This document shows, one piece after another, positions 1-64,000 of a stretch of 64,000 nucleotides of DNA (within the stretch, counting starts at the first letter, position 1; every line of letters starts with the position of its first letter). Source of the stretch: Massilia sp. 9I (GTDB lineage Bacteria > Pseudomonadota > Gammaproteobacteria > Burkholderiales > Burkholderiaceae_D); the NCBI RefSeq assembly GCF_902506415.1, contig NZ_LR733275.1, positions 124,001 through 188,000 on the forward strand, read 5' to 3'. Below the pieces are notes generated by a model. It saw only the letters and a list, made by a program, of their open reading frames with translations, had not been told where the DNA came from and searched no databases. Made by a program: the position numbers and the translations under genes.

Positions 1-712
1 CACAGCAGCGCGGCGCTGATGCCGCCGACCAACGCATGCCATAGCGACAGGCGCCCGACCGGCATCACCAGGTAGATCGAGGTCAGCACCAGGATTTCGC
101 CGAACAGGCCGAGCAGGTAGAGCAGCACGCCGGATACGCCGCCCAGCGACCATTCGTAGCCGAACAGCCACACGCTTTCCTGGCCCATCACTTCCAGCGT
201 GCCGGCCACCAGGGTCACGATCATGACGCCCAGGCCCAGCGCCAGGATGTAGCAGTAAGGGAGCACGGCCGACACCAGGAAGTGGCGGCGCCGCACTGCC
301 ACGCGGTGGATGAAGATTACGCTCATCGCGTTTTCCAGCACCGTGAAGGCGAGCGAACTGAAAAACAGCATGGTCGCGCCCAGCAGCCAGGTGATCAGGT
401 CGCGGTTCTCGAGGAAGTGTGCGACCTCCTCGACCAGCGGCCCCACCTGCCCCGGCACCAGCAGGCCAAGGTAGCGCTGCAGGGTCTCGAGCAGCTCGGC
501 CTGGTCGATGAAGTGCGACAGCGCCACCACCACCAGCATCAGGAAGGGCACGATCGACAGCAGCGCGTAGTAGGCCACGGCGCCCGCGAGCAGCAAGCCC
601 TGGTTGGCGCGGAATCCTTTCACCACCTGCAGGCTGAAGGCCAGCGGGTGCGCAAGGATCCAGGCATTGGCGCGCTGGTCCAGGAGGCGCTCGCGCCAGC
701 TCCTGCGCCGGG

Positions 713-716
<4 letters not shown>
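1..716 (-). CDS. YihY/BrkB family inner-membrane protein (3' end cut by window edge)
   Basis: Reading the minus strand from an ATG at 716 gives an open frame that runs off the left edge, so only the first ~238 residues are visible. The protein begins with a short basic stretch (MTRRRSWRERLLDQ) and then has several long hydrophobic segments. The early segment around GAVAYYALLSIVPF is characteristic of the YihY/BrkB family, polytopic inner-membrane proteins whose molecular role is unsettled despite the old name 'ribonuclease BN'. The start codon overlaps the stop of the upstream egtB frame as ATGA, so it is probably the last visible member of the egtD-egtB transcript. Family call is good; a functional link to ergothioneine is not implied by sequence. 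Confidence 0.85.
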
Positions 717-1935
<1,219 letters not shown>

Positions 1936-1936
<1 letters not shown>

Positions 1937-2907
1937 CAGTGAATCGCCTGTGCGTGGATCACCGCGAACCAGCGCTGCGGGTCGGTCCACACGCGCGTGG
2001 CCTCGAACCCGGAACGTTCCAGCAGGGCGATCGCATCGGCCTGCTGGTACTTGTAGCTGTTCTCGGTGTGGATGCAGTCGCCCGGCTCGAACACGCGCGC
2101 GCAGGCTTGCCCGCCGCAGTTCCAGTGCACTTCCTGGCGGCGCACCGCCTCCAGGTGCATCTCGACGCGGCCGCGCGCGGCATTGTAGAAGCCGTGGTGG
2201 CGCCAGGCGCGGATGTCGAAGTCGGCGCCGACCAGGTGGTTCACGTGGCGCAGCACGTTCAGGTTGAAGGCGGCGGTGACGCCGAGCGCGTCGTCGTAGG
2301 CGGCGTCCAGCGTGGCCTTGTCCTTGGCCAGGTCGACGCCGATCAGCACGCCGCCATCGTCCCCACACTGGGCGCGCAGGCGGCGCAGGAAGCCGTGCGC
2401 TTCGTCCGGCGTGAAGTTGCCGATCGAGGAGCCCGGGTAGAAGAACAGGCGGCGCGCGGCATGCACCTGCGGCGGCAGTTCGAAGCGGCTGGAAAAGTCC
2501 ATGCCGAGCGCTTCCATGTCGATCTGCGGGAAGCGCTGGCGCAGGCGCTCGAGGGCGTCGCACAGGAACTCGGTCGAGATGTCGACCGCCACGTACTGGG
2601 CCGGCTGGAGCAGCGGGAACAGCGAGGCTGCTTTGGCGCAGTTGCCCGCGCCCAGGTCGACCAGGGTGCTCCCAAGGCCTGCCACGCGGGCGATCTCGGC
2701 CCCATGGCGCGCGAAGATGGCCGCCTCGGTCCGGGTTGGATAGTATTCCGGCAATTCGCAGATCGCTTCGAATAGTTTCGAACCGAGGGCGTCGTACAGG
2801 AACTTGGGCGAGATCCAGGCGTCGGGCGCGTTCAGCCCGGCGTGCAGCTCGTCCGCCACATGGGCGTTGGCCGCGCGCGGGCGGTCTTCCGTGCAGGAGA
2901 TGTGCAT
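1936..2907 (-). CDS. egtD: L-histidine N-alpha-methyltransferase EgtD
   Basis: About 323 residues of the EgtD family (Pfam Methyltransf_33), which trimethylates the alpha-amino group of histidine with three S-adenosylmethionine molecules to give hercynine. Recognisable segments are SPKFLYDALGSKLFEAI near the N-terminus, the SAM-binding loop LVDLGAGNCAKAASL, and FFYPGSSIGNFTPDEA. It is the upstream partner of egtB, with a one-base overlap. The start is uncertain: ATG at 2907 (MHISCTED) and ATG at 2919 (MITLMHIS) are both possible and neither has a strong ribosome site; the frame stays open much further upstream but that extension looks non-coding and would overlap the promoter of the divergent transporter operon at 3113. 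Confidence 0.92.
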
Positions 2908-3112
2908 AAGCGTTATCATTCGTGCCGCCGCGGCGCACCATGCGCCCCGGCATAGGATGTCAAACCTTGGATCGCGAACCCGAGTTGCAGTTTTGGCCAT
3001 GATAGCGGAATTCCCCCATGCGCCGTTTCCGCCTGCCGTGCGGGCGTTACTACCCCGGTTCAGTTGTTTCCAACTATTAATAACGCAGTTAAAAACAAAT
3101 AAGAAAGCCGCC

Positions 3113-4003
3113 ATGACCTCGTTCTCGCCTTCGCGCATCCTGAAAACCATGTTCGCAGCCACCGCCACCGCCGGCCTGATGTTCGCGGCCGCCGGCGGCG
3201 CCTATGCCCAGAATACGCCGGGCGTGCTGCGCGTCTCGGCCATCCCGGACGAAGCGCCGACCGAACTGCAACGCAAGTTCAAGCCGCTGGGCGACTACCT
3301 GGCCAAGGCCACCGGCCTGAAGGTCGAGTTCACCCCGGTGACCGACTACGCGGCCTCGGTCGAAGGCCTGATCAACCGCAAGATCGACATGGTCTGGTTC
3401 GGCGGCTTCACCTTCGTGCAAGCCAACGTGCGCAGCAAGGGTCAGGTGACCCCGCTGGTGCAGCGCGCGGAAGACGAAAAATTCCGCTCGGTCTTCATCA
3501 CCACCAACCCGTCGATCACCAAGCTCGAAGACCTGAAGGGCAAGACCCTGTCCTTCGGCTCGGAATCCTCGACCTCGGGCCACCTGATGCCGCGCTCCTT
3601 CCTGCTGGGCGCGAAGATCAACCCGGACACCGACCTGAAGCGCATCGCCTTCTCGGGCGCGCACGACGCCACCGTGGCCGCGGTCGCGGGCGGCAAGGTC
3701 GATGCCGGCGCACTGAACATCTCGGTGTGGGACAAGCTGGTGGAAGCCAAGAAGGTCGATCCGAAGGTCGTGCGCGTGTTCTACACCACCCCGGGCTACT
3801 ACGACTACAACTGGACCGTGCGCAGCGACATGAACCCGGCGCTGCAGAAGAAGATCACCGACGCCTTCCTGGCGCTGGACGAGTCGACCCCGGAAGGCAA
3901 GCAGATCCTGGAACTGCAGCGCGCCACCAAGTTCATCCCGACCAAGACCTCGAACTACGGGGCGATCGAAGCGGCCGCCCGCAATGCCGGCCTGCTGAAG
4001 TAA
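3113..4003 (+). CDS. PhnD-like periplasmic substrate-binding protein, putative selenate/oxyanion ABC transporter type
   Basis: A 296-residue exported protein. The ATG at 3113 gives a good signal peptide ending in GGAYAQ; the upstream in-frame extension has no signal-peptide character and was rejected. The mature N-terminus reads LRVSAIPDEAPTELQRKFKPL, followed by VEFTPVTDYAASVEGL and MVWFGGFTFVQA. That pattern is of the PhnD superfamily and specifically resembles the subgroup called 'putative selenate ABC transporter periplasmic binding protein'. It is followed 13 bp later by an ATPase, two permeases and another ATPase, so it is the binding component of one importer. The true ligand (selenate, phosphonate, phosphite or another oxyanion) cannot be told from sequence; no selenium-metabolism gene is next to it. 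Confidence 0.85.
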   Translation: MTSFSPSRILKTMFAATATAGLMFAAAGGAYAQNTPGVLRVSAIPDEAPTELQRKFKPLGDYLAKATGLKVEFTPVTDYAASVEGLINRKIDMVWFGGFTFVQANVRSKGQVTPLVQRAEDEKFRSVFITTNPSITKLEDLKGKTLSFGSESSTSGHLMPRSFLLGAKINPDTDLKRIAFSGAHDATVAAVAGGKVDAGALNISVWDKLVEAKKVDPKVVRVFYTTPGYYDYNWTVRSDMNPALQKKITDAFLALDESTPEGKQILELQRATKFIPTKTSNYGAIEAAARNAGLLK

Positions 4004-4016
4004 GCACAGGGCTGCG

Positions 4017-4835
4017 ATGACCTTCAAGCTCGAGAAACTGACGGTACGGCACCTGGCGGCGGCACAGCACGTGGCGCCCGCCCTGGTCGACCTCGACCTG
4101 GTCATCGCACCCGGCGAACAGCTGGCCCTGATCGGTCCTTCGGGCGCCGGCAAGACCACCCTGCTCGCCACCCTCGCCTGCGCCCACCGTCCGGCGCAGG
4201 GCCAATTTTCCATCTTCGGGAACGACCCGTGGACCTTGTCCCAGGCCGAGCGCCACCGCCTGCGTGCGCGCCTGTTCCTGGCGCCACAGACGCCGCCGCT
4301 GCCGCCGCGCCAGCGCGTGGTCACGGCGGTGCTGGCGGCGCGCCTGCCGCACATGAATCTGTGGCAGGCTTTTGCTTCGCTGGTGCGCCCGAGCGATCCG
4401 GACGCCGCGCACGCGGCCCTGGCGCGCTTCGGCCTGGGCGACAAGCTGTATGCGCGCGTGGACCGCCTGTCCGGCGGCGAGCGCCAGCGCTGCGGCCTGG
4501 CGCGCCTGTTGTTATCGCGTGCCGAAGCCTTGCTGGTGGACGAGCCGATCTCCGCGCTCGACCCGGCGCTGGCCCAGCACACCCTGGCGACGCTGCAGCA
4601 GGAAGCGGCCGAGCGCAAGGCCACCTTGGTCTGCAGCCTGCACCAGGTCGAGATGGCGCGCGCCCACTTCCCGCGCCTGGTCGGCCTGCGCGCCGGGCGC
4701 ATCGTGTTCGACGCGCCGCGCGAGCAGGTCACGGACGCCATGATCGCCGCGCTCTACGAAAACGAGAGCGTGCAGCCGCACCCGCAGCATCCGCACGAAG
4801 CGCCCGAGCGCATCGCCGTGGGCGCCTGCTTCTGA
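4017..4835 (+). CDS. PhnC-like ABC transporter ATP-binding protein
   Basis: A 272-residue cytoplasmic ATPase of an ABC importer. The Walker A is GPSGAGKTTL (about residues 40-49), the ABC signature is LSGGERQRCGLARLL, and the Walker B with switch region is ALLVDEPISALDPALA; the H-loop is in CSLHQVEMA. Overall it resembles PhnC-type ATPases that partner PhnD/PhnE. Its stop overlaps the start of the first permease (ATGA at 4833-4837), so it is part of the transporter operon. It has a C-terminal tail of about 20 residues rich in His and Pro (HPQHPHEAPE) that is not part of the conserved ATPase fold. Confidence 0.88.
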   Translation: MTFKLEKLTVRHLAAAQHVAPALVDLDLVIAPGEQLALIGPSGAGKTTLLATLACAHRPAQGQFSIFGNDPWTLSQAERHRLRARLFLAPQTPPLPPRQRVVTAVLAARLPHMNLWQAFASLVRPSDPDAAHAALARFGLGDKLYARVDRLSGGERQRCGLARLLLSRAEALLVDEPISALDPALAQHTLATLQQEAAERKATLVCSLHQVEMARAHFPRLVGLRAGRIVFDAPREQVTDAMIAALYENESVQPHPQHPHEAPERIAVGACF

Positions 4836-5659
4836 TGGCGGCGGCAAGGCATCCGGACCCGGCCTGGCGCGGCCGCGTCACCGCCACGTTCGTGTGCCTG
4901 TTGCTCCTGTGGCCGATGCTCACGGCCAGCGAATTCAAGCCCTGGATCCTGTTCGACCCGCAGAGCCTGGCGGCGGCCGGCGTGTTCCTGTCCGACTTCC
5001 TGCGTCCAGCCTATGGCGCCGAGTTCCTCGCGATGGTGCTGCGCGAGACCTGGCAGACCGTGGCCATCGCCACCGCCGGCTTGACGCTGGCGCTGCTGGG
5101 CGCGATTCCCGCCACCATGGTGATCACCGAACGCCTGTCGATCTCGCGCCTCGGCACGGGGCGCATGCGCTTTGGTGCGATGCTGTTGCGCCAGCTGCTG
5201 CGCTGGGTGCTGGTGCTGCTGCGCAGCGTGCCGGAACTGGTGTGGGCGCTGCTGTTCGTGCGCATCGTCGGCCTGGGCCCGACCGCCGGCGTGCTGGCGA
5301 TCGCCCTGACCTATTGCGGCATGCTGGCCAAGGTGTATGCCGAGATCCTCGAGTCATCCGACGCCCACGCCACCGACGTCCTGCTGGCCAACGGCAGCGG
5401 GCGCCTGCCCGCCCTGCTGTACGGCGCCCTGCCCGAGTCGGCGGCCGAGCTGGTGTCCTATACCGTCTATCGCTGGGAGTGCGCGATCCGCGGCTCGGCG
5501 GTGATGGGTTTCGTCGGCGCCGGCGGCCTGGGCCAGCGCATGGAAGAATCGACCAAGATGATGGCGGGCGGCGAAGTGTCGACCATGCTGATCATGTTCG
5601 TGCTGCTGGTGGCGCTGGCTGACCTGGTCTCGAAACTGCTGCGCCGGAGGCTCGGATGA
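4835..5659 (+). CDS. PhnE-like ABC transporter permease (first)
   Basis: A 274-residue inner-membrane permease of the binding-protein-dependent type. Hydrophobic segments begin at residues ~13-30; a conserved core follows with ETWQTVAIATAGLTLAL and RSVPELVWALLFVRIVG. The cytoplasmic coupling loop is in the segment NGSGRLPALLYGALPE, and the C-terminal part has the GFVGAGGLGQRM signature of PhnE-type permeases. The start at 4835 was chosen because it overlaps the stop of the ATPase gene by ATGA; a longer frame starts inside that ATPase and is a shadow. The gene overlaps the second permease by four bases. Confidence 0.88.
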   Translation: MAAARHPDPAWRGRVTATFVCLLLLWPMLTASEFKPWILFDPQSLAAAGVFLSDFLRPAYGAEFLAMVLRETWQTVAIATAGLTLALLGAIPATMVITERLSISRLGTGRMRFGAMLLRQLLRWVLVLLRSVPELVWALLFVRIVGLGPTAGVLAIALTYCGMLAKVYAEILESSDAHATDVLLANGSGRLPALLYGALPESAAELVSYTVYRWECAIRGSAVMGFVGAGGLGQRMEESTKMMAGGEVSTMLIMFVLLVALADLVSKLLRRRLG

Positions 5660-6447
5660 AGCCGCAGCTGCTGCCGCCCCCGCCGCGCGCGTTCGGCACC
5701 CTGGTGCTGCTCGCGCTCCTCGCCGCCCTGGTGGTGGCCAGCTTCGCCTCGCTTCCCTTGCAGTGGTCCGCTTTCTTCACGCCGGAAGCGCTGAGTTCGG
5801 CCGCGGAATTCCTGGCCGGCTTCTCTCCGCCCGAGACGAGTTCTCCTTTTCTCACCAAGACCCTGGGCGCGCTGTGGGAGACGCTGGCCATGTCGCTGGT
5901 CGGCACCCTGCTGGCCGTAATCGGCGGCCTGGTGCTGGCGCTGCCCGCGGCGGGGCGCCTGGGCCAGGCGCCGCGCGGCGCCGTCCGGGTGCTGCTGAAC
6001 ATCCTGCGCTCCATTCCCGAACTGGTGTGGGCGGCGCTGCTGCTGGTCGCGGCCGGCCTCGGTCCCTTCGCCGGCACCCTGGCGCTGGCCGCGCACACCA
6101 GCGGCGTGCTGGGACGCCTGTTTGCCGACGCCCTCGAGAACGTCGAGCCGCTGCCGGAAACCAGCCTGCGCACCAACGGCGCCGCGCCGCTCGCCGCCTT
6201 CCTGTACGCTACCCTGCCGCAGGCCCTGCCGCAGATGCTGTCCTACACCCTGTACCGCTGGGAGAACAACATCCGCGCCGCCGCGGTGCTGGGCGTCGTC
6301 GGCGCCGGCGGCCTGGGCCAGATGCTGAAGTACCACCTGTCGCTGTTCCAGATGCAGAGCGCCGCCACCGTGGTGATCGCGATGCTGCTGCTGGTGGCGG
6401 CGGTGGATGCGGCCAGTTTCGCGCTGCGCCGCGCACTCACACGCTAA
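5656..6447 (+). CDS. PhnE-like ABC transporter permease (second)
   Basis: A 263-residue inner-membrane permease, paralogous to the one just upstream: both carry an RS(I/V)PELVWA segment, a G-A-P-L-A-A-F-L-Y coupling loop, SYTLYRWE and a GVVGAGGLGQML signature. The two probably form a heterodimeric channel for the substrate delivered by the PhnD-like protein. It overlaps the first permease by ATGA, and the stop is 12 bp before the next ATPase gene. The order binding protein, ATPase, permease, permease is usual for this importer class. Confidence 0.88.
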   Translation: MKPQLLPPPPRAFGTLVLLALLAALVVASFASLPLQWSAFFTPEALSSAAEFLAGFSPPETSSPFLTKTLGALWETLAMSLVGTLLAVIGGLVLALPAAGRLGQAPRGAVRVLLNILRSIPELVWAALLLVAAGLGPFAGTLALAAHTSGVLGRLFADALENVEPLPETSLRTNGAAPLAAFLYATLPQALPQMLSYTLYRWENNIRAAAVLGVVGAGGLGQMLKYHLSLFQMQSAATVVIAMLLLVAAVDAASFALRRALTR

Positions 6448-6459
6448 TCAAGGGAATCC

Positions 6460-7104
6460 ATGCTCGTACTCGACCAGCTGAGCAAGTCGTATGGCGGCCG
6501 CACCGTGCTGTCGCAGCTGTCGCACAGCTTCCGCGCCGGCGAGTTCGTGGCGATCATGGGCGAGTCCGGCGTCGGCAAGTCGACCCTGCTGAACATCATC
6601 GCCGGCCTGGATGCGCCCGACACCGGGCAGGTGATCGTGGACGGCACGCCGATGTCCGCGCTGGACGACGATGCCGCCACCCGCCTGCGCCGCACCCGCA
6701 TGGGCTTCATCTTCCAGGCCTTTCACGTGCTGCCGCACCTCACCCTGCGCCAAAACGTGGCGCTGCCGCTGCTGCTCAATCGCGAATCCAGCGCCCGCGC
6801 CGACGAGATGCTGGCAGCCGTCGGCCTGGATGGGCGTGGCGGCGACTTCCCGCGCCAGCTCTCCGGCGGCGAGCTGCAGCGCGTCGCGATCGCACGCGCG
6901 CTGGTGCATCGCCCCGCCCTGCTGCTGGCGGATGAGCCGACCGGCAACCTCGATCCCGAAACCGCCGAGAGCATCCTCGCCCTCTTGCGGCGCGAGACCC
7001 GCGCCAGCGGCGCCGGCGCCATCATGGTAACCCACTCCCACGCCGCGGCCGCCATGGCCGACCAAGTGCTGCTCCTGACTCGTTCCGGATTGAAATTAGC
7101 GTAA
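6460..7104 (+). CDS. Second ABC ATPase in the operon, LolD/MacB-like
   Basis: A 214-residue ATPase with Walker A (GESGVGKSTLL), Q-loop (GFIFQAFHVLPHLT), signature (LSGGELQRVAIARAL), Walker B (LLLADEPTGNLDPE) and H-loop (VTHSHAAA). The phrase DEPTGNLD and the short length place it with LolD/MacB-type ATPases rather than with PhnC. It begins 12 bp after the second permease with a GGGAATCC ribosome site, so it is probably co-transcribed with the importer. No MacB/LolC-type permease is next to it, so its partner is unclear: it may serve the same importer, or act with a permease encoded elsewhere. Confidence 0.85.
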   Translation: MLVLDQLSKSYGGRTVLSQLSHSFRAGEFVAIMGESGVGKSTLLNIIAGLDAPDTGQVIVDGTPMSALDDDAATRLRRTRMGFIFQAFHVLPHLTLRQNVALPLLLNRESSARADEMLAAVGLDGRGGDFPRQLSGGELQRVAIARALVHRPALLLADEPTGNLDPETAESILALLRRETRASGAGAIMVTHSHAAAAMADQVLLLTRSGLKLA

Positions 7105-7120
7105 ATTCCGCGAGGAAAGA

Positions 7121-7157
7121 ACGATTTACGGATTGTTACGCTCAATTCGTAAATCGT
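7121..7157. repeat. Perfect 10-bp inverted repeat between the ABC operon and the HTH-like gene
   Basis: ACGATTTACG at 7121-7130 is followed 17 bases later by its exact complement CGTAAATCGT at 7148-7157. There is no run of T after either arm, so it is not a classical intrinsic terminator. A further CGTAAAT lies at about 7100. It could be an operator for the gene starting at 7282 or an RNA hairpin in its 5' leader. Confidence 0.6.
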
Positions 7158-7281
7158 GCGTGGCGCAATCGTAGTAATATCACAACGACCCGCCACCAAA
7201 ACCTCGTCAGAACAGGCAGGGCGTATTTCCAGAACAAGTCGATCTGTCCCGAATCCATGTTTACAAATTCGGAGAAGCAAC

Positions 7282-7569
7282 ATGAGCGTACGACAGAAAA
7301 AACAGGAAATGCTCGCCGCGATGCACCGGGCCCGTGCCCTGGAACCGTCGAGCTTCGTGCCCAACAAACTGCTCGACACCCTGATCGAGCGCATGCAACT
7401 CAAGAATGATGCGGAGCTGTGCCGCGTGCTCGAGGTGCAGCCGCCGATCATCAGCAAGATCCGCCACCGCAAGCTGAACGTCGGCGCCACGATCCTGCTG
7501 CGCATGCACGAAAAATCGAACATCCCGATCCGCGAACTGAAGGAGCTGACCAGCGCCTCGATCCATTAG
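7282..7569 (+). CDS. Small HTH-like protein (95 aa), unknown role
   Basis: The ATG at 7282 has a GGAGAAGCAAC ribosome site just upstream, better than the earlier in-frame start at 7156. The 95-residue product is charged and helical. The middle (residues ~28-60: LLDTLIERMQLKNDAELCRVL, then VQPPIISKIRHRKLNVG) looks like the helix-turn-helix core of a Cro/XRE-like DNA-binding domain, with 'PPIISKIRHRK' as the putative recognition helix. It stands alone with a perfect inverted repeat in its upstream region. A regulatory role is an inference from fold appearance only. Confidence 0.75.
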   Translation: MSVRQKKQEMLAAMHRARALEPSSFVPNKLLDTLIERMQLKNDAELCRVLEVQPPIISKIRHRKLNVGATILLRMHEKSNIPIRELKELTSASIH

Positions 7570-7605
7570 CGCCGTCGGCCATACGCGGCGCCGGCGCAGG
7601 ACGCG

Positions 7606-8094
7606 CTAGGGCGCGGCGGGAGGCCGGCCGGTCTTGAGCTGGGGCAGCGCCGCCAGCACCGACTTGAGGGTAGCGATGTCGACCTGGCCCAGCAGGGCCA
7701 CGCCGATGCGCAGCAGTTCGCTTTTCTTGACGTCGATGCCGGCGCGCAGGCAGGCCTGCTTGACGTCGGCAAGCACGGCGTATTCCTGCTCGGGCATGGT
7801 GAAGCTGTCACGCACCAGCACCGGGCGCGCGGCCGCGCCCGTGTCGCGCGGCGGGGCGGCCGGCGCCTTGCGCGCGGAGCGCTTCACTGCGGGCGCAGCC
7901 AGCGATCTGGCGGCCGTCTTGACTGCGGTCTTGACGCTCGTTCTGGCCGGCGCCCTAGCAGGCTGCGGCCGTGCGGCCTTGAGCGCCGGTTTTGCCGCGG
8001 ACTTCGCGGCCTTTGCGGGCATGGCTTTCGCGCGTGCGGCTCCCTTTGCTGCCGCCGTGACGGCAGCCGACTTCCTGGGCATTACAGACTCCAT
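7606..8094 (-). CDS. Histone H1-like Ala/Lys-rich DNA-binding protein with a C-terminal domain
   Basis: A 162-residue very basic protein. Residues ~5-95 are low-complexity and made mostly of Ala, Lys, Pro and Arg (for example KAMPAKAAKSAAKPALKAA), like bacterial histone H1-like proteins and the AlgP tail, which bind DNA without a fixed fold. The last ~65 residues are of normal composition (RDSFTMPEQEYAVLADVKQA onward) and look like a folded helical module that is retained as a domain in betaproteobacterial homologues. It stands alone, downstream on the same strand as the kinase/HD-GYP genes but 64 bp away. Start at 8094 (MESVMPRK) or 8082 (MPRKSA). Confidence 0.78.
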   Translation of the reverse strand: MESVMPRKSAAVTAAAKGAARAKAMPAKAAKSAAKPALKAARPQPARAPARTSVKTAVKTAARSLAAPAVKRSARKAPAAPPRDTGAAARPVLVRDSFTMPEQEYAVLADVKQACLRAGIDVKKSELLRIGVALLGQVDIATLKSVLAALPQLKTGRPPAAP

Positions 8095-8158
8095 TGTTCA
8101 ACGAACTAAACAATATAGTCGATATGCGCCACGAGTGCCAATACGCAGATCAAGGGAA

Positions 8159-9288
8159 CTACGCGTTCTCTTCCTCGTCGGCGAACTCCTGCGCGATGCG
8201 CGCGAATTCTTCCTGCAGCGCGAAGAAGGCGTCGAGCACGTCCGGGTCGAAGTGGGTGCCGCGGCCCTGGCGCATGATCTCGAGCGACTGGTCGTGCGTG
8301 AACGGCGGCTTGTACACGCGGCGCGAAATCAGCGCGTCGTACACGTCGGCCACCGCCATCAGGCGCGCCGAGACCGGGATCTCGTCGCCGCTCAGGCTTT
8401 CCGGATAGCCGCTGCCGTCCCACTTCTCCTGGTGCGAATGGGCGATCTCGCGCGCGAACATCAGGAAGCTGTTGGAGCCGCCCAGGTGCTTCTCGGCCAG
8501 CATGATGGTGTCGCGTCCGTAGGCCGCGTGCAGCTTCATGACCTCGAATTCCTCGGGGTCGAGCTTGCCCTGCTTCTGCAGGATGTAGTCGGGAATCGCG
8601 ACCTTGCCGATGTCGTGCAGCGGCGCCGACTTGTACATCAGCTCGATGTTCTCGTCGGTCAGGCTGGCGGCGAAGCGCGGGTGGCTGCGCAGCCTCATCG
8701 CCAGCATGCGCATGTATTGCTGGGTGCGGCGCAGGTGGTTGGCGCTCTTCGCATACACCTTCCCGTCGCGCATCTCGGCCATCGAGGCCATCGCCAGGAT
8801 CAGCGCTTCCTGCATCAGGAGCAGCTGGGCGGTGCGCTGCTGGACCATACGCTCGAGGTTCTGGTTGTGCTCCTGCAGGAGCTTCCTCGCCGCGCGCAGG
8901 GTCAGGTGGGTCGAAACGCGCGCGAACAGGATCGGCGGGCTGATGGGTTTGCCGAGGTAATCCACCGCGCCCACCGACAGGCCCATGGCCTCGTCCTCGA
9001 TCTGGTTCTTCGCGGTCAGGAAGATCACCGGGATCTCGGCGGTGGCCGGATTGGCCTTGAGCTGGCGGCAGGTCTCGTAGCCGTCCATCCCCGGCATCAT
9101 CACGTCGAGCAGGATCAGGTCCAGGTCCGGCGTGGCGGCCGCGACCTGCAGCGCGGTGCTGCCGTTGGTGGCCACCTTGGTGTGATACTTGTCCTTCAAC
9201 AGGCGCGACAGCAGCATGATGTTGTCCGGCGTGTCGTCGACGATCAGGATCGTCGGCCGATACTGCTGCTTGTCCTTCAGGGCTGCAC

Positions 9289-9292
<4 letters not shown>
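8159..9292 (-). CDS. HD-GYP domain response regulator (predicted c-di-GMP phosphodiesterase)
   Basis: A 377-residue two-domain regulator. Residues ~13-130 are a receiver domain with the phosphoacceptor predicted at Asp63 ([13 protein letters not shown]) and the lysine in GKPISPP. A helical linker follows, then an HD-GYP domain with its full motif set: the HD pair in LHDIGK (residues ~226-230) and the GYP triad in EKWDGSGYP (residues ~289-297). HD-GYP domains hydrolyse cyclic di-GMP. The start overlaps the stop of the histidine kinase gene by ATGA, strong evidence that the two are a cognate pair: phosphorylation of the receiver is likely to control the phosphodiesterase. Confidence 0.93.
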
Positions 9293-12348
<3,056 letters not shown>

Positions 12349-12364
12349 ACGGCCCCGCCGGCGG

Positions 12365-13159
12365 TTAATGGGCGGCTCCAGAGCGGCCTCCGATCGCTTG
12401 CTGCTCGCGCTTGCGGTAGGCCGGGCTGTTGCGCACCGCCTCAACCGCATCCCACAGGCGTGCGGCAAGCTGCGGCTGGCTTGCGACCAGGGCGCTCGAC
12501 AGCACCAGGAAGTAGGGTTTCTCAACCAGCGGCACCGGCAGCAGCTCGAGCCGCTTGCCGTAGGGTCCGCGCATCAGGCGCTGGGCGTCACCCCCGCCGA
12601 GCGCGGCGCCGGCCAGGCGGCCTGCGATCAGCTTCTGTGCCAGTTCGTCCGAGCGCTGGCTGCCGTCATCGGTCTGCACGCCCTGGGCGCGCAGAAAGTC
12701 GCCGACCGAATAGCCAAGCTGGAAGCCGATGCGCCCGTCGAGGTTGCGGAAAGACTTGCCGTCCCAGTCCAGGCGGCTGCCGCGCCGGCGCGCCAGCACA
12801 TAGGTATCGACGTGCATGCGTTTGGAGGCGTCGGCGCGCGGCTCGGGTTCGGTCCCGGCCACGCCGGGGTAGGCGCCGAGCGCCATGCGGTCGCGGTTGA
12901 AGCTGACGGCAAAGGCGCCGCCGACCTGGTTGGCCTTGAGCTGTTCCAGGCAGCGCTTCCAGGGCATGCTCTGGAAGTCGAACACCACTCCGGTGCGCTT
13001 GGCGACCTCGGACAGCAGTTCGAAGTTCAGGCCGCCGCCGTCGAGCGTCCGCCACGGGCGTACTTCCTGGCGCTCGAAGCACAGGGTGACGTGCTCACCC
13101 GGCGCGGCCTGGGCCGCCGCGCAACAGGCGGCCAACGCGAACAAGAGAAAGCGGCGCAT
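12365..13159 (-). CDS. Periplasmic substrate-binding protein (SBP_bac_3-like) linked to the kinase
   Basis: A 264-residue exported protein; ATG at 13159 gives a clean signal peptide ([18 protein letters not shown]). The mature part resembles the amino-acid-type periplasmic binding fold: [17 protein letters not shown], then [20 protein letters not shown] and [19 protein letters not shown]. No transporter genes are adjacent. Instead it is the first gene of an operon with a hybrid histidine kinase and an HD-GYP regulator, so it may feed ligand information to the kinase sensor. The ligand is unknown. Confidence 0.85.
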
Positions 13160-13239
13160 GGAAAACAGTGGCAAACATGGTTGAACGAACAATGGAAGTA
13201 TGCCACCAGATGTTTCCAAACAACAGTAAAAACAGGTGT

Positions 13240-14238
13240 TTAGCGTGGAAAACGACATTCCTCGCCAAGGCGACGGCCCAGCGGGGGGAGCGGCGCCGCG
13301 GCCAGGGCGGCGCGCCGGTGCAGGTCCCACAGCGCGCCCACGCGCAGCCCGGCATGGACCGGGGCCACCTCGCGCAAGCCGCACTCCTCGACCAGCGCCG
13401 TGAGCAGGGCCAGTCCGCCCGCCAGGTGCGGGGCGCGCGCCGCCGCCGGCCAGGCCAGGCGCACCCGCGCGACGTGGCCGGCCTCCAGGAAACGCTCGCG
13501 CAGCGCGGCCAGGCAGGCCCGTGTCAGGCGCCCTCCTTCGATCCCGTCCTCATGCGCGATCTCGCTCAGGGCGCGCACGGTGCCGCAGGCGCCATGGGCC
13601 AGCGCCCAGCCGCGCCCGGCCAGCACGGAGTCCGCGAAGCGGCTGCGCCCCGAGCGCACCGCGGCGTCGAAGCCGGCGGCATCGATCCGGCCATCGGCGA
13701 AGAAGCTCAGGCTCTGGCGCGCCGCGCCGACGGGGAAGGATTCGACCCGCTCGACGGTGGCGCCGCGGCCCAGCACCAGCTCGGTCGAGGCGGCGCCAAT
13801 GTCGACCACGAGGCGCGGTGCATCGGGGGGCGCGTCGGCGCCATCCAGGGTGCTGGCCACGCCCAGGTAGACCAGGCGCCCGGTCTCGCCGCCCGCGACC
13901 AGTTCGATCGGGCGGCGCAGCGCGCGTTCGGCGGCCGGAAGGAAGACTGGCGCATTGCGCGCCATGCGCAGCGCGGCCGTCTCCACGACCCGTACCGCCT
14001 GGGGGCGCCAGGCGTCCAGGGTATCGGCGAACTCGCGCAGGCAGCTGAGTGCGCGCCGCATTGCCGCTTCGCACAGGCTGCCGTCGTCCTCGAAGGAAGC
14101 GGCCAGCGCGACCCGTTCGCTCAGGGTCGCTTCCAGCACCAGTTCGCCGTGGTCGATGCGGCCGACGTGCAGGCGGAAGCTGTCGGAGCCGAGTTCGACG
14201 GCGGCGTAGCGTGGGGTATCGGGAGAGTCGGGAATCAT
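13240..14238 (-). CDS. Ppx/GppA-family exopolyphosphatase-like phosphatase
   Basis: A 332-residue protein of the Ppx/GppA family in the actin-like ATPase fold, which hydrolyses polyphosphate or pppGpp. The N-terminus YAAVELGSDSFRLHVGRI corresponds to the usual DxGSNS(F/V)R phosphate-binding segment, here ELGSDSFR, with Glu in place of the usual Asp. Further motifs are VVETAALRMARN and LVVDIGAASTELVLG. It is about the length of the short two-domain form and lacks the C-terminal HD-like extension of E. coli Ppx. The start at 14238 follows an unusable upstream extension. Direct repeats resembling a Pho box lie 40-60 bases upstream. Confidence 0.85.
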   Translation of the reverse strand: MIPDSPDTPRYAAVELGSDSFRLHVGRIDHGELVLEATLSERVALAASFEDDGSLCEAAMRRALSCLREFADTLDAWRPQAVRVVETAALRMARNAPVFLPAAERALRRPIELVAGGETGRLVYLGVASTLDGADAPPDAPRLVVDIGAASTELVLGRGATVERVESFPVGAARQSLSFFADGRIDAAGFDAAVRSGRSRFADSVLAGRGWALAHGACGTVRALSEIAHEDGIEGGRLTRACLAALRERFLEAGHVARVRLAWPAAARAPHLAGGLALLTALVEECGLREVAPVHAGLRVGALWDLHRRAALAAAPLPPLGRRLGEECRFPR

Positions 14239-14279
14239 GGGTGATCCTGCAGCGGGGTTGCGGCAGGATACGTCCGGGA

Positions 14280-14297
14280 TGTGACGGGAATGTGACG
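14280..14297 (-). promoter_or_regulatory. Pho-box-like direct repeat upstream of the Ppx/GppA gene
   Basis: On the minus strand two identical CGTCACA units are separated by TTCC, an 11-bp repeat period. This matches the layout of the PhoB box (7-bp direct repeats with a 4-bp spacer, consensus CTGTCAT), though the bases match only in part. It starts about 42 bp before the ATG at 14238. A third related unit (GTGTCACG) lies at about 14310-14317. Phosphate control of a polyphosphatase is plausible but unproven. Confidence 0.4.
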
Positions 14298-14431
14298 TGC
14301 GGACCTGGGCGTGACACAAACGATTTCTGGAATTTATTGGGACTGTCACCGTCTCTTCTTAAGGAAGGCTTCTCGAAACAGAACAAATATCAAGGTCCAA
14401 AACGCCCATTGAATGAGGATACTGAGTGCTA

Positions 14432-14824
14432 TCACGCGCGCCCGCGCCAAGCGGCGAGACCCGCGCGAACGACCCAGGCCATGACTAACCAGAACAGCCA
14501 GTTACCAAGGGCGCGTGGACCATCCAGCCGGTCCAGACCCAGCAACATGCCGATCAGATCAGCCGAACCTCCCGGCGAGAGACCGTGACCGTCGACGATA
14601 TAAGCCACTGGCCAGCCTGCGGCAGCGGCCAGGCAACCTGTCTGACAGTCTTCGGAACCGGGAACGATGTCGATCACTCGTGCGGGCACCCAGCTCGACA
14701 CAAGGCTCAACGACAGCGAGATCAAGAGCAAGGCAACAGCGGGTTTTAAGCTTGGCCACATAGCGGTCTGATTGATGCGTTGACGGACGTTCTTCTTGCA
14801 CGGCGCCGCCGCTTCAGGGTTCAT
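14432..14824 (-). CDS. Small membrane protein of unknown function (130 aa)
   Basis: The product has two predicted membrane segments, one at residues ~29-46 (AVALLLISLSLSLVSSWV) and one near the C-terminus (NWLFWLVMAWVVRAGLAAW), with a Cys-containing stretch (SEDCQTGC) between them that would lie on one side of the membrane. No family is recognised. Its start at 14824 overlaps the last 11 bases of the DUF4349 lipoprotein gene, so the two are likely translated from one mRNA. Base use is slightly less GC-rich than in the neighbours. Confidence 0.65.
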   Translation of the reverse strand: MNPEAAAPCKKNVRQRINQTAMWPSLKPAVALLLISLSLSLVSSWVPARVIDIVPGSEDCQTGCLAAAAGWPVAYIVDGHGLSPGGSADLIGMLLGLDRLDGPRALGNWLFWLVMAWVVRAGLAAWRGRA

Positions 14825-15617
14825 CGGGCCCGTTCGCAGCCTTGCGGCGACCTTTGCGCACCTTTCGCCACACGACATATGCAAGGGTACCGGCCAATAC
14901 GAACGGAATCGTCGATGCCACGAAGGTGATCAGCATCGCCACGCCCTGCAGCAAGTCGCCTCCGAAATCTTCTGCAGCCTGCCTGACCTTGTCGCCCTGC
15001 CTCGCCTTCACACGTTCGTGCAGGTCTACCGTCAGCAGTTCGGTATCCACTCTCCTGCGTAGCTGCGCCTGGGAGTTCGCTGCGCTGTCGATCTGGCTTT
15101 GCACCTCGGCGAGCTCGCGATGCAGCTTGATCAGTGCCTCTGCGTCGAGTGCGCGCTGGCGGGCCAGGGTCTGGAGCTGGTCGCGGTATCCGGTCAGCAT
15201 TGCCATCTTGCGCTCACCGTTCTCGATCGGCTCGGCCAGGTCCTGGCCTTTGCTCGACTGCTCCACCACCGTGCCACGCCCATCCAATGCGCTCAGGACC
15301 TTGTTGACGCCATCGGGACTGACACGCATCCGGATGGTGGCGCCCGCCTCGTCACCGGCGCGAATGCTCGCTTCCAGCAAGGTGCAAGCACGTTCGGGCA
15401 GCGCCGCACAGGCATGCTGAACGGCTTCGGACACCTGCCGTGTCTGCCCTGAGGGGAGTTCCAGCGCGATCGCATGTTCGTAGGCAATCCAGGCGGCGCG
15501 CTTGTGGTCGACGCGTACTTCAGCCAGTGCGGGCGCGTTCGCTGGCGCTACGTTCTGCCTGCCGGAACAGCCGGCGAGCACGATTGACAAGACCAGCAGG
15601 AACACCCATCGGCGCAT
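14814..15617 (-). CDS. DUF4349 domain lipoprotein
   Basis: A 267-residue predicted lipoprotein. ATG at 15617 follows a GGAGAG ribosome site and gives a signal peptide ending in the lipobox LAGC (Cys21 or so). The body matches the DUF4349 pattern: a beta-rich part with TIRMRVSPDGVNKVLSAL, then GQDLAEPIENGERKM, a long helical coiled segment (ALIKLHRELAEVQSQIDSA) and a beta return. A single membrane helix near the C-terminus (MLITFVASTIPFVLAGTL) is followed by a basic tail. The family is of unknown function; it anchors to the envelope. It overlaps the small membrane-protein gene downstream. Confidence 0.8.
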   Translation of the reverse strand: MRRWVFLLVLSIVLAGCSGRQNVAPANAPALAEVRVDHKRAAWIAYEHAIALELPSGQTRQVSEAVQHACAALPERACTLLEASIRAGDEAGATIRMRVSPDGVNKVLSALDGRGTVVEQSSKGQDLAEPIENGERKMAMLTGYRDQLQTLARQRALDAEALIKLHRELAEVQSQIDSAANSQAQLRRRVDTELLTVDLHERVKARQGDKVRQAAEDFGGDLLQGVAMLITFVASTIPFVLAGTLAYVVWRKVRKGRRKAANGPDEP

Positions 15618-15673
15618 CGCATCTCTCCAAACGACTGTGGCGGATATCGGTCCTGACGGCCCGACGCAATTTT

Positions 15674-17410
15674 TCAATCGGAGCGGCGTATTTCGGCGAT
15701 TGCGGCGTCCAGCACTTCGTCCCGGCCCGCGCGGATACCGGCAATCGTCGGCTTGACTTCGATGTCGGGAACGATGCCGATGCGCTGCGTGGGCCGCTTG
15801 TCGGGGTAGAACACCCCGGTACCGCTGAGCAGGGAGCGCAGACCACCGGGCAAGGGAATCCAGGTTCCGTCGCCATCGGCGCCTGCCGTGGTACTGCCGA
15901 TCACCTTGGCCCGAGGTCCGACACGCAGCGCCATCGCCGTATATTCGGAACGGCTTTGCGACATTTCGTCGACCAACACCATGACCTTGCCTGAGTAACC
16001 GGTGGGATGCAGCGGCAGCTCGACTTCAGGCATCCATTTGAACGCGCCGGGGTTGACCGGATCTGCGTGGGTGAAACGGGCGAATCTGGTCGGCTTGTCG
16101 ATGAAGTACGGCCCGAGGATCCAAGGCACGAAGTCCGATGGGTAATTCCGGATATCGATGACCAGGCCTTTCGTCTTGGCGGCGCGTTCCATGTAGCCCG
16201 CAAGGTCGTCGCGCTTGATGGACGACAGCTTGATATAGGCGATGTCGTCGCCGATGAGCTGGAAGGTGTCGCCCGGCCGGTCGTGCGTGATGCGCTTGTT
16301 GCCGGACCGGACCCGGGGAACGACCATTTCCTTGAGCTCGCCGTCCCGCCGCACCGTGAGCGTCGATGGGCCGCAAGACCCCTTGGTCATCCCGGCGCCG
16401 ATGTCGCGCAGCCGCGCCGCCTCGTTGGAAGCCGCGTAGAACGGGCGCCAGGAGTCGATCAGCCTGGTGACCGGCACCCCGTCCATGGATTCGATGAGGT
16501 CGCCGCGTTGCAGTCCGCTTGCGGCCCCGGCCTCTTCGTCCCCGTACGCGAGGACCGCCGCACGTCCCTCGATGAAGCGAAGCAGCACGGGAAGCCTGCA
16601 CGTGCCAACCGGCGGTTGCACATGGAGCGAGCTCCACAGGTTGGTATGCGTATCGTTGACCCGCGCCATGAGCGCGAGCATCGCCCGCTCATAGCCGGCA
16701 CGATCCTTTGCCAGCGCCACCGGCGCGATCGATTGGCGCAGCACTTTGTTCCAGTCCTCGCCGACCTGGTCGCGGTAGGGCGACCAGTACTCCACGATAT
16801 TCCAGAAGCGGAACAGGGAGAGCAGCTGATATCCGGCATCCGGGAAAGCGATGCCCTTGTATTCGGCCTCGCTGTCGAACACCGGCTTGCCGAGCTGCGG
16901 ATGGATGGCGACGTAGTGCTGGGTCGGGGCGCCGCTGCGCTGCCGATAAATCCTGTTCAAATCGTTTCGCAGCGCACCGCTCAACAGACGTGTGTCGTTC
17001 AGCCAGCCGAGGCTCGGGAGCGACTGGTAATCCTGCTGGTTCAGGCTCGCACAAGGATTGCAGTCCGCAACCGGGCCGAGCCTGGCGATCCAGCGCTGCA
17101 GGACGGCATCAGCGCCCCCACGGTCCTTTGCCGCAAGCAGCTCCGGCAGCACCCTGAACAGTTCGAAGTCCCACTGATGCTGGCCGCTCCGCACCGCCGG
17201 GTGATGATATTTCAGGAATCCCCATACCTTGGCGGCGATGGCGAGGTTCTCGACCTGGATGGGACTCAGCGCCTGGAGGCTGATGTGGGAACCAGCATCG
17301 AAGCCGAGTTTCGCGTCGACGGCGGGAGCGGCGACCTGGGCCTGGGCCTGAGCCACCCCGGCGGTCAGCATGCAAAGTACCAGAGCGCTGCGAATGACGT
17401 GTTTCAGCAT
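15674..17410 (-). CDS. Secreted S41 family peptidase
   Basis: A 578-residue protein with signal peptide (MLKHVIRSALVLCMLTAGVAQAQAQ). A first domain of ~230 residues (with LAKVWGFLKYHHPAV-like sequence and WSPYRDQVGEDWNKVL) precedes a PDZ-like segment (GLQRGDLIESMDGVPV) and the C-terminal-processing peptidase core. The catalytic serine is expected in SQSRSEYTAMAL, the position where S41 enzymes have a Ser followed by GSA/SE, with a downstream GSTTAGADGD loop. Family members cleave unfolded or C-terminal peptides, usually in the periplasm. It stands between unrelated genes with its own 90-bp upstream region. Confidence 0.88.
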   Translation of the reverse strand: MLKHVIRSALVLCMLTAGVAQAQAQVAAPAVDAKLGFDAGSHISLQALSPIQVENLAIAAKVWGFLKYHHPAVRSGQHQWDFELFRVLPELLAAKDRGGADAVLQRWIARLGPVADCNPCASLNQQDYQSLPSLGWLNDTRLLSGALRNDLNRIYRQRSGAPTQHYVAIHPQLGKPVFDSEAEYKGIAFPDAGYQLLSLFRFWNIVEYWSPYRDQVGEDWNKVLRQSIAPVALAKDRAGYERAMLALMARVNDTHTNLWSSLHVQPPVGTCRLPVLLRFIEGRAAVLAYGDEEAGAASGLQRGDLIESMDGVPVTRLIDSWRPFYAASNEAARLRDIGAGMTKGSCGPSTLTVRRDGELKEMVVPRVRSGNKRITHDRPGDTFQLIGDDIAYIKLSSIKRDDLAGYMERAAKTKGLVIDIRNYPSDFVPWILGPYFIDKPTRFARFTHADPVNPGAFKWMPEVELPLHPTGYSGKVMVLVDEMSQSRSEYTAMALRVGPRAKVIGSTTAGADGDGTWIPLPGGLRSLLSGTGVFYPDKRPTQRIGIVPDIEVKPTIAGIRAGRDEVLDAAIAEIRRSD

Positions 17411-17516
17411 GCGGCCACCTTTCGTTCCGATCGATGATCAAAATTACCAGAACGACAGGCGCTGAAATACGCAGATTGTCACGTTGGCAGGCTGCGCTCT
17501 CCTCCAGATGGGAGAC

Positions 17517-18689
17517 TCAGGCCTCGACCGGCGCCGGCACCGCCTGGCTGACGCGGTTGCGTCCCGCGTCCTTGGCCGCGCGCAGGGCGTCGTCGGCACG
17601 CTGGAACAGGGTCACGGTGCTGTCCTCGGGGCGAATGACGGTGACGCCGAAGCTGGCCGTCATGGCGATCATGGCGCGCTCGCTCTTGACCGGCGAGCTG
17701 GCGATCGCAGCGCGGATGCGCTCGGCCACCAGGGTCGCCTCGTCGAGGTTGGTGCGCGGCAGCAGGATGGCGAACTCGACCCCCACCAGGCGCCCGACCA
17801 GGTCGGAATCGCGCAGCTGGCGCTTGCACAGCTCCACCACGTGGCGCAGCACGGCGTCGCCGGCCGGGTGGCCGTAGCCGTCGTTGACGCGCTTGAACTG
17901 GTCGAGGTCGAGCACCACCAGCGCGGTCGGCAGGCCCGGTCGGCGCGCCAGCGCCATCCACGGCGCCAGGGAATTGAAGAAACCGCGTCGGTTCGGCACG
18001 TCGGTGAGCGGGTCCACTACTTCCAGGCGCGCCAGCTCGCGTCCGGCGCGTTCGCGACCAAGCAGCAGCATGCCGAAGCCGTTGGCCAGCATCAGGACGT
18101 AGAGGGCGACGCTGGACAGCTGGCGCAGCAGGTCGCTGGAGAGCCAGCGCCAGCCGCCCGGCAGTAGCAGGACCGACAGGCCGCGCGCGGCCACCACCAG
18201 CGCCAGGGCGGCGGTGAGCAGGGCCAGGAAGCGCTGCAGCAGGCTGGCCTGGCGCCAGCCGGCGCCGAGCGCGGCGGCCACGTTCAGGTAGAGGGCGCCG
18301 AGCAGCAGCGAGGCGGCCAGGCTGCGCAGGCCCTGCTCGTCGATCAGGTAGCAGACGAGGAAGGCCAGGATCGCCAGGCCACCGGCCAGCAGCGTGGGGC
18401 GACGCCAGCCGTGGCGGCCCGCTTCTTCCCAGGCAGCGCCGGCCTCGACGGCGACGCCGGCGAACAGCAGCGCATAGCCGCCCGGCAGCGCCAGCGGTTC
18501 CGGCACCACGCCCAGGCCGCCCAGCACCAGGAGGGTCCAGGCGCCGGCCTGGACCTGCTTCGACAGCGCCCAGGCGGACAAGGCCGCGGGCCGCACCGGC
18601 CCATGGTCGAAAAAGGTGAGTACCGCGCACAGGGCCAGGTTGCCCAGGGCCAGCACCAGCACCATCGTGGTCGCGTCCAGGTTCGTCAT
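17517..18689 (-). CDS. Membrane GGDEF protein with a degenerate active site but an intact I-site
   Basis: A 390-residue protein. Residues ~1-210 form an integral-membrane region with about six hydrophobic segments; residues ~220-385 form a GGDEF domain (VDPLTDVPNRRGF, VVLDLDQFKRVNDGYGH). The signature normally reading GG(D/E)EF is VGVEF at residues 302-306: the first Gly and the catalytic acid are both Val (codons GTG GGG GTC GAG TTC, read directly). The inhibitory-site motif RxxD is kept (RDSD, residues 293-296) at the normal five-residue spacing. It is therefore likely to bind c-di-GMP rather than make it. ATG at 18689 was chosen; the frame is open further upstream. Confidence 0.88.
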   Translation of the reverse strand: MTNLDATTMVLVLALGNLALCAVLTFFDHGPVRPAALSAWALSKQVQAGAWTLLVLGGLGVVPEPLALPGGYALLFAGVAVEAGAAWEEAGRHGWRRPTLLAGGLAILAFLVCYLIDEQGLRSLAASLLLGALYLNVAAALGAGWRQASLLQRFLALLTAALALVVAARGLSVLLLPGGWRWLSSDLLRQLSSVALYVLMLANGFGMLLLGRERAGRELARLEVVDPLTDVPNRRGFFNSLAPWMALARRPGLPTALVVLDLDQFKRVNDGYGHPAGDAVLRHVVELCKRQLRDSDLVGRLVGVEFAILLPRTNLDEATLVAERIRAAIASSPVKSERAMIAMTASFGVTVIRPEDSTVTLFQRADDALRAAKDAGRNRVSQAVPAPVEA

Positions 18690-18703
18690 GATGTCAAGAT
18701 TGT

Positions 18704-18979
18704 TCAGTACTCGTGTTCGACCAGGTTGGTGCCGTCGCCGACCTTGCTGGCCCACGCGCGGCTGAAATAGTCCTGCTCTTCGGCCGACGGGGCCGAGTGC
18801 CAGAACACGATCAAGGTGCCCTTGTGGTCATGCAGCTGGGTCAGCTTGTCGACGAAACCGGTGTCGCCGGCGGCGTCGGCCAGGGCCATCGCGTAACCGT
18901 ACACGCGCTGCAGGCGCTCGATCCGGTCGGGTTCGGTTTGGGCGTTGGTGGCGGTAATCGAAGGATGGTCCAGGAACAT
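18704..18979 (-). CDS. Small conserved-looking hypothetical protein (91 aa)
   Basis: A 91-residue soluble, acidic protein. The C-terminal half (TLIVFWHSAPSAEEQDYFSRAW) has the look of a folded alpha/beta domain, but no family is recognised. It ends 15 bp before the GGDEF protein gene on the same strand, so the two may be co-transcribed. The ATG at 18979 is preceded by AAAGGAAACCTGC, a good ribosome site. Confidence 0.7.
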   Translation of the reverse strand: MFLDHPSITATNAQTEPDRIERLQRVYGYAMALADAAGDTGFVDKLTQLHDHKGTLIVFWHSAPSAEEQDYFSRAWASKVGDGTNLVEHEY

Positions 18980-19074
18980 GCAGGTTTCCTTTGTCGAATG
19001 ATCAGCTTATCAGAAAGCCATGCCTTAGAACAAGCCAACCCGCGAGCCACCCCGGCTGACCTATACTGGAGGCC

Positions 19075-19848
19075 ATGTCCGCGTCGCCCGAGTCTCCCTC
19101 CCCACTCCCGGCTCCGATCGTCACCACCCGGGGCGACCGCCGCACGCTCGAATTCACGCCCGGCGACATCCAGAGCGAGATGCGGCTATCGCGGCCGGAA
19201 GCGCTGATCCTGTCCTATTCGCGCGCCATGATGTGCTTCGCCTTGCTCGCGCCGCGGCCGCGCCACATCGTCATGGTCGGGCTCGGCGGCGGCTCGCTGG
19301 CCAAGTTCTGCCACCGCCATTTTCCCAACGCCCGCATCACGGTGCTGGAAGTGCGCGCCGATGTGATCGCGCTGCGCGAGCAATTCCAGGTCCCGCCGGA
19401 CGGTGCGCGCCTGCGCGTGCTGCATTGCGATGCGGCGGCCTGGCTGGCGCAGGCGCCCGCGGCCAGCGCCGACGTGCTGCTGGTGGACGGCTTCGACGCC
19501 AGCGGCCTGCCCCCTGCCCTGTCGAGCGCCGGGTTCTATGCCGACTGCCGGCGCCTGCTGCGTCCCGGCGGCGTCCTGGCCGTCAACATCTTCACTTATG
19601 ATCCCGACTATGTGACCGCGCTGCAACGCCTGGACACGGCCTTCGACGGCCATCTTTGCTGGCTGTCGGGCAGCGCCGGCAACAACCAGATCGTGTTCGC
19701 GCAGCGCCCTTCCCAGCTCGGCGCCGGACCCGGCCGCCCTCTGCGTTTCCTGCGAGATAGCCTGCACAACCGTGGCCTTGGCGCCGGCCTGCTGAACCAC
19801 TTGCTGGCCCGCTGCGTGGTGGCCTGGCTGGCGCGGCGGGCGCCATGA
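19075..19848 (+). CDS. Spermidine synthase-like class I methyltransferase-fold protein
   Basis: A 257-residue protein of the spermidine-synthase-like Rossmann family. Motif I is HIVMVGLGGGSLAKFC, motif II has ITVLEVRADVIALREQF, and the aminopropyltransferase-like acidic motif is ADVLLVDGFDASG. The N-terminal beta-domain is shorter than in true spermidine synthases, and there is no S-adenosylmethionine decarboxylase gene next to it, so the substrate is open. The last ~45 residues (NRGLGAGLLNHLLARCVV) are helical and not part of the usual fold. It lies alone in an intergenic setting. Confidence 0.8.
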   Translation: MSASPESPSPLPAPIVTTRGDRRTLEFTPGDIQSEMRLSRPEALILSYSRAMMCFALLAPRPRHIVMVGLGGGSLAKFCHRHFPNARITVLEVRADVIALREQFQVPPDGARLRVLHCDAAAWLAQAPAASADVLLVDGFDASGLPPALSSAGFYADCRRLLRPGGVLAVNIFTYDPDYVTALQRLDTAFDGHLCWLSGSAGNNQIVFAQRPSQLGAGPGRPLRFLRDSLHNRGLGAGLLNHLLARCVVAWLARRAP

Positions 19849-19978
19849 GCGCCCATCCGGCGTGCATGAGGAGTAACCGAAACGCCATATTTTGTTTGCC
19901 GAATTGCACCCGGATGTGACACACTTCCCGTATTGATGCCTGCTGGCAAGCCTTCTTTATGGAATTCTGGACCCATCC

Positions 19979-22855
19979 ATGCCGCGCCGCCTCCCCCTGT
20001 CGCTGACTCTTGCGGCGGCCCTCACGCTCGGGGGCGGCCTGGCTGCGTCCGGCGCCCTGTTCCTGGGGGTGAGCCACCTCGAGTACGACAATATGGGGCT
20101 CGAGTTCGCCCAGCGCGCCGACGAGCGCGTGGCGGCGGTGCGCCAGGGGATCGACCAAGCGGTCGAAGTACTGACCGTGACCAACCAGCTGTTCGCGCGC
20201 GGCGAGCCGGTCAGCCGCGAGCAGTTCCGTGATTTCACGGCGGCGCTGCTGCAGCGCCACCGCTACATCCAGGCCTTTAATTTCCACCGCTCGGTGCCGC
20301 ATGAGCAGCGCGCGGCCGTCGAACGCGAACTGCAGCGGGTGCGCCCGGGCACCGTGTTCACCGAGCTGCAGCCCGAGGGCCTGGTCACGGCGCCGCAGCG
20401 CTCCCGTTACCACATCGTCGACTACATCGAGCCAATGGCCGGCAATGAACGCGCCTTCGGCCTGAACATCACCGAAAACGTGCAGGTCATGAGCGCGCTT
20501 GCGCTCGCCCGCGGCGAGGGCCGCGCCGCCGCCACCGAACTGTTCCAGCTGGCCCAGGACGACCAGCAGCAGCCCGCCTTCGAGCTGATCATGCCGGTGC
20601 TGGACCGCCAGGGCCAGCTGGCGGGCGACACCGCCGTCGTGATCCGCGGCCCGGAACTGGTGCGCGCCTCGCTCGCTGCCACGGGCCTGCTCGATCCGCG
20701 CGAGAACGCCAGCGACATCTTCGTGTCGGTGTACGCCGGCGAATTCGCCGGGCCCGGCCGCCTGATGTTCTCCACCGGCGACACCGGCAAACCGGATCTC
20801 AGCTGGCTGGCCGGCTTCATGTCGCCCGGCCACACCGGCTACAGCAGCAAGCTGCTGCACATTGCCGGCAAGCCCTGGCGCATCGAAGTGGCCAGCGCGC
20901 CGCGGCCCTTCCTGCAAGACCACATGGCCTCGACCGCCCTGCTGGTCGGCGGCATCCTGATGACCCTGCTGGGTACGGCCTTCGTGCAGGCGTCCGGCCA
21001 GCGCGCCCGCAAAGTCCAGCAGCTCGTGCGCCAGCGCACCGCCGACCTGCGCCGCACCAACCGCCGCCTGGTCGAAGACATGGCCGCACGCGAGCGCGCC
21101 GAGCGCGCCCTGCAGCAGAGCGAGCAGCGCTTCCGCCAGCTGGTCTCGATGTCCTCCGACTGGTACTGGGAGCAGGACCGCGACCTGCGCTTCACCATGG
21201 TCACCGGCGGCTTTACCGAAAAGGCCGGCCTGGCGGTCGAGACCGTGCTTGGCAAGACCCGCTGGGAGCACGCGCCGGGCCTGCTCGACACCGAGGTCGG
21301 ACGCGCCCACATCGCCCAAGTCAAGGCCCACGAGCCCTTCGCCAATCTTGAGTACCAGGTGCAGGACGCCCACGGCGACACCCGCTGGTTCTGCGTCAAC
21401 GGCCAGCCCGTGTTCGACGAACATGGCGGGCTGATCGGCTATCGCGGCACCGGCAGCGACATCACCGAGCGCAAGCTGACCGAGCAGCGCGTGCACCACG
21501 TGGCCCAGCACGACGTGCTGACCGGCCTGCCCAACCGCTCGCTGCTGCAGGACCGCCTGAGCCAGGCGATCGCCTACGCCAACCGCAGCGGCCGCCCGAT
21601 GTGGGTGATGCTGATCGACCTCGATCGCTTCAAGTTCGTCAACGATTCGATGGGCCACAAGGCCGGCGACGTGCTCCTGATGACGGTGGCGGCGCGCCTG
21701 ACCGGCTCGCTGCGCGATACCGACACCGTGGCGCGCCTGTCGGGCGACGAATTCGTGGTGATCCTGTCCGAGCACCACGACGAGCCGCTCGCGCCGGAAA
21801 TCGTGCAGCGCGTAATGGATTCGGTGGCCCAGCCGGTCATGCTCGGCACCAAGGAATTCTTCGTCACCTGCTCGATCGGCGTGGCGGTCTACCCGAGCGA
21901 AGGCACGCCGGCGGACAGCCTGATCGAGCACGCCGACATCGCGATGTACAGCGCCAAGAAGATGGGGCGCAACAACTTCCAGTTCTACACGCCGGCCATG
22001 AACGAGGAGTCGATGGAACGCGTACGCATCGAAAGTGCGCTGCGCAATGCCCTCGAACGCAACGAATTCGTGCTGCACTACCAGCCGCAGGTCGACCTCA
22101 AGACCGGCCAGATCGTCGGCATGGAAGCCCTGATCCGCTGGCGCCATCCGGAGCTGGGCATGGTGCCGCCGGGCCGCTTCATCGCGATTGCCGAGGAAAC
22201 TGGCCTGATCGTCCAGATCGGCGCCTGGGTGCTGCGCACCGCCTGCGCCCAGAACAAGGCCTGGCAGGATGCGGGCCTGGGCCGCCTGCGGGTCGCGGTC
22301 AACCTGTCGGCGCGCCAGTTCGGCGCCGTCGACCTGATCCCCGGCCTGGAAGCGGTGCTGCTTGATACCATGCTGGATCCGGACTGCCTGGAAATCGAAC
22401 TGACCGAAAGCCTGTTCATGAGCGATGTGACGCCGGCGGTGGAGCTGCTGCACCGCATGAAGTCGCTGGGCGTGAACCTGTCGATCGACGATTTCGGCAC
22501 CGGCTATTCGAGCCTGTCTTACCTGTCGCGCTTCCCGATCGACGTGCTGAAGATCGACCGTTCCTTCGTTGCCGACATCACCCACGACGCCAACGACGCC
22601 GCGATCGTCACCTCGATCATCGCGCTGGCCCACAACCTGAAGCTGGCCGTGATCGCGGAAGGCGTGGAAACGGCCGAGCAGCTGGACTACCTGCGCAGCC
22701 ATGGCTGCGATGAAATGCAGGGCTATTTCTTCAGCAAGCCGCTGCCGGCCGAGGAGTTCGAACAGCTGCTGCTACAGCGTCGCGCGCTGCCGCCGCCGCG
22801 CCCCGCTGTGGTGGAATTGGCCCCGGATGTGGCGCCGGACGCCATTCCTGCCTGA
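19979..22855 (+). CDS. CHASE-PAS-GGDEF-EAL cyclic di-GMP turnover protein
   Basis: A 958-residue inner-membrane protein. A membrane helix (residues ~11-32) and a second (~316-336) bracket a periplasmic CHASE sensor domain. A PAS domain (~385-495, ending TGSDITERK), a GGDEF domain (active motif SGDEF at 588-592, with FKFVNDSMGHKAGD) and an EAL domain (Glu716 in GMEALIRWRHPE; further DDFGTGYSSL and DVLKIDRSFV) follow. The EAL motif set looks complete for phosphodiesterase activity, and SGDEF is a variant that is often still active. It probably links a periplasmic signal to c-di-GMP level. It is transcribed alone. Confidence 0.92.
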   Translation: MPRRLPLSLTLAAALTLGGGLAASGALFLGVSHLEYDNMGLEFAQRADERVAAVRQGIDQAVEVLTVTNQLFARGEPVSREQFRDFTAALLQRHRYIQAFNFHRSVPHEQRAAVERELQRVRPGTVFTELQPEGLVTAPQRSRYHIVDYIEPMAGNERAFGLNITENVQVMSALALARGEGRAAATELFQLAQDDQQQPAFELIMPVLDRQGQLAGDTAVVIRGPELVRASLAATGLLDPRENASDIFVSVYAGEFAGPGRLMFSTGDTGKPDLSWLAGFMSPGHTGYSSKLLHIAGKPWRIEVASAPRPFLQDHMASTALLVGGILMTLLGTAFVQASGQRARKVQQLVRQRTADLRRTNRRLVEDMAARERAERALQQSEQRFRQLVSMSSDWYWEQDRDLRFTMVTGGFTEKAGLAVETVLGKTRWEHAPGLLDTEVGRAHIAQVKAHEPFANLEYQVQDAHGDTRWFCVNGQPVFDEHGGLIGYRGTGSDITERKLTEQRVHHVAQHDVLTGLPNRSLLQDRLSQAIAYANRSGRPMWVMLIDLDRFKFVNDSMGHKAGDVLLMTVAARLTGSLRDTDTVARLSGDEFVVILSEHHDEPLAPEIVQRVMDSVAQPVMLGTKEFFVTCSIGVAVYPSEGTPADSLIEHADIAMYSAKKMGRNNFQFYTPAMNEESMERVRIESALRNALERNEFVLHYQPQVDLKTGQIVGMEALIRWRHPELGMVPPGRFIAIAEETGLIVQIGAWVLRTACAQNKAWQDAGLGRLRVAVNLSARQFGAVDLIPGLEAVLLDTMLDPDCLEIELTESLFMSDVTPAVELLHRMKSLGVNLSIDDFGTGYSSLSYLSRFPIDVLKIDRSFVADITHDANDAAIVTSIIALAHNLKLAVIAEGVETAEQLDYLRSHGCDEMQGYFFSKPLPAEEFEQLLLQRRALPPPRPAVVELAPDVAPDAIPA

Positions 22856-22972
22856 TCTAGCGCAAATTTCCGTAGAAAAATAGTTTTAAAGCTATTTAGT
22901 TGTGGCCTTTTCAATATTGTTGGCCTTAAAATAGCCGTGTCTCTTTAGCAACCCCGGACATACGGATATTTT

Positions 22973-23203
22973 ATGATAATGAACGACACCGGTGAGCTCG
23001 CCTCGGTTTCCAGCGCCGCCGACTCCAACAGCGTCCGCCGGCAGCGCACCGACATCCGCACGCGCGACCTGATCAATCAGGCCGTGGCATCGATCCCCAC
23101 GCTCGGCCTGCAGCGTGCAGCCGAATTCCTGGCGACGATGAACGTGCCGGCGGAAGTGGCGGTGCGGGTGCTTGTTTACCCGAACCGCCGCCGCGCGAAC
23201 TAA
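22973..23203 (+). CDS. Small unknown protein (76 aa)
   Basis: A 76-residue hydrophilic protein. The C-terminal part (RTRDLINQAVASIPTLGLQRAAEFLATMNVP) looks like two amphipathic helices. No family is recognised. Start may be ATG at 22973 or 22979; only a weak ribosome site precedes either. The upstream 117 bp is unusually AT-rich for this genome. A large palindrome follows immediately after the stop. Confidence 0.6.
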   Translation: MIMNDTGELASVSSAADSNSVRRQRTDIRTRDLINQAVASIPTLGLQRAAEFLATMNVPAEVAVRVLVYPNRRRAN

Positions 23204-23305
23204 GAGCGCCTAACAATTCCCCCTGGGTCGGCGTTGCATCGTCTCGCCGTACTGGCGTACTGTCTTCGACGATGCGCCTTGCCCCAGGGGTTTTGTTAGA
23301 CGCTC
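23204..23305. repeat. 102-bp imperfect palindrome between two convergent genes
   Basis: The outer arms pair as GAGCGCCTAACAA (23204-23216) with TTGTTAGACGCTC (23293-23305), 12 of 13 bases. Inside these, CCCCTGGG (23220-23227) pairs with CCCAGGGG (23283-23290), and GCATCGTC (23236-23243) with GACGATGC (23268-23275). The centre holds GTAC and GTAC. It sits directly after the stop of the 76-aa gene and just before the end of the convergent 124-aa gene, so it may act as a two-way terminator. Its size and layered arms resemble a dispersed intergenic repeat rather than a simple terminator. Confidence 0.8.
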
Positions 23306-23322
23306 CAGGTTCGGCCAGGCGC

Positions 23323-23697
23323 TTATTTGCGCGCCTGCTGCTGGCGCGCGATGTCCTCGAGCGACTCGCGGCCCTTGTCCGTGAGCGCGTAGCCGCCGCC
23401 GTCGATTGGCGCGATGTGCGATTTGAGGCTCAGGAAACGCAGCACGTCGGCATCCAGCGCCGCCTGCGGATCGTCCGCCAGCGCCGTCAGCGATGCAATG
23501 CAGCGGCGCAGGAACAGCACCTGCTGACCTTTCTCCGTCAGCACGATCCGCCCGTCACGGGTGGTCTCCATCATCTTGATTCCCGACAGGCGCTTGAGGT
23601 TGCGACCCACGCAGGCGCCTGGGTTGTCGCGCTTGACGCCGCGGCGTACCAGTTCCAGCGCGTCGTATTCGTCCGTCGTCAGTTGTTCGTTCTTCAT
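23323..23697 (-). CDS. Hypothetical protein with winged-helix appearance (124 aa)
   Basis: A 124-residue soluble protein. Two similar segments, IKMMETTRDGRIVLTEKGQQVL and IDGGGYALTDKGRESLEDIA, each look like the beta-wing and end of a winged-helix DNA-binding domain ('LT-KG' pattern). Function is not recognised. It is convergent with the 76-aa gene across the large palindrome. Confidence 0.7.
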   Translation of the reverse strand: MKNEQLTTDEYDALELVRRGVKRDNPGACVGRNLKRLSGIKMMETTRDGRIVLTEKGQQVLFLRRCIASLTALADDPQAALDADVLRFLSLKSHIAPIDGGGYALTDKGRESLEDIARQQQARK

Positions 23698-23763
23698 TCT
23701 TGTTTCTCTCGGTCAGGGCGCGTCATGGTACCGAAGGCGCCCGCCGAGGGCAAGCCTTAGCGC

Positions 23764-23904
23764 CTATCCCCGCAAGGCGCGCAGGGCCAGCCAGCCGAGT
23801 CCGGCGCCCGCCGCGACGCCCAGCACCAGTGCCAGGCGGGCCCGGCGGGAGAGGCTGAGCCGGCTGCGGCCCAGGTAGATCGTGTTGTACAAGGTGTGGC
23901 CCAT
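23764..23904 (-). CDS. Very small single-pass membrane protein (46 aa)
   Basis: A 46-residue open frame (start at 23904) with a very strong ribosome site, GGGAGGAG, five bases before the ATG. The N-terminal half is basic (RSRLSLSRRARL) and the second half is one hydrophobic helix (LALVLGVAAGAGLGWLALRAL). No family is recognised. It is included because the ribosome site, the clear topology and the position in an otherwise empty stretch argue that it is translated. Confidence 0.65.
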   Translation of the reverse strand: MGHTLYNTIYLGRSRLSLSRRARLALVLGVAAGAGLGWLALRALRG

Positions 23905-23950
23905 GGTCTCCTCCCGCTGCTTGTCTCCATCGATTATAGGCAGGCCAACG

Positions 23951-23966
23951 TGTCATGGATATGACA
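23951..23966. promoter_or_regulatory. Perfect 6+6 palindrome TGTCAT-N4-ATGACA in a divergent region
   Basis: TGTCAT at 23951-23956 and ATGACA at 23961-23966 form an inverted repeat around GGAT. It lies between the divergent small genes starting at 23904 (minus) and 24078 (plus), and so could be an operator for either. The half-sites resemble PhoB box units, but PhoB sites are direct rather than inverted repeats. Confidence 0.4.
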
Positions 23967-24077
23967 TGGATCGGCCCGCTACTCCGTCGGGCCGGAACTG
24001 TTGCGCGGCGTCCCGCGCGCCGACGGGAGCACGGCTTTGTTAGGATCGTCCCATCGACAAACCAACTGGAGCACACC

Positions 24078-24251
24078 ATGAATCAGCCGACCCGCCAGGT
24101 CGATCCCGCGGCCAAAGGCCCGAACGTCTTGCACGAATCGGATATCGGCAGCGGCGAGAAGTCGCCTGGAGAACTGGAAACCGAAGAGATGATTCGCGAG
24201 ATCCCGCCGCTGCCGCCTTCAGGCGGCAAGCAGGACAAGCCGCTTTCCTGA
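24078..24251 (+). CDS. Small acidic hydrophilic protein (57 aa)
   Basis: ATG at 24078 follows a CTGGAGCACACC ribosome site. The product is 57 residues, rich in Glu, Gly and Pro (GELETEEMIREIPPLPPSGG), with no hydrophobic segment, probably disordered. No family is recognised. It is one of several small stress-protein-like frames in this stretch. Confidence 0.6.
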   Translation: MNQPTRQVDPAAKGPNVLHESDIGSGEKSPGELETEEMIREIPPLPPSGGKQDKPLS

Positions 24252-24414
24252 AGTCCCGACCCGACAGGCCGGTCCGCCGCGGCCGGTTGCACGCCTCTCC
24301 CGTCGGTTCAGCTTGCACTGACGCGTTTCCATCCTATGCTGAATGGGCAGCCCGCCCGGGTTGCGGCACGTCCGCGCATGGATGCGGACGGTCTTCACGC
24401 ACAGGGGGAAGATC

Positions 24415-24828
24415 ATGAACCATCGCATCATCTTGAGAAGCGCAGCGGTCGTTGCGACCCTATACGGCATTATCCTGGTGGTCGCGCCGAACACGCTGAT
24501 GGACATGTACCGCTCGGAATTGGTGGAAGGATCGGGCATGTACTTCGCCATGCTGACCGGCGCCATGCTGCTGGGATGGGGTGTGATGAACTGGGCAGCG
24601 AGCAACGCGCCGCAGATCGCCGAGATCCACTACGTGCTGATCGGGAACCTGGTGGCGCTGTCGATCTGCTTCCTGGTTTCCCTGTTCCGCCAGTTGACCT
24701 ACGCCTTCGCGCCGGAATCCGGATGGCTCAACGTCGGCATTTTCCTGGTCTTCAGCGTGCTGTTCGGCTGGCTCTACATGTCCAGTCCGGCGGGCTACAG
24801 GCTGCACGCCCGCGCCCGTCCGGCTTGA
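24415..24828 (+). CDS. Small four-helix membrane protein, unknown (137 aa)
   Basis: ATG at 24415, preceded by GGGGGAAGATC, gives a 137-residue protein with about four predicted membrane segments: SAAVVATLYGIILVVA, FAMLTGAMLLGWGVMNW, LIGNLVALSICFLVSL and VGIFLVFSVLFGWLYM. It resembles small DoxX-like or DUF4345-like four-helix proteins in layout, but no diagnostic residues were seen. The upstream in-frame extension lacks a ribosome site. Confidence 0.7.
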   Translation: MNHRIILRSAAVVATLYGIILVVAPNTLMDMYRSELVEGSGMYFAMLTGAMLLGWGVMNWAASNAPQIAEIHYVLIGNLVALSICFLVSLFRQLTYAFAPESGWLNVGIFLVFSVLFGWLYMSSPAGYRLHARARPA

Positions 24829-24837
24829 ACGATCGCT

Positions 24838-25032
24838 TCAGTCCGCGCGGATCGGCGGCTCGGGGTAACGCGGTTCCTCGACCGGTGCGTTGACCGGGTC
24901 GGGCACGTCGTCCGGCACCGGCGGGCGCGGGTCGGGCGTCGGTTTCTGATCGGGGACGTCCGGATCAGGGGTACTGTGGGCATGCACGGGGGGTGATCCG
25001 TGCAGCTTGTTTTCTTGAGCAAGCATGGTCAT
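24838..25032 (-). CDS. Small Pro/Asp-rich disordered protein (64 aa)
   Basis: A 64-residue product rich in Pro and Asp (DPDVPDQKPTPDPRPPVPDD), with no hydrophobic segment. Start at 25032 (MTMLAQENK), after GAGAGCTTG; ATG at 25026 is an alternative. Likely disordered; no family is recognised. It converges on the membrane-protein gene that ends at 24828. Confidence 0.5.
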   Translation of the reverse strand: MTMLAQENKLHGSPPVHAHSTPDPDVPDQKPTPDPRPPVPDDVPDPVNAPVEEPRYPEPPIRAD

Positions 25033-25093
25033 GGTCAAGCTCTCGGGATGATGTGGGCACACGCCGCCGTGCGGCGGCGTGTGCGGGCGTCGA

Positions 25094-25276
25094 TCAGCGC
25101 TGCGCCTTCTGCTTGGCGCCGCCACCGGCGCCCTCGCCCTTGCCGGCCTTCTGGCGCGACATGTGGTCGTGGCTGCTCTTCTCGCTCTTGCCTGCGCGCT
25201 GCTTGGCCAGGTCTTCCTCCGACATGTTGTCCGACTGCTTGTTGGTCTGGCTGCCGCCTGATTTCGATTGGCTCAT
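25094..25276 (-). CDS. Small Lys/Ser/Gln-rich stress-type hydrophilic protein (60 aa)
   Basis: ATG at 25276 has a strong AAGGAGGAG ribosome site. The 60-residue product is very hydrophilic (SKSGGSQTNKQSDNMSEEDL) and charged. It is like the small hydrophilic proteins (KGG/con-10-type) often induced in stress, but no clear repeat motif was found, so this is only a likeness. Confidence 0.6.
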   Translation of the reverse strand: MSQSKSGGSQTNKQSDNMSEEDLAKQRAGKSEKSSHDHMSRQKAGKGEGAGGGAKQKAQR

Positions 25277-25404
25277 CGTACTCCTCCTTGTCAACGTGGT
25301 TGGCTTTGGATGGAGCCTAGCATGGATGCCATTGCCGGGTTTTCAATCGTGCGCGCAGCCCTATCCTCGGCTATAGTGGCTGCTCAACCATTCCTTGGCC
25401 GAAC

Positions 25405-26298
25405 ATGAAATTCCGTCCCCTCCTGCTGGCCGCCCTGTTCGCGGGCAGCGTCCACGCTGCCACTCCCATGAAACTAGCCGAGTACCTGGCCCTGAGCGGC
25501 CCGGCGCCGACCGCCCGCATTCCCTACGGCGAAGCGCCTTCGCAATTTGCCGAACTGTTCCTGCCCACAGGTAAAGGTCCGTTCCCGGTCGCGGTGCTGG
25601 TGCATGGCGGCTGCTGGACCAGCCAGTTCGGCGGCATCACCCAGCTGCGCAACATGGCCGGCGCGCTGGCCGAGCGCGGCATCGCGGTGTGGAACGTCGA
25701 GTATCGCCGCAGCGACGAGCCGGGCGGCGGCTATCCCGGCACCTACCAGGACATGCATGCGGCCCTCGACCTCTTGGCTGCCCAGGCTGCGCGCTACCCG
25801 CTCGATCTCAAGCAGATGGTGGCCGTCGGCCACTCCGCGGGCGGGCAACTGGTGCAATGGATGGCGGGACGCGGCCGGATTGCGGCAAGCAGCCCACTGC
25901 ACCGCGCCAATCCGCTGCCGATACCGGCCGTCGTCAGCCTCGGCGGCCTGGCCGACCTGCGCAACGAAGCGGCCCTGATCAAGTCCAGCTGCGGCCGCGA
26001 CACCGCGGAACTGGCCGGTACGCCGAGCCCCGGCCGTCCCGACGTGTTCGTCGACACCAACGCGGCGGAACTGATGCCGAACGGCAGCCGCACCTGGCTC
26101 GTCACTGGCGAGCTGGACACGATCTCGCCGCCGCGCGTGGCGCACGACTACGCGGCGCGGTCGCGCAAGGCCGGCGATGCGGCCACGGTGGTGATCCTGC
26201 CGGGCGCCAGCCACTACGACGAGGTGGCGGCCAGCTCGCCAGCCTGGCCGCAGGTGCTGGGCGTCATCGAGCAGGCGCTCGGACGCGCCGCGCGCTAG
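25405..26298 (+). CDS. Exported alpha/beta hydrolase (esterase/lipase-like)
   Basis: A 297-residue protein with signal peptide (MKFRPLLLAALFAGSVHA). The oxyanion-hole segment is VLVHGGCWTSQFG, the nucleophile elbow is VAVGHSAGGQL (Ser in GHSAGG), and the catalytic His is expected in LPGASHYDEVA. A dimension like the BD-FAE/esterase group of carboxylesterases. It is convergent with, and overlaps by four bases, the ferredoxin gene. Substrate unknown. Confidence 0.85.
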   Translation: MKFRPLLLAALFAGSVHAATPMKLAEYLALSGPAPTARIPYGEAPSQFAELFLPTGKGPFPVAVLVHGGCWTSQFGGITQLRNMAGALAERGIAVWNVEYRRSDEPGGGYPGTYQDMHAALDLLAAQAARYPLDLKQMVAVGHSAGGQLVQWMAGRGRIAASSPLHRANPLPIPAVVSLGGLADLRNEAALIKSSCGRDTAELAGTPSPGRPDVFVDTNAAELMPNGSRTWLVTGELDTISPPRVAHDYAARSRKAGDAATVVILPGASHYDEVAASSPAWPQVLGVIEQALGRAAR

Positions 26299-26591
26299 TC
26301 GAATACGACCCGACGCGCCAGCGGCGCCTCGAGCTCGAGCCTGCTTTCGGCGACCGCCACGCAGGGCAGGATCCAGCCTTCGCGCTTTTCGTCGAAGGAC
26401 AGGCTCGGCCACTCGATCAGATGCCGGGCTTCGCCGCTGCGCACACGGCAGATGCAGGTGCGGCAGGTGCCATTGCGGCAGGAACTGGGCAGCTCGATGC
26501 CGGCGCTTTCCGCCGCGTGGAGAATGCTGGTTTGCCCGTCCGCCTCGAAGCCGATGGCGCCAGGCAGCAGCACGATGGTGTGAACGCTCAT
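26295..26591 (-). CDS. Plant-type [2Fe-2S] ferredoxin domain protein
   Basis: A 98-residue protein. The four cysteine ligands are visible in CRNGTCRTC (CX4CX2C) and about 30 residues later in WILPC, the arrangement of plant-type 2Fe-2S ferredoxins. The segment ILHAAESAGIELPSSC is the usual approach to the cluster. It stands alone, without a reductase, so it may serve as an electron carrier for an oxygenase encoded elsewhere. Start at 26591; a longer frame upstream is not supported. Confidence 0.88.
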   Translation of the reverse strand: MSVHTIVLLPGAIGFEADGQTSILHAAESAGIELPSSCRNGTCRTCICRVRSGEARHLIEWPSLSFDEKREGWILPCVAVAESRLELEAPLARRVVFD

Positions 26592-26705
26592 GGACGCGAT
26601 TGTAGCGCCGCTGACGCCGGTTGCTTGAGTTCGTTCACGCACAGACCCATGCCCGGCGCGAAACTAAGCTGAGGTTTCCAAAAGTAAGCATTGCAGGAAA
26701 CCAAA

Positions 26706-27692
26706 ATGACCAAATCGCACGCCTCCATCCTCGTCGCCGCCCTGCTGGGCGCCCTTCCCCTGGCCCAGGCACAGCAGGCCGCTGCGGTACCCGCGCAGCA
26801 GCCAGCCCAGGCCGGCGCACCGGTCAACCCGGCCACCGCTAAACAAGCCGAATTCGAACGCAACCTGCGCGCCCAGGTTCTGCTGGACCGCAACTACTTC
26901 TCGCCAGGCGAAATCGACGGCGCCTACGGCTCCAACATGCGCCAGGCCCTGAGCGCCTTCCAGGCGTCGCGCAAGCTGCCTGTCACCGGCAAGCTGGACG
27001 AGGCTACCTGGAACGCCCTGAACACCGACAACAGCCCGCACCTGGTGACCTACACCCTGGTCGAAGCCGACGTGGCCGGCCCCTTCCGTCCGGTGCCGGA
27101 AGACATGATGGAAAAGGCCAAGCTGCCCGAACTCGGCTATGCGAATGTGAGCGAAGGACTGGGCGAGAAGTTCCACGCCAGCCCGGCCCTGATCCAGCGC
27201 CTCAACCAGGGCAAGGACCTGGCCCGCGCCGGCGAGCAGATCGTGGTGCCGAATGTGCATGGCAAGCAGCCGCTGCCGAAGGCGGCCAAGCTCGTGGTCA
27301 AGGACGGCCCGAAGGTGCTGCAGCTGTTCGACGCCGCCGGCGCCCTGCTGGCCCAGTATCCGGTGTCGACCGGCAGCGCCAACGACCCGCTCCCGATCGG
27401 CACCTGGAAGATCAACAGCGTGCACGCCAATCCGACCTACAACTACAACCCGAAGCTGTTCTGGGATGCCGAGCCGGGCGACAAGAAGGCGAAGATCGCG
27501 GCGGGCCCGAACAATCCGGTGGGCGTGGTCTGGATCGACCTGTCCAAGGAGCACTACGGCATCCACGGCACGCCGGTCCCGGCCCACGTCGGCAAGACCG
27601 AGTCGCACGGCTGCATCCGCCTGACCAACTGGAGCGCCGCCGAAGTGGCGGCTGCGGTCAGCGCCGGCCTGGAAGTCGTACTGGAGAGCTGA
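26706..27692 (+). CDS. L,D-transpeptidase with peptidoglycan-binding domain
   Basis: A 328-residue exported protein. ATG at 26706 follows CAGGAAACC; the signal peptide ends near LAQAQ. A peptidoglycan-binding domain 1 ([19 protein letters not shown]) is followed by a LysM-like segment ([18 protein letters not shown]) and a C-terminal YkuD catalytic domain. The catalytic motif is HGTP...SHGCIRL with the nucleophile Cys in SHGC. It makes L,D cross-links in peptidoglycan or anchors envelope proteins. An M23 metallopeptidase gene follows 30 bp later on the same strand, so the two probably form a cell-wall remodelling pair. Confidence 0.92.
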
Positions 27693-27721
27693 ACCCTGTA
27701 TAAACCCTGACGGAGGATGAC

Positions 27722-28432
27722 ATGAGATGGCTGATGACCTTCCTGCTCGGCGTGCTGGTCGGCGCCGGCGGGCTGTTCGTGGTGTTGCGCGCCGTACCCG
27801 ACGAACCGGCGCCCGTGGTGGCCAGCACCGCGCCGCCGGTCGGCGTGCCGGCGGCGCAGATCGAGCCCCAGCTGCCGGGCCCGCCGACGGTGCAGGCCGA
27901 CCTGAGCGACGTCGACCTGCCGCTGCGCCCGTCGATGGCGGCGGTCGCGCCAGGCACACCGCAGGCGCCGGCAGACGCCGCTGCCACCGCCGTGCATGGA
28001 AAGCTGGCGGTGCCGGTGCAGGGCATCAAGCTGGCCAATCTCAGTGATACCTTCGACCAGCCGCGCGGCAACCAGCGCCACCACGAAGCCCTCGACATCA
28101 TGGCGCCGAAAGGCACGCCGGTGCTGGCGGCGGCGGACGGCAAGGTGGCCAAGCTGTTCACCAGTAAACCTGGCGGCACCACGCTCTATCAGTTCGATCC
28201 GAACGAGAAGTACGCGTATTACTACGCGCACCTGGACCGCTACGCCGACGGCGTCAAGGAGGGCATGGAGCTCAAGCGCGGCGACCTGCTCGGCTATGTG
28301 GGCGTGACCGGCAATGCCGATCCGAACGCGCCGCACCTGCACTTCGCCGTGTTCGAGCTGACGCCTGAAAAGCAGTGGTGGAAAGGGACGCCGCTTAATC
28401 CGTATCCGCTGCTGGTGGACGCCGGCCCGTAG
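27722..28432 (+). CDS. M23 family metallopeptidase (LytM-type), membrane-anchored
   Basis: A 236-residue protein preceded by GACGGAGGATGAC. The N-terminus is one hydrophobic helix (WLMTFLLGVLVGAGGLFVVL) with no clear cleavage site, so it is likely anchored. After a Pro/Ala linker, the LytM domain has the zinc motif HHEALDIMA (H-x3-D) and PHLHFAVFE (HxH). It is predicted to be a D,D-endopeptidase or, if inactive, an amidase activator; the zinc motifs look complete. It follows the L,D-transpeptidase gene. Confidence 0.9.
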   Translation: MRWLMTFLLGVLVGAGGLFVVLRAVPDEPAPVVASTAPPVGVPAAQIEPQLPGPPTVQADLSDVDLPLRPSMAAVAPGTPQAPADAAATAVHGKLAVPVQGIKLANLSDTFDQPRGNQRHHEALDIMAPKGTPVLAAADGKVAKLFTSKPGGTTLYQFDPNEKYAYYYAHLDRYADGVKEGMELKRGDLLGYVGVTGNADPNAPHLHFAVFELTPEKQWWKGTPLNPYPLLVDAGP

Positions 28433-28550
28433 TAAGAAGTAGGAAACTTTCTAATTTCCGTGCGAGCATGCCAAGGCGGATTTACGTACGGCTGCTTTCA
28501 CGGATGCTTCGTAGAATGACCGCGCTCGCTGCCTTATAGCGTTAGCGACT

Positions 28551-29357
28551 TCACTGACAGTTATTTGGAACCGACAAAGCAAGCTCGGTGTCATTTTGTT
28601 TACTTAAGTAAACATCTAATGCTTTTAGACCGAGTTGGGTAATCGCCCATCCATGCACGCCATGTCCACGTTCATTCACACTATCGAACTGGCGAATACA
28701 GCCTAGTTGCGACAGATCATTCAGCGTGTCGTCTAGCCCTAAAGATTCAACACCACTAATTCTTCTTATTTCATCCCGCACGTTCGGTGCATGTTTAATT
28801 GTGCCGAGAACTTGTGCAAGGGTTACATTTAGGTTTATCTCACCGCTAGCTCGTTCCAGCTGGTGGATTTGCGAATTCTGCGTAGTGATTTGCGCACGTA
28901 ACTGTGCAAGTTCACGGTTCAATGCTGTGACTTGCCCGATGTGCTCGTCAATTATTGATTGAGTATCCTCGACAGTTTTCTTACATTTCAAACGCAAATC
29001 ACGGGATTGCTCCGGGCTCAACGGCACGTCGCTATCGAGCGAGACTTGTATATCCTTCAATGCCCTCTGCTTCTTCTTTGTCCAAAAAAATGCCAATCGC
29101 TCAGGATACGGATATACAAACACATATAGAAGACAGGTGGCGATTGGTCCCACAAGTCGGTGCAGCCAAAAGCTCCAAGCGTCAGGATACAGGACCGTGT
29201 CGATAATTTTAAATTTGGCTTCGGGCTCCAGACTGGACAGCAGAATTGTTATCAACCGGAAGTTCCACAAGCACCATGACAAAATGAATGAAACAGTTAA
29301 TGGGCTTGCAACCCGCTCGTATAACTGAGCCTTCATCGTTGTAATCAAGTCATCCAT
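28551..29357 (-). CDS. Membrane/coiled-coil protein of unknown function in a low-GC insert
   Basis: A 268-residue protein. The N-terminus (ITTMKAQLYERVASPLTVSF) leads into two membrane helices (~residues 20-42 and ~65-84), then a cytoplasmic part with a long coiled coil (residues ~110-170: ALNRELAQLRAQITTQNSQIHQ) and a C-terminal ~90 residues with a winged-helix-like pattern (IRRISGVESLGLDD, WAITQLGLKAL). No characterised family is recognised. Base composition is clearly lower in GC than the flanks. It is downstream of the 203-aa gene with 41 bp between. Confidence 0.75.
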   Translation of the reverse strand: MDDLITTMKAQLYERVASPLTVSFILSWCLWNFRLITILLSSLEPEAKFKIIDTVLYPDAWSFWLHRLVGPIATCLLYVFVYPYPERLAFFWTKKKQRALKDIQVSLDSDVPLSPEQSRDLRLKCKKTVEDTQSIIDEHIGQVTALNRELAQLRAQITTQNSQIHQLERASGEINLNVTLAQVLGTIKHAPNVRDEIRRISGVESLGLDDTLNDLSQLGCIRQFDSVNERGHGVHGWAITQLGLKALDVYLSKQNDTELALSVPNNCQ

Positions 29358-29398
29358 ACTCTACCTATTGTTTGAATACGCCTGAAGAAACAAAACAC

Positions 29399-30010
29399 TC
29401 ACTTATCACGCAGGTGTTTTGGACGCGGATCTTGAAATTCGATCTTTCCAGACTTGGAATTGAAGGCAACGGTGATTGGATTAATGCCAGGGCGTTTTGA
29501 TGGTTGGATGCCAGCCTCGTTCAGTACCGCATCACCATCCTCGTAACATCGCTTAACAAAATCCAAGAAAACTCCAGTTCTTTGAGAATAATCGATACTC
29601 CCATCATTCTTTGGCAACAAGAGTTTTATTTGACTGCCGTCGCGCATCTCAACATATATAGAAAATGCCATTGTATATGGATCATCTTCTTCAACCTTGC
29701 CTGCGGTACCGACAAGAACCGGCTCGATCCTAGGGATATCCATCGTCTTAGTTGTAAGTTCCGCCAATCTCGCCTTCAGGAGCTGATAGTGTTCTTTACC
29801 AATTTCTTTAAGAAATCCGTCGAAATAGGACTTTCCAATATAGACAAATGCTCCAGTTATCATCATCCACATAACTCCCGCCATAGGCCCTAGCGGTTGG
29901 CGTTCTTCTAGGTGGATAGTCAGATTTTCGCGCCGTAACGCATCTGAAAACTCTCGGAAAGCTTCTGTGGGATAGCCTGACTGATAAACAATCGCAAAGA
30001 TAGGTCGCAT
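29399..30010 (-). CDS. Unknown single-pass membrane protein in a low-GC insert (203 aa)
   Basis: ATG at 30010 follows TTGGAGTGAAA, five bases after GGAG, which favours it over the GTG at 30016. One hydrophobic segment is near residues 45-60 (GVMWMMITGAFVYIGKSYFDG). The rest looks like a soluble alpha/beta domain (TMAFSIYVEMRDGSQIKLLLP, FLDFVKRCYEDGDAVLNEAG). No family is recognised. Gene and flanks are AT-rich compared with the rest of the window, a sign of transfer. It is likely co-transcribed with the gene at 28551-29357. Confidence 0.75.
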   Translation of the reverse strand: MRPIFAIVYQSGYPTEAFREFSDALRRENLTIHLEERQPLGPMAGVMWMMITGAFVYIGKSYFDGFLKEIGKEHYQLLKARLAELTTKTMDIPRIEPVLVGTAGKVEEDDPYTMAFSIYVEMRDGSQIKLLLPKNDGSIDYSQRTGVFLDFVKRCYEDGDAVLNEAGIQPSKRPGINPITVAFNSKSGKIEFQDPRPKHLRDK

Positions 30011-30137
30011 TTTCACTCCAACTCATAACGTTTCTTTAAGTCTATCACTTAGCATACGTTACAACTAAAAATATCATGGTATTAGTTAAAAGATAAGCAC
30101 CTACGGAGGTCCATCTAGATTGTATGAACTATGCGCC

Positions 30138-30166
30138 AATAAAAAGGCCACCTGATGGCGGCCTTG
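30138..30166 (-). terminator. Rho-independent terminator after the M4 peptidase gene
   Basis: Read on the minus strand: AAGGCC-G-CC, loop ATCA, GG-T-GGCCTT followed by TTTATT. A nine-position stem with one mismatch and a T-run lies about 30 bp after the stop of the minus-strand M4 peptidase gene, as expected for an intrinsic terminator. Confidence 0.8.
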
Positions 30167-30193
30167 ATAGTTCAATGCGATTTATGATGAAAG

Positions 30194-31990
30194 TTATGGC
30201 GTCGCGATCGCGCCCGGCTCGTCCACATCCGGCCCGACGTTGATCGCGGCGTAGGCGCGCTGTACGGCGATGGATTCCTTGCTGTCCTTGCCGTACAGCT
30301 CCTCCGCCGCCTCGATCATCTTGGCGCGCGCGTTCGCATAGTTGGTGCTGGAGTTGAACTTGGTCGTGTTGGCATGGAACCAGATGCGGAAGGCCTTATC
30401 AAGGCCGATGCCGGTCATTGCCGTGGGCTGCTTGACCAGGTACTTGCTGAAGTAATCCCCGGCGCTGTCGGCCTTTGAACCGCGAGACAGGAAATAGAAC
30501 ATGCGGTTGTTCGGCCCGCTGCTGTAGTGCACGTCGAGGCGCCGTAGCGAGGTACTCCAGGCGTCCGGGCTGCTGCCGTCCTTGCTGGGGCGGTACATCC
30601 AGCGCAGCGGCGTGGCGTTCTTGCTGATCTCGGTGCCCAGCTGCCAGTCGTTGCCCTCTTCCGGGAACTTGTCGCCCTTGCCCCCGGCGCGCGCATAAGC
30701 CTCCACCACTTCGCCCGAGATGTCCGAGCTCGATTCGTTCAAACCTCCCGATTCGCCCGAGTAGATCAGGTCTGAGGTAGCGGCGGTGATGCCGTGGCCC
30801 ATTTCGTGGCCGACCACGTCGATCGCGCCCAGGCTGGTGAAATAGGTGCCGTCGCCGATGAACATGCAGCGGCAGGTGTCGCTGTAATAGGCGTTGTCGT
30901 AGCCGCGGTTGACGTGGGCGGCGATATAGGTGGCGGTGTCCTTGCCGTCCAGCGCCAGCCAGCCCAGCACGTTCTTATGCGCGTCGTAGGTGTTCATCAG
31001 GCCCCACATCGCGTTCACGGCGGCGGTCTGGCCATTCGCCCCTAGGGTGCTGGTGCCCTCGATGAACTGTTTGCCGTCGCCCCAGACATTGGTCGCATTG
31101 GTGTAGACCTTGCCGGCGCTGCTGCCGTTGTTGGCGTTGGTGACTGCCATCGCGCCGAAGGTGCCGCCCTTGCCGCGTTCCGGGTCCAGCATCTGGTAGC
31201 TGCCGTTCGCCAGCGTGGTGCTGACCGGGACTTCGCCGTTGTACTGGCTCTTGCCCACGCCGACCACAGTCTGCAGCACGTTCCACTGGTCGAGCACGGC
31301 GCCGTCGCGGGCACTGACGATGGTGTCGTAATAGACCGGCTGCTCGCCCAGGCGCATGCGGGTGCGCACCAGGTAGGCCAGCTCATAGCGCTCGACCACT
31401 TCCTGCACGTCGAGGGCGTTCAGTTCCGCCTCTTCCTTGGCGCCGGCGCCGACCACCCGCTGCATGCGCATCACCGGGTAGATCAGGAGTTCGGCCGTGG
31501 GCTTGACCACGTTGACCGCACTCTGCCCCAGGGTCGGGGCCAGCGAGGCCAGCGCCGCGGCGATCGCGGCCTTGCCGTTGATCTGCGGCTGCACGCTGAA
31601 GCTCGCGGTCAGCGCGCCCAGCCGGTTCGAGCTGCCGGCGCCAAGGTGCTGGCGGCGCTCCGAAGCCGATTCGGACAGCACCTTGGCCGACTTGTCGAGC
31701 ACCACGACGGAATCGGAGCCGAAGACCCGCAGGCCTTTCCAGGTGTGGGCGGCGCGCAGGATCTGGGTGCCATTGGCGCCCGGATGCTGGGACGTGATGC
31801 GGTAATGGTGGTCATTGTCCAGCCCCTTGGCCTGGCGCGCCGCCACCAGCTGCGCCAGCACCGAGGATTTCGCGCTGCGGCTCAGCGTCGTGGGCGGGCT
31901 CATCGTCGGCGCCGCGATGGAAGGCTGCGGCAGCGCCAGCAGCAAGGCGGCGCCGAGGAGCGCTGCCGGGAAAGTGGTGTGCGGGTTCAT
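30194..31990 (-). CDS. Secreted M4 (thermolysin-type) zinc metallopeptidase
   Basis: A 598-residue secreted protease. ATG at 31990 (MNPHTTF) gives a signal peptide ending near SIAAP. An N-terminal FTP/PepSY propeptide (residues ~40-220) precedes the catalytic domain. The zinc site is VVGHEMGHGITAATSD (HEMGH) with the third ligand Glu in GGLNESSSDI. The catalytic His of the second lobe is in the segment DVHYSSGPNNRMFYFLS. Family members digest extracellular protein. A strong terminator follows it. Confidence 0.92.
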   Translation of the reverse strand: MNPHTTFPAALLGAALLLALPQPSIAAPTMSPPTTLSRSAKSSVLAQLVAARQAKGLDNDHHYRITSQHPGANGTQILRAAHTWKGLRVFGSDSVVVLDKSAKVLSESASERRQHLGAGSSNRLGALTASFSVQPQINGKAAIAAALASLAPTLGQSAVNVVKPTAELLIYPVMRMQRVVGAGAKEEAELNALDVQEVVERYELAYLVRTRMRLGEQPVYYDTIVSARDGAVLDQWNVLQTVVGVGKSQYNGEVPVSTTLANGSYQMLDPERGKGGTFGAMAVTNANNGSSAGKVYTNATNVWGDGKQFIEGTSTLGANGQTAAVNAMWGLMNTYDAHKNVLGWLALDGKDTATYIAAHVNRGYDNAYYSDTCRCMFIGDGTYFTSLGAIDVVGHEMGHGITAATSDLIYSGESGGLNESSSDISGEVVEAYARAGGKGDKFPEEGNDWQLGTEISKNATPLRWMYRPSKDGSSPDAWSTSLRRLDVHYSSGPNNRMFYFLSRGSKADSAGDYFSKYLVKQPTAMTGIGLDKAFRIWFHANTTKFNSSTNYANARAKMIEAAEELYGKDSKESIAVQRAYAAINVGPDVDEPGAIATP

Positions 31991-32111
31991 CTCGTCTCCG
32001 TCCGTGGGGACGCGGCCCAGGAAGGGACCACGCATCGGACAGTTTGGACGAGCTCAGCAGAAAGGATTTGCTGGAGCGCAAGATTTTGCGCTCCAGCGGG
32101 ACTGCGGGGAC

Positions 32112-32750
32112 TTAACGGTAGTAGCGCTTGCCGTAACGATCATCTTCATAACGATCATCGTCACGGTCGCGGTTCTTGAGCAGATACCAGGCGGCGCCGA
32201 CCACCGCGGTGGTGATCAGTGCTTTCTTGGCCAGCCCGGCCGGGTTGTGCTTGATCTCGGCCTTGATGCCCATTTCGCCCAGCACGTTCGGGACGCGGCC
32301 GTGCGCCAGGTCGTCGGCCACGCCTTCGACCACGTTGACGCGGTCGGCCAGCAGCAGAAGCAGCCAGTGGCGCAGGTCGTTCTCGGTGGACTTGAAGGCC
32401 AGGCGCCGGATCATGCCCGACAGGCCCGAAGGCGGCTGTACGGTGCCGAAGATCTGGGTGATGCCCGGGCGTTCCGGCGAGACCAGCACTTCCACCCGTT
32501 CGGGCTGCTGCGGCAGCTCGCCTTCGGGCTGGTGGATGAAGCGCGGCGGCGTTCGCTCCATCGGCACCGCGGGACGGTCCTTGCGGTCGAGGTCGGCGCC
32601 CCAGCCGTTGATGTGCTGCAGTTCCTGGCGCGAGGGACGGCGCGGCGCGAGCTGGCCCTGGCTCGGGTGCTGCTGCAGGTGGCCGTGGTCGTGGTCGTGG
32701 CCGTGCGCGTGGTGATGATCGTGTTGCTGGATATCGCTGCGTGGTTCCAT
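32112..32750 (-). CDS. His-rich N-terminus protein of unknown function (212 aa)
   Basis: The first 30 residues are a run of His and Asp (HDHHHAHGHDHDHGH, residues ~10-24), a likely metal-binding tract. The middle (LVSPERPGITQIFGTVQPP) and the C-terminal part include a helix-rich region ending in one membrane-like segment (GLAKKALITTAVVGAAWYLL) and a charged tail (RDRDDDRYEDDRYGKRYYR). No family is recognised. It lies 9 bp after the zinc-dependent alcohol dehydrogenase gene, same strand, so is probably in its operon. The His tract could be for zinc or nickel; this is inference. Confidence 0.8.
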   Translation of the reverse strand: MEPRSDIQQHDHHHAHGHDHDHGHLQQHPSQGQLAPRRPSRQELQHINGWGADLDRKDRPAVPMERTPPRFIHQPEGELPQQPERVEVLVSPERPGITQIFGTVQPPSGLSGMIRRLAFKSTENDLRHWLLLLLADRVNVVEGVADDLAHGRVPNVLGEMGIKAEIKHNPAGLAKKALITTAVVGAAWYLLKNRDRDDDRYEDDRYGKRYYR

Positions 32751-32759
32751 GTTCGCTCC

Positions 32760-33944
32760 TTAATGCAGTGCGCTGGCCGCGACCGCTTTCACCTGGTTCG
32801 CGTTCGGCGGGATCAGGATGGTCTTGATGCAATTATCGAGCTTGCCCGAGAAGATGTGATAGGCGTCCGACACCTCTTCCAGCGGCACCCGGTGGGTGAT
32901 GATCTCCTTCGGATTCAGGCGTCCCGCGCGGATGTGCTCGATCAGGCGCGGCAGGTGGCGCTTGACGCTGGCCTGGTTCATGCGCAGGGTCAGGCCCTTG
33001 TTCAGGGCATTGCCGATCGGGACCGCATTGAAGGTCGGGCCGTAGACGCCGACGATCGACACATTGCCGCCCTTGCGCACCGAGTTGATGCACCAGTGCA
33101 GCACGGTGGCGGCGCCCGCCTGCATCATCGTCCAGCGGCCGGTGATGGTCTGCATGGCGCTACCCGAGGCTTCGCAGCCGACGCAGTCGATGCAGACGTC
33201 GGCGCCCAGCCAGTCGGTCATCTTCTTGATGTGCAGGGCCATGTCCGGCACTTCCTTGAAATTGATCACCTCGCACTGGGCATAGCGCTTGACGAACTCG
33301 AGGCGGTATTCGATGTGGTCGACGACGATCACGCGCCCTGCCCCCATCAGCCAGGCCGACTTGGCGGCGAAAATGCCGACCGGGCCGGCGCCGAACACCA
33401 CCACCGTGTCGCCTTCCTTGATGTCGCCCATCTCCGCGGCCTGGTAGCCGGTTGGCACCGCGTCGGTGAGCAGCACGGCGTCGTCGTCGTGGATGTCGTC
33501 GGGGATCACCATCGGGCCGACGTCGGCCATCGGCACGCGCACCAGCTCGGCCTGGCCGCCATCGTAGCCGCCCGCCGTGTGCGAGTAGCCGTAGATGCCG
33601 CCCACTGCGGTCGCCTGCGGATTCGTGTTGTGGCAATTGCCGTACAGTTCGCGGTCGCAGAAGAAGCAGGATCCGCAGAACAGGTTGAACGGCACCAGGA
33701 CCTTCTGGCCGACCTTTAGGTTCTGGACACCGGAGCCGACATCCTCCACCACGCCGATGAACTCGTGGCCGAAGGTGTGGCCGACACGGGTGTCGGGGAC
33801 CAGGCCATGGTACAGGTGCAGGTCCGAGCCGCAGATGCAGGACCGGGTGACGCGCACGATGGCGTCGCCCGGGTGCTCGATGACGGGGTCGGGCTTGTGA
33901 TCGGCGCGGACGCGGTAGGGCCCGCGGTAGTTCATTGCCAGCAT
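32760..33944 (-). CDS. Zinc-dependent alcohol dehydrogenase, formaldehyde-dehydrogenase-like
   Basis: A 394-residue medium-chain zinc dehydrogenase. The zinc and substrate motif is GHEFIGVVEDVGSGV, the first Cys ligand is in CICGSDLHLYHG, the structural zinc Cys cluster is in FCGSCFFCDRELYGNCHN, and the Rossmann motif is GDTVVVFGAGPVG. It resembles the glutathione-independent formaldehyde dehydrogenase-like group. ATG at 33944 has a strong GAGGAGGAG ribosome site. The downstream His-rich protein is probably co-transcribed. Confidence 0.9.
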   Translation of the reverse strand: MLAMNYRGPYRVRADHKPDPVIEHPGDAIVRVTRSCICGSDLHLYHGLVPDTRVGHTFGHEFIGVVEDVGSGVQNLKVGQKVLVPFNLFCGSCFFCDRELYGNCHNTNPQATAVGGIYGYSHTAGGYDGGQAELVRVPMADVGPMVIPDDIHDDDAVLLTDAVPTGYQAAEMGDIKEGDTVVVFGAGPVGIFAAKSAWLMGAGRVIVVDHIEYRLEFVKRYAQCEVINFKEVPDMALHIKKMTDWLGADVCIDCVGCEASGSAMQTITGRWTMMQAGAATVLHWCINSVRKGGNVSIVGVYGPTFNAVPIGNALNKGLTLRMNQASVKRHLPRLIEHIRAGRLNPKEIITHRVPLEEVSDAYHIFSGKLDNCIKTILIPPNANQVKAVAASALH

Positions 33945-34125
33945 AACTCCTCCTCGATAAAGTTAACGACAGTGCAGGCTGCCCGCCACGTGGCGAGCAG
34001 AAGCGTGGAGTGACGTTATGCTAATTTTTTCGGGATGGCGATACGCGCACGGAAACGAACGGGGCAATTTTGCCGGGTTTGCCCCGCCCATGAGGATCAA
34101 CGGGAAGTTCTCCTACAAGAGGACC

Positions 34126-35004
34126 TTACAGCTGGCGCGCCTCGAAGGTATTGCACTGCTCCACGCTGCCGGTCTCGAGGCCGCGGGTAAACCAGCGCAC
34201 GCGCTGCGCCGAGCTGCCGTGGGTAAATGAATCCGGCACCACCGTGCCCTGCGACTGGCGCTGCAGGGCGTCATCACCGATCGCGGTGGCGGCGGCCAGC
34301 GCGGTCTCGACGTCGCCCTTCTCGAGGATCTGCTCGCGCTGGTTTGTGCGGTTGGCCCAGAGGCCGGCGAAGCAGTCGGCCTGCAGCTCGAGCCGCACCG
34401 ACAGCGCGTTGCCTTCGCGCTCGCCGGCGCGCTGCTGGGCGTTGTGGACCTGGTCCGAAATGCCCAGCAGGTTCTGCACGTGGTGGCCCACCTCGTGCGC
34501 AATCACGTAGGCCTGGGCGAATTCGCCCGCCACCTTGAAGCGCTGCTCCATCAGGCGGAAGAAATCCAGGTCGATGTAGACCCGGCGGTCGGCCGGGCAA
34601 TAGAACGGGCCGGTAGCGCTGCGCCCGGTGCCGCAGGCGGTCTGGGTCGCCCCTTCGAACAGGGTCAGGACGGTGGGCTGGTATTGCGCGCCCTGGGCGC
34701 TGAAGACCTGGGTCCAGACGTCCTCGGTATAGGCCAGCGTGGTCTTGACGAACTGTGTTTCGCGGTCGTTCGCGGGGGTCTGGCGCGGGGCTTGTTGCCC
34801 TTGCGGTCCCTGCTGGACCGCCACCGGTCCGCCACCGCCGCCGAGGATCACGCTCGGATCGATGCCGAAAAACACGCTGCCGATCAGCGCGATGACGAGT
34901 GTGCCGATGCCCACGGTCTTGCCGCCGATGCCAAAGCCGCCACCACCGCCCATGCCGCGGCGGTCGTCCACATTGTCACTCTGTCGGTCACCTTCCCATT
35001 TCAT
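34126..35004 (-). CDS. YpfJ-type neutral zinc metallopeptidase, membrane-anchored
   Basis: A 292-residue protein of the YpfJ/KPN_02809 family. A Gly-rich N-terminus (GGGGGFGIGG) precedes one membrane helix (VGIGTLVIALIGSVFFGI), and the predicted periplasmic domain carries the zinc motif AHEVGHHVQNL (HExxH). Substrate is unknown. It is followed at 35031-35219 upstream on the same strand by a small hydrophilic protein gene, 26 bp apart. Confidence 0.88.
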   Translation of the reverse strand: MKWEGDRQSDNVDDRRGMGGGGGFGIGGKTVGIGTLVIALIGSVFFGIDPSVILGGGGGPVAVQQGPQGQQAPRQTPANDRETQFVKTTLAYTEDVWTQVFSAQGAQYQPTVLTLFEGATQTACGTGRSATGPFYCPADRRVYIDLDFFRLMEQRFKVAGEFAQAYVIAHEVGHHVQNLLGISDQVHNAQQRAGEREGNALSVRLELQADCFAGLWANRTNQREQILEKGDVETALAAATAIGDDALQRQSQGTVVPDSFTHGSSAQRVRWFTRGLETGSVEQCNTFEARQL

Positions 35005-35030
35005 GTGCGTCTCCTCGTTTTGCGGTCCGG

Positions 35031-35219
35031 TCAGCGGCTCGGGTGCCGCTTCAGGTTGCTGGTGTCGGCGCGCTCGCGCGCATCCTTCAGCCGGAATTCC
35101 TCTTCGAGCGGCGCCAGCCCGGCGCGCGCGTCGTCGTGCAATGCGCGCTCGCGGCGCTCGCGTTCCACTTCGCGTTCGACCCGGCCTGCCGGTCTTTCGA
35201 TCTCTTCCCTGTTCGCCAT
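35031..35219 (-). CDS. Small Arg/Glu-rich helical protein (62 aa)
   Basis: ATG at 35219 follows GGAGACGGGAAC. The 62-residue product is strongly charged and helical (RPAGRVEREVERERRERALH). No family is recognised. It is just upstream of the YpfJ-type peptidase gene and may be in its operon. Confidence 0.6.
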   Translation of the reverse strand: MANREEIERPAGRVEREVERERRERALHDDARAGLAPLEEEFRLKDARERADTSNLKRHPSR

Positions 35220-35379
35220 GTTCCCGTCTCCAATGCCCCAGTAGAAGCGAGTATGGGCGGCGGCCTGGGTTCGGACTGTTCGCGTATTCACATTGCAGAG
35301 GAAATTTCCACCAATCAAGCCAGCGTTCGTGTTAGCTGGCGCACAGCGTTTTAGGCCGTCCCATGCGACGCTTCAAGGC

Positions 35380-36315
35380 ATGACAAGCCCCCACGCCAAT
35401 GCCCTGCTCGCCGTCGGCCGCTACCTGCGCGCGCACGACTACCGTTTCATCACGGTCACCCCGTCCACCCACCGACGCATCAACCGCCGTCCGGGCAACG
35501 AGCGTGCTGCCGACCTGCGCGGGATCTTCGGCTGGAGCCGGCCGTTCGCGCCCGCTGACATCGACGCCGAGCTGCTGGGCCTGATGCGCGAAGCGGGCAT
35601 CGTGGAACAGGACGGCGCCCTGCTGCGCTCGACCCTGCGTGCTTCGACCCTGGGCGAGATGCTGGTGTTCCACTCGGCCTACCCAACCGAGGAGGACGAC
35701 GCGGTGTTCTTCGGTCCCGATACCTACCGTTTTGTGGGCACCATGGAACGCGCCTTCCCCTGGCTGGCGGCGGGACCGACGCGGGCGGTCGACATCGGCT
35801 GCGGCGGCGGCGCCGGCGCGCTCGCGATCGCGCGCGCGTTCCCGCATGCGGAAGTGATCGGGGCCGACATCAATACCCGCGCCCTGGCGCTCACCGTGGT
35901 GAACACGCGCCTTGCCGGCCTGGACAACCTGCAGGCTTGCCGCAGCGACCTGTTCGACGGCCTGGAGGGGGATTTCGACCTGGTGGTCTCGAACCCGCCC
36001 TATGTGCTGGACCCCAGCGAGCTGGCCTATCGCCACGGCGGCGACATGCGCGGCGCCGAGCTGTCGGTGCGGATCGTCAAGGAAAGCCTGGGCCGGCTGC
36101 GCCGAGGCGGCCACCTGATGCTGTACACGGGAGTGGCGATCGCGGGCCCGGTCGACGACTTCCTGGAAGCCGTCCGCCCGGACCTGGAGACGCAGTGCGA
36201 CCACTGGAGCTACGAGGAGCTGGATCCGGACATCTTCGGCGGCCAGCTGGGAGAACCGGGTTACGAGGAGGTGGAACGGATCGCGGCGGTGTGGCTGCAC
36301 GCGATCAAGCGCTGA
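35380..36315 (+). CDS. Class I SAM methyltransferase with NPPY motif (PrmC/HemK-like)
   Basis: A 311-residue methyltransferase. The SAM-binding loop is AVDIGCGGGAGALAI, the acidic motif is EVIGADINTRALAL, and the NPPY motif VVSNPPYVLDPSE marks amino-group (glutamine or adenine) methylation. An N-terminal ~130 residue domain (LLAVGRYLRAHDYRF onward) is unlike PrmC's helical domain, so the target is unclear. ATG at 35380 was chosen; the frame is open further upstream over a weak sequence. Confidence 0.82.
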   Translation: MTSPHANALLAVGRYLRAHDYRFITVTPSTHRRINRRPGNERAADLRGIFGWSRPFAPADIDAELLGLMREAGIVEQDGALLRSTLRASTLGEMLVFHSAYPTEEDDAVFFGPDTYRFVGTMERAFPWLAAGPTRAVDIGCGGGAGALAIARAFPHAEVIGADINTRALALTVVNTRLAGLDNLQACRSDLFDGLEGDFDLVVSNPPYVLDPSELAYRHGGDMRGAELSVRIVKESLGRLRRGGHLMLYTGVAIAGPVDDFLEAVRPDLETQCDHWSYEELDPDIFGGQLGEPGYEEVERIAAVWLHAIKR

Positions 36316-36324
36316 TGAAGCCAG

Positions 36325-36352
36325 CGCATGAATACCGGCCGGTATTCATGCG
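36325..36352. terminator. Perfect 28-bp palindrome between convergent genes (probable two-way terminator)
   Basis: CGCATGAATACCGG followed directly by CCGGTATTCATGCG, a perfect palindrome with no unpaired loop. It sits between the convergent methyltransferase (ends 36315) and GH30 (ends 36371) genes. There is no long T-run on either side. A two-way terminator is the simplest reading; a binding site for a dimeric protein is possible. Confidence 0.6.
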
Positions 36353-36370
36353 TGCTCAACATTAATTGAT

Positions 36371-37825
36371 TCAGCGCAGAACGGTCTGGATCGCGTGGGC
36401 GGGGATGTCGACGCTCACTTCCTTGCGGTCCACGATCAGGCGGTACTTCTGTGCCTGGTCGGTCTTGTTCATCACCACGATCGCCAGGCTGCCGTCCGTA
36501 TTGCGGAAGGCAGTGGTGGCCAGCACGCTGCGGCTGCTGGCCGCGCTCACGCGCTGGGCGCCCGGCTTGATGTAGCGGGTGAAGTGCCCCAGGTAGGCAT
36601 AGCTCGGCGTGTACACCAGTTGGCCATCGTCGCTGGCGTGCAGCGGCGCGAAGCAGTAGTTGCCCACGTGATTTGGCCCGCCGCGGCTGTCGAGCAGCAT
36701 GTTCCAGTCGATCCAGCCGACCGCGCCGGCGTTCAGGTCGGCGATGATCTCGCCGCCATAGCGCTCGCCGTTGGCCCACAGCTGCAGCTTGGCCGGGTCG
36801 AATTTCTCCACCGTCGCTTCGGTCAGCAGCAGGTTGATTTCCGGATAGGCTTCATGCACGGCGGCGACGTTGGCGTGCATCGGCTCGCCCTTGGTCCAGG
36901 TCTCGTACCAGTGGAAGCCCACGCCCCAGACGTAGGGCCGTGCCTTGGGGTCGGACAGGATGTGGGCGGCGCGCTGTGGCAGCAGGTCGCGGTTGTGGTC
37001 CCAGACCACGATCTTCTTGTCGCCCAGGCCCGCCTTTTTCAGGGCCGGCCCCAGGTGGTCGCCCAGGAAGCGGGTCTCTTCCTCGGCGGTGTAGATCATC
37101 GATTCCCAGCGCTGGGTCGCCATCGGCTCGTTCTGCACCGACAGGCCCCAGATCGGGATGCCCGCCTTTTCGTAGGCCTGCACGAACTTGACGTAGTACT
37201 GGGCCCAGAGATCGCGGTCGCCCGGGTTCAGGCTGCCGCCGCGCAGCATGTTGTTGTTGGTCTTCATCCAGGCCGGGGCGCTCCACGGGCTGGCGAACAC
37301 GCGCAACTGGCTGCCGTGGGCTTTACTGGCCGCCAGCGCCTGGCGCAACAGCGGCACCCGGTGCTCCATGTCGTGCGCGATGCTGAAGGAAGCCAGCGAA
37401 CGGTCGCCGTCCTTCACATAGGTATAGCTGCCGCTGCTGAAGTCCGAGCTGTGGATGGTGGTGCGGACCACGTTGTAGCCCAGGCCCTGGCGTGGGTCGA
37501 AGTAGGCGGTCAGGAAGTCCTTCTGCGCGGCCGGGGTCAGCTTGGCGTAAACCTCGGCCACGGCGTCGGTGATGGCGCCGCCGAAGCCGAACACCTTTTG
37601 GAAGCGCTTGCTGCTGTCGACGAAGACGGCGACCTCGGTTTCCAGCGGCTGGCCGGAAGGCTGCGCTTGCGGCAGCGCCTGCGTGGCGAAGCGGCTGCCC
37701 CCATCCTTGGCGGTGGTCACCACCTGCCAGGTGTTGGCCGGAGCCGCTGCCGCACCATGCCCCATCAGCGCGGGCGCCAGGCTGGCGGCGCACAGCATCT
37801 GGATCGCCTGTCGTCTCGTCTTCAT
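36371..37825 (-). CDS. Secreted GH30 family glycoside hydrolase
   Basis: A 484-residue exported enzyme. Signal: MKTRRQAIQMLCAASLAPAL with a twin-arginine-like RR. The TIM-barrel starts at FQKVFGFGGAITDAVAE, typical of GH30. The acid/base Glu is in SVQNEPMATQ (NEP motif) and the nucleophile Glu in INLLLTEATVEKF. Members act on glucosylceramide, beta-1,6-glucan or xylan; the sequence (subgroup with KTNNNMLRGG) is closest in look to the beta-1,6-glucanase/glucosylceramidase type. A LacI-type operator lies just upstream of the start. Confidence 0.88.
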   Translation of the reverse strand: MKTRRQAIQMLCAASLAPALMGHGAAAAPANTWQVVTTAKDGGSRFATQALPQAQPSGQPLETEVAVFVDSSKRFQKVFGFGGAITDAVAEVYAKLTPAAQKDFLTAYFDPRQGLGYNVVRTTIHSSDFSSGSYTYVKDGDRSLASFSIAHDMEHRVPLLRQALAASKAHGSQLRVFASPWSAPAWMKTNNNMLRGGSLNPGDRDLWAQYYVKFVQAYEKAGIPIWGLSVQNEPMATQRWESMIYTAEEETRFLGDHLGPALKKAGLGDKKIVVWDHNRDLLPQRAAHILSDPKARPYVWGVGFHWYETWTKGEPMHANVAAVHEAYPEINLLLTEATVEKFDPAKLQLWANGERYGGEIIADLNAGAVGWIDWNMLLDSRGGPNHVGNYCFAPLHASDDGQLVYTPSYAYLGHFTRYIKPGAQRVSAASSRSVLATTAFRNTDGSLAIVVMNKTDQAQKYRLIVDRKEVSVDIPAHAIQTVLR

Positions 37826-37837
37826 CTGCTCTCCTGT

Positions 37838-37851
37838 TGGAAACGTTACCA
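37838..37851 (-). promoter_or_regulatory. LacI-family operator-like site upstream of the GH30 gene
   Basis: On the minus strand TGGTAACGTTTCCA, a near-palindrome with a central CG and one mismatched pair, 12 bp before the ATG at 37825. This is the typical layout of LacI-family sites. Binding there would block the start of translation or transcription of the GH30 gene. No LacI-type regulator is in the window. Confidence 0.45.
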
Positions 37852-37910
37852 ATACGATCTGAGCAATATAGCATCGACGATTCGCCGATGTCAAAAGTAA
37901 AGTTAATCGT

Positions 37911-38621
37911 TTACCTGGATGGCGTGGCAGCCAGTTCCTGCAAGGCCGGCAGCACTGCGTCCAGGCTGGCGACCTCGCAGCTCGGCAGCGCCAGGCCGTC
38001 GTTGGCCAGGCGGCCCGGGTTGAACCAGCAGCTGTCGATGCCGAAGCGGTTGGCGCCGAGGATGTCGGCGTCCAGGCGGTCGCCAACGATGATGGTCTCG
38101 TGTTTGCTGAAGCTGCGCGCCATGCCCACCGTGTAGTCGAAGAAGCGGCTGTCCGGCTTGGCGTGGCCGCAGGCTTCCGAGGTCGCGATGAAGCCGATGT
38201 GCTCGCCCAGGCCCGAGCTGGCGATGCGCTTGTGCTGGATGTGGTGCACGCCATTGGTGATGATGCCGACTTCGCCGATCGCGCTCAGGGCGGCGCACAG
38301 GCGCTGGGCGCCATCCACCAGCACCACGGTCTCGGACAGGGAATCCAGGTACAGGCGGCTGGCAGCTTCCGGATCGAGGTCCAGGCGCTGCTGCGCGAAG
38401 GTCTGGCGGAAGCGCTCGACCTTCAGCACGTCCTTGCTCACCGTGCCCGCCTCGAAGGCGCGCCACAGGGCCAGGTTGATCGCCTGGTATTGCTGGAACA
38501 GGCCGTCGGGCTCGGCTTGCATGCCGAGTGCGCGCATGGTGCGCACGAAGGAGAGTTGTTCGGAGGCCCGGAAGTCGAGCAGCGTGTCGTCCAGGTCGAA
38601 GAGGAATAATCGGTGTTTCAC
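37911..38621 (-). CDS. yjjG: YjjG-type noncanonical pyrimidine nucleotidase (HAD)
   Basis: A 236-residue HAD-superfamily phosphatase. Motif I is LFLFDLDDTLLDF (DLDDT), motif II is GIITNGVHH (TNG), Lys in KPDSRFFDY, and motif III in IIVGDRLDADI. The family (YjjG) hydrolyses nonstandard pyrimidine nucleotides. Start is a GTG at 38621, where homology to the family begins exactly; an upstream ATG would add a non-homologous stretch. The ribosome site is weak. Confidence 0.85.
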   Translation of the reverse strand: MKHRLFLFDLDDTLLDFRASEQLSFVRTMRALGMQAEPDGLFQQYQAINLALWRAFEAGTVSKDVLKVERFRQTFAQQRLDLDPEAASRLYLDSLSETVVLVDGAQRLCAALSAIGEVGIITNGVHHIQHKRIASSGLGEHIGFIATSEACGHAKPDSRFFDYTVGMARSFSKHETIIVGDRLDADILGANRFGIDSCWFNPGRLANDGLALPSCEVASLDAVLPALQELAATPSR

Positions 38622-38788
38622 TGTTGATCCGATGCTGCCATACGTAGTCGTCCATCTTAGCATGGGGCAGGCGCAACAGCTGACGGGCGGATTCGCCCGT
38701 TCGACCCAGCGGCGCTGCCGTTCGTCGGAAGGTGGATGCATCCGGTCCGCCGCCGCAGGCATAGTGCGGCCTTTACAAAGGAGAAGCG

Positions 38789-39247
38789 ATGATCAAGACC
38801 CTTGCCCTGCTCGCCCTGCTGGCAGCCAACGCTGCCGCCCATGGCGCCGAACCGGCAAACACGCAGCTGACCGCCGAGATTACGGCCGCCGACGCGCGCC
38901 TGTTCGGCGGCCTGAACGACCGTGACATCGGCCCGATGAAGGCCGGCTTCAGCCCGCGCCTCGAGTTCTACCACGACCGCAGCGGCGTCACCGGCTACGC
39001 CGACAACATCGCCATTTTTGAAGAGAACTTCAGGAAGCCCAACCGCATCCGGCGCGAGGCGATGCTCGAAACCGTCGAGGTCTACCCCGCCGGTCCCAAC
39101 CACGCCATGCATATCGGGAAGCACCGCTTCTGCAACAAGCCGCCCGGCAGCGCGCCGGAAGAATGCAGCGTCTACCGCTTCTCGATGGTGTGGGAACGTG
39201 ACGGCGGCCAGTGGAAGCTGCTGCGCGTGCTCAGTTACGGGCACTAA
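38789..39247 (+). CDS. Exported NTF2-like (DUF4440) protein
   Basis: A 152-residue protein with an AAAGGAGAAGC ribosome site and a signal peptide (MIKTLALLALLAANAAAHG). The mature part has the NTF2/SnoaL-like cone fold pattern (ADARLFGGLNDRDIGPMKA, FSMVWERDGGQWKLLRVLS). The role of such exported single-domain NTF2-like proteins is unknown. It lies alone. Confidence 0.8.
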   Translation: MIKTLALLALLAANAAAHGAEPANTQLTAEITAADARLFGGLNDRDIGPMKAGFSPRLEFYHDRSGVTGYADNIAIFEENFRKPNRIRREAMLETVEVYPAGPNHAMHIGKHRFCNKPPGSAPEECSVYRFSMVWERDGGQWKLLRVLSYGH

Positions 39248-39333
39248 GGCTGGTTGAATAATTGCGTCTTCGCACGTGCTTCGGCGGCTCGTGGCATACT
39301 CGTCAATACAGCCTTCGCCCGAGAGAGAGCCGC

Positions 39334-40656
39334 GTGAGAGACTTCAACCTAACGCTGAACCACCCGTCGCGCGTGCCGCTCGCGGCCGAACTCCATTCAC
39401 GGCCCTTCATGCGGCTCGACGGCCCCGAGGCCATCACCCACCTGGCGGTATGCCACGGCGGCGAATCCGGCCCGCCGGCCCAGCATTCTCAGCACCGCCT
39501 GCTGGGCGAGCTGTGCGGGCATTTCGGCGTGGCCGCGCCGGGCCCCGGCAGCAATCACTTCTACCACGACTTCGGCAGCTTTCGCCTCAAGTGGGAATGC
39601 CATACCGAGTTCGCCACCTACACCGTGACCGCGCCGCTCGCCGCGGAACTGGCGGTGCACGACGCCTTCGCCCACATGCCGCTGTCCTTCCTGCCGGCCG
39701 CCTGGCTCGCACAGTTGGCCGGCAGCGTGATGGCGGCGGCCCACGTGGCCCTGGTCAAGGGCGAGGCCGATTGCACCCGCCTGCCGGCGGTGTTCGAGCG
39801 CAACCAGCTGGCCGGTTCCTCGGTGATGCAGGGCGCCGAGCTGTGGACCGACTTCGCGATCCAGTCCGACGGCTTCAGCCGCTTCGTGATCCGCGACCTG
39901 GGCATGCGCCACCTGCAGGGCGGCCGCCTGGTGCAGCGGGTGCTCGAGATCGAGACCTACCGCATGATGGCCCTGCTCGGGCTGCCCGCCGCGCGCACGG
40001 TCGGCATGGAGCTGGACCGCATCGAGGCCGAGCTTTCCAGCCTGGCGAGCACCATGGTCGCCACCGACATGGCGCCGGAGACCGGCGCGCAGGACGAGCA
40101 GCGCCTGCTCGAGCAGATCACCCGGCTGGCGGCGCGCCTGGAAAAGCTGGTGCTCGACAACGGCTACCGCTTCTCGGCCTCGAAGGCCTATTTCGGCATC
40201 GTCAAGGCGCGCATCGAGGAACTGCGCGAGACCCGCATCGAGGGCACGCCGACGGTGGAAGAATTCATGGAACGGCGACTGGCGCCGGCGATGCAGACCT
40301 GCGCCGCGGTCAGCGCGCGCCAGGACGCGCTGGCGCGCCGCATCGCCGACACCAACGACCTGCTGCGCACGCGCGTCGGCATCGTGCAGGAACTGCAGAA
40401 CCGCCGCATCCTCGAATCGATGAACGCGCGCGCGGCCCAGCAGCTGCGCCTGCAGCTGGCGGTCGAGGGCCTGTCGGTGGCCGCGATCTCCTACTACCTG
40501 GTCGGCCTGCTCGGCTACGCGGGCAAGGCGGCCAAGGCGGCCGGCCTGCCGATCAACCCGGACCTGGCGCTGGGCGTCCTGGTGCCGGTGGTGGCGCTGG
40601 GCGTGTGGCTGGCGCAGCGGCGGGTGCACCACCGCATCGGCCGGTCACGCCAGTAA
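39334..40656 (+). CDS. DUF3422 family membrane protein
   Basis: A 440-residue protein. GTG at 39334 gives the N-terminus [20 protein letters not shown] followed by HSRPFMRL, the usual start of the DUF3422 family. The body is mostly helical, and the C-terminus has two membrane segments ([18 protein letters not shown] and [17 protein letters not shown]). The family is common in alpha- and betaproteobacteria and of unknown function. It is convergent with, and overlaps by 12 bp, the lldD-like gene. Confidence 0.88.
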
Positions 40657-41775
40657 GTGCGGTCCGATCTCGCCCACTGACTGCACGCCGGTCAAAACCA
40701 TGTTGGTGCGCAGGTCCTTTTCCATGATGGCCAAGAGGCGCTCCACGCCGGCCTGGCCCTGCGTGGCCAGCGCATAGACGAAGGCGCGCCCGATCAGGAC
40801 CCCGTCGGCGCCCAGGGCCAGCATGCGGAATACGTCGGTGCCGGTGCGCACGCCGCCGTCGGCGAAGATGGTCATCTTGCCCTTCACTTCCGCGGCAATG
40901 CCCGGGAGCGCCTGGGCCGAGGATGGCGCCCCGTCCAGCTGGCGCCCGCCGTGGTTCGACACCACGATGCCGTCGGCCCCGAATGCCAGCGCGTCGCGCG
41001 CATCTTCCGGATCGAGAATGCCTTTCAAGATCAGCTTGCCCTTCCACTCGTCGCGGATCCACTGCAAGTCGGCCCAGGCGATGCCGGGATCGAAATTCGC
41101 GCCGAGCCAGCCGATGTAGTCGGCCAGGCCGGTGGCGCTGCCGCGGTAGGCCGAGATGTTCCCGAGGTCGTGCGGGCGCCCGAACACGCCCACGTCGAGC
41201 GCCCAGCGCGGATGCAGCATGGCCTGCAGCACGCGCCGCAGCGGGCCGTTGGCGCCGCTCATGCCGCTGTGGGCGTCGCGGTAGCGCGCGCCCGGCACCG
41301 GCATGTCGACCGTGAACACGAGGTTGCGCGAGCCCAGGTCCCAGGCGCGCCGCATCACGTCGCGCATGAAGCCGCGGTCCTTCAGCACGTAGAGCTGGAA
41401 CCAGATCGGATGCGAGGCCTGGGCCGCCACTTCCGCCAGGGGGCAAACCGAGACTGTCGACTGGATGAAGGGGATGTTGCCGCGGCAGGCCGCGCGCACC
41501 GCCTGCACTTCGCCGCGCCGCGCATACATGCCGGTCAGGCCGACCGGCGCCAGCGCGATCGGCAGCGCGTAGTGCTCGCCGAACCAGTCGACACCGAGGT
41601 CCAGCTGCTCGGAACCGCGCAGCACGCGCTGGCGCAGTTTGACGGCCTGCAGGTCGTCGACGTTGCTGCGAAGGGTCTGCTCGGCGCCGGCGCCGCCATC
41701 CAGGTAGTGGAACAGGAAGGGCGGCAGGCGGCGGCGGGCGGCTTCGCGGAAGTCGGTGGCGGAAGAAATGATCAT
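40645..41775 (-). CDS. lldD: FMN-dependent alpha-hydroxy acid oxidase / L-lactate dehydrogenase (LldD-like)
   Basis: A 376-residue FMN enzyme of the glycolate-oxidase/LldD family. Characteristic segments: [15 protein letters not shown] near the start, [14 protein letters not shown], and the active-site strand [13 protein letters not shown], with the catalytic His in SNHGG. It oxidises L-lactate or another 2-hydroxy acid to the keto acid, at the inner membrane. L-lactaldehyde/L-lactate from rhamnose breakdown could be a source, but that is only context. Overlaps the convergent DUF3422 gene. Confidence 0.88.
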
Positions 41776-41831
41776 GGTCTGGAACGGCTGAAGTCAATCC
41801 ACGGAGTTTACGCTGGCTTGTGGCGCAATGA

Positions 41832-41851
41832 ATAATCAAGCGCTTGATTAT
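41832..41851. promoter_or_regulatory. Perfect 20-bp palindrome upstream of the rhamnogalacturonan locus
   Basis: ATAATCAAGC directly joined to GCTTGATTAT, a perfect palindrome, 85 bp before the start of the PL11 gene. Its size and central GCGC fit an operator for a dimeric repressor of the LacI, TetR or GntR type that would control the rhamnogalacturonan operon. The AATCA half-sites are shared with the DeoR-side control region at 62305-62413. Confidence 0.55.
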
Positions 41852-41935
41852 ATGAAACTCCAGCGGGGCCGCCCGTTGACACCCTCGCGCTGGAAAATCG
41901 ATACTCGGATGAGCATATCAGGAGCAAGGACTACC

Positions 41936-43810
41936 ATGGCATCGAGCGTAAAGACGAAGACGGCCGCGCTGTTGGCGCTTGCCGGCCTGCTGGCCATCCA
42001 GGGGGCGGCGGCCGCACCGGCGCGCCAGGCCGAAAAACTGGACCGCGGCGTGGTCGCGATCCGCAGCGCCGAGGGCGTGTTCGTCAGCTGGCGCCAGCTG
42101 GGTAACGAATCCCCCACGCTCGCCTTCAACCTGTATCGCAACGGCGTGAAGCTGAACGACAAGCCGCTGTTAGCCACCAACTACCTCGATGCCAAGGCCC
42201 CGCTCGACGCGCAATACAGCGTGCGCCCCGTGCTGAACGGCGTCGAAGCCAAGGCCGGCGAGCGCGCCGTCGCCACCTGGCTGGAAGGCTTCCTGCGCGT
42301 CCCGCTGCGCAAACCGGCCGATGGCGTCAATCCGGACGGGGAAGCCTACAGCTACGTGGTGAACGACGGCTCGGCCGCCGACCTCGATGGCGACGGCAGC
42401 TACGAGCTGCTGGTGAAGTGGCAGCCGACCAACGCCCACGACAACTCCCACAAAGGCTACACCGGCGCGACCCTGGTCGATGCCTACCGTCTCGACGGCA
42501 CCCTGCTGTGGCGCATCGACCTCGGCAAGAACATCCGCGCCGGCGCCCACTACACCACCTATCTGGCCTACGATTTCGACGGCGACGGCCGCGCCGAGGT
42601 GATGATGAAGACCGCCGACGGCAGCGTCGACGGCAAGGGCAAGGTCATCGGCGACGCCAAGGCCGATTACCGCAACGGAGACGGCTTCATTCTCACGGGC
42701 CCCGAATACCTGACCGTGTTCGACGGCCGCAGCGGCGCGGCACTGGCCACCACCGAGTACACACCGCCGCGCGGCGAAGCCGCTACCTGGGGCGACGCCT
42801 ACGGCAACCGCGTCGACCGCTTCCTGGCCGGCGTCGCCTACCTCGACGGCGCCCGCCCGAGCGCCGTGTTCGCGCGCGGCTACTACACGCGCGCCGTGCT
42901 CGCGGCCTGGGACTGGCGCGACGGCAAACTCACGCGCCGCTGGGTCTTCGACAGCGACACGCCCGGCAACAGCGCCTCCGCCGGCCAGGGCGCGCACTGG
43001 ATGGCCACGGCCGACGCCGACGGCGACGGCCGCGACGACATCGTCTACGGCGCCGCCACCATCAAGAGCGACGGCAGCCTGCTGTACTCCACCAATCTGT
43101 GCCACGGGGACGCGCTCCACGTCGGCAAGCATGCTCCCGGCCGCGCCGGCCTGCAGGTCTTCATGGTGCACGAGTCGCCCAAGTGCTACCAGGGCGCCGG
43201 CGCCGAGATGCACGACGCCGCCACCGGCCAGGTCCTGTGGAAGATCGAGAGCACGATCGACGTCGGCCGCGGCATCTGCATGGACATCGATGCTGCTCAT
43301 CCGGGCAACGAATGCTGGGCCGCGGTGGGCGGCATCAACAACCCGGCCGGCGGCCTGGTGAATGCGACGACCGGCCAGCAGATCTCGGCGGTGCGCCCGC
43401 GCGCCTACAACTTCGGCCTGTGGTGGGACGGTGACCTGCTGCGCGAATCGCTCGACGGCACCAAAATCGAGAAATGGAATCCGTCAGGACAGCGGCTCGA
43501 CCTGCTGCTCGACGGCGCTGAACACCGCGCTGGCTCGAACAACGGCACCAAAGCCAACCCGGTGCTGTCGGCCGACCTGTTTGGCGACTGGCGCGAGGAA
43601 GTCGTCTGGCGCACCATCTCGGACGACGCCCTGCTGGTGTTCAGCACTACCGTGCCGACCCGCCACCGCCTGCCGACCCTGATGCACGATACGCAATACC
43701 GCGCCCAGGTCGCGAACCAGAACGCCGCCTACAACCAGCCGCCGCACCCGAGCTTCTTCCTGGGCGAAGGCATGACCCCGCCGCCCCAGGCGCCTCTCCA
43801 ACTCCGTTGA
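41936..43810 (+). CDS. Rhamnogalacturonan lyase, polysaccharide lyase family 11
   Basis: A 624-residue exported enzyme. ATG at 41936 gives the signal MASSVKTKTAALLALAGLLA; the earlier in-frame start is unlikely. The mature part is an eight-bladed propeller with calcium-binding DGDG loops: DLDGDGSYELLVKW, DFDGDGRAEVMMKTADG and DADGDGRDDIVYGA. The pattern is that of PL11, which cleaves rhamnose-galacturonate linkages of RG-I by beta-elimination. It is the first of a compact five-gene operon (PL11, DUF4861, PL26, CE12, GH43). Confidence 0.92.
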   Translation: MASSVKTKTAALLALAGLLAIQGAAAAPARQAEKLDRGVVAIRSAEGVFVSWRQLGNESPTLAFNLYRNGVKLNDKPLLATNYLDAKAPLDAQYSVRPVLNGVEAKAGERAVATWLEGFLRVPLRKPADGVNPDGEAYSYVVNDGSAADLDGDGSYELLVKWQPTNAHDNSHKGYTGATLVDAYRLDGTLLWRIDLGKNIRAGAHYTTYLAYDFDGDGRAEVMMKTADGSVDGKGKVIGDAKADYRNGDGFILTGPEYLTVFDGRSGAALATTEYTPPRGEAATWGDAYGNRVDRFLAGVAYLDGARPSAVFARGYYTRAVLAAWDWRDGKLTRRWVFDSDTPGNSASAGQGAHWMATADADGDGRDDIVYGAATIKSDGSLLYSTNLCHGDALHVGKHAPGRAGLQVFMVHESPKCYQGAGAEMHDAATGQVLWKIESTIDVGRGICMDIDAAHPGNECWAAVGGINNPAGGLVNATTGQQISAVRPRAYNFGLWWDGDLLRESLDGTKIEKWNPSGQRLDLLLDGAEHRAGSNNGTKANPVLSADLFGDWREEVVWRTISDDALLVFSTTVPTRHRLPTLMHDTQYRAQVANQNAAYNQPPHPSFFLGEGMTPPPQAPLQLR

Positions 43811-43820
43811 ACGAATCGCC

Positions 43821-45041
43821 ATGACCCCACGCCTCTCCCTTACCGCCCTCGCCGCCGGCGCCCTGTTCTCGGTCGCGGCCGGCGCCGCAGAACGCCTGAG
43901 CGTCAGCGCCAGCCACACGCTCGACATCGCCCGTCCGTCGGAGACCATCGCCATCCCCTGGGCCAGGGTGGCCGAAGCCCTGCCGAAAGCCTTGAACCAG
44001 CAGCTGATCGTCAAGGACGCCAAGGGCCGCGTCCTGCCCTACCAGGTGACCAACCTGTCGCCGATGGCGAAAGATCCGGGCATGAGCGGGGTCGCCTACG
44101 GCGAGCTGCTGTTCCAGTACGACTTCAAGGCCGGCGAAAAGACCGCCCGCTTCACCATCGAAAAGGCCAAGGCGACCGTCAAGCCCTTCCCGGCCAGGAC
44201 CTACGCCCGTTTCGTGCAGGAGCGCCTCGACGACTTCGCATGGGAAAACGACCGCCTGGCGCACCGCACCTACGGCCCGGCCCTCGCCGCGCCGGCGCCC
44301 GCCGGCAGCGACAAGGAAGTCCTGGTCACGAGCGGCATGGACATCTGGTTCAAGCGCGTGCCCTACCCGATCGTCGACCGCTGGTACAACATCGGCCACG
44401 ACCACTACCATGTGGACGAGGGCGAAGGCATCGACATGTACAACGTCGGCCCGACCCGCGGCGCGGGCGGCACCGGCATCTGGGACGGCAAGCAGCTTTA
44501 TGTGGGCGCCAACTTCAAGACCTGGAAGATCCTCGCCAACGGCCCGGTACGCACCGTGTTCGAGCTGAGCTACGACGGCTGGGATGCGGCGGGCGTCAGG
44601 GTCGCGGAAGTGAAGCGCTTCACGGTGGACGCGGGCCGCTGGTTCGACCGCATCGACAGCACCTTCAGCTTCAGCGGGCCGGCGCAGCTGACGGCGGCCG
44701 TGGGGCTGAACAAGCAACCTAGCGACAAGGGCCAGGAAGTGAAGGTCGATTTCGCGGAGAACGCGAAAGACGGCAGCCTGGTGCAGTGGGTCACCCAGCG
44801 CAGCTTCGGCGACTTCGGCGTGGCCCTGATCGTGCCGACCGCCTCCGCTTTCGCCGCGGACGAGCGCAATGCGCTGGTCACGGCCCCGGTCACTTCCGGC
44901 CAGCCGCTGCGTTACTACGTGGGCGCGGCCTGGACCCGCGGCAGCCCCTTCGCCACCCAGGCCGACTGGCAGCGCCAGGTCGCGCTCGAAGCGGCGCGCC
45001 TGCGGGCTCCGGTTGAAGTCAAGCTGTCGGCGGGGCGCTGA
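43821..45041 (+). CDS. DUF4861 family exported protein
   Basis: A 406-residue protein starting 10 bp after the PL11 stop. Signal peptide MTPRLSLTALAAGALFSVAAG. The body (IVDRWYNIGHDHYHVDEGEG, TWKILANGPVRTVFELSYDGW) is beta-rich and matches DUF4861, a family found mostly in pectin and rhamnogalacturonan loci. The His-rich loop GHDHYHVDEGEG may bind a metal or substrate. Catalytic activity has not been assigned as far as I know; position suggests it acts on RG-I fragments. Confidence 0.8.
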   Translation: MTPRLSLTALAAGALFSVAAGAAERLSVSASHTLDIARPSETIAIPWARVAEALPKALNQQLIVKDAKGRVLPYQVTNLSPMAKDPGMSGVAYGELLFQYDFKAGEKTARFTIEKAKATVKPFPARTYARFVQERLDDFAWENDRLAHRTYGPALAAPAPAGSDKEVLVTSGMDIWFKRVPYPIVDRWYNIGHDHYHVDEGEGIDMYNVGPTRGAGGTGIWDGKQLYVGANFKTWKILANGPVRTVFELSYDGWDAAGVRVAEVKRFTVDAGRWFDRIDSTFSFSGPAQLTAAVGLNKQPSDKGQEVKVDFAENAKDGSLVQWVTQRSFGDFGVALIVPTASAFAADERNALVTAPVTSGQPLRYYVGAAWTRGSPFATQADWQRQVALEAARLRAPVEVKLSAGR

Positions 45042-45044
45042 GCC

Positions 45045-47732
45045 ATGGCCCCTCTGTCCCGCCGCAACTTCATCAAGACCGGAGCGCTGGCGGCCGCGCT
45101 GCCGCTGGCCTTCCAGCGTCCCGTCTCGGCCCAGCCGGCCAAGGCCGCGGCGCCCGCCGCGCCACTGGCCTGGCTCGAAGGCCTGCCCCAGCTGTGCACC
45201 GGCGCCACGGTCGGCGTGCCCTGGCCGCGCGGCGCGCTGCGCAAGGATCAGGCGTTTGTCCTGTCAGGCGCCAACGGCGCCGAGATTCCCTGCCAGAGCT
45301 GGGCCACGGCGTATTGGCCGGACGGCTCGCTGAAGTGGACTGCGCACGCGTTGCCGGCCCATGACAGCATGCCGGAGCGCCTGGTCGTCAAACCGGGCAA
45401 TCCGGCGCGCGTCAAGACGTCGGTGACCGTCGCCGAGCGCGACGGCGCGTTCGTGGTCGGCACCGGTGTGATCGAGTGCGTGGTGCCGCGCAAGGGCGCC
45501 GAGATCATCGCCAGCATCCGGCGCGGCGGCAGCGAGATCGCGCGCGGCGGCCACCTGGTCGCCCTCAGCGACGACCAGCCCGAGGGCAGCACCCGCCAAA
45601 GCGCGTACCAGAGCGAGATCGCACAGGTCATCGTGGAGCAGCGCGGGCCGGTGCGCAGCGTGCTGAAGATCGAGGGACGCCACCGCGCCATGGACGGCAG
45701 CCGCAGCTGGCTGCCCTTCGTCGTGCGCCTGTATTTCTATGCGGGCGCCGAATCGGTGCGCATCATGCACACCTTCGTCTTCGACGGCGACGAACACAAG
45801 GACTTCGTGCGCGGCATCGGCCTGCGCTTCAGCGTGCCGCTACGCGACGAGCCGCACGACCGCCACATCCGCTTCGGCGGCGAGGACGGCGGGCTGTGGG
45901 CGGAAGGTGTGCGCAACCTCACCGGTCTGCGTCGCGATCCGGGGGAAGCCGTGCGCAAGGCGCAGCTGGCCGGCAGCGCCGCGCCGGAGATCGCCGAGCG
46001 GGTGCGCAAGAACCTGCAGTACGTTCCGGCCTGGGGCGACTACTCGCTCACCCAGCTCTCCGCCGACAGCTTCCGCATCCGCAAGCGCACCAAGGCCGGT
46101 CATGGCTGGATCGAGGCGGCCTGGGGCCGGCGCGCGCCGGGCCTGGGCTACATCGGCGGCGCCAAAGGCGGCGTCGCCTTCGGCCTGCGCGACTTCTGGC
46201 AGCGCCACCCGACCCAGCTCGACGTGCGCAACGCCCATCTTGATGCGGCCCAGGTCACCCTGTGGATGTGGTCACCGGACGCGCCGGCGATGGACCTGCG
46301 CTTCTACCACGACGGCATGGGCATGGACAGCCACGCCGAAGAGCTGCAGGCGCTCGACGTCACCTATGAGGACTACGAAAAGGGCTTCGGTACGCCGGTC
46401 GGCGTGGCGCGCAGCAGCGAGATCACGCTCTGGGCCCTGGCAGCCACGCCGGCGCGCGAGCGCCTGGTGCAGATGGCCGCGCTGGTACAGACCCCGCCCC
46501 AGCTGGCTGCATCGCCCGCCCACATCCTGGCCACGCGCGCCTTCGGCAACCTGTGGTCCCTGCCCGACCGCTCGACGCCGGCGCGCGCCGCCATCGAAGA
46601 CCAGCTCGACGGACGCTTCGACTTCTATCGAAGGGAAGTCGACCAGCGCCGCTGGTACGGTTTCTGGGATTACGGCGACATCCGCCACACCTACGACCCG
46701 GACCGCCACGAATGGCGCTACGACGTCGGCGGCTACGCCTGGGACAATTCGGAGCTGTCGCCGGACCTGTGGCTGTGGTACTCCTTCCTGCGCACCGGCC
46801 GCGCCGACATCTTCCGTATGGGCGAGGCCATGGTGCGCCATACGAGCGAGGTCGACACCTACCACCTGGGGCGCTTCGCCGGCCTGGGCACGCGCCACAA
46901 CGTGCAGCACTGGGGCTGCAGCGCCAAGCAGGTGCGCATCAGCACCGCCGCGTACCGTCGCATGTATTACTTCCTGACGGCGGACGAGCGCATCGGCGAC
47001 GTCCTGCGCGAGATCCTGGATGCCGACCAGCGCTTGGATGAGGTCGACCCGGTGCGCAAGCTGCCGGCCCAGCCGCCGAAAGGCCCGTATCCGGCGCGCG
47101 CCAGCTTCGGCACCGACTGGGCCTCGCTGGTGGCGAACTGGCTCACCGAATGGGAGCGCAGCGGCAGCCCCAAATACCGCGACAAGATCCTGACCGGCAT
47201 GCGCGATATCGCCGCCATGCCGCACGGCTTCTTCAACGGCGACCGCATGGGCTACGATCCGAACACCGGCCACCTGTTTAACATGATCGGCAGCGACGTC
47301 AGCGCCTCGCACCTGAACGCCGTGTTCGGCGCCGTCGAAACCTTCGACGAGCTGATCGCCCTCACCGGCGACAAGGCTTTCGAGAAGGCCTGGCTCGAGT
47401 ACTGCGAACTGTACAACGCGCCCGCCGAGGAGCAGCGCCGCCGCCTGGGCAAGAGCCATGGCGGGACCGACGCCCTCTATCTCGGCAACTCGCGCATGAC
47501 CGCCTACGCGGCCTGGAAGCGCAAGGATCCCGAACTGGCCCGCCGCGCCTGGAGGGAATTCGCCAGCGTGAAGCGGCCGTATCCGGCCTTCGCGCCGACC
47601 CGCGTGGCCGGCCCGGCGGTGCTCAACCCGGTGATGGAGGTCCCTTTCGTCACCACCAACGACACCGCGCAATGGGGCCTGGCCGCGATCCAGAACCTGG
47701 CCCTGATCGGCGATGCGCTGCCGAACCCATGA
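45045..47732 (+). CDS. Exo-rhamnogalacturonan lyase family protein (PL26, YetA-like)
   Basis: An 895-residue protein with a Tat signal (SRRNFIKTGALAAALPLAF), so it folds in the cytoplasm before export. Segments such as PWPRGALRKDQAFVL, SLKWTAHALPA and VRLYFYAGAESVRIMHTFVF match the PcRGLX/YetA-like family, PL26, which removes unsaturated rhamnogalacturonan units from the chain end. It is directly after the DUF4861 gene (3-bp gap) and before the CE12 gene (4-bp gap), so is translated from the same mRNA. Confidence 0.88.
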   Translation: MAPLSRRNFIKTGALAAALPLAFQRPVSAQPAKAAAPAAPLAWLEGLPQLCTGATVGVPWPRGALRKDQAFVLSGANGAEIPCQSWATAYWPDGSLKWTAHALPAHDSMPERLVVKPGNPARVKTSVTVAERDGAFVVGTGVIECVVPRKGAEIIASIRRGGSEIARGGHLVALSDDQPEGSTRQSAYQSEIAQVIVEQRGPVRSVLKIEGRHRAMDGSRSWLPFVVRLYFYAGAESVRIMHTFVFDGDEHKDFVRGIGLRFSVPLRDEPHDRHIRFGGEDGGLWAEGVRNLTGLRRDPGEAVRKAQLAGSAAPEIAERVRKNLQYVPAWGDYSLTQLSADSFRIRKRTKAGHGWIEAAWGRRAPGLGYIGGAKGGVAFGLRDFWQRHPTQLDVRNAHLDAAQVTLWMWSPDAPAMDLRFYHDGMGMDSHAEELQALDVTYEDYEKGFGTPVGVARSSEITLWALAATPARERLVQMAALVQTPPQLAASPAHILATRAFGNLWSLPDRSTPARAAIEDQLDGRFDFYRREVDQRRWYGFWDYGDIRHTYDPDRHEWRYDVGGYAWDNSELSPDLWLWYSFLRTGRADIFRMGEAMVRHTSEVDTYHLGRFAGLGTRHNVQHWGCSAKQVRISTAAYRRMYYFLTADERIGDVLREILDADQRLDEVDPVRKLPAQPPKGPYPARASFGTDWASLVANWLTEWERSGSPKYRDKILTGMRDIAAMPHGFFNGDRMGYDPNTGHLFNMIGSDVSASHLNAVFGAVETFDELIALTGDKAFEKAWLEYCELYNAPAEEQRRRLGKSHGGTDALYLGNSRMTAYAAWKRKDPELARRAWREFASVKRPYPAFAPTRVAGPAVLNPVMEVPFVTTNDTAQWGLAAIQNLALIGDALPNP

Positions 47733-47736
47733 AAGC

Positions 47737-48993
47737 ATGAGCATGAAACCGACCCTCCTCGCAGCCCTGCTACTGGCGGGCTGCGCCGCGCAGCCGCCGG
47801 CAAACGACGCGCTGCGCTTCGCCTTCAACGATGCGGCGCCAGGTGGCTATACGCAGGTGGCGCCCGGGACCCTCTACGATGCAGCGCGCGGCTATGGTTT
47901 CGAGCCGGGCGCAGCCCCAGGCAGCTACTTTTCCGTCGACCTCCCGGAAGGGAACTACCGCGTAACGGTTAGCCTCGGCGACGACGCCCGGCCGGCCAGC
48001 ACCACGATCAAGTCCGAGCTGCGCCGCCTGATGCTGGAGAACGTGCAGACGGCGGCCGGTGAGCAAATGGAACGCAGCTTCATCGTGAACGTGCGCACGC
48101 CGCAAATTCCGGCGCTGGCCGGCATCGCTCCCGGCCAGGTGAACATTAATGTCCCGCGCGAGACGGTGGCCGAAGCCTGGGCTTGGGACAAGCGCCTGAC
48201 CCTGGAACTGAACGGCGCCCATCCGGCAGTGCGCACCCTGACGATCGTCCCGGCGCAGGTGCCGACCCTGTTCCTGCTCGGCGACTCCACCGTCAGCGAC
48301 CAGCCGGGGGAGCCCTACAACAGCTGGGGCCAGATGCTGCCGCGCTTCTTCAAGCCCTCGATCGCGGTCGCCAACTACGCGCAGTCGGGCGAAACCTACC
48401 GCGACTCGCTGGCCAAGCGCCGCATCGACAAGATCCTGACGCAACTGAAGCCGGGCGACACGGTCCTGATGCAGTACGGGCATAACGACCAGAAGCAGAT
48501 CGCCACCGGCAAGGGTGGTCCTTTCACCACCTACAAGGCCGAGATCAAGACCCACGTCGAGATGATCCGCGCACGCGGCGGCCTGCCCGTGATCGTCTCC
48601 TCGGTCGAGCGTCGCCGCTTCGACGCAGCCGGCAATGTGGTGCCCACCCTCACCGACTACGCCGAAGCGGCGCGCCAGTCGGCGCAGGAACTGGGCGCTC
48701 CCTTCATTGACCTGAACGCGATGAGCAAGACCCTGTACGCGGCGCTCGGCGTCGAGGGCTCGAAAGCCGCCTTCGCCTTGCCGGAGCCGGGACGACTCGA
48801 CAACACCCACCACAACCCCTACGGCAGTTACGAGCTGGCCAAGACCGTGGTGCTGGGCATGCGCCTGGCGAAACTGCCGGTGGCCAGCCATGTGGTCGAC
48901 GATTTCGCCTTCGACCCGGCCCATCCCGATCCGGTCGCCGCATTCGCCGTGCCGCCGAGCCCAACCCGGGCCGAACGCCCCGCAGGCCAATGA
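47737..48993 (+). CDS. Rhamnogalacturonan acetylesterase, CE12-type SGNH hydrolase (lipoprotein)
   Basis: A 418-residue predicted lipoprotein: signal and lipobox LLLAGCAAQ. A ~150-residue N-terminal beta domain (FAFNDAAPGGYTQVAPGTLY) precedes the SGNH hydrolase with the Ser motif LLGDSTVSD, the block III GHND (QYGHNDQK) and the Asp-His pair (LDNTHHNPYG). It removes acetyl groups from the galacturonic acid of RG-I, opening it to lyases. It overlaps by four bases the GH43 gene downstream. Start at 47737 or 47743. Confidence 0.9.
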   Translation: MSMKPTLLAALLLAGCAAQPPANDALRFAFNDAAPGGYTQVAPGTLYDAARGYGFEPGAAPGSYFSVDLPEGNYRVTVSLGDDARPASTTIKSELRRLMLENVQTAAGEQMERSFIVNVRTPQIPALAGIAPGQVNINVPRETVAEAWAWDKRLTLELNGAHPAVRTLTIVPAQVPTLFLLGDSTVSDQPGEPYNSWGQMLPRFFKPSIAVANYAQSGETYRDSLAKRRIDKILTQLKPGDTVLMQYGHNDQKQIATGKGGPFTTYKAEIKTHVEMIRARGGLPVIVSSVERRRFDAAGNVVPTLTDYAEAARQSAQELGAPFIDLNAMSKTLYAALGVEGSKAAFALPEPGRLDNTHHNPYGSYELAKTVVLGMRLAKLPVASHVVDDFAFDPAHPDPVAAFAVPPSPTRAERPAGQ

Positions 48994-49946
48994 AACGCCG
49001 CGCCGCGCTGACGACGCTGGCAGGCGCCGTGCTTTCGGGCTGCCTGCCGCTGGTCAGTACAGGAGAGAAGCAGGCTTACTTATTCGCCTACTTCACCGGC
49101 AATGGCGGGGATGGCCTGCACCTGGCCGCCAGCAGTGACGGTTATCAGTGGGAGGCGCTGCGCGGTGGCGCCAGCTTCCTGGTGCCTAGCGTCGGCAAGT
49201 CGAAGCTGATGCGCGACCCCAGCCTGGTGCGCGGGCCGGACGGCCTGTTCCACATGGTGTGGACCAGCGGCTGGAACGACCAGGGCATCGGCTACGCCTC
49301 CTCCCCCGACCTGCTGCACTGGTCGCCCCAGCGCGCGCTGCCGGTGATGGCGCACGAGCCGGGCGCGCTGAATGCCTGGGCGCCCGAGATCTTCTACGAC
49401 AGGCAGCGCGGCCACTACCTGATCCTGTGGTCCTCGACCATTCCGGGACGCTTCCCCGAGACCGATGGCCAGAGCGAAGAAAAGTACAACCACCGCATCT
49501 ATGCCACCACGGCGCAGGACTTCAACAGCTTCACGCCGACCCGGCTGTACTACGATCCCGGTTTTTCGGTGATCGACGCGACGCTCACCCACGCCTTCGG
49601 GCGCGACTGGCTGCTAGTGAAGGACGAGACCCGCCATCCGCCGAAGAAGCACCTGCGGGTGGCGCCGGCAGCCCGCTTCGACGGTCCCTTCGGTGCGCTC
49701 GGTGCGCCGATTACGCCCTCAGGGTTGTGGAGCGAAGGGCCAAGCGTGCTGCAGGTCGGGGACGAGGTGATCGTGTACTACGACGCCTACACCGCCGGCC
49801 ACTACGGCGCGATGCGCACGCGCGACATGGTCAATTGGGAAGACGTGACGGCGAAGCTGCGCTTTCCGGGCGCCGGGACGAAGCAGCGGGTGCGGCATGG
49901 GACTGCGTTTGCCGTGCCCTCGGCGCTTGTGGAACGGCTCAGGTAG
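48990..49946 (+). CDS. GH43 family glycoside hydrolase (lipoprotein)
   Basis: A 318-residue enzyme with a lipobox (LAGAVLSGC). The five-bladed propeller of GH43 is shown by the Asp motif KLMRDPSLVRG and the Glu motif WAPEIFYD. GH43 enzymes remove arabinose, xylose or galactan side-chain residues; in this setting arabinan or galactan side chains of RG-I are likely. Last gene of the plus-strand operon; a perfect hairpin follows the stop. Confidence 0.88.
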   Translation: MKRRAALTTLAGAVLSGCLPLVSTGEKQAYLFAYFTGNGGDGLHLAASSDGYQWEALRGGASFLVPSVGKSKLMRDPSLVRGPDGLFHMVWTSGWNDQGIGYASSPDLLHWSPQRALPVMAHEPGALNAWAPEIFYDRQRGHYLILWSSTIPGRFPETDGQSEEKYNHRIYATTAQDFNSFTPTRLYYDPGFSVIDATLTHAFGRDWLLVKDETRHPPKKHLRVAPAARFDGPFGALGAPITPSGLWSEGPSVLQVGDEVIVYYDAYTAGHYGAMRTRDMVNWEDVTAKLRFPGAGTKQRVRHGTAFAVPSALVERLR

Positions 49947-49968
49947 GTGGGCGGCGAAGCCGCCCACC
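49946..49968. repeat. GTGGGC-type hairpin after the GH43 gene (probable two-way terminator, repeat family)
   Basis: GGTGGGCGGC (49946-49955), loop GAA, GCCGCCCACC (49959-49968): a perfect 10-bp stem. It is between the convergent GH43 (ends 49946) and GH105 (ends 49976) genes. The same core, GTGGGC(G/A)G(C/G), recurs twice at 56838-56920, so this is a dispersed hairpin family as well as a likely terminator. Confidence 0.75.
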
Positions 49969-49975
49969 CCACGGA

Positions 49976-51400
49976 TCAGCGGGCTCCCTGGTACATCAGG
50001 CCACTGTCGTTCAGGCCGAATTTAAACTTCTTGTTCATTTCGATGATCTCGGCGCCGGCCAGCAGCGCCGGACCGTAGCCGTGCGCCGCCTTCACGCTGG
50101 TGGGGCGATACGCGTAGAAGGCCGGATCGAAAGCCATGCCGGTGCCCACGCAGATGCCTTCGATCTGGCCGTTGGCCAGCACCTTGCTCGCCACCGCATT
50201 CCAGGCATAGTTCGCCATCGGTCCGTACATCTGCGCATCCACGTAGCCGCGGTTCACGGCGCGCGCGATCGCATAGGTGTAGATGGCGGTGGCCGAGGTC
50301 TCCTGGTAGGTGTCGTTACGGTCGATCAGCTGGTGCCAGAAGCCGTCGCGGGTTTGGTAGGAGGCCAGGCCCTTGATGTGCGCCTGCAGCTGGGCCAGCA
50401 CGGCCTTGTAGCCCTTGTGGTCCTTCGGCAGCACCTCGAGCACCTCGACCATCGCCATCACGGCCCAGCCATTGGCGCGCGCCCAGTGGAATTCCGGGTG
50501 GTCGCGCATGCCTTCGACGTAGCCGTGCATGTAGATGCCCAGCTTGGGGTTGAACATGCGCTTCGAGAACTGCAGCACCTGGCGCACCGCATCGTCGTAG
50601 TGCTTGCGGTCTCCGGTCGTCTTGCCCAGGTAGGCCATGGTCGGCACACCCATGAACATGTCGTCCAGCCACAGCGTGTCCGGCAGCGGACGCATCTTGC
50701 GGCCGCCCTTGCCATCCGGGCCGCCGCGCGCCAGGGTGCCGTCCTTGAGGCGGTACTCGTGCTTGGTCACGAAATCGCCGCAGATGCCGACCATCTGGCT
50801 GTAATCGACCTTCGACCCGGCCAGCTGGGCCTTGAGGAAGCTGTGGCACAGGGCGCCGGCGTCGTCCAGCGCGTGCGGGTTCAGGAAACTCTTGATCGGC
50901 GCGTGCGCGTTCGCGGCGTCCGCCTTCACGACCGGCAGGTAGGTTTTGGTCAGTTGCGACAGCAGCGCATGGCGTTTCTGCACGTAGTCGAGGTAGCGCT
51001 GGTCGCCCGTGGCCTGGCCCGCGGCCAGCATGCCGGTGTAGGTCACGCCCCATTCGTAGCTGGTCAGGCGGAAGTCGCCCGGTTTGAGCACCGCGTCCGG
51101 ATCCGCCTTGGTCAGGTCGGTGATCGCCGAGCCGTCGCTTTTGTGGATGATTTCCGCCGGCGTGGTCCGGTCCAGGTAGGCGAACACACGGTCCAGCACG
51201 GCCTTGACCTCGTTCGTGTCCATCGGCTGGTAGCGGGTCGGGTACTTCACGTCCAGCGCGTGCAGCATGGCGTCGGCCGGAGCCGGGCCTTTTTCCTGCG
51301 GCGGCGGCGCGTCCTGCGCGGCGACGTTCAGCGCCAGCGGGAAGGTGGCGGCCATCAGGACCGCCATCAGGGTGCGGCGCGGCATGGGGGAATTCTTCAA
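49976..51400 (-). CDS. GH105 unsaturated rhamnogalacturonyl hydrolase (exported)
   Basis: A ~474-residue enzyme of the GH105 (YteR/YesR-like) alpha6/alpha6 barrel type, which hydrolyses the unsaturated galacturonate from rhamnose in the disaccharides released by RG lyases. Signatures are TLWLDDMFMGVPTMAYLG and EFHWARANGWAVMAMVEVL. The start is likely a TTG at 51400: a GGAG ribosome site lies seven bases before it, whereas the ATG at 51385 would be too far away. The signal peptide runs to NVAAQD. It lies 13 bp after the DUF6250-like gene in a three-gene minus-strand operon. Confidence 0.9.
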   Translation of the reverse strand: MKNSPMPRRTLMAVLMAATFPLALNVAAQDAPPPQEKGPAPADAMLHALDVKYPTRYQPMDTNEVKAVLDRVFAYLDRTTPAEIIHKSDGSAITDLTKADPDAVLKPGDFRLTSYEWGVTYTGMLAAGQATGDQRYLDYVQKRHALLSQLTKTYLPVVKADAANAHAPIKSFLNPHALDDAGALCHSFLKAQLAGSKVDYSQMVGICGDFVTKHEYRLKDGTLARGGPDGKGGRKMRPLPDTLWLDDMFMGVPTMAYLGKTTGDRKHYDDAVRQVLQFSKRMFNPKLGIYMHGYVEGMRDHPEFHWARANGWAVMAMVEVLEVLPKDHKGYKAVLAQLQAHIKGLASYQTRDGFWHQLIDRNDTYQETSATAIYTYAIARAVNRGYVDAQMYGPMANYAWNAVASKVLANGQIEGICVGTGMAFDPAFYAYRPTSVKAAHGYGPALLAGAEIIEMNKKFKFGLNDSGLMYQGAR

Positions 51401-51413
51401 GGGGTGTCTCCTT

Positions 51414-52088
51414 CTAGTTGATCTCATGGATGGTGAGCTTGTCGATGGTCTGGCGCGACCAGGTCGTGCGCAATCCAAAGTAGCCTTGGGTATAGGGGTG
51501 GGGGTCGCGGTACGAAAACACCTCGCGGCCGTCGACGCGCATGCGCGTGCAGCCCTTGTAGACCGCGATCTCGACTTGGTAGTCGCGGTTCGGTTCGAGC
51601 AGCCACTCGGGCCCGAGGCGCTCGCCGACCAGCACGCGCTGGCCGCCGCCGTAGCGGCGCAGGCGGGTGGTCGTATTGCCGTTGCCACCCATGCCGGCAT
51701 AGTACATGTCGAGGTCATCGTAGTCCTCGAACTTGCCGGAGCGGGTCTTGCCGGTGGCGTTGCGCGCCATCCAGAAGTGGTTCAGGTCCGACAGGCGGTC
51801 GTTCGGGCCGCCCTCGATCACCACCCGCCGCGTGTAGGCGATCAGGATGTTCCCGGAGAGCGGCCTGTCCAGCCAGACGGTGGCGCCGGAGTCGACGTCG
51901 AGCACCAGGCGGCCGTCGCGGGTACCGACGAAGTTGCCGGGCTTCTTCGCATATTCGCTGACGTAGCCCGTGAGCGGCCCGTCGAAATCGTCCTGGTACA
52001 GCAGCGCGCCGCGCCTGCCCCAGTCCTCGCACGCGGCCTGGGCGCCGCCGGCGGCCAGCAGCAGGATGACGCTCAAGACGCTCTTCAC
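51414..52088 (-). CDS. DUF6250-like exported protein (LamG/concanavalin-like fold)
   Basis: A 224-residue protein with signal peptide (MKSVLSVILLLAAGGAQA). The body is beta-rich: LYQDDFDGPLTGYVSEYA, RLSDLNHFWMARNATGK, YQVEIAVYKGCTRMRVDGRE. It resembles DUF6250, jelly-roll proteins found in rhamnogalacturonan loci, of unknown activity (a lyase, esterase accessory or carbohydrate-binding protein are all possible). The start overlaps the tandem-esterase gene's stop by ATGA. Confidence 0.65.
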   Translation of the reverse strand: MKSVLSVILLLAAGGAQAACEDWGRRGALLYQDDFDGPLTGYVSEYAKKPGNFVGTRDGRLVLDVDSGATVWLDRPLSGNILIAYTRRVVIEGGPNDRLSDLNHFWMARNATGKTRSGKFEDYDDLDMYYAGMGGNGNTTTRLRRYGGGQRVLVGERLGPEWLLEPNRDYQVEIAVYKGCTRMRVDGREVFSYRDPHPYTQGYFGLRTTWSRQTIDKLTIHEIN

Positions 52089-53749
52089 TGGACGCCCGCC
52101 GCCTTCTCGGAAAAGTAGGGGCGCAGCGGATTGCCCGGCAACGCCTTGAGGCCGGCGACCACGCGCTGGGCGTTGAATTCGGCGCCGTCGCTATTGGTGT
52201 GGGTGCGGGCGTCCGAGAAGAAGGTGTCGACTTTCGCCGGCCCGACGGCGCGGTAGCCGTCGGAGACCAGCATGGTCAGGTCCATGAAATGGACACTCCC
52301 CGCCTGGGCGACCTGCTTGCCCCACTCGGCGAAGTTGGCGAAGTCACGCTCCTGCCGCCACTTGTCGCGGTGCGGAATCGGCGAAGCGATGACGACCGTG
52401 GCGCCCTTCGCTTTCGCGTCCGCCACGTATTTCGCCATGTACCAGCCAAAGCTGTGCACCTGTTCTTTCGTCCCGTCCGGACGGCTATCCTCGACCGTCT
52501 CCGGGCCGATGCCCGGCGCCGAAGCGCGGTTCTTGTTGGCCGGGTCGCCGATGCGGCCGCCGTCGTTGTGGCCGAACTGGATCACGACGAAGTCGCCGCG
52601 CTTGAGCTGGCCGAGCACACGCTCCCAGCGGCCCTCGGTATAAAAGGTGCGGCTGCTGCGCCCGCCGATGGCGGCGTTCACGACGTTGATTCGAGGGGTA
52701 TCGAAGTATGGCGCGATGCGCTCACCCCAGCCGATCGCGCCATTCTGGCCACCGCTCTTGACCGTCGAATCGCCCACCAGGAACAGGGTCGGCAGCGCCG
52801 GGTCGAGCGGTGCTTCCTCGCGCACTGAGCGCGCGTCAACCACCGGACGGACATCCTCGACCGGCTTCAGGAAGGAAGCCATGCGCGGGTCGCCCAGTGT
52901 CTTCAAACCGGCGACGACGATCTGCGCGTTGAGCGCGGCGCCGGCCCAATTGGTGTGGATACGCTCGTCCGGCACGGTCTGCGGAAACAGCTTCATCACG
53001 GCCTCGCGGCCCATCTCGTCGTAACGCCGCGCCGCCAGTTCGTTCAGGTCGATGAAGCCGGTCTTCTCCAGACGCGCCACTTCCGCGGCCCAGCCGGCGT
53101 AGTCGGCCTTGTTGCGGCGGACCTTGCCGACGTCCGGCCCTTCTTCATTCCAGGCCTTGCGCGGGATGAGCGACACCACCACCGGCGTCGCGCCCTTCGC
53201 GCGGATCTCGGTAATGTACTTGCGCAGGTACCAGCCGTAGCTGTGCACTGTCTCGCGCTTGCCCGTCAGGAGGTTGTCGATGTCAAGCGCTTCCTCACCG
53301 ATGCCGCGGATGGTGCCGCGCGCCCGCTTGTCATCGTTGATCGGGGAAGCGTCGTTGTGACCGAACTGCATGAGCACGATGTCGCCCGGCTTCACGAAGG
53401 CCAGCGTACGTTCCCAGTGGCCGGAGGTGACATAGGTGCGGCTGGAGAGGCCGCCGACCGCGCGGTTCACGACATTCACCCTGGCCGGGTCGAAGTAAGC
53501 GGCGAGCGGATTGCCCCATCCCCACTGGCCTTCCATGCCTTTGCCCTGGCCGTCGTCGTGGCCATTGCGCACGGTGGAATCGCCGATCAGGATGATCGAA
53601 GGGAGCCCGGGATTGGCCGGCTCGGGCAGCACGACCTGCGCGCGCGCCGGGTCGGTATTGACGGCGGGCGGCGGGCTCTGGGCCAGGGCGATTCCGCTGG
53701 CCAGCAGCAGCATGGCGCCGGCACGGATCAAGATGCCTGGGAGGGACAT
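52085..53749 (-). CDS. Tandem two-domain CE12-like rhamnogalacturonan acetylesterase
   Basis: A 554-residue exported protein with signal peptide (IRAGAMLLLASGIALAQ) and two full SGNH hydrolase domains. Domain 1: Ser in IILIGDST (56-58), GHND at 130-133, Asp261-His265 in DERIH. Domain 2: Ser in FLVGDST (326-328), GHND at 393-396, Asp513-His517 in DARTH. Both keep the complete catalytic set, so both are predicted active. CE12 enzymes remove O-acetyl from RG-I or pectin. The architecture is an internal duplication; usual CE12 proteins have one such domain. First gene of the minus-strand operon (tandem esterase, DUF6250-like, GH105). Confidence 0.88.
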   Translation of the reverse strand: MSLPGILIRAGAMLLLASGIALAQSPPPAVNTDPARAQVVLPEPANPGLPSIILIGDSTVRNGHDDGQGKGMEGQWGWGNPLAAYFDPARVNVVNRAVGGLSSRTYVTSGHWERTLAFVKPGDIVLMQFGHNDASPINDDKRARGTIRGIGEEALDIDNLLTGKRETVHSYGWYLRKYITEIRAKGATPVVVSLIPRKAWNEEGPDVGKVRRNKADYAGWAAEVARLEKTGFIDLNELAARRYDEMGREAVMKLFPQTVPDERIHTNWAGAALNAQIVVAGLKTLGDPRMASFLKPVEDVRPVVDARSVREEAPLDPALPTLFLVGDSTVKSGGQNGAIGWGERIAPYFDTPRINVVNAAIGGRSSRTFYTEGRWERVLGQLKRGDFVVIQFGHNDGGRIGDPANKNRASAPGIGPETVEDSRPDGTKEQVHSFGWYMAKYVADAKAKGATVVIASPIPHRDKWRQERDFANFAEWGKQVAQAGSVHFMDLTMLVSDGYRAVGPAKVDTFFSDARTHTNSDGAEFNAQRVVAGLKALPGNPLRPYFSEKAAGVQ

Positions 53750-53903
53750 GACGGGTCTCCGTAATATTTTAGCTTTACCCGGATTCTATGCGCCACCGCT
53801 GAACCCGGCAGTAAAGACGCAGAAAGAATCACCATCATGATCAGATCTGAGCAACTCATGCTGGGAGAATGAGCGGACAACATCACAATATGGAGACACC
53901 ACC

Positions 53904-55241
53904 ATGCCATCCCGTTTCACCACGGCGTTCTGCCTGTGCGCCGCTTTCCTGCTGAGCGTCGATGCCTCCGCCCAGATCGGCAAGCGCTTTCCCTCCGAAC
54001 GCAAGGTAGTCAAGGATCCGGTCACCGGCACCATGCTGACCTTCCTGACCAGCAAACCGCACGGCGATTCCAAGATCTATCCGACCCACCCGCAGTGGAC
54101 CGCCGACGGCAAGTGGCTGATGTTCCGCTCGCGCCTGGCCGGCAGCGAAGCGGTGGCGGTGAACGAGGAGACCGGCGACCTGGTGCAGGTCACTGAAGGC
54201 GGCTACACCGGCATGCTGAACCTGGCCCGCAAGTCGATGAAGCTGTACTTCATGCGCCAGGCGCAGCCCGGCCTGCAGATCGTCGAAGTCGACCTGGCGC
54301 GCGTGTTCGCCGACAGCGCCGCCGGGCGCATGCAGGCGGCCGGCGCCTACCAGCGCATCGCCTCGACCCTGCCCGCCGAGCTGGAAGCCGGCGGCGACCT
54401 GGCGCTCGACGCCGACGAGGAATGGGTGTACTTCAAGGTCGGCCCCGGCCAGGCAGCGAAACACCTGGCCCCGGGCACCAAGATCGAACCGGCCTTCGGC
54501 CCGCGCAAGATGGGCGCCGGCCCGCAAGGCATCGCGCGCCTGAACGTGCGCACCGGCGAGATCAAACACGTGGTCTCGGTGCCCTTCCAGGTCGGCCACA
54601 TCCAGGCCAACCTGTGGAATCCGGGCGAGATCGTGTTCTGCTGGGAGACCGGCGGCAAGTCGCCGCAACGCACCTGGACCGTGAACGCCGATGGCAGCGG
54701 CCTGCGCCCGCTGTATCCGGAAGCGCCCTACGAATGGGTGACGCACGAGGCGGTGATCACGAAGGACGAAGTGGCGATGGCGATCATGGGCCACCGCGCC
54801 ATCCCGGGCGCGGCCAAGGCGGTCGATGCCCCCGCCACCGATGTCGGCGGCGCCAACCCGGGCCAGGACGACGGCTGGGGCCAGACCGGCACCCGCGAGA
54901 AGCCGACCGGCCTGGCGATCGTCAACCTGCGCACCCGCCAGATGCAGATTGTGGGCCAGACGCCGTCCGGCAGCGGCCTGTGGCACGTGCACGGTTCCAG
55001 CGACGGCCGCTTCGCCGTGGGCGACGATTTCAGCCGCAGCGTCTACCTGATCGACCGCAAGACGCGCGAGATGATCATGCTCACCACCGGCCACAAGACC
55101 ACGGCCGCCGACCACCCGCACCCGACCTTCAATGCGGACGGCACCAAGATCCAGATTCAGTCGGCCATGCTGGCGGAAGACGGCCGCTCGATGAATATCG
55201 TGGTGGTGCCGGTGCCGGACGCCTGGCTCAAGCGCCGCTGA
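53904..55241 (+). CDS. Oligogalacturonate lyase-like propeller protein (PL22 type)
   Basis: A 445-residue exported protein with signal MPSRFTTAFCLCAAFLLSVDASA. The seven-bladed propeller repeats (IYPTHPQWTADGKWLMFRS, GHIQANLWNPGEIVFCWE, DHPHPTFNADGTKIQIQS) match the oligogalacturonate lyase family PL22/TolB-like. The His and Glu-rich loops (GHIQAN, EWVTHEA, WHVHG, DHPHP) resemble the metal and substrate site of Ogl. It would convert unsaturated digalacturonate to a keto-deoxy sugar. Unlike cytoplasmic Ogl, it appears exported. It is transcribed away from the minus-strand operon, with 154 bp between. Confidence 0.82.
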   Translation: MPSRFTTAFCLCAAFLLSVDASAQIGKRFPSERKVVKDPVTGTMLTFLTSKPHGDSKIYPTHPQWTADGKWLMFRSRLAGSEAVAVNEETGDLVQVTEGGYTGMLNLARKSMKLYFMRQAQPGLQIVEVDLARVFADSAAGRMQAAGAYQRIASTLPAELEAGGDLALDADEEWVYFKVGPGQAAKHLAPGTKIEPAFGPRKMGAGPQGIARLNVRTGEIKHVVSVPFQVGHIQANLWNPGEIVFCWETGGKSPQRTWTVNADGSGLRPLYPEAPYEWVTHEAVITKDEVAMAIMGHRAIPGAAKAVDAPATDVGGANPGQDDGWGQTGTREKPTGLAIVNLRTRQMQIVGQTPSGSGLWHVHGSSDGRFAVGDDFSRSVYLIDRKTREMIMLTTGHKTTAADHPHPTFNADGTKIQIQSAMLAEDGRSMNIVVVPVPDAWLKRR

Positions 55242-55246
55242 TTCGG

Positions 55247-55876
55247 CTAGAGCGGCGTGATCGAGACCTTGCGCAGCTCGTAGGGCGCGCCCTCGAGCTG
55301 GAAAGCGATGCGCCCGGCGCCCGGCATGGCCGCGCTGACGCGGTTCTGCAGCACGCCGTTCACCGTCACCTCGATCAGGCCATCGCGCGCCAGGATGTCG
55401 GCGCTGTTCCACTCGCCGGCCGGACGCTCGCTGTCGGCGCCGATATGCCCCTTGATCGCCGGGTTAGCGCCGGGTGCCGTGGTCAAGGGCTCGGCGAAAC
55501 TGGCGCCGGCCATCGGCAGCACATCGCCGACGGCGCCGTGCTTGGTCTGCACCTGCACGCTCAGCGGCCATACGCGATCCTTCGGTCCGGACGCCACATG
55601 CAGCAGCACGCCGCCGTTGCCCGGCTTGCCCGGCCAGCGCCACTCGACGTGCATGCGGTAATTGGTGTAGCTGGCGCGGGTCGCGATGTAGCCGGACGGG
55701 TTGCCCGACACGTGGATGACGCCATCGGCGCTGCGGGTCCAAACCGCCGACAGTTCGGCGCTTGGGGTGGTCACCAATTCGAGCTCGCCGGTGCTGTCGA
55801 AGGGCTGCACACCCGTGGCGGCGCAGCCGCCCAGGAAGACTGCGAGAATACTGCCAGGAAGAGAAAGCTTTACCAT
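55247..55876 (-). CDS. DUF1080 (3-keto-disaccharide hydrolase domain) lipoprotein
   Basis: A 209-residue protein with lipobox AVFLGGCAATG. The beta-sandwich (YIATRASYTNYRMHVEWRW, NGGVLLHVASGPKDRVWPLS, GEWNSADILARDGLIEVTVNG) matches DUF1080, concanavalin-like domains now often named 3-keto-disaccharide hydrolase. Its substrate here is unknown. The ATG at 55876 is 14 bp from the divergent esterase start at 55891, so the two share a very short control region. Confidence 0.82.
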   Translation of the reverse strand: MVKLSLPGSILAVFLGGCAATGVQPFDSTGELELVTTPSAELSAVWTRSADGVIHVSGNPSGYIATRASYTNYRMHVEWRWPGKPGNGGVLLHVASGPKDRVWPLSVQVQTKHGAVGDVLPMAGASFAEPLTTAPGANPAIKGHIGADSERPAGEWNSADILARDGLIEVTVNGVLQNRVSAAMPGAGRIAFQLEGAPYELRKVSITPL

Positions 55877-55890
55877 ATGAGGACTATCCA

Positions 55891-56832
55891 ATGAATGAAA
55901 ACAGGAGACGCACGATGACGCAGCTCGCCGCCGGCGTGATTCTGGCCGCCGCCGGGACCTTGCCGGCCTTCGCCGCCGGCCCGCTGGTACTGCCATTGTG
56001 GCCGGAAGGCGTGCCCGCTGCCAAGCCCGAACTCGGCCCGAACCGCGTCGACGACGATGGCCGCACCACCAACATCACCGAACCGGCGCTGACCGTATAT
56101 CCGGCCGCGGTGGACCGTCCCAACGGCACCGCCGTGATCATCGCCCCGGGCGGCGGCTATGTGCGCCAGTCGACCCGGCGCGAAGGCGAGCAATACGCGC
56201 ACTGGCTCTCTACCTTGGGCATCACCAGCTTCGTGCTCACCTACCGCCAGCAGGAGTTTGGCCATCCGGCGCCGCTGCAGGACGTGCTGCGCGCGGTGCG
56301 CCTGGTGCGTTCGCAGGCGGCGCGCTTCGGCGTGCGGCCCGATCGCGTGGGCGTGATGGGCAGTTCGGCGGGCGGCCACGTCGCCGCCACCGCCGGCACG
56401 CTGTTCGACCATCCTCTTGGGCGTACCGGTGCGGAGCTCGACAAAGTGAGTGCGCGGCCCGACTTCCTGATGCTGATGTACCCGGTGATCGCCATGGAAG
56501 GCGCGGCCGTGCACGCCGGCTCGCGCAAGGCCTTGCTGGGGGCGTCGCCGAAGCCGGCGGACGTGGAGCTGATGTCGGTCGATCGCCAGGTGACGGCGCA
56601 GACGCCGCCCACCCTCCTGATCCATACCCAGGCCGACCAGGCGGTGCCGGTCGAGAACAGCATCCTGTTCTACCAGGCCCTTACTCGTCACAAGGTGCCG
56701 GCGGAGATGTATCTGTTCGAGCAGGGAGCGCATGGGATGGGGATGCGGGATGGACTGGGGACGGCGTCGTATTGGCCGCGCCGCGCCGAAGAATGGCTGA
56801 AGGCGCGCGGGTTGCTCGACAAGTCGAAATGA
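55891..56832 (+). CDS. Exported alpha/beta hydrolase esterase in the pectin locus
   Basis: A 313-residue protein. ATG at 55891 gives a signal with a basic start (MNENRRRTMTQLAAGVILAA); ATG at 55915 with AGGAG before it is an alternative. The oxyanion segment is IIAPGGGYVRQST, the nucleophile elbow VGVMGSSAGGHVA and the His motif EQGAHGMG. It resembles acetylxylan-esterase-like/axeA1-type enzymes of carbohydrate loci, so an acetyl- or methyl-ester of pectin is a likely substrate. Confidence 0.85.
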   Translation: MNENRRRTMTQLAAGVILAAAGTLPAFAAGPLVLPLWPEGVPAAKPELGPNRVDDDGRTTNITEPALTVYPAAVDRPNGTAVIIAPGGGYVRQSTRREGEQYAHWLSTLGITSFVLTYRQQEFGHPAPLQDVLRAVRLVRSQAARFGVRPDRVGVMGSSAGGHVAATAGTLFDHPLGRTGAELDKVSARPDFLMLMYPVIAMEGAAVHAGSRKALLGASPKPADVELMSVDRQVTAQTPPTLLIHTQADQAVPVENSILFYQALTRHKVPAEMYLFEQGAHGMGMRDGLGTASYWPRRAEEWLKARGLLDKSK

Positions 56833-56837
56833 TCGTA

Positions 56838-56920
56838 GCGTGGGCGGCTTTGCCGCCCACGCGGTCGACTAGCGTCAATAATCTGCGTCTGCTGGCCGCG
56901 TGGGCAGGAAACCTGCCCAC
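56838..56920. repeat. Two tandem GTGGGC hairpins between the esterase and rhaM genes
   Basis: Hairpin 1: GCGTGGGCGGC (56838-56848), loop TTT, GCCGCCCACGC (56852-56862), an 11-bp perfect stem. Hairpin 2: GTGGGCAGG (56900-56908), loop AAA, CCTGCCCAC (56912-56920), a 9-bp perfect stem. They lie between convergent genes and share a core with the hairpin at 49946-49968. Together they form a REP-like intergenic family that probably also stops transcription. Confidence 0.8.
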
Positions 56921-56938
56921 CCTACGGATAGAAAAACT

Positions 56939-57256
56939 TCAGGCCAGGTGAAACACCTGCGTGAGCGGCCACTCCTTCGGCCGGTTCCCCGGCTCGACCT
57001 CCATCAGGTCCGCCATGTAATCCCACCACCTGCGCATCACCGGATGCTCCGGCAGCGGCCCGAGCTGGTGTCCAGGGCGCAGCTTCATGACCGCAAACAG
57101 ATCCAGCGTCGCCTCGTCCAGGAAAATCGAATAATCGTAAACACCGGCCCCACTCAGGAGCGAAGACAGCTCCGGCCAGATCTCGTCATGCCGGCGGCGG
57201 TATTCCTCTTCGTTGCCCGGTTTGAGTTTCATGCGGAATGCGCGGGTGGTGCTCAT
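56939..57256 (-). CDS. rhaM: L-rhamnose mutarotase
   Basis: A 105-residue protein of the RhaM/YiiL family (dimeric alpha/beta). Features: TRAFRMKLKPGNEEEYRRRH, DEIWPELSSLL, YSIFLDEAT and RRWWDYMADLME. It interconverts the alpha and beta anomers of L-rhamnose, speeding its use. It overlaps the GH28 gene by four bases (ATGA at 57253-57256), so it is in the GH28 transcript. Confidence 0.92.
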   Translation of the reverse strand: MSTTRAFRMKLKPGNEEEYRRRHDEIWPELSSLLSGAGVYDYSIFLDEATLDLFAVMKLRPGHQLGPLPEHPVMRRWWDYMADLMEVEPGNRPKEWPLTQVFHLA

Positions 57257-58698
57257 GTCTTGTCCTGCTCCTCGTAGCTCTTCTTCGATGGGTCCTTCTT
57301 CACACGCGCTGCGCCGATGGCGAAACTGCCAGGCGCCAGCCCGGTCACGCTGCTGGCGCGGCCGACCGCGATCGGGGCGCCCAGGCGCAGCGTGGTGTTG
57401 GTGAACTGCCAGCCGGCCGCGTCCTCGATGTGTCCGCCCTGCTTCGCCTCGATGTCGAGCGCATCGAAGCGGAAGGCGCGCATCGGCTCCTCGGGATAGC
57501 CGTCGACCTCGAAGGCCGTGGTGGCGCCGCGCGCGGTGACGTTCCAGATCCGCACCTCGCGGAACCTGGCCCGGCCCTGCTCAGGCGGCACCCTGGTTGC
57601 CAGCACCTTCCAGTGCGCCGGCGGATTGTCGATCTCCGCCGGAATGCTGGCATAGCTGTAGGCCGGGTTCCAGTTCATAGTGGCGCGCATCACGACCGGT
57701 ACGCCCTCCATGGTGAAATCGTGCAGGCGCAGGTTCTCGCCCCAGCCGCCGCGCGTATGCGCCGACTTGAACAGGATCCCGACCGGAACCTTGCTCTCGA
57801 CCCGGATGTTGTAGGCCTCGATGTTGCGGAAACCGCCCGAGGTCTCGCTGCCGAAGGTGAAACCGGCCGCGCCCGCGCGCACCACCACGTCGCGCACGAT
57901 CACATCCTCGGTCGGCCGCGCCACCCGCAGCCCGTCCGAATCGCGCCCGGCCTTCATCACCAGCGCGTCGTCGTTGACGGCGATATCGGCGTTCGCCACC
58001 AGGATGCGGCGCGAGGAATCGATGTCGATGCCGTCGGTCGAGGGGCCGTGGCCATCCTCGTTGTTGCGGATGACGACCCCGTCGACGACGATGTCACTGG
58101 AATAGCAGATGTGCAGGGTCCAGAATCCGGAACGGCGCATCAAGAGCCCGCCGCCGATCCTGACCTCGCTGGACTCGAACACTTGCACCAGGCGCGGACG
58201 CCCGGCGTCGTAGTCCGAGGCCCAGCGCAGGCCGCGCGGTTCATAGGTGCGGCGCAGGTTCCAGTAGCTGTCCCAGAACACCTTGCCGTCGCCGTCGATC
58301 GTACCTTCGCCGACGATGGCCGCGCCCTTCTGCCCCACGATATTGACCAGGGCCGCCGGCCAGCGCATCTCGATGCCGGCGATCCGGGTCGGCAGCACCG
58401 GGTAGTGCGCGATGTCGCGCGAACCGAGCAGGGTCACGCCCTTGTCCAGGCGCAGGGTGACGCCGGACTTCACGAAGATCGACCCGGTGAGGTAGGTCCC
58501 GGGCGGGAACACGACCGTGCCGCCCTCCTTTGCCGCAGCGTCGATGGCCGCCTGGATGGCTGAGGTATTCAGGGTCGTGCCGTCGCCGCGCGCGCCGAAG
58601 CGGGCGGCATCGACAATGGAGGAAGCGGCTGCGACAGCCGGCGCCAGCGCGCACAGCGCCAGGCCGGCCAGCAGCAGCCTGCGGGAGGCTCCTTGCAT
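57253..58698 (-). CDS. GH28 family protein (polygalacturonase/rhamnogalacturonase fold)
   Basis: A 481-residue exported right-handed beta-helix protein with signal (RRLLLAGLALCALAPAVAA). The GH28 acid residues are kept: Asp222 in STDGIDID and Asp243-Asp244 in NDDALVMKAG. The usual GHG motif near the active site is replaced: the segment reads RAGAAGFTFGSETSGG, so the catalytic-site His (around residue 278) is Ala. Activity may be altered or aimed at a different linkage. It is 12 bp after rhaI and just before rhaM, all on the minus strand. Confidence 0.85.
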   Translation of the reverse strand: MQGASRRLLLAGLALCALAPAVAAASSIVDAARFGARGDGTTLNTSAIQAAIDAAAKEGGTVVFPPGTYLTGSIFVKSGVTLRLDKGVTLLGSRDIAHYPVLPTRIAGIEMRWPAALVNIVGQKGAAIVGEGTIDGDGKVFWDSYWNLRRTYEPRGLRWASDYDAGRPRLVQVFESSEVRIGGGLLMRRSGFWTLHICYSSDIVVDGVVIRNNEDGHGPSTDGIDIDSSRRILVANADIAVNDDALVMKAGRDSDGLRVARPTEDVIVRDVVVRAGAAGFTFGSETSGGFRNIEAYNIRVESKVPVGILFKSAHTRGGWGENLRLHDFTMEGVPVVMRATMNWNPAYSYASIPAEIDNPPAHWKVLATRVPPEQGRARFREVRIWNVTARGATTAFEVDGYPEEPMRAFRFDALDIEAKQGGHIEDAAGWQFTNTTLRLGAPIAVGRASSVTGLAPGSFAIGAARVKKDPSKKSYEEQDKT

Positions 58699-58709
58699 GG
58701 GAGCCTGGA

Positions 58710-60005
58710 TCAGACGATGCCGCTGCTGCTGGCGCCCGCCTTGGCCGGACGCGCACTGGCGACGCGGTCGCGGTAGCCGCTGGCGCGGTAGCAGGCCACC
58801 GGATCGGCGGCGCCGCCGGCGCGCACGCGCGCCATCGCCAGGATCGGGCTGACGTCGGTGCGGAAGGCGCGCTTGAGGCACTGGGCCGCCTGCAGCACGT
58901 CGTTCTGCTCCTGCAGCGAGGCCAGTTCGGCGCGGTCGACCAGGGCCGACTGCACGAAGGAACGCTGCACCTCGACCGCGCTGCTCATCAGGCTTTCGAT
59001 CGGATCGGTCACGTTGTGCGACTGGTCCAGCATGTAGGCCGGTTTGAAGCCGGGGCCTTCGCGCAGGGCCGCATCGGCCAGCTCGTTGAAGACCAGGAAC
59101 AGCTGGAACGGATTGATCGAGCCCGAATCGAGGTCGTCGTCACCGTACTTGCTGTCGTTGAAGTGGAAGCCGCCGAGCTTGCCGAACTGCGCCAGGCGCG
59201 CCACGATCATCTCGATATTGGTATTCGGTGCATGGTGGCCGAGGTCGACCAGGCACTTGGCCTTGGGACCCAGCTCGGTGGCGCAAGCGAAGCTGGTGCC
59301 CCAGTCGGCGATGGTGGTGGCATAGAAGGCCGGTTCGAACAGCTTGTGCTCGATAAAGATGTTCCAGTCAGCCGGCAGCGCCGCATAGATCTGGCGCATG
59401 CTCTCCAGGTAGCGTTCCAGCGCGCCGCGCAGGTTGCTCTGGCCCGGGAAGTTGGCGCCGTCGCCGACCCACACGGTGAGTGCCTGCGAACCAAGCGCCT
59501 GGCCCAGCTCGATGCATTCGATGTTGTGGGCCACGGCCTGGGCGCGCGCCTGGGCGTTGTTGGCGGTCAGGCTGCCGTATTTATACGTGTGTTCCTGGCC
59601 CGCCTGGTCCTGGAAGGTGTTCGAGTTGACGGCGTCGAAGCCGAGACCCAGCTCCTGGGCAAAGCCGCGCAGCTCGCTGGCGTCGGTCGGTTTGTCCCAC
59701 GGGAAGTGCAGCGACACGGCCGGGGTGGCGCGGGTCAGCTGGTTGATCACGCCGCAGTCTTCCAGCTTCTCGAAGACGTTGCGCGGCTCGCCGCGGCCCG
59801 GGAAGCGCGCAAAGCGCGTGCCGCCGGTACCGGCGCCCCAGCTTGGGACCGCCACTTCGAAAGTCGCCGCCAGCGCGGTCAGTTTGTCGATGTCCAGGCC
59901 GCGGCGCGCGAGCACCCCGCCCAGCGCGTCATAGTCGGCCTGCAGGCCGGCGTCCAGTTTGGCATTCTGGTCTTGCACCAGGCCCGCGTCGATCACGCTT
60001 TTCAT
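58710..60005 (-). CDS. rhaI: L-rhamnose isomerase (RhaI type)
   Basis: A 431-residue TIM-barrel metal isomerase of the P. stutzeri-like RhaI family. Recognisable parts: VPSWGAGTGGTRFARFPG, VSLHFPWDKPTDASEL, WVGDGANFPGQ, CLVDLGHHAPNTNIE and GGFHFNDSKYGDDDLD, which carry the metal-binding His, Asp and Glu residues. It converts L-rhamnose to L-rhamnulose. Unrelated in sequence to E. coli RhaA. In one direction with rhaEW upstream (61 bp) and GH28 downstream. Confidence 0.93.
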   Translation of the reverse strand: MKSVIDAGLVQDQNAKLDAGLQADYDALGGVLARRGLDIDKLTALAATFEVAVPSWGAGTGGTRFARFPGRGEPRNVFEKLEDCGVINQLTRATPAVSLHFPWDKPTDASELRGFAQELGLGFDAVNSNTFQDQAGQEHTYKYGSLTANNAQARAQAVAHNIECIELGQALGSQALTVWVGDGANFPGQSNLRGALERYLESMRQIYAALPADWNIFIEHKLFEPAFYATTIADWGTSFACATELGPKAKCLVDLGHHAPNTNIEMIVARLAQFGKLGGFHFNDSKYGDDDLDSGSINPFQLFLVFNELADAALREGPGFKPAYMLDQSHNVTDPIESLMSSAVEVQRSFVQSALVDRAELASLQEQNDVLQAAQCLKRAFRTDVSPILAMARVRAGGAADPVACYRASGYRDRVASARPAKAGASSSGIV

Positions 60006-60065
60006 GCTTTGTCTCCTTCATACCGCGGTAGCAAGGGGCAGCCCCTTGCTCCGCAGCCTTCTATT

Positions 60066-62174
60066 TTAGCGGGTGAATGCCCCGGCGTTGCCGGCGTCCA
60101 CATTGAGGATGTTGCCGGTGCTCTTGGCCGACTTGTCGCTGGCGAAGAAGTAGACCGCTTCGGCGATATCTTCCGGCAGCACGCTCAGTTTCAGCATGCT
60201 GCGCTTGCGGTAGAACTCCTCGATGTCGTCGGTATCGATCTTGTTGGAGGCGGCGCGCTCTTCCTTCCACTTGCCGTCCCAGATGCGCGAACCCTTGATG
60301 ACCGCGTCCGGGTTGACGACGTTGACGCGGATGCCGTGCTCGGCGCCTTCCAGCGCGACGCAGCGGGCCAGGTGCAGCTCGGCCGCCTTGGCGGTGCAGT
60401 AGGCCGAGGCGCCGGCGGACGCCACCAGGCCGTTCTTGCTGCCCACGAAGACCATGCTGCCGCCCAGCTTCTGCTGCTTCATCATCTGGAAGGCGCTGCG
60501 GCTGACCAGGAAGTAGCCGGTGACCAGGATGTCCTGGTTGCGCTTCCAGATGTCGAGGGTGGTCTCGTCCAGCGGTGCGGCGGAGGCGATGCCGGCGTTC
60601 GACACCAGGAGGTCGACGCCACCGAAGCGCAGCGCGGTCTCCGCCAGCACCTGGGCGACTTCTTCTTCGCTGGTGATGTTGCCGCGCACGACCGCGACGT
60701 TGTCTTTACCGGCCGCCTTGGACAGGGCTGCCTGGGCCGAGGCCAGCGCTTCGTTGTCGATGTCGGTCACCATCACGCAAGCGCCTTCCTGCAGCAGCTG
60801 GCGGGCGACCGCCTGGCCGATGCCGCCGGCGCCGCCGGTCACCAGGGCGATGCGGCCCGCCAGGCTTTTCGGCTTGGGCATGCGCTGCAGCTTGGCTTCC
60901 TCGAGCAGCCAGTATTCGATGTCGAAGGCTTCCTGTTCCGGCAAGCCGACATAGCTGTCGACGCCGTTCGCGCCGCGCATCACGTTGATCGCGTTGACGT
61001 AGAACTCGCCGGCGATCCTTGCCGTGGCCTTGTCCTTGGCGAAGGAAAGCATGCCCACGCCCGGGATCAGGTAAATAATCGGGTTGGCATCGCGGATTTT
61101 CGGGCTGGTGGCGCGCTTGCAGCGCTCGTAATAGGCGGTGTAGTCGGCGCGGTAGTCGACCAGGGCCTGGTCCAGGCCCGCGACCAGGCGCTCGAAGTCC
61201 GGGGCCGCCGGGTCGAAGTCCAGCACCAGCGGACGGATCTTGGTGCGCAGGAAGTGGTCCGGGCAGGAGGTGCCGAGGGCCGCCAGGGGCTTGAGGTCGG
61301 CGCTGCAAACGAATTCCAGCACGGCTTCGCTGTCGTCGAAGTGGCCCAGCTTGAATTCTTCCTGGCTGATCTTGCCGCGCAGGAGAGGCATCAGGCGCGC
61401 CGCCACGGCTGCACGCTCCTCGGCCGCCAGCGCCTGGGTCGCCTCGCCGCCGAACACCGGCTGCTGGATGTTCTGCGCCAGCCAGTCCTCGGCGCGCTTG
61501 ATGATCGCCAGCGTGGTTTCGTAGCAGGATTTCGAGGTGTCGCCCCAGGTGAACAGGCCGTGGCCTTCCAGGATGATGCCCTTGAGCTGCGGGTTCTCGC
61601 GCGAGACGGCTTCCAGTTTCAGGCCCAGGTCGTAGCCGGGACGCTGCCACGGCAGCCAGCCCAGCTCACCTTCAAAGATCTTGGCGGTCAGTTCCTTGCT
61701 GTTCTTGCAGGCGGCGATCGCGATGCAAGAATCCGGGTGCATGTGGTCGACGTGCTTGCGGTCGATGTAGGCGTGCAGCGGGGTGTCGATACTGGCGGCG
61801 CGCGGGTTCAGGTTGAAGGTGCAATGCGGCAGGTAGCCGACCATCTCGTCCTCGTGCTCGAGGCCGCGATAGCGCCCTTTCAGGGCCTGCAGCTTGTCCA
61901 TGTACAGGGTCGAGAAGCCATCGAGCTTGATCGAACCCAGGTCGCCGCCCGAGCCCTTCACCCACAGCACCTCGACCTGCTGGCCGGAGAGCGGGTCCGT
62001 CATCGTGACCTTGGCCGAGGTATTGCCGCCGCCGAAATTGGTAATGCGCAGGTCCGAACCCAGCAGGTTGGAACGGTACAGCAGCAGTTCCGGCTCGCTC
62101 ATGTTCGCAGCTGCACTGTCGTCCCAGCGCGAGGTGATCGGTTCACGCTGTTTCGTTTCGCTCATAGCGCCCAT
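60066..62174 (-). CDS. rhaEW: Bifunctional rhamnulose-1-phosphate aldolase / short-chain dehydrogenase
   Basis: A 702-residue fusion. Residues ~1-430 are a class II aldolase (TNFGGGNTSAKVTM, HPDSCIAIAACK, GIILEGHGLFTWG) that splits L-rhamnulose-1-phosphate into dihydroxyacetone phosphate and L-lactaldehyde. Residues ~440-702 are a short-chain dehydrogenase (VTGGAGGIGQAVARQL; catalytic YCTAK in ASAYCTAKAAEL) predicted to oxidise the lactaldehyde. Start at 62174 (MGAMSETK) with AGGAG before it. First gene of the minus-strand operon rhaEW-rhaI-GH28-rhaM. Confidence 0.93.
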   Translation of the reverse strand: MGAMSETKQREPITSRWDDSAAANMSEPELLLYRSNLLGSDLRITNFGGGNTSAKVTMTDPLSGQQVEVLWVKGSGGDLGSIKLDGFSTLYMDKLQALKGRYRGLEHEDEMVGYLPHCTFNLNPRAASIDTPLHAYIDRKHVDHMHPDSCIAIAACKNSKELTAKIFEGELGWLPWQRPGYDLGLKLEAVSRENPQLKGIILEGHGLFTWGDTSKSCYETTLAIIKRAEDWLAQNIQQPVFGGEATQALAAEERAAVAARLMPLLRGKISQEEFKLGHFDDSEAVLEFVCSADLKPLAALGTSCPDHFLRTKIRPLVLDFDPAAPDFERLVAGLDQALVDYRADYTAYYERCKRATSPKIRDANPIIYLIPGVGMLSFAKDKATARIAGEFYVNAINVMRGANGVDSYVGLPEQEAFDIEYWLLEEAKLQRMPKPKSLAGRIALVTGGAGGIGQAVARQLLQEGACVMVTDIDNEALASAQAALSKAAGKDNVAVVRGNITSEEEVAQVLAETALRFGGVDLLVSNAGIASAAPLDETTLDIWKRNQDILVTGYFLVSRSAFQMMKQQKLGGSMVFVGSKNGLVASAGASAYCTAKAAELHLARCVALEGAEHGIRVNVVNPDAVIKGSRIWDGKWKEERAASNKIDTDDIEEFYRKRSMLKLSVLPEDIAEAVYFFASDKSAKSTGNILNVDAGNAGAFTR

Positions 62175-62518
62175 CAAATATCTCCTATTGATTGTTTTGT
62201 CATCGACCCAAGCGGCCGATGCGTCTCTTCCATGTCCTGCTTGCACGCTGTGATGCGGCACCGGGAGACAGTAGAAAGCAGCGGGACAAAGGGTGTCAAC
62301 GCAGAATCAATCAACTTGCTGACCAAGTCGCAATCAATCACCGAGTTGATCGATTTGCGCGTTTGTGCGTTGCAGCGAAGGCAAATAATCACCGTATTGA
62401 TCATTTTGTGATTGACGCTACGGTAGCGATTGCTCAATACTTTTCCTACATACCGCGATCCCACAGGGACGACGGATATCACGCCGCACCAAAACAGACG
62501 GCTTTCGGAGGAGACAAC
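62175..62518. promoter_or_regulatory. Divergent control region of the rhamnose operons (344 bp, no gene)
   Basis: No coding frame is supported here. It holds repeated AATCA-type half-sites: AATCAATCA at 62305-62313 and again at 62332-62340; the second forms an inverted repeat with TGATCGATT (62347-62355). AATCACCGAGTTGATC (62336-62351) and AATCACCGTATTGATC (62387-62402) are near-identical copies 51 bp apart, and AATCAC (62387-62392) pairs with GTGATT (62408-62413). CGCTAC-G-GTAGCG is a perfect 13-bp palindrome at 62416-62428. These are candidate operators for the DeoR-family protein next to it, serving both divergent transcripts. Confidence 0.65.
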
Positions 62519-63379
62519 ATGGTGAATCACAAACGCCGCAAGCGTTTGCTGAAGCTGCTTGCCGAGCACCAGACGGCAACGGTCCAGCAGCTTGTCGAAT
62601 GGCTCAACGCATCCCCTGCGACGGTCCGTCGCGACATCAGTTGGCTGGCTGGTCGCAACCTGCTCACCCGCACCCGCGGCGGCGCCGAGAACCTGCTGCC
62701 GAAGACGCGCCAGTTCTCGCTCACCAGCGAAACCTTCCAGAACAACATTCAGTGCTATGCGGCGCGCAAGCGCGCCATCGCCCGCCATGCCGCCGGCATG
62801 TGCACCGACGGCGAAACGATCATCATCAACGGCGGCACGACCACCTTCATGATGGCCGAGTTCCTCACCGATAAGCACCTGAAGATCCTCACCAACTCCT
62901 TCCTGATGGCCGAGCGCCTGCTGGTATCGAGCGAGAACGAGATCATCGTGCCGGGCGGCCGCGTCTACCGCGAGCAGAACGTTATCCTCTCGCCCTTCGA
63001 CAACGACATCACCCAGCACCACTACGCCACCAAGATGTTCATGAGCGTCTACGGCCTCTCGCTGCTGGGACTGATGGAAGCCGATCCGCTCCTGATCCAG
63101 GCCGAGAAGCGCCTGATCAGCCAGGCCGAGGAACTGGTGGTGCTGGCCGACAGCTCGAAGTTCGCGCGCAAGGCCGGCCTGATCCTGTGCGGCCTGGACC
63201 GCGTGTCCACCGTGATCACCGATACCAATGCCACCGACAAGGCCGTGCAACTGCTTGAGCAGTACGGCGTGAAGGTGGTTACCGTCGAACCGGACGGCGA
63301 ACCCTCCGCCCTGAGCGCGCCGCGCTACAGCCCGCAATACGACCTGCAGTCCGCCGCCCTGATGGAGCTTTCGCATTGA
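62519..63379 (+). CDS. DeoR/GlpR family regulator of the rhamnose genes
   Basis: A 286-residue repressor-type regulator. ATG at 62519 has the strong site GGAGGAGACAAC. The N-terminal HTH (RKRLLKLLAEHQTATVQQLV, NASPATVRRDISWL) is followed by the DeoR sugar-phosphate sensor domain (IINGGTTTFMMAEFL, ILTNSFLMAERL, ADSSKFARKAGL). It probably senses a phosphorylated rhamnose-pathway sugar and controls both the divergent rhaEW operon and its own operon with the ABC transporter. The next gene overlaps its stop. Confidence 0.92.
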   Translation: MVNHKRRKRLLKLLAEHQTATVQQLVEWLNASPATVRRDISWLAGRNLLTRTRGGAENLLPKTRQFSLTSETFQNNIQCYAARKRAIARHAAGMCTDGETIIINGGTTTFMMAEFLTDKHLKILTNSFLMAERLLVSSENEIIVPGGRVYREQNVILSPFDNDITQHHYATKMFMSVYGLSLLGLMEADPLLIQAEKRLISQAEELVVLADSSKFARKAGLILCGLDRVSTVITDTNATDKAVQLLEQYGVKVVTVEPDGEPSALSAPRYSPQYDLQSAALMELSH

Positions 63380-64000
63380 AGATCAAAAACATCCTGCTCG
63401 CGGCCGCCGCCGTCGGCATCCTCGCCGGCTGCGGTGAGAAGAAAACCGAAGCCGGAGCCAATCATCCGGTCAAGATCGCGATGGTCGTGAAAAGCCTGGG
63501 CAACGGTTTCTTCGACGCCGCCCACACCGGCGCCAGGGAAGCAGCGAGCCAGATCGGCGGCGTCGAGGTGATCTATACCGGCCCCACCACTCCCAGCGCC
63601 GAAGGCCAGATCGAGATCATCAACTCCCTGATCAGCCAGAAGGTCGACGCCATCGTGATCTCGGCCAACGACCCGAACGCGCTGGTGCCGATCACCAAGA
63701 AGGCGATGCAGCGCGGGATCAAGGTGATCTCCTTCGACAGCGGCGTGGCGGCCGGCGGCCGCCAGATGCAGCTGAACCCGTCCAACGCGGAGCTGATCGG
63801 CGAGAAGCAGATCCAGATGGCGGCCAAGGAAATCGGCGGCAAGGGTGAACTGGCAATCCTGTCGGCTTCGGCCCAGGCGACCAACCAGAACACCTGGATC
63901 GGCGTCATGAAGAAGACGCTCGAGAAGCCCGAATACAAGGACCTGAAACTGGTGGCCACCGTCTACGGCGACGACCAGTCGGACAAGAGCTACCGCGAAG
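63376..64000 (+). CDS. rhaS: Rhamnose-type ABC transporter substrate-binding lipoprotein (3' end cut)
   Basis: Start is a TTG at 63376 overlapping the DeoR stop as TTGA. The visible 208 residues begin with a lipoprotein signal (MKIKNILLAAAAVGILAGC) and continue as a periplasmic-binding-protein-like I fold of the RbsB/RhaS group (VKIAMVVKSLGNGFFDAAHTG, EIINSLISQKVDAIVISAND). By context it is the L-rhamnose binding protein; ATPase and permease genes and possibly rhamnulokinase should follow beyond 64,000. Confidence 0.85.
   Translation, partial: MKIKNILLAAAAVGILAGCGEKKTEAGANHPVKIAMVVKSLGNGFFDAAHTGAREAASQIGGVEVIYTGPTTPSAEGQIEIINSLISQKVDAIVISANDPNALVPITKKAMQRGIKVISFDSGVAAGGRQMQLNPSNAELIGEKQIQMAAKEIGGKGELAILSASAQATNQNTWIGVMKKTLEKPEYKDLKLVATVYGDDQSDKSYRE

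Follow-up and report, generated by a model that had tools for sequence, protein, structure and literature searches.

The window (the whole stretch of DNA that was analysed, 64,000 nucleotides) was found to contain a linked locus for the degradation of rhamnogalacturonan-I (RG-I) and the catabolism of L-rhamnose in a Massilia-like chromosome, and the presence of this locus was confirmed. The host is a soil bacterium. All genes listed in the original prediction were recovered by Pfam and NCBIfam profile scores, and the enzymes were mostly of known kinds. The lldD gene for an FMN-dependent L-lactate dehydrogenase (40645..41775, minus strand; NF033901 624 bits, cut-off 550), found in 6/15 relative regions, abuts the locus just outside the interval 41832-64000 of the prediction. 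At the other end the locus extends past the window to about window position 90132, with rhaTPQ-rhaK, GH35, a TonB receptor, PL9 and a second PL26 beyond the window end. The protein at 90142-93459 in the same numbering (provisionally labelled TBDT2) was found to be a PD40/amidohydrolase protein and was excluded from the receptor count. A GH106 rhamnosidase (C7:2595598) is present in the genome, unlinked to the locus.

The plus-strand enzyme group begins with a secreted PL11 rhamnogalacturonan endolyase (41936..43810), which contained RGL11_C (4.8e-230, 764.9 bits) and RGI_lyase (97 bits) domains, both over the cut-off, and matched PDB 4cag, YesW and YesX at E<=6e-213. From the ribosome site and the signal peptide its start is most likely 41936, not 41828. 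It is followed by a secreted BT_3233-like DUF4861 protein (43821..45041, plus strand; Pfam 267 bits, NF058564 316.3 against a cut-off of 320). DUF4861 is presumably tied to the ulvan enzyme P29_PDnc, from which the idea of an oligosaccharide dehydratase arose. This role was dropped; such dehydratases are predicted with the PL37 family in the available part of PMC8511951. The PL26 rhamnogalacturonan lyase (45045..47732, plus strand) contained three PcRGLX domains (626.8, 516.1 and 100.5 bits, all over the cut-off) and matched the PcRGLX structures at E 2.6e-247 over residues 37-893; it is predicted to cut RG-I exolytically. Its proposed Tat export agrees with an SRRNFIK leader, for which the Pfam TAT score was 19.3 bits, below the cut-off of 22.7. 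The group ends with two lipoproteins, as had been predicted, namely a CE12-like GDSL acetylesterase (CE12a; 47713..48993, plus strand; Pfam Lipase_GDSL_2, lipobox LAGC) and a GH43-like protein (GH43a; 48990..49946, plus strand; Pfam GH43 44 bits, cut-off 32, lipobox LSGC).

The minus strand was found to encode a GH105 unsaturated rhamnogalacturonyl hydrolase (49976..51427, start at 51427 or 51385; Pfam GH88 264 bits), with matches to PDB 3k11 (5.8e-131) and YteR (2.7e-28), a secreted DUF6250 protein with a lectin-like fold (51414..52088; Pfam 198.7 bits) and a tandem CE12-like GDSL acetylesterase of 554 aa that carries two GDSL stretches (CE12t; 52085..53749). In Pfam and NCBIfam profiles the CE12 proteins were over the cut-off of the generic GDSL model, and CE12t, at 84 bits, was far below that of the PaeY model. 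No paper on DUF4861 or DUF6250 was found in a search of open-licence papers. The two enzyme operons had been described as divergent; they are convergent and meet at 49946/49976, and the actual divergent pair is CE12t and the PL22-like gene, with a gap at 53750-53903. Downstream of the latter lie a DUF1080 (3keto-disac_hyd)-like lipoprotein (55247..55876, minus strand; Pfam 84.5 bits, lipobox LGGC) and a secreted PaeX-like alpha/beta-hydrolase esterase (55891..56832, plus strand; Pfam BD-FAE, PaeX 261 bits, below the cut-off of 550). Export of most of the enzymes, also part of the prediction, is in line with the signal peptides, the Tat-type leader and the lipobox cysteines in the predicted sequences, the last being present in CE12a, GH43a, DUF1080 and RhaS.

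The rhamnose genes on the minus strand were rhaM (L-rhamnose mutarotase, 56939..57256; Pfam 97.5 bits), rhaI (L-rhamnose isomerase of the rhizobial type, 58710..60005; TIGR02629 692.7 bits, cut-off 646.75) and rhaEW (rhamnulose-1-P aldolase/lactaldehyde dehydrogenase, 60066..62174; TIGR02632 1057 bits, cut-off 568). They are followed on the plus strand by a DeoR-family regulator, a RhaR-type candidate (62519..63379; Pfam DeoRC, HTH_DeoR), and the sugar-binding lipoprotein gene rhaS (63376..64000, continuing to 64389), after which rhaT, P, Q and K lie past the window. The Rhizobium-type set was complete, with RhaI and RhaEW over the cut-off together with RhaK, RhaSTPQ and DeoR, and its genes were present in 15/15 relative regions. 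A GH28 gene (57253..58698, minus strand; Pfam 48.6) lies between rhaM and rhaI, its nearest NCBIfam model being a rhamnogalacturonidase (BT4153; 193 bits, below the cut-off of 650). It occupies the same position in several Duganella and Pseudoduganella loci.

The locus had been said to hold a full route from RG-I to central metabolism, and this is half shown. The half from rhamnose to DHAP and lactate is present, with lldD as a possible last step for the RhaEW-derived lactate. The galacturonate half is missing KduI and UxaC: a genome-wide search with PF04962 and PF02614 was negative, the controls being positive in 6 and 7 of 14. KdgD is present in the genome, unlinked to the locus, and the candidate uronate dehydrogenase at window positions 84498-85322 was found by profile to be only an Azf/epimerase-like SDR. 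The claim is further weakened by the position of rhaTPQ-rhaK and the TonB receptor outside the window, and by GH28, which was found at >=50% identity in only 1/15 relative regions examined.

Among 101 genomes, PL26 was found in 25 and RhaI in 27; both were present in 25 and neither in 74, with two RhaI-only genomes and none with PL26 only (Fisher p 1e-21, kinship ignored). The two genes were on a single contig in 24/25 genomes with both, and the RG-I block adjoins the rha genes in 14/15 relatives (15 fetched out of 26 with RhaI). Scattered, unconserved fragments were looked for and not found in this comparison, and the linked locus is conserved in Oxalobacteraceae. The original interpretation thus held for the linked conserved locus, the export and the leaders, and failed for the divergent arrangement and the full route. 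No on-topic paper on RG-I in Massilia, Oxalobacteraceae or Duganella was found in the open-licence literature.

The secreted PL22-like beta-propeller protein (53904..55241, plus strand) is a candidate lyase. It scored 24.3 bits against PF14583 (gathering score 30), and 31/39 members matched this model at E<=0.01. The predicted model (pLDDT 82) contained a PL22-type propeller fold, with Z 36.5 to the oligogalacturonate lyase 3pe7 (rmsd 2.8 over 349) and 35.3 to 3c5m, the next fold being at 25.1. An Arg and an HxH were aligned to PL22 as R256, H404 and H406 and were invariant in 39 sequences, whereas the protein differs from PL22 in its 19% identity, its secretion, its RG-I/rhamnose gene context and an Ala at the metal-ligand position Gln350 (in an ungapped extension). 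The PL22 positions, including Gln350, would be those of the catalytic Arg and the metal ligands, and H361 as the remaining metal ligand is a guess. Relatives were encoded on 305 stretches of the genome collection; among the best 80, identity was still 67-76% in Bacteroidota and Acidobacteriota, and 11/80 had no query gene beside the relative. They recur beside rhamnose/RG-I genes in Acidobacteria (L144, L179), Flavobacterium (L158) and Salegentibacter (L168). Tentatively, the protein may form its own lyase family acting on RG-I-derived oligosaccharides and not on oligogalacturonate; of the proteins in the locus it is the most promising one for new enzymology.

A new operator-like word, AAAKAATCA-N6-TGAKY, was found before rha, RG-I and TonB-receptor genes. 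Its core ATCA-N6-TGAT was read first from the rhaEW/deoR gap and afterwards found in the RG-I gaps. Sites were present before PL11 (41831..41849, AATAATCAAGCGCTTGATT), between CE12t and the PL22-like gene (53823..53842, AAAGAATCACCATCATGATC) and twice in the rhaEW/deoR intergenic region (62333..62405), where the two exact cores are 51 bp apart; this pair was found in the window and 10/15 relatives, with a single core in the other 5. The core is a palindrome, and a TGAT repeat 11 bp further on is visible in the rhaEW/deoR gap. In non-coding DNA and the first 90 bp of genes, the core at spacer 6 gave 54 matches (shuffle mean 1.7), against 1-8 at each of twelve other spacers. At the CE12/PL22 gap of 19 further loci the exact core was found in only 2 (expected 0.036), TGAG replaced TGAT in 10 and the word was absent in 7 (Roseateles, Pelomonas, Paucibacter and similar).

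The word was widened after the alignment showed the change from TGAT to TGAG, and the earlier counts, including the 4/4 strict matches inside the locus in the own genome, are partly post hoc. In ten further locus genomes 22/38 strict matches genome-wide were inside the locus, a test only partly held out, as the CE12/PL22 site of G003, G016, G018, G028 and G055 had already been seen. The other five (G027, G033, G046, G048, G050) were unseen before this test and contained 9/17 matches inside the locus; no match occurred in ten additional genomes lacking it, which were likewise unseen. Over two rounds the strict word had no match in 16/16 genomes with neither half (6 + 10), and in G016 and G048 it failed to pick up the rha gap. 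The locus genomes contained 22 matches outside the locus (6 + 16, two rounds). Seven of these (2/6 + 5/16), in seven genomes, precede an unlinked PL4 rhamnogalacturonan lyase by about 200-270 bp, and at least 8/22 were without a demonstrated link (both G024 sites, G018:C41, G016:C9, G016:C77, G003:C13, G046:C44, G050:C50). PF14683 (PL4) gave no match in the own genome, in a search where none of the controls was positive either; the same model matches L184.

The shared word supports a co-regulation of rha and RG-I genes, which would most simply be exerted by DeoR. We favour, at a probability of roughly 0.7, an RG-I utilisation regulon, patchy in its distribution but syntenic, in which DeoR reads the rha, RG-I and receptor sites. 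Two readers are possible because the strict rha sites contained AAAT (17/17) whereas all remaining strict sites of the locus contained AAAG (29/29), a complete split by a one-base difference. DeoR would then serve rha only, and another regulator, such as the GntR protein at window positions 81181-81942, would read the AAAG sites through a galacturonate-derived signal. The GntR gene tracks the locus too, since relatives at >=50% were found in 12/16 locus genomes and 0/8 others (14/16 and 0/8 at E<=1e-10). However, of the two regulators found at the locus in the own genome deoR was present in 15/15 relative regions and gntR in 3/15, and the core is common to both site classes. Further, GntR was without a match in G047 and G056 and reached about 31% at most in G010 and G029, yet all four retain AAAG sites, which weakens GntR as sole reader of the RG-I sites. 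A scheme with two regulators is considered rather unlikely.

Linkage alone would yield the observed co-occurrence of PL26 and RhaI if the two halves had been acquired together as neighbours, the word having another meaning such as a promoter element. The strict word was absent from all 16 genomes with neither half that were scanned, and in seven genomes it marks a PL4 lyase elsewhere in the genome; a general promoter element would do neither, and this explanation is very improbable. A rhamnose-uronate polymer other than RG-I was considered as the target, as GH105, PL22-like and DUF families are known from other uronate systems and GH43 and DUF1080 are unspecific. Against it, PL11, PL26 and the word-marked PL4 are rhamnogalacturonan lyase families, with PL26 matching PcRGLX at 2.6e-247 and PL11 matching YesW at 4.3e-215, and such a target is hardly to be expected.

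Under the favoured single DeoR regulon, RG-I would be deacetylated outside the cytoplasm by CE12a, CE12t and the PaeX-like esterase, followed by internal cutting of the backbone by PL11 (PL9 in some relatives) and cutting from an end by PL26. GH105 would convert the unsaturated disaccharide to L-rhamnose and unsaturated galacturonate, and side chains would be trimmed by GH43, GH35 and GH2. Oligomers may enter through the TonB receptor and rhamnose through RhaSTPQ, after which RhaM, RhaI, RhaK and RhaEW would yield DHAP and L-lactate, the latter maybe oxidised to pyruvate by LldD. DeoR, a repressor whose gene lies with the rha genes, would bind ATCA-N6-TGAT-type operators before the rha, RG-I and receptor genes and be released when rhamnose or a derivative appears.

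Genes for dismantling RG-I, a rhamnose-rich portion of plant pectin, adjoin genes for consuming the released rhamnose, and both sets apparently carry the same DNA control switch. For RG-I use in Massilia and relatives the result is a regulon that is defined by sequence and can be tested. Three uncharacterised secreted proteins (PL22-like, DUF6250 and DUF4861) travel with the locus. The word also finds unlinked RG-I genes and can therefore help in tracing the complete pathway in these genomes, with the galacturonate branch that is still missing.

The yes/yte cluster of Bacillus subtilis is a known RG-I cluster with which the locus shares PL11 (close to YesW and YesX) and GH105 (close to YteR), and a PL26-family match was found in the B. 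subtilis control genome. The DUF6250 model best matched 1oq1 (Z 22.5), a functionally unassigned protein from B. subtilis which we take to be YesU of this cluster. Unlike that cluster, the Massilia locus is Gram-negative, contains a TonB receptor, lipoproteins and a Tat-type leader, and is joined to rha genes. In the available part of PMC3870299, Bacillales use RhaR plus a separate RhgR. Regulons that also cover rhamnoside breakdown are described there for Actinomycetales, Thermotogales and Enterobacteriales, with one regulator serving rhamnose and rhamnose-oligomer genes; in Actinomycetales and Rhodobacterales a part of the RhaR regulons includes lldD. The text available of that source contained no occurrence of Burkholderia, Burkholderiales or beta-proteobacteria. 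The DeoR-type RhaR motifs published there are direct repeats, whereas the core of the Massilia word is palindromic, a point against the DeoR reading. The rhaRSTPQUK/rhaDI genes of Rhizobium leguminosarum, as given in the same part of PMC3870299, share the DeoR regulator, the RhaSTPQ ABC importer, RhaK, RhaI and the mutarotase with the Massilia set, which differs in being joined to a secreted RG-I system and in an operator-like word that reaches the RG-I genes.

The genome (5.53 Mb) was found to contain, on its contig C7 (window, C7:124001-188000), all the genes named by the original prediction, as judged by Pfam and NCBIfam; the enzyme operons, called divergent there, were found to converge, with the PL11 operon on the plus strand and the CE12t-DUF6250-GH105 operon on the minus strand. 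PL11 matched 4cag, YesW and YesX (E<=6e-213), residues 37-893 of PL26 matched PcRGLX (2.6e-247), GH105 matched 3k11 (5.8e-131), and RhaI and RhaEW exceeded curated cut-offs. The assignments of CE12 (GDSL call only) and GH43a of the PL11 operon (44 bits) were weaker, the models nearest to GH28 were rhamnogalacturonidase and galacturonidase with scores far below their cut-offs, and the PL22 profile score of the PL22-like protein was below the cut-off. Most of the enzymes were found by inspection to contain signal peptides, a lipobox or Tat-type leaders. Beyond the window, rhaS was followed by rhaTPQ-rhaK and then by GH35, an SSF transporter and GH43, in this order; next came a TonB receptor (w77772-81011 in window coordinates, above the TonB-Xanth-Caul cut-off), GntR, a PelN-like PL9 (635 bits, cut-off 740), GH2 and a second PL26 (w87394-90132). 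The functional locus comprises about 48 kb, the first 22 kb being inside the window. A GH30-family glycosidase (window 36371-38254) precedes the locus by about 3.6 kb, separated from it by DUF4440, DUF3422 and lldD; none of the 15 relative regions compared had a counterpart.

Among 101 genomes (own genome and 100 relatives, 43 genera), PL26 was found in 25 and RhaI in 27, both confined to a single genus, that of the window, and RhaI was present in every PL26 genome. The two were on one contig in 24 of the 25, separated by 7.9-38.8 kb (by hand from two tables), and on two contigs in G016; PL26 of G020 was a 30-residue remnant. Of the 26 relatives carrying RhaI, 15 had their regions compared. 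All 15 contained rhaI, rhaEW, deoR, rhaSTPQ and rhaK, and 14 contained DUF4861 (window 43821-45041), CE12a, GH43a, GH105, DUF6250, CE12t, esterase (placed elsewhere in G056 and G057) and rhaM. PL26a (at only 43% identity in three) and PL22-like were each found in 13, DUF1080 in nine, lldD in six, gntR in three and GH28, at 50% identity or more, in one; G030 contained the rha half alone. PL11 was found in nine regions and PelN-type PL9 in eight, five of these eight without PL11, as if one endolyase had been substituted for the other. Much of the gene order was also found outside the genus, in loci of Duganella and Pseudoduganella; in these, GH28 separates rhaM from rhaI (L120-L123, L125, L129 and L132, and likewise the metagenome assemblies L127 and L130). 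The proposed linkage of the two halves was upheld by the comparison across relatives, with good conservation of the locus within part of one genus and among related ones. In one relative, a RhaI-like gene (G050:C50:213607-214841) was found as two fragments, of which one contains an internal TGA, and a full-length RhaI copy was present on the same contig.

The rhaEW/deoR gaps (220-320 bp in 15 relatives, a longer stretch for the window) were found to contain a palindromic core, ATCA-N6-TGAT. The window and 10 of the 15 relatives have two exact copies at a distance of 51 bp; the remaining five have a single one. In the window's genome, further copies of the core were found at three places: the PL11 promoter, the CE12t/PL22-like gap and the region before the TonB receptor. 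Ten of the 15 relatives have it in the CE12t gap, and several have it before TonB receptor, GH35/SSF or GH43 genes. Matches within rhaS, rhaQ and rhaEW were taken for codon artefacts. In non-coding DNA and the first 90 bp of genes at 16 loci, spacer 6 gave 54 matches, where shuffled sequences averaged 1.7 (at most 4 in 30 shuffles), and twelve other spacers gave 1-8; three GC-rich palindromes also gave 55-83 matches at spacer 6, which makes the comparison between spacers the relevant control. A different conserved element, GCGCAAGWTCWTGAGCGATT, was found in the CE12/PL22 gap, where Massilia has the operator-like word, in L134, L153, L154, L157, L163, L174 and L180 (labelled Roseateles, Pelomonas, Paucibacter and Methylotenera).

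The form AWNRATCAN6TGATY was found at 11 places in the own genome, six within C7:165831-205076, and is only moderately specific, since eight genomes without PL26 contained 2-10 strand matches each. The strict form AAAKAATCAN6TGAKY gave four matches in the own genome; all four belong to the locus, at CE12t/PL22, rha, GH35/SSF and the TonB receptor. Across six locus genomes 21 of 27 strict matches were within 60 kb of RhaI; both matches of the rha-only G030 and one of two in G015 were at rha, and six genomes with neither half gave none. In a further test with the word fixed beforehand (20 more genomes), ten locus genomes gave 38 matches, 22 in the locus, and the ten without the locus gave none; this test was only partly held out, the CE12/PL22 gap site having been seen earlier in five of the ten, and the five unseen genomes (G027, G033, G046, G048, G050) had nine of 17 matches in the locus. 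In G016 and G048 the strict word was absent from the rha gap.

All 16 outside matches of this test were examined. Five, three of them in unseen genomes, were upstream of 90-95% homologues of a PL4 rhamnogalacturonan lyase (L184:5382-7202 in G053; homologues in L185 and L198-L202), as were two of the six outside matches of the earlier strict-word set (six locus genomes), and an unlinked PL4 with the word about 200-270 bp upstream was found in seven genomes. In L184 the word-bearing gap was common to PL4 and a divergent SBF-like transporter. Two further matches were on G048:C15, which also carries a second PL26 and a 49% PL11, one was before an SSF homologue (G027:C14), and two were before TonB receptors (G018:C8, G028:C11), which carry less weight because such receptors are common; six were without a demonstrated link. 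A match in G010 was 36 kb from RhaI, before three same-strand genes, the last a 44% PL4. That this word, derived from rha and RG-I promoters, also retrieved an unlinked RG lyase is the strongest argument for its being functional. The word was also found directly upstream of proteins of 380 and 357 aa, at G024:C1:4571530 (L186:4347-5489) and G003:C13:329256 (L204:3107-4180), whose N-termini look alike.

The two regulators of the locus were compared as candidate readers of the word; of the 15 relative regions, every one contained deoR and three contained gntR. All 17 strict rha sites were AAAT and all 29 remaining strict sites in the locus AAAG, when four CE12/PL22 sites binned as rha by a six-kilobase rule were counted by position. 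Of 16 locus genomes, 12 contained a GntR relative at 50% identity or more, and of eight other genomes none did; the best matches of G003, G028 and G053 include stop codons, and in G003 and G028 another, stop-free copy is present. The four locus genomes without a close GntR still contained the sites. DeoR is fairly probably the reader of both AAAT and AAAG sites. For other lineages, PMC3870299 describes a single regulator for rhamnose and rhamnoside genes, DeoR motifs that consist of repeats of 10-11 bp, and RhaR regulons that include lldD.

The predicted route from rhamnose to DHAP and lactate is complete by family, with RhaEW chemistry as described in PMC3870299. The full route originally proposed was supported for this half and not established for the galacturonate half, as KduI and UxaC gave no match in the genome (controls matched); KdgD was located elsewhere. 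The locus is a system of ordinary kind, read, at a probability of about 70%, as an RG-I utilisation regulon; a regulon of this kind was not found described for this family in open-licence literature.

Among named organisms, the PL22-like protein was closest to its relatives from Massilia sp. BSC265 (92%), M. alkalitolerans and M. timonae (90%), which places the genome with the Massilia-type Oxalobacteraceae, in agreement with the family assumed by the original prediction. Two peptide patterns matched 344 stretches, 305 of them encoding a relative; the best 80 of these 305 extended to Bacteroidota and Acidobacteriota at 67-76%. Among these 80, Burkholderiales loci were mostly beside CE12, Bacteroidota loci frequently had GH105 or a weak match to GH28 as neighbour and in some cases rha genes, and 11 contained no query gene in the stretch examined. 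The model (pLDDT 82) matched oligogalacturonate lyase 3pe7 with Z 36.5 (next fold 25.1). R256, H404 and H406, invariant among 39 sequences, align with Arg217, His353 and His355 of 3pe7 (numbering by hand), residues with catalytic or metal-binding roles, and the Gln350 position is occupied by Ala (ungapped extension). A role as a lyase of RG-I oligomers is plausible for the protein. For DUF4861, sequence search gave no solved structure, and no publication was found in open-licence literature. The DUF6250 model (pLDDT 91) was found to match 1oq1 of B. subtilis best (Z 22.5, rmsd 2.2 over 190; next 19.1), which is presumably YesU of the RG-I cluster; if so, a CE12/lectin-like/GH105 set would be common to the B. 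subtilis RG-I locus and the very distant locus of the window.
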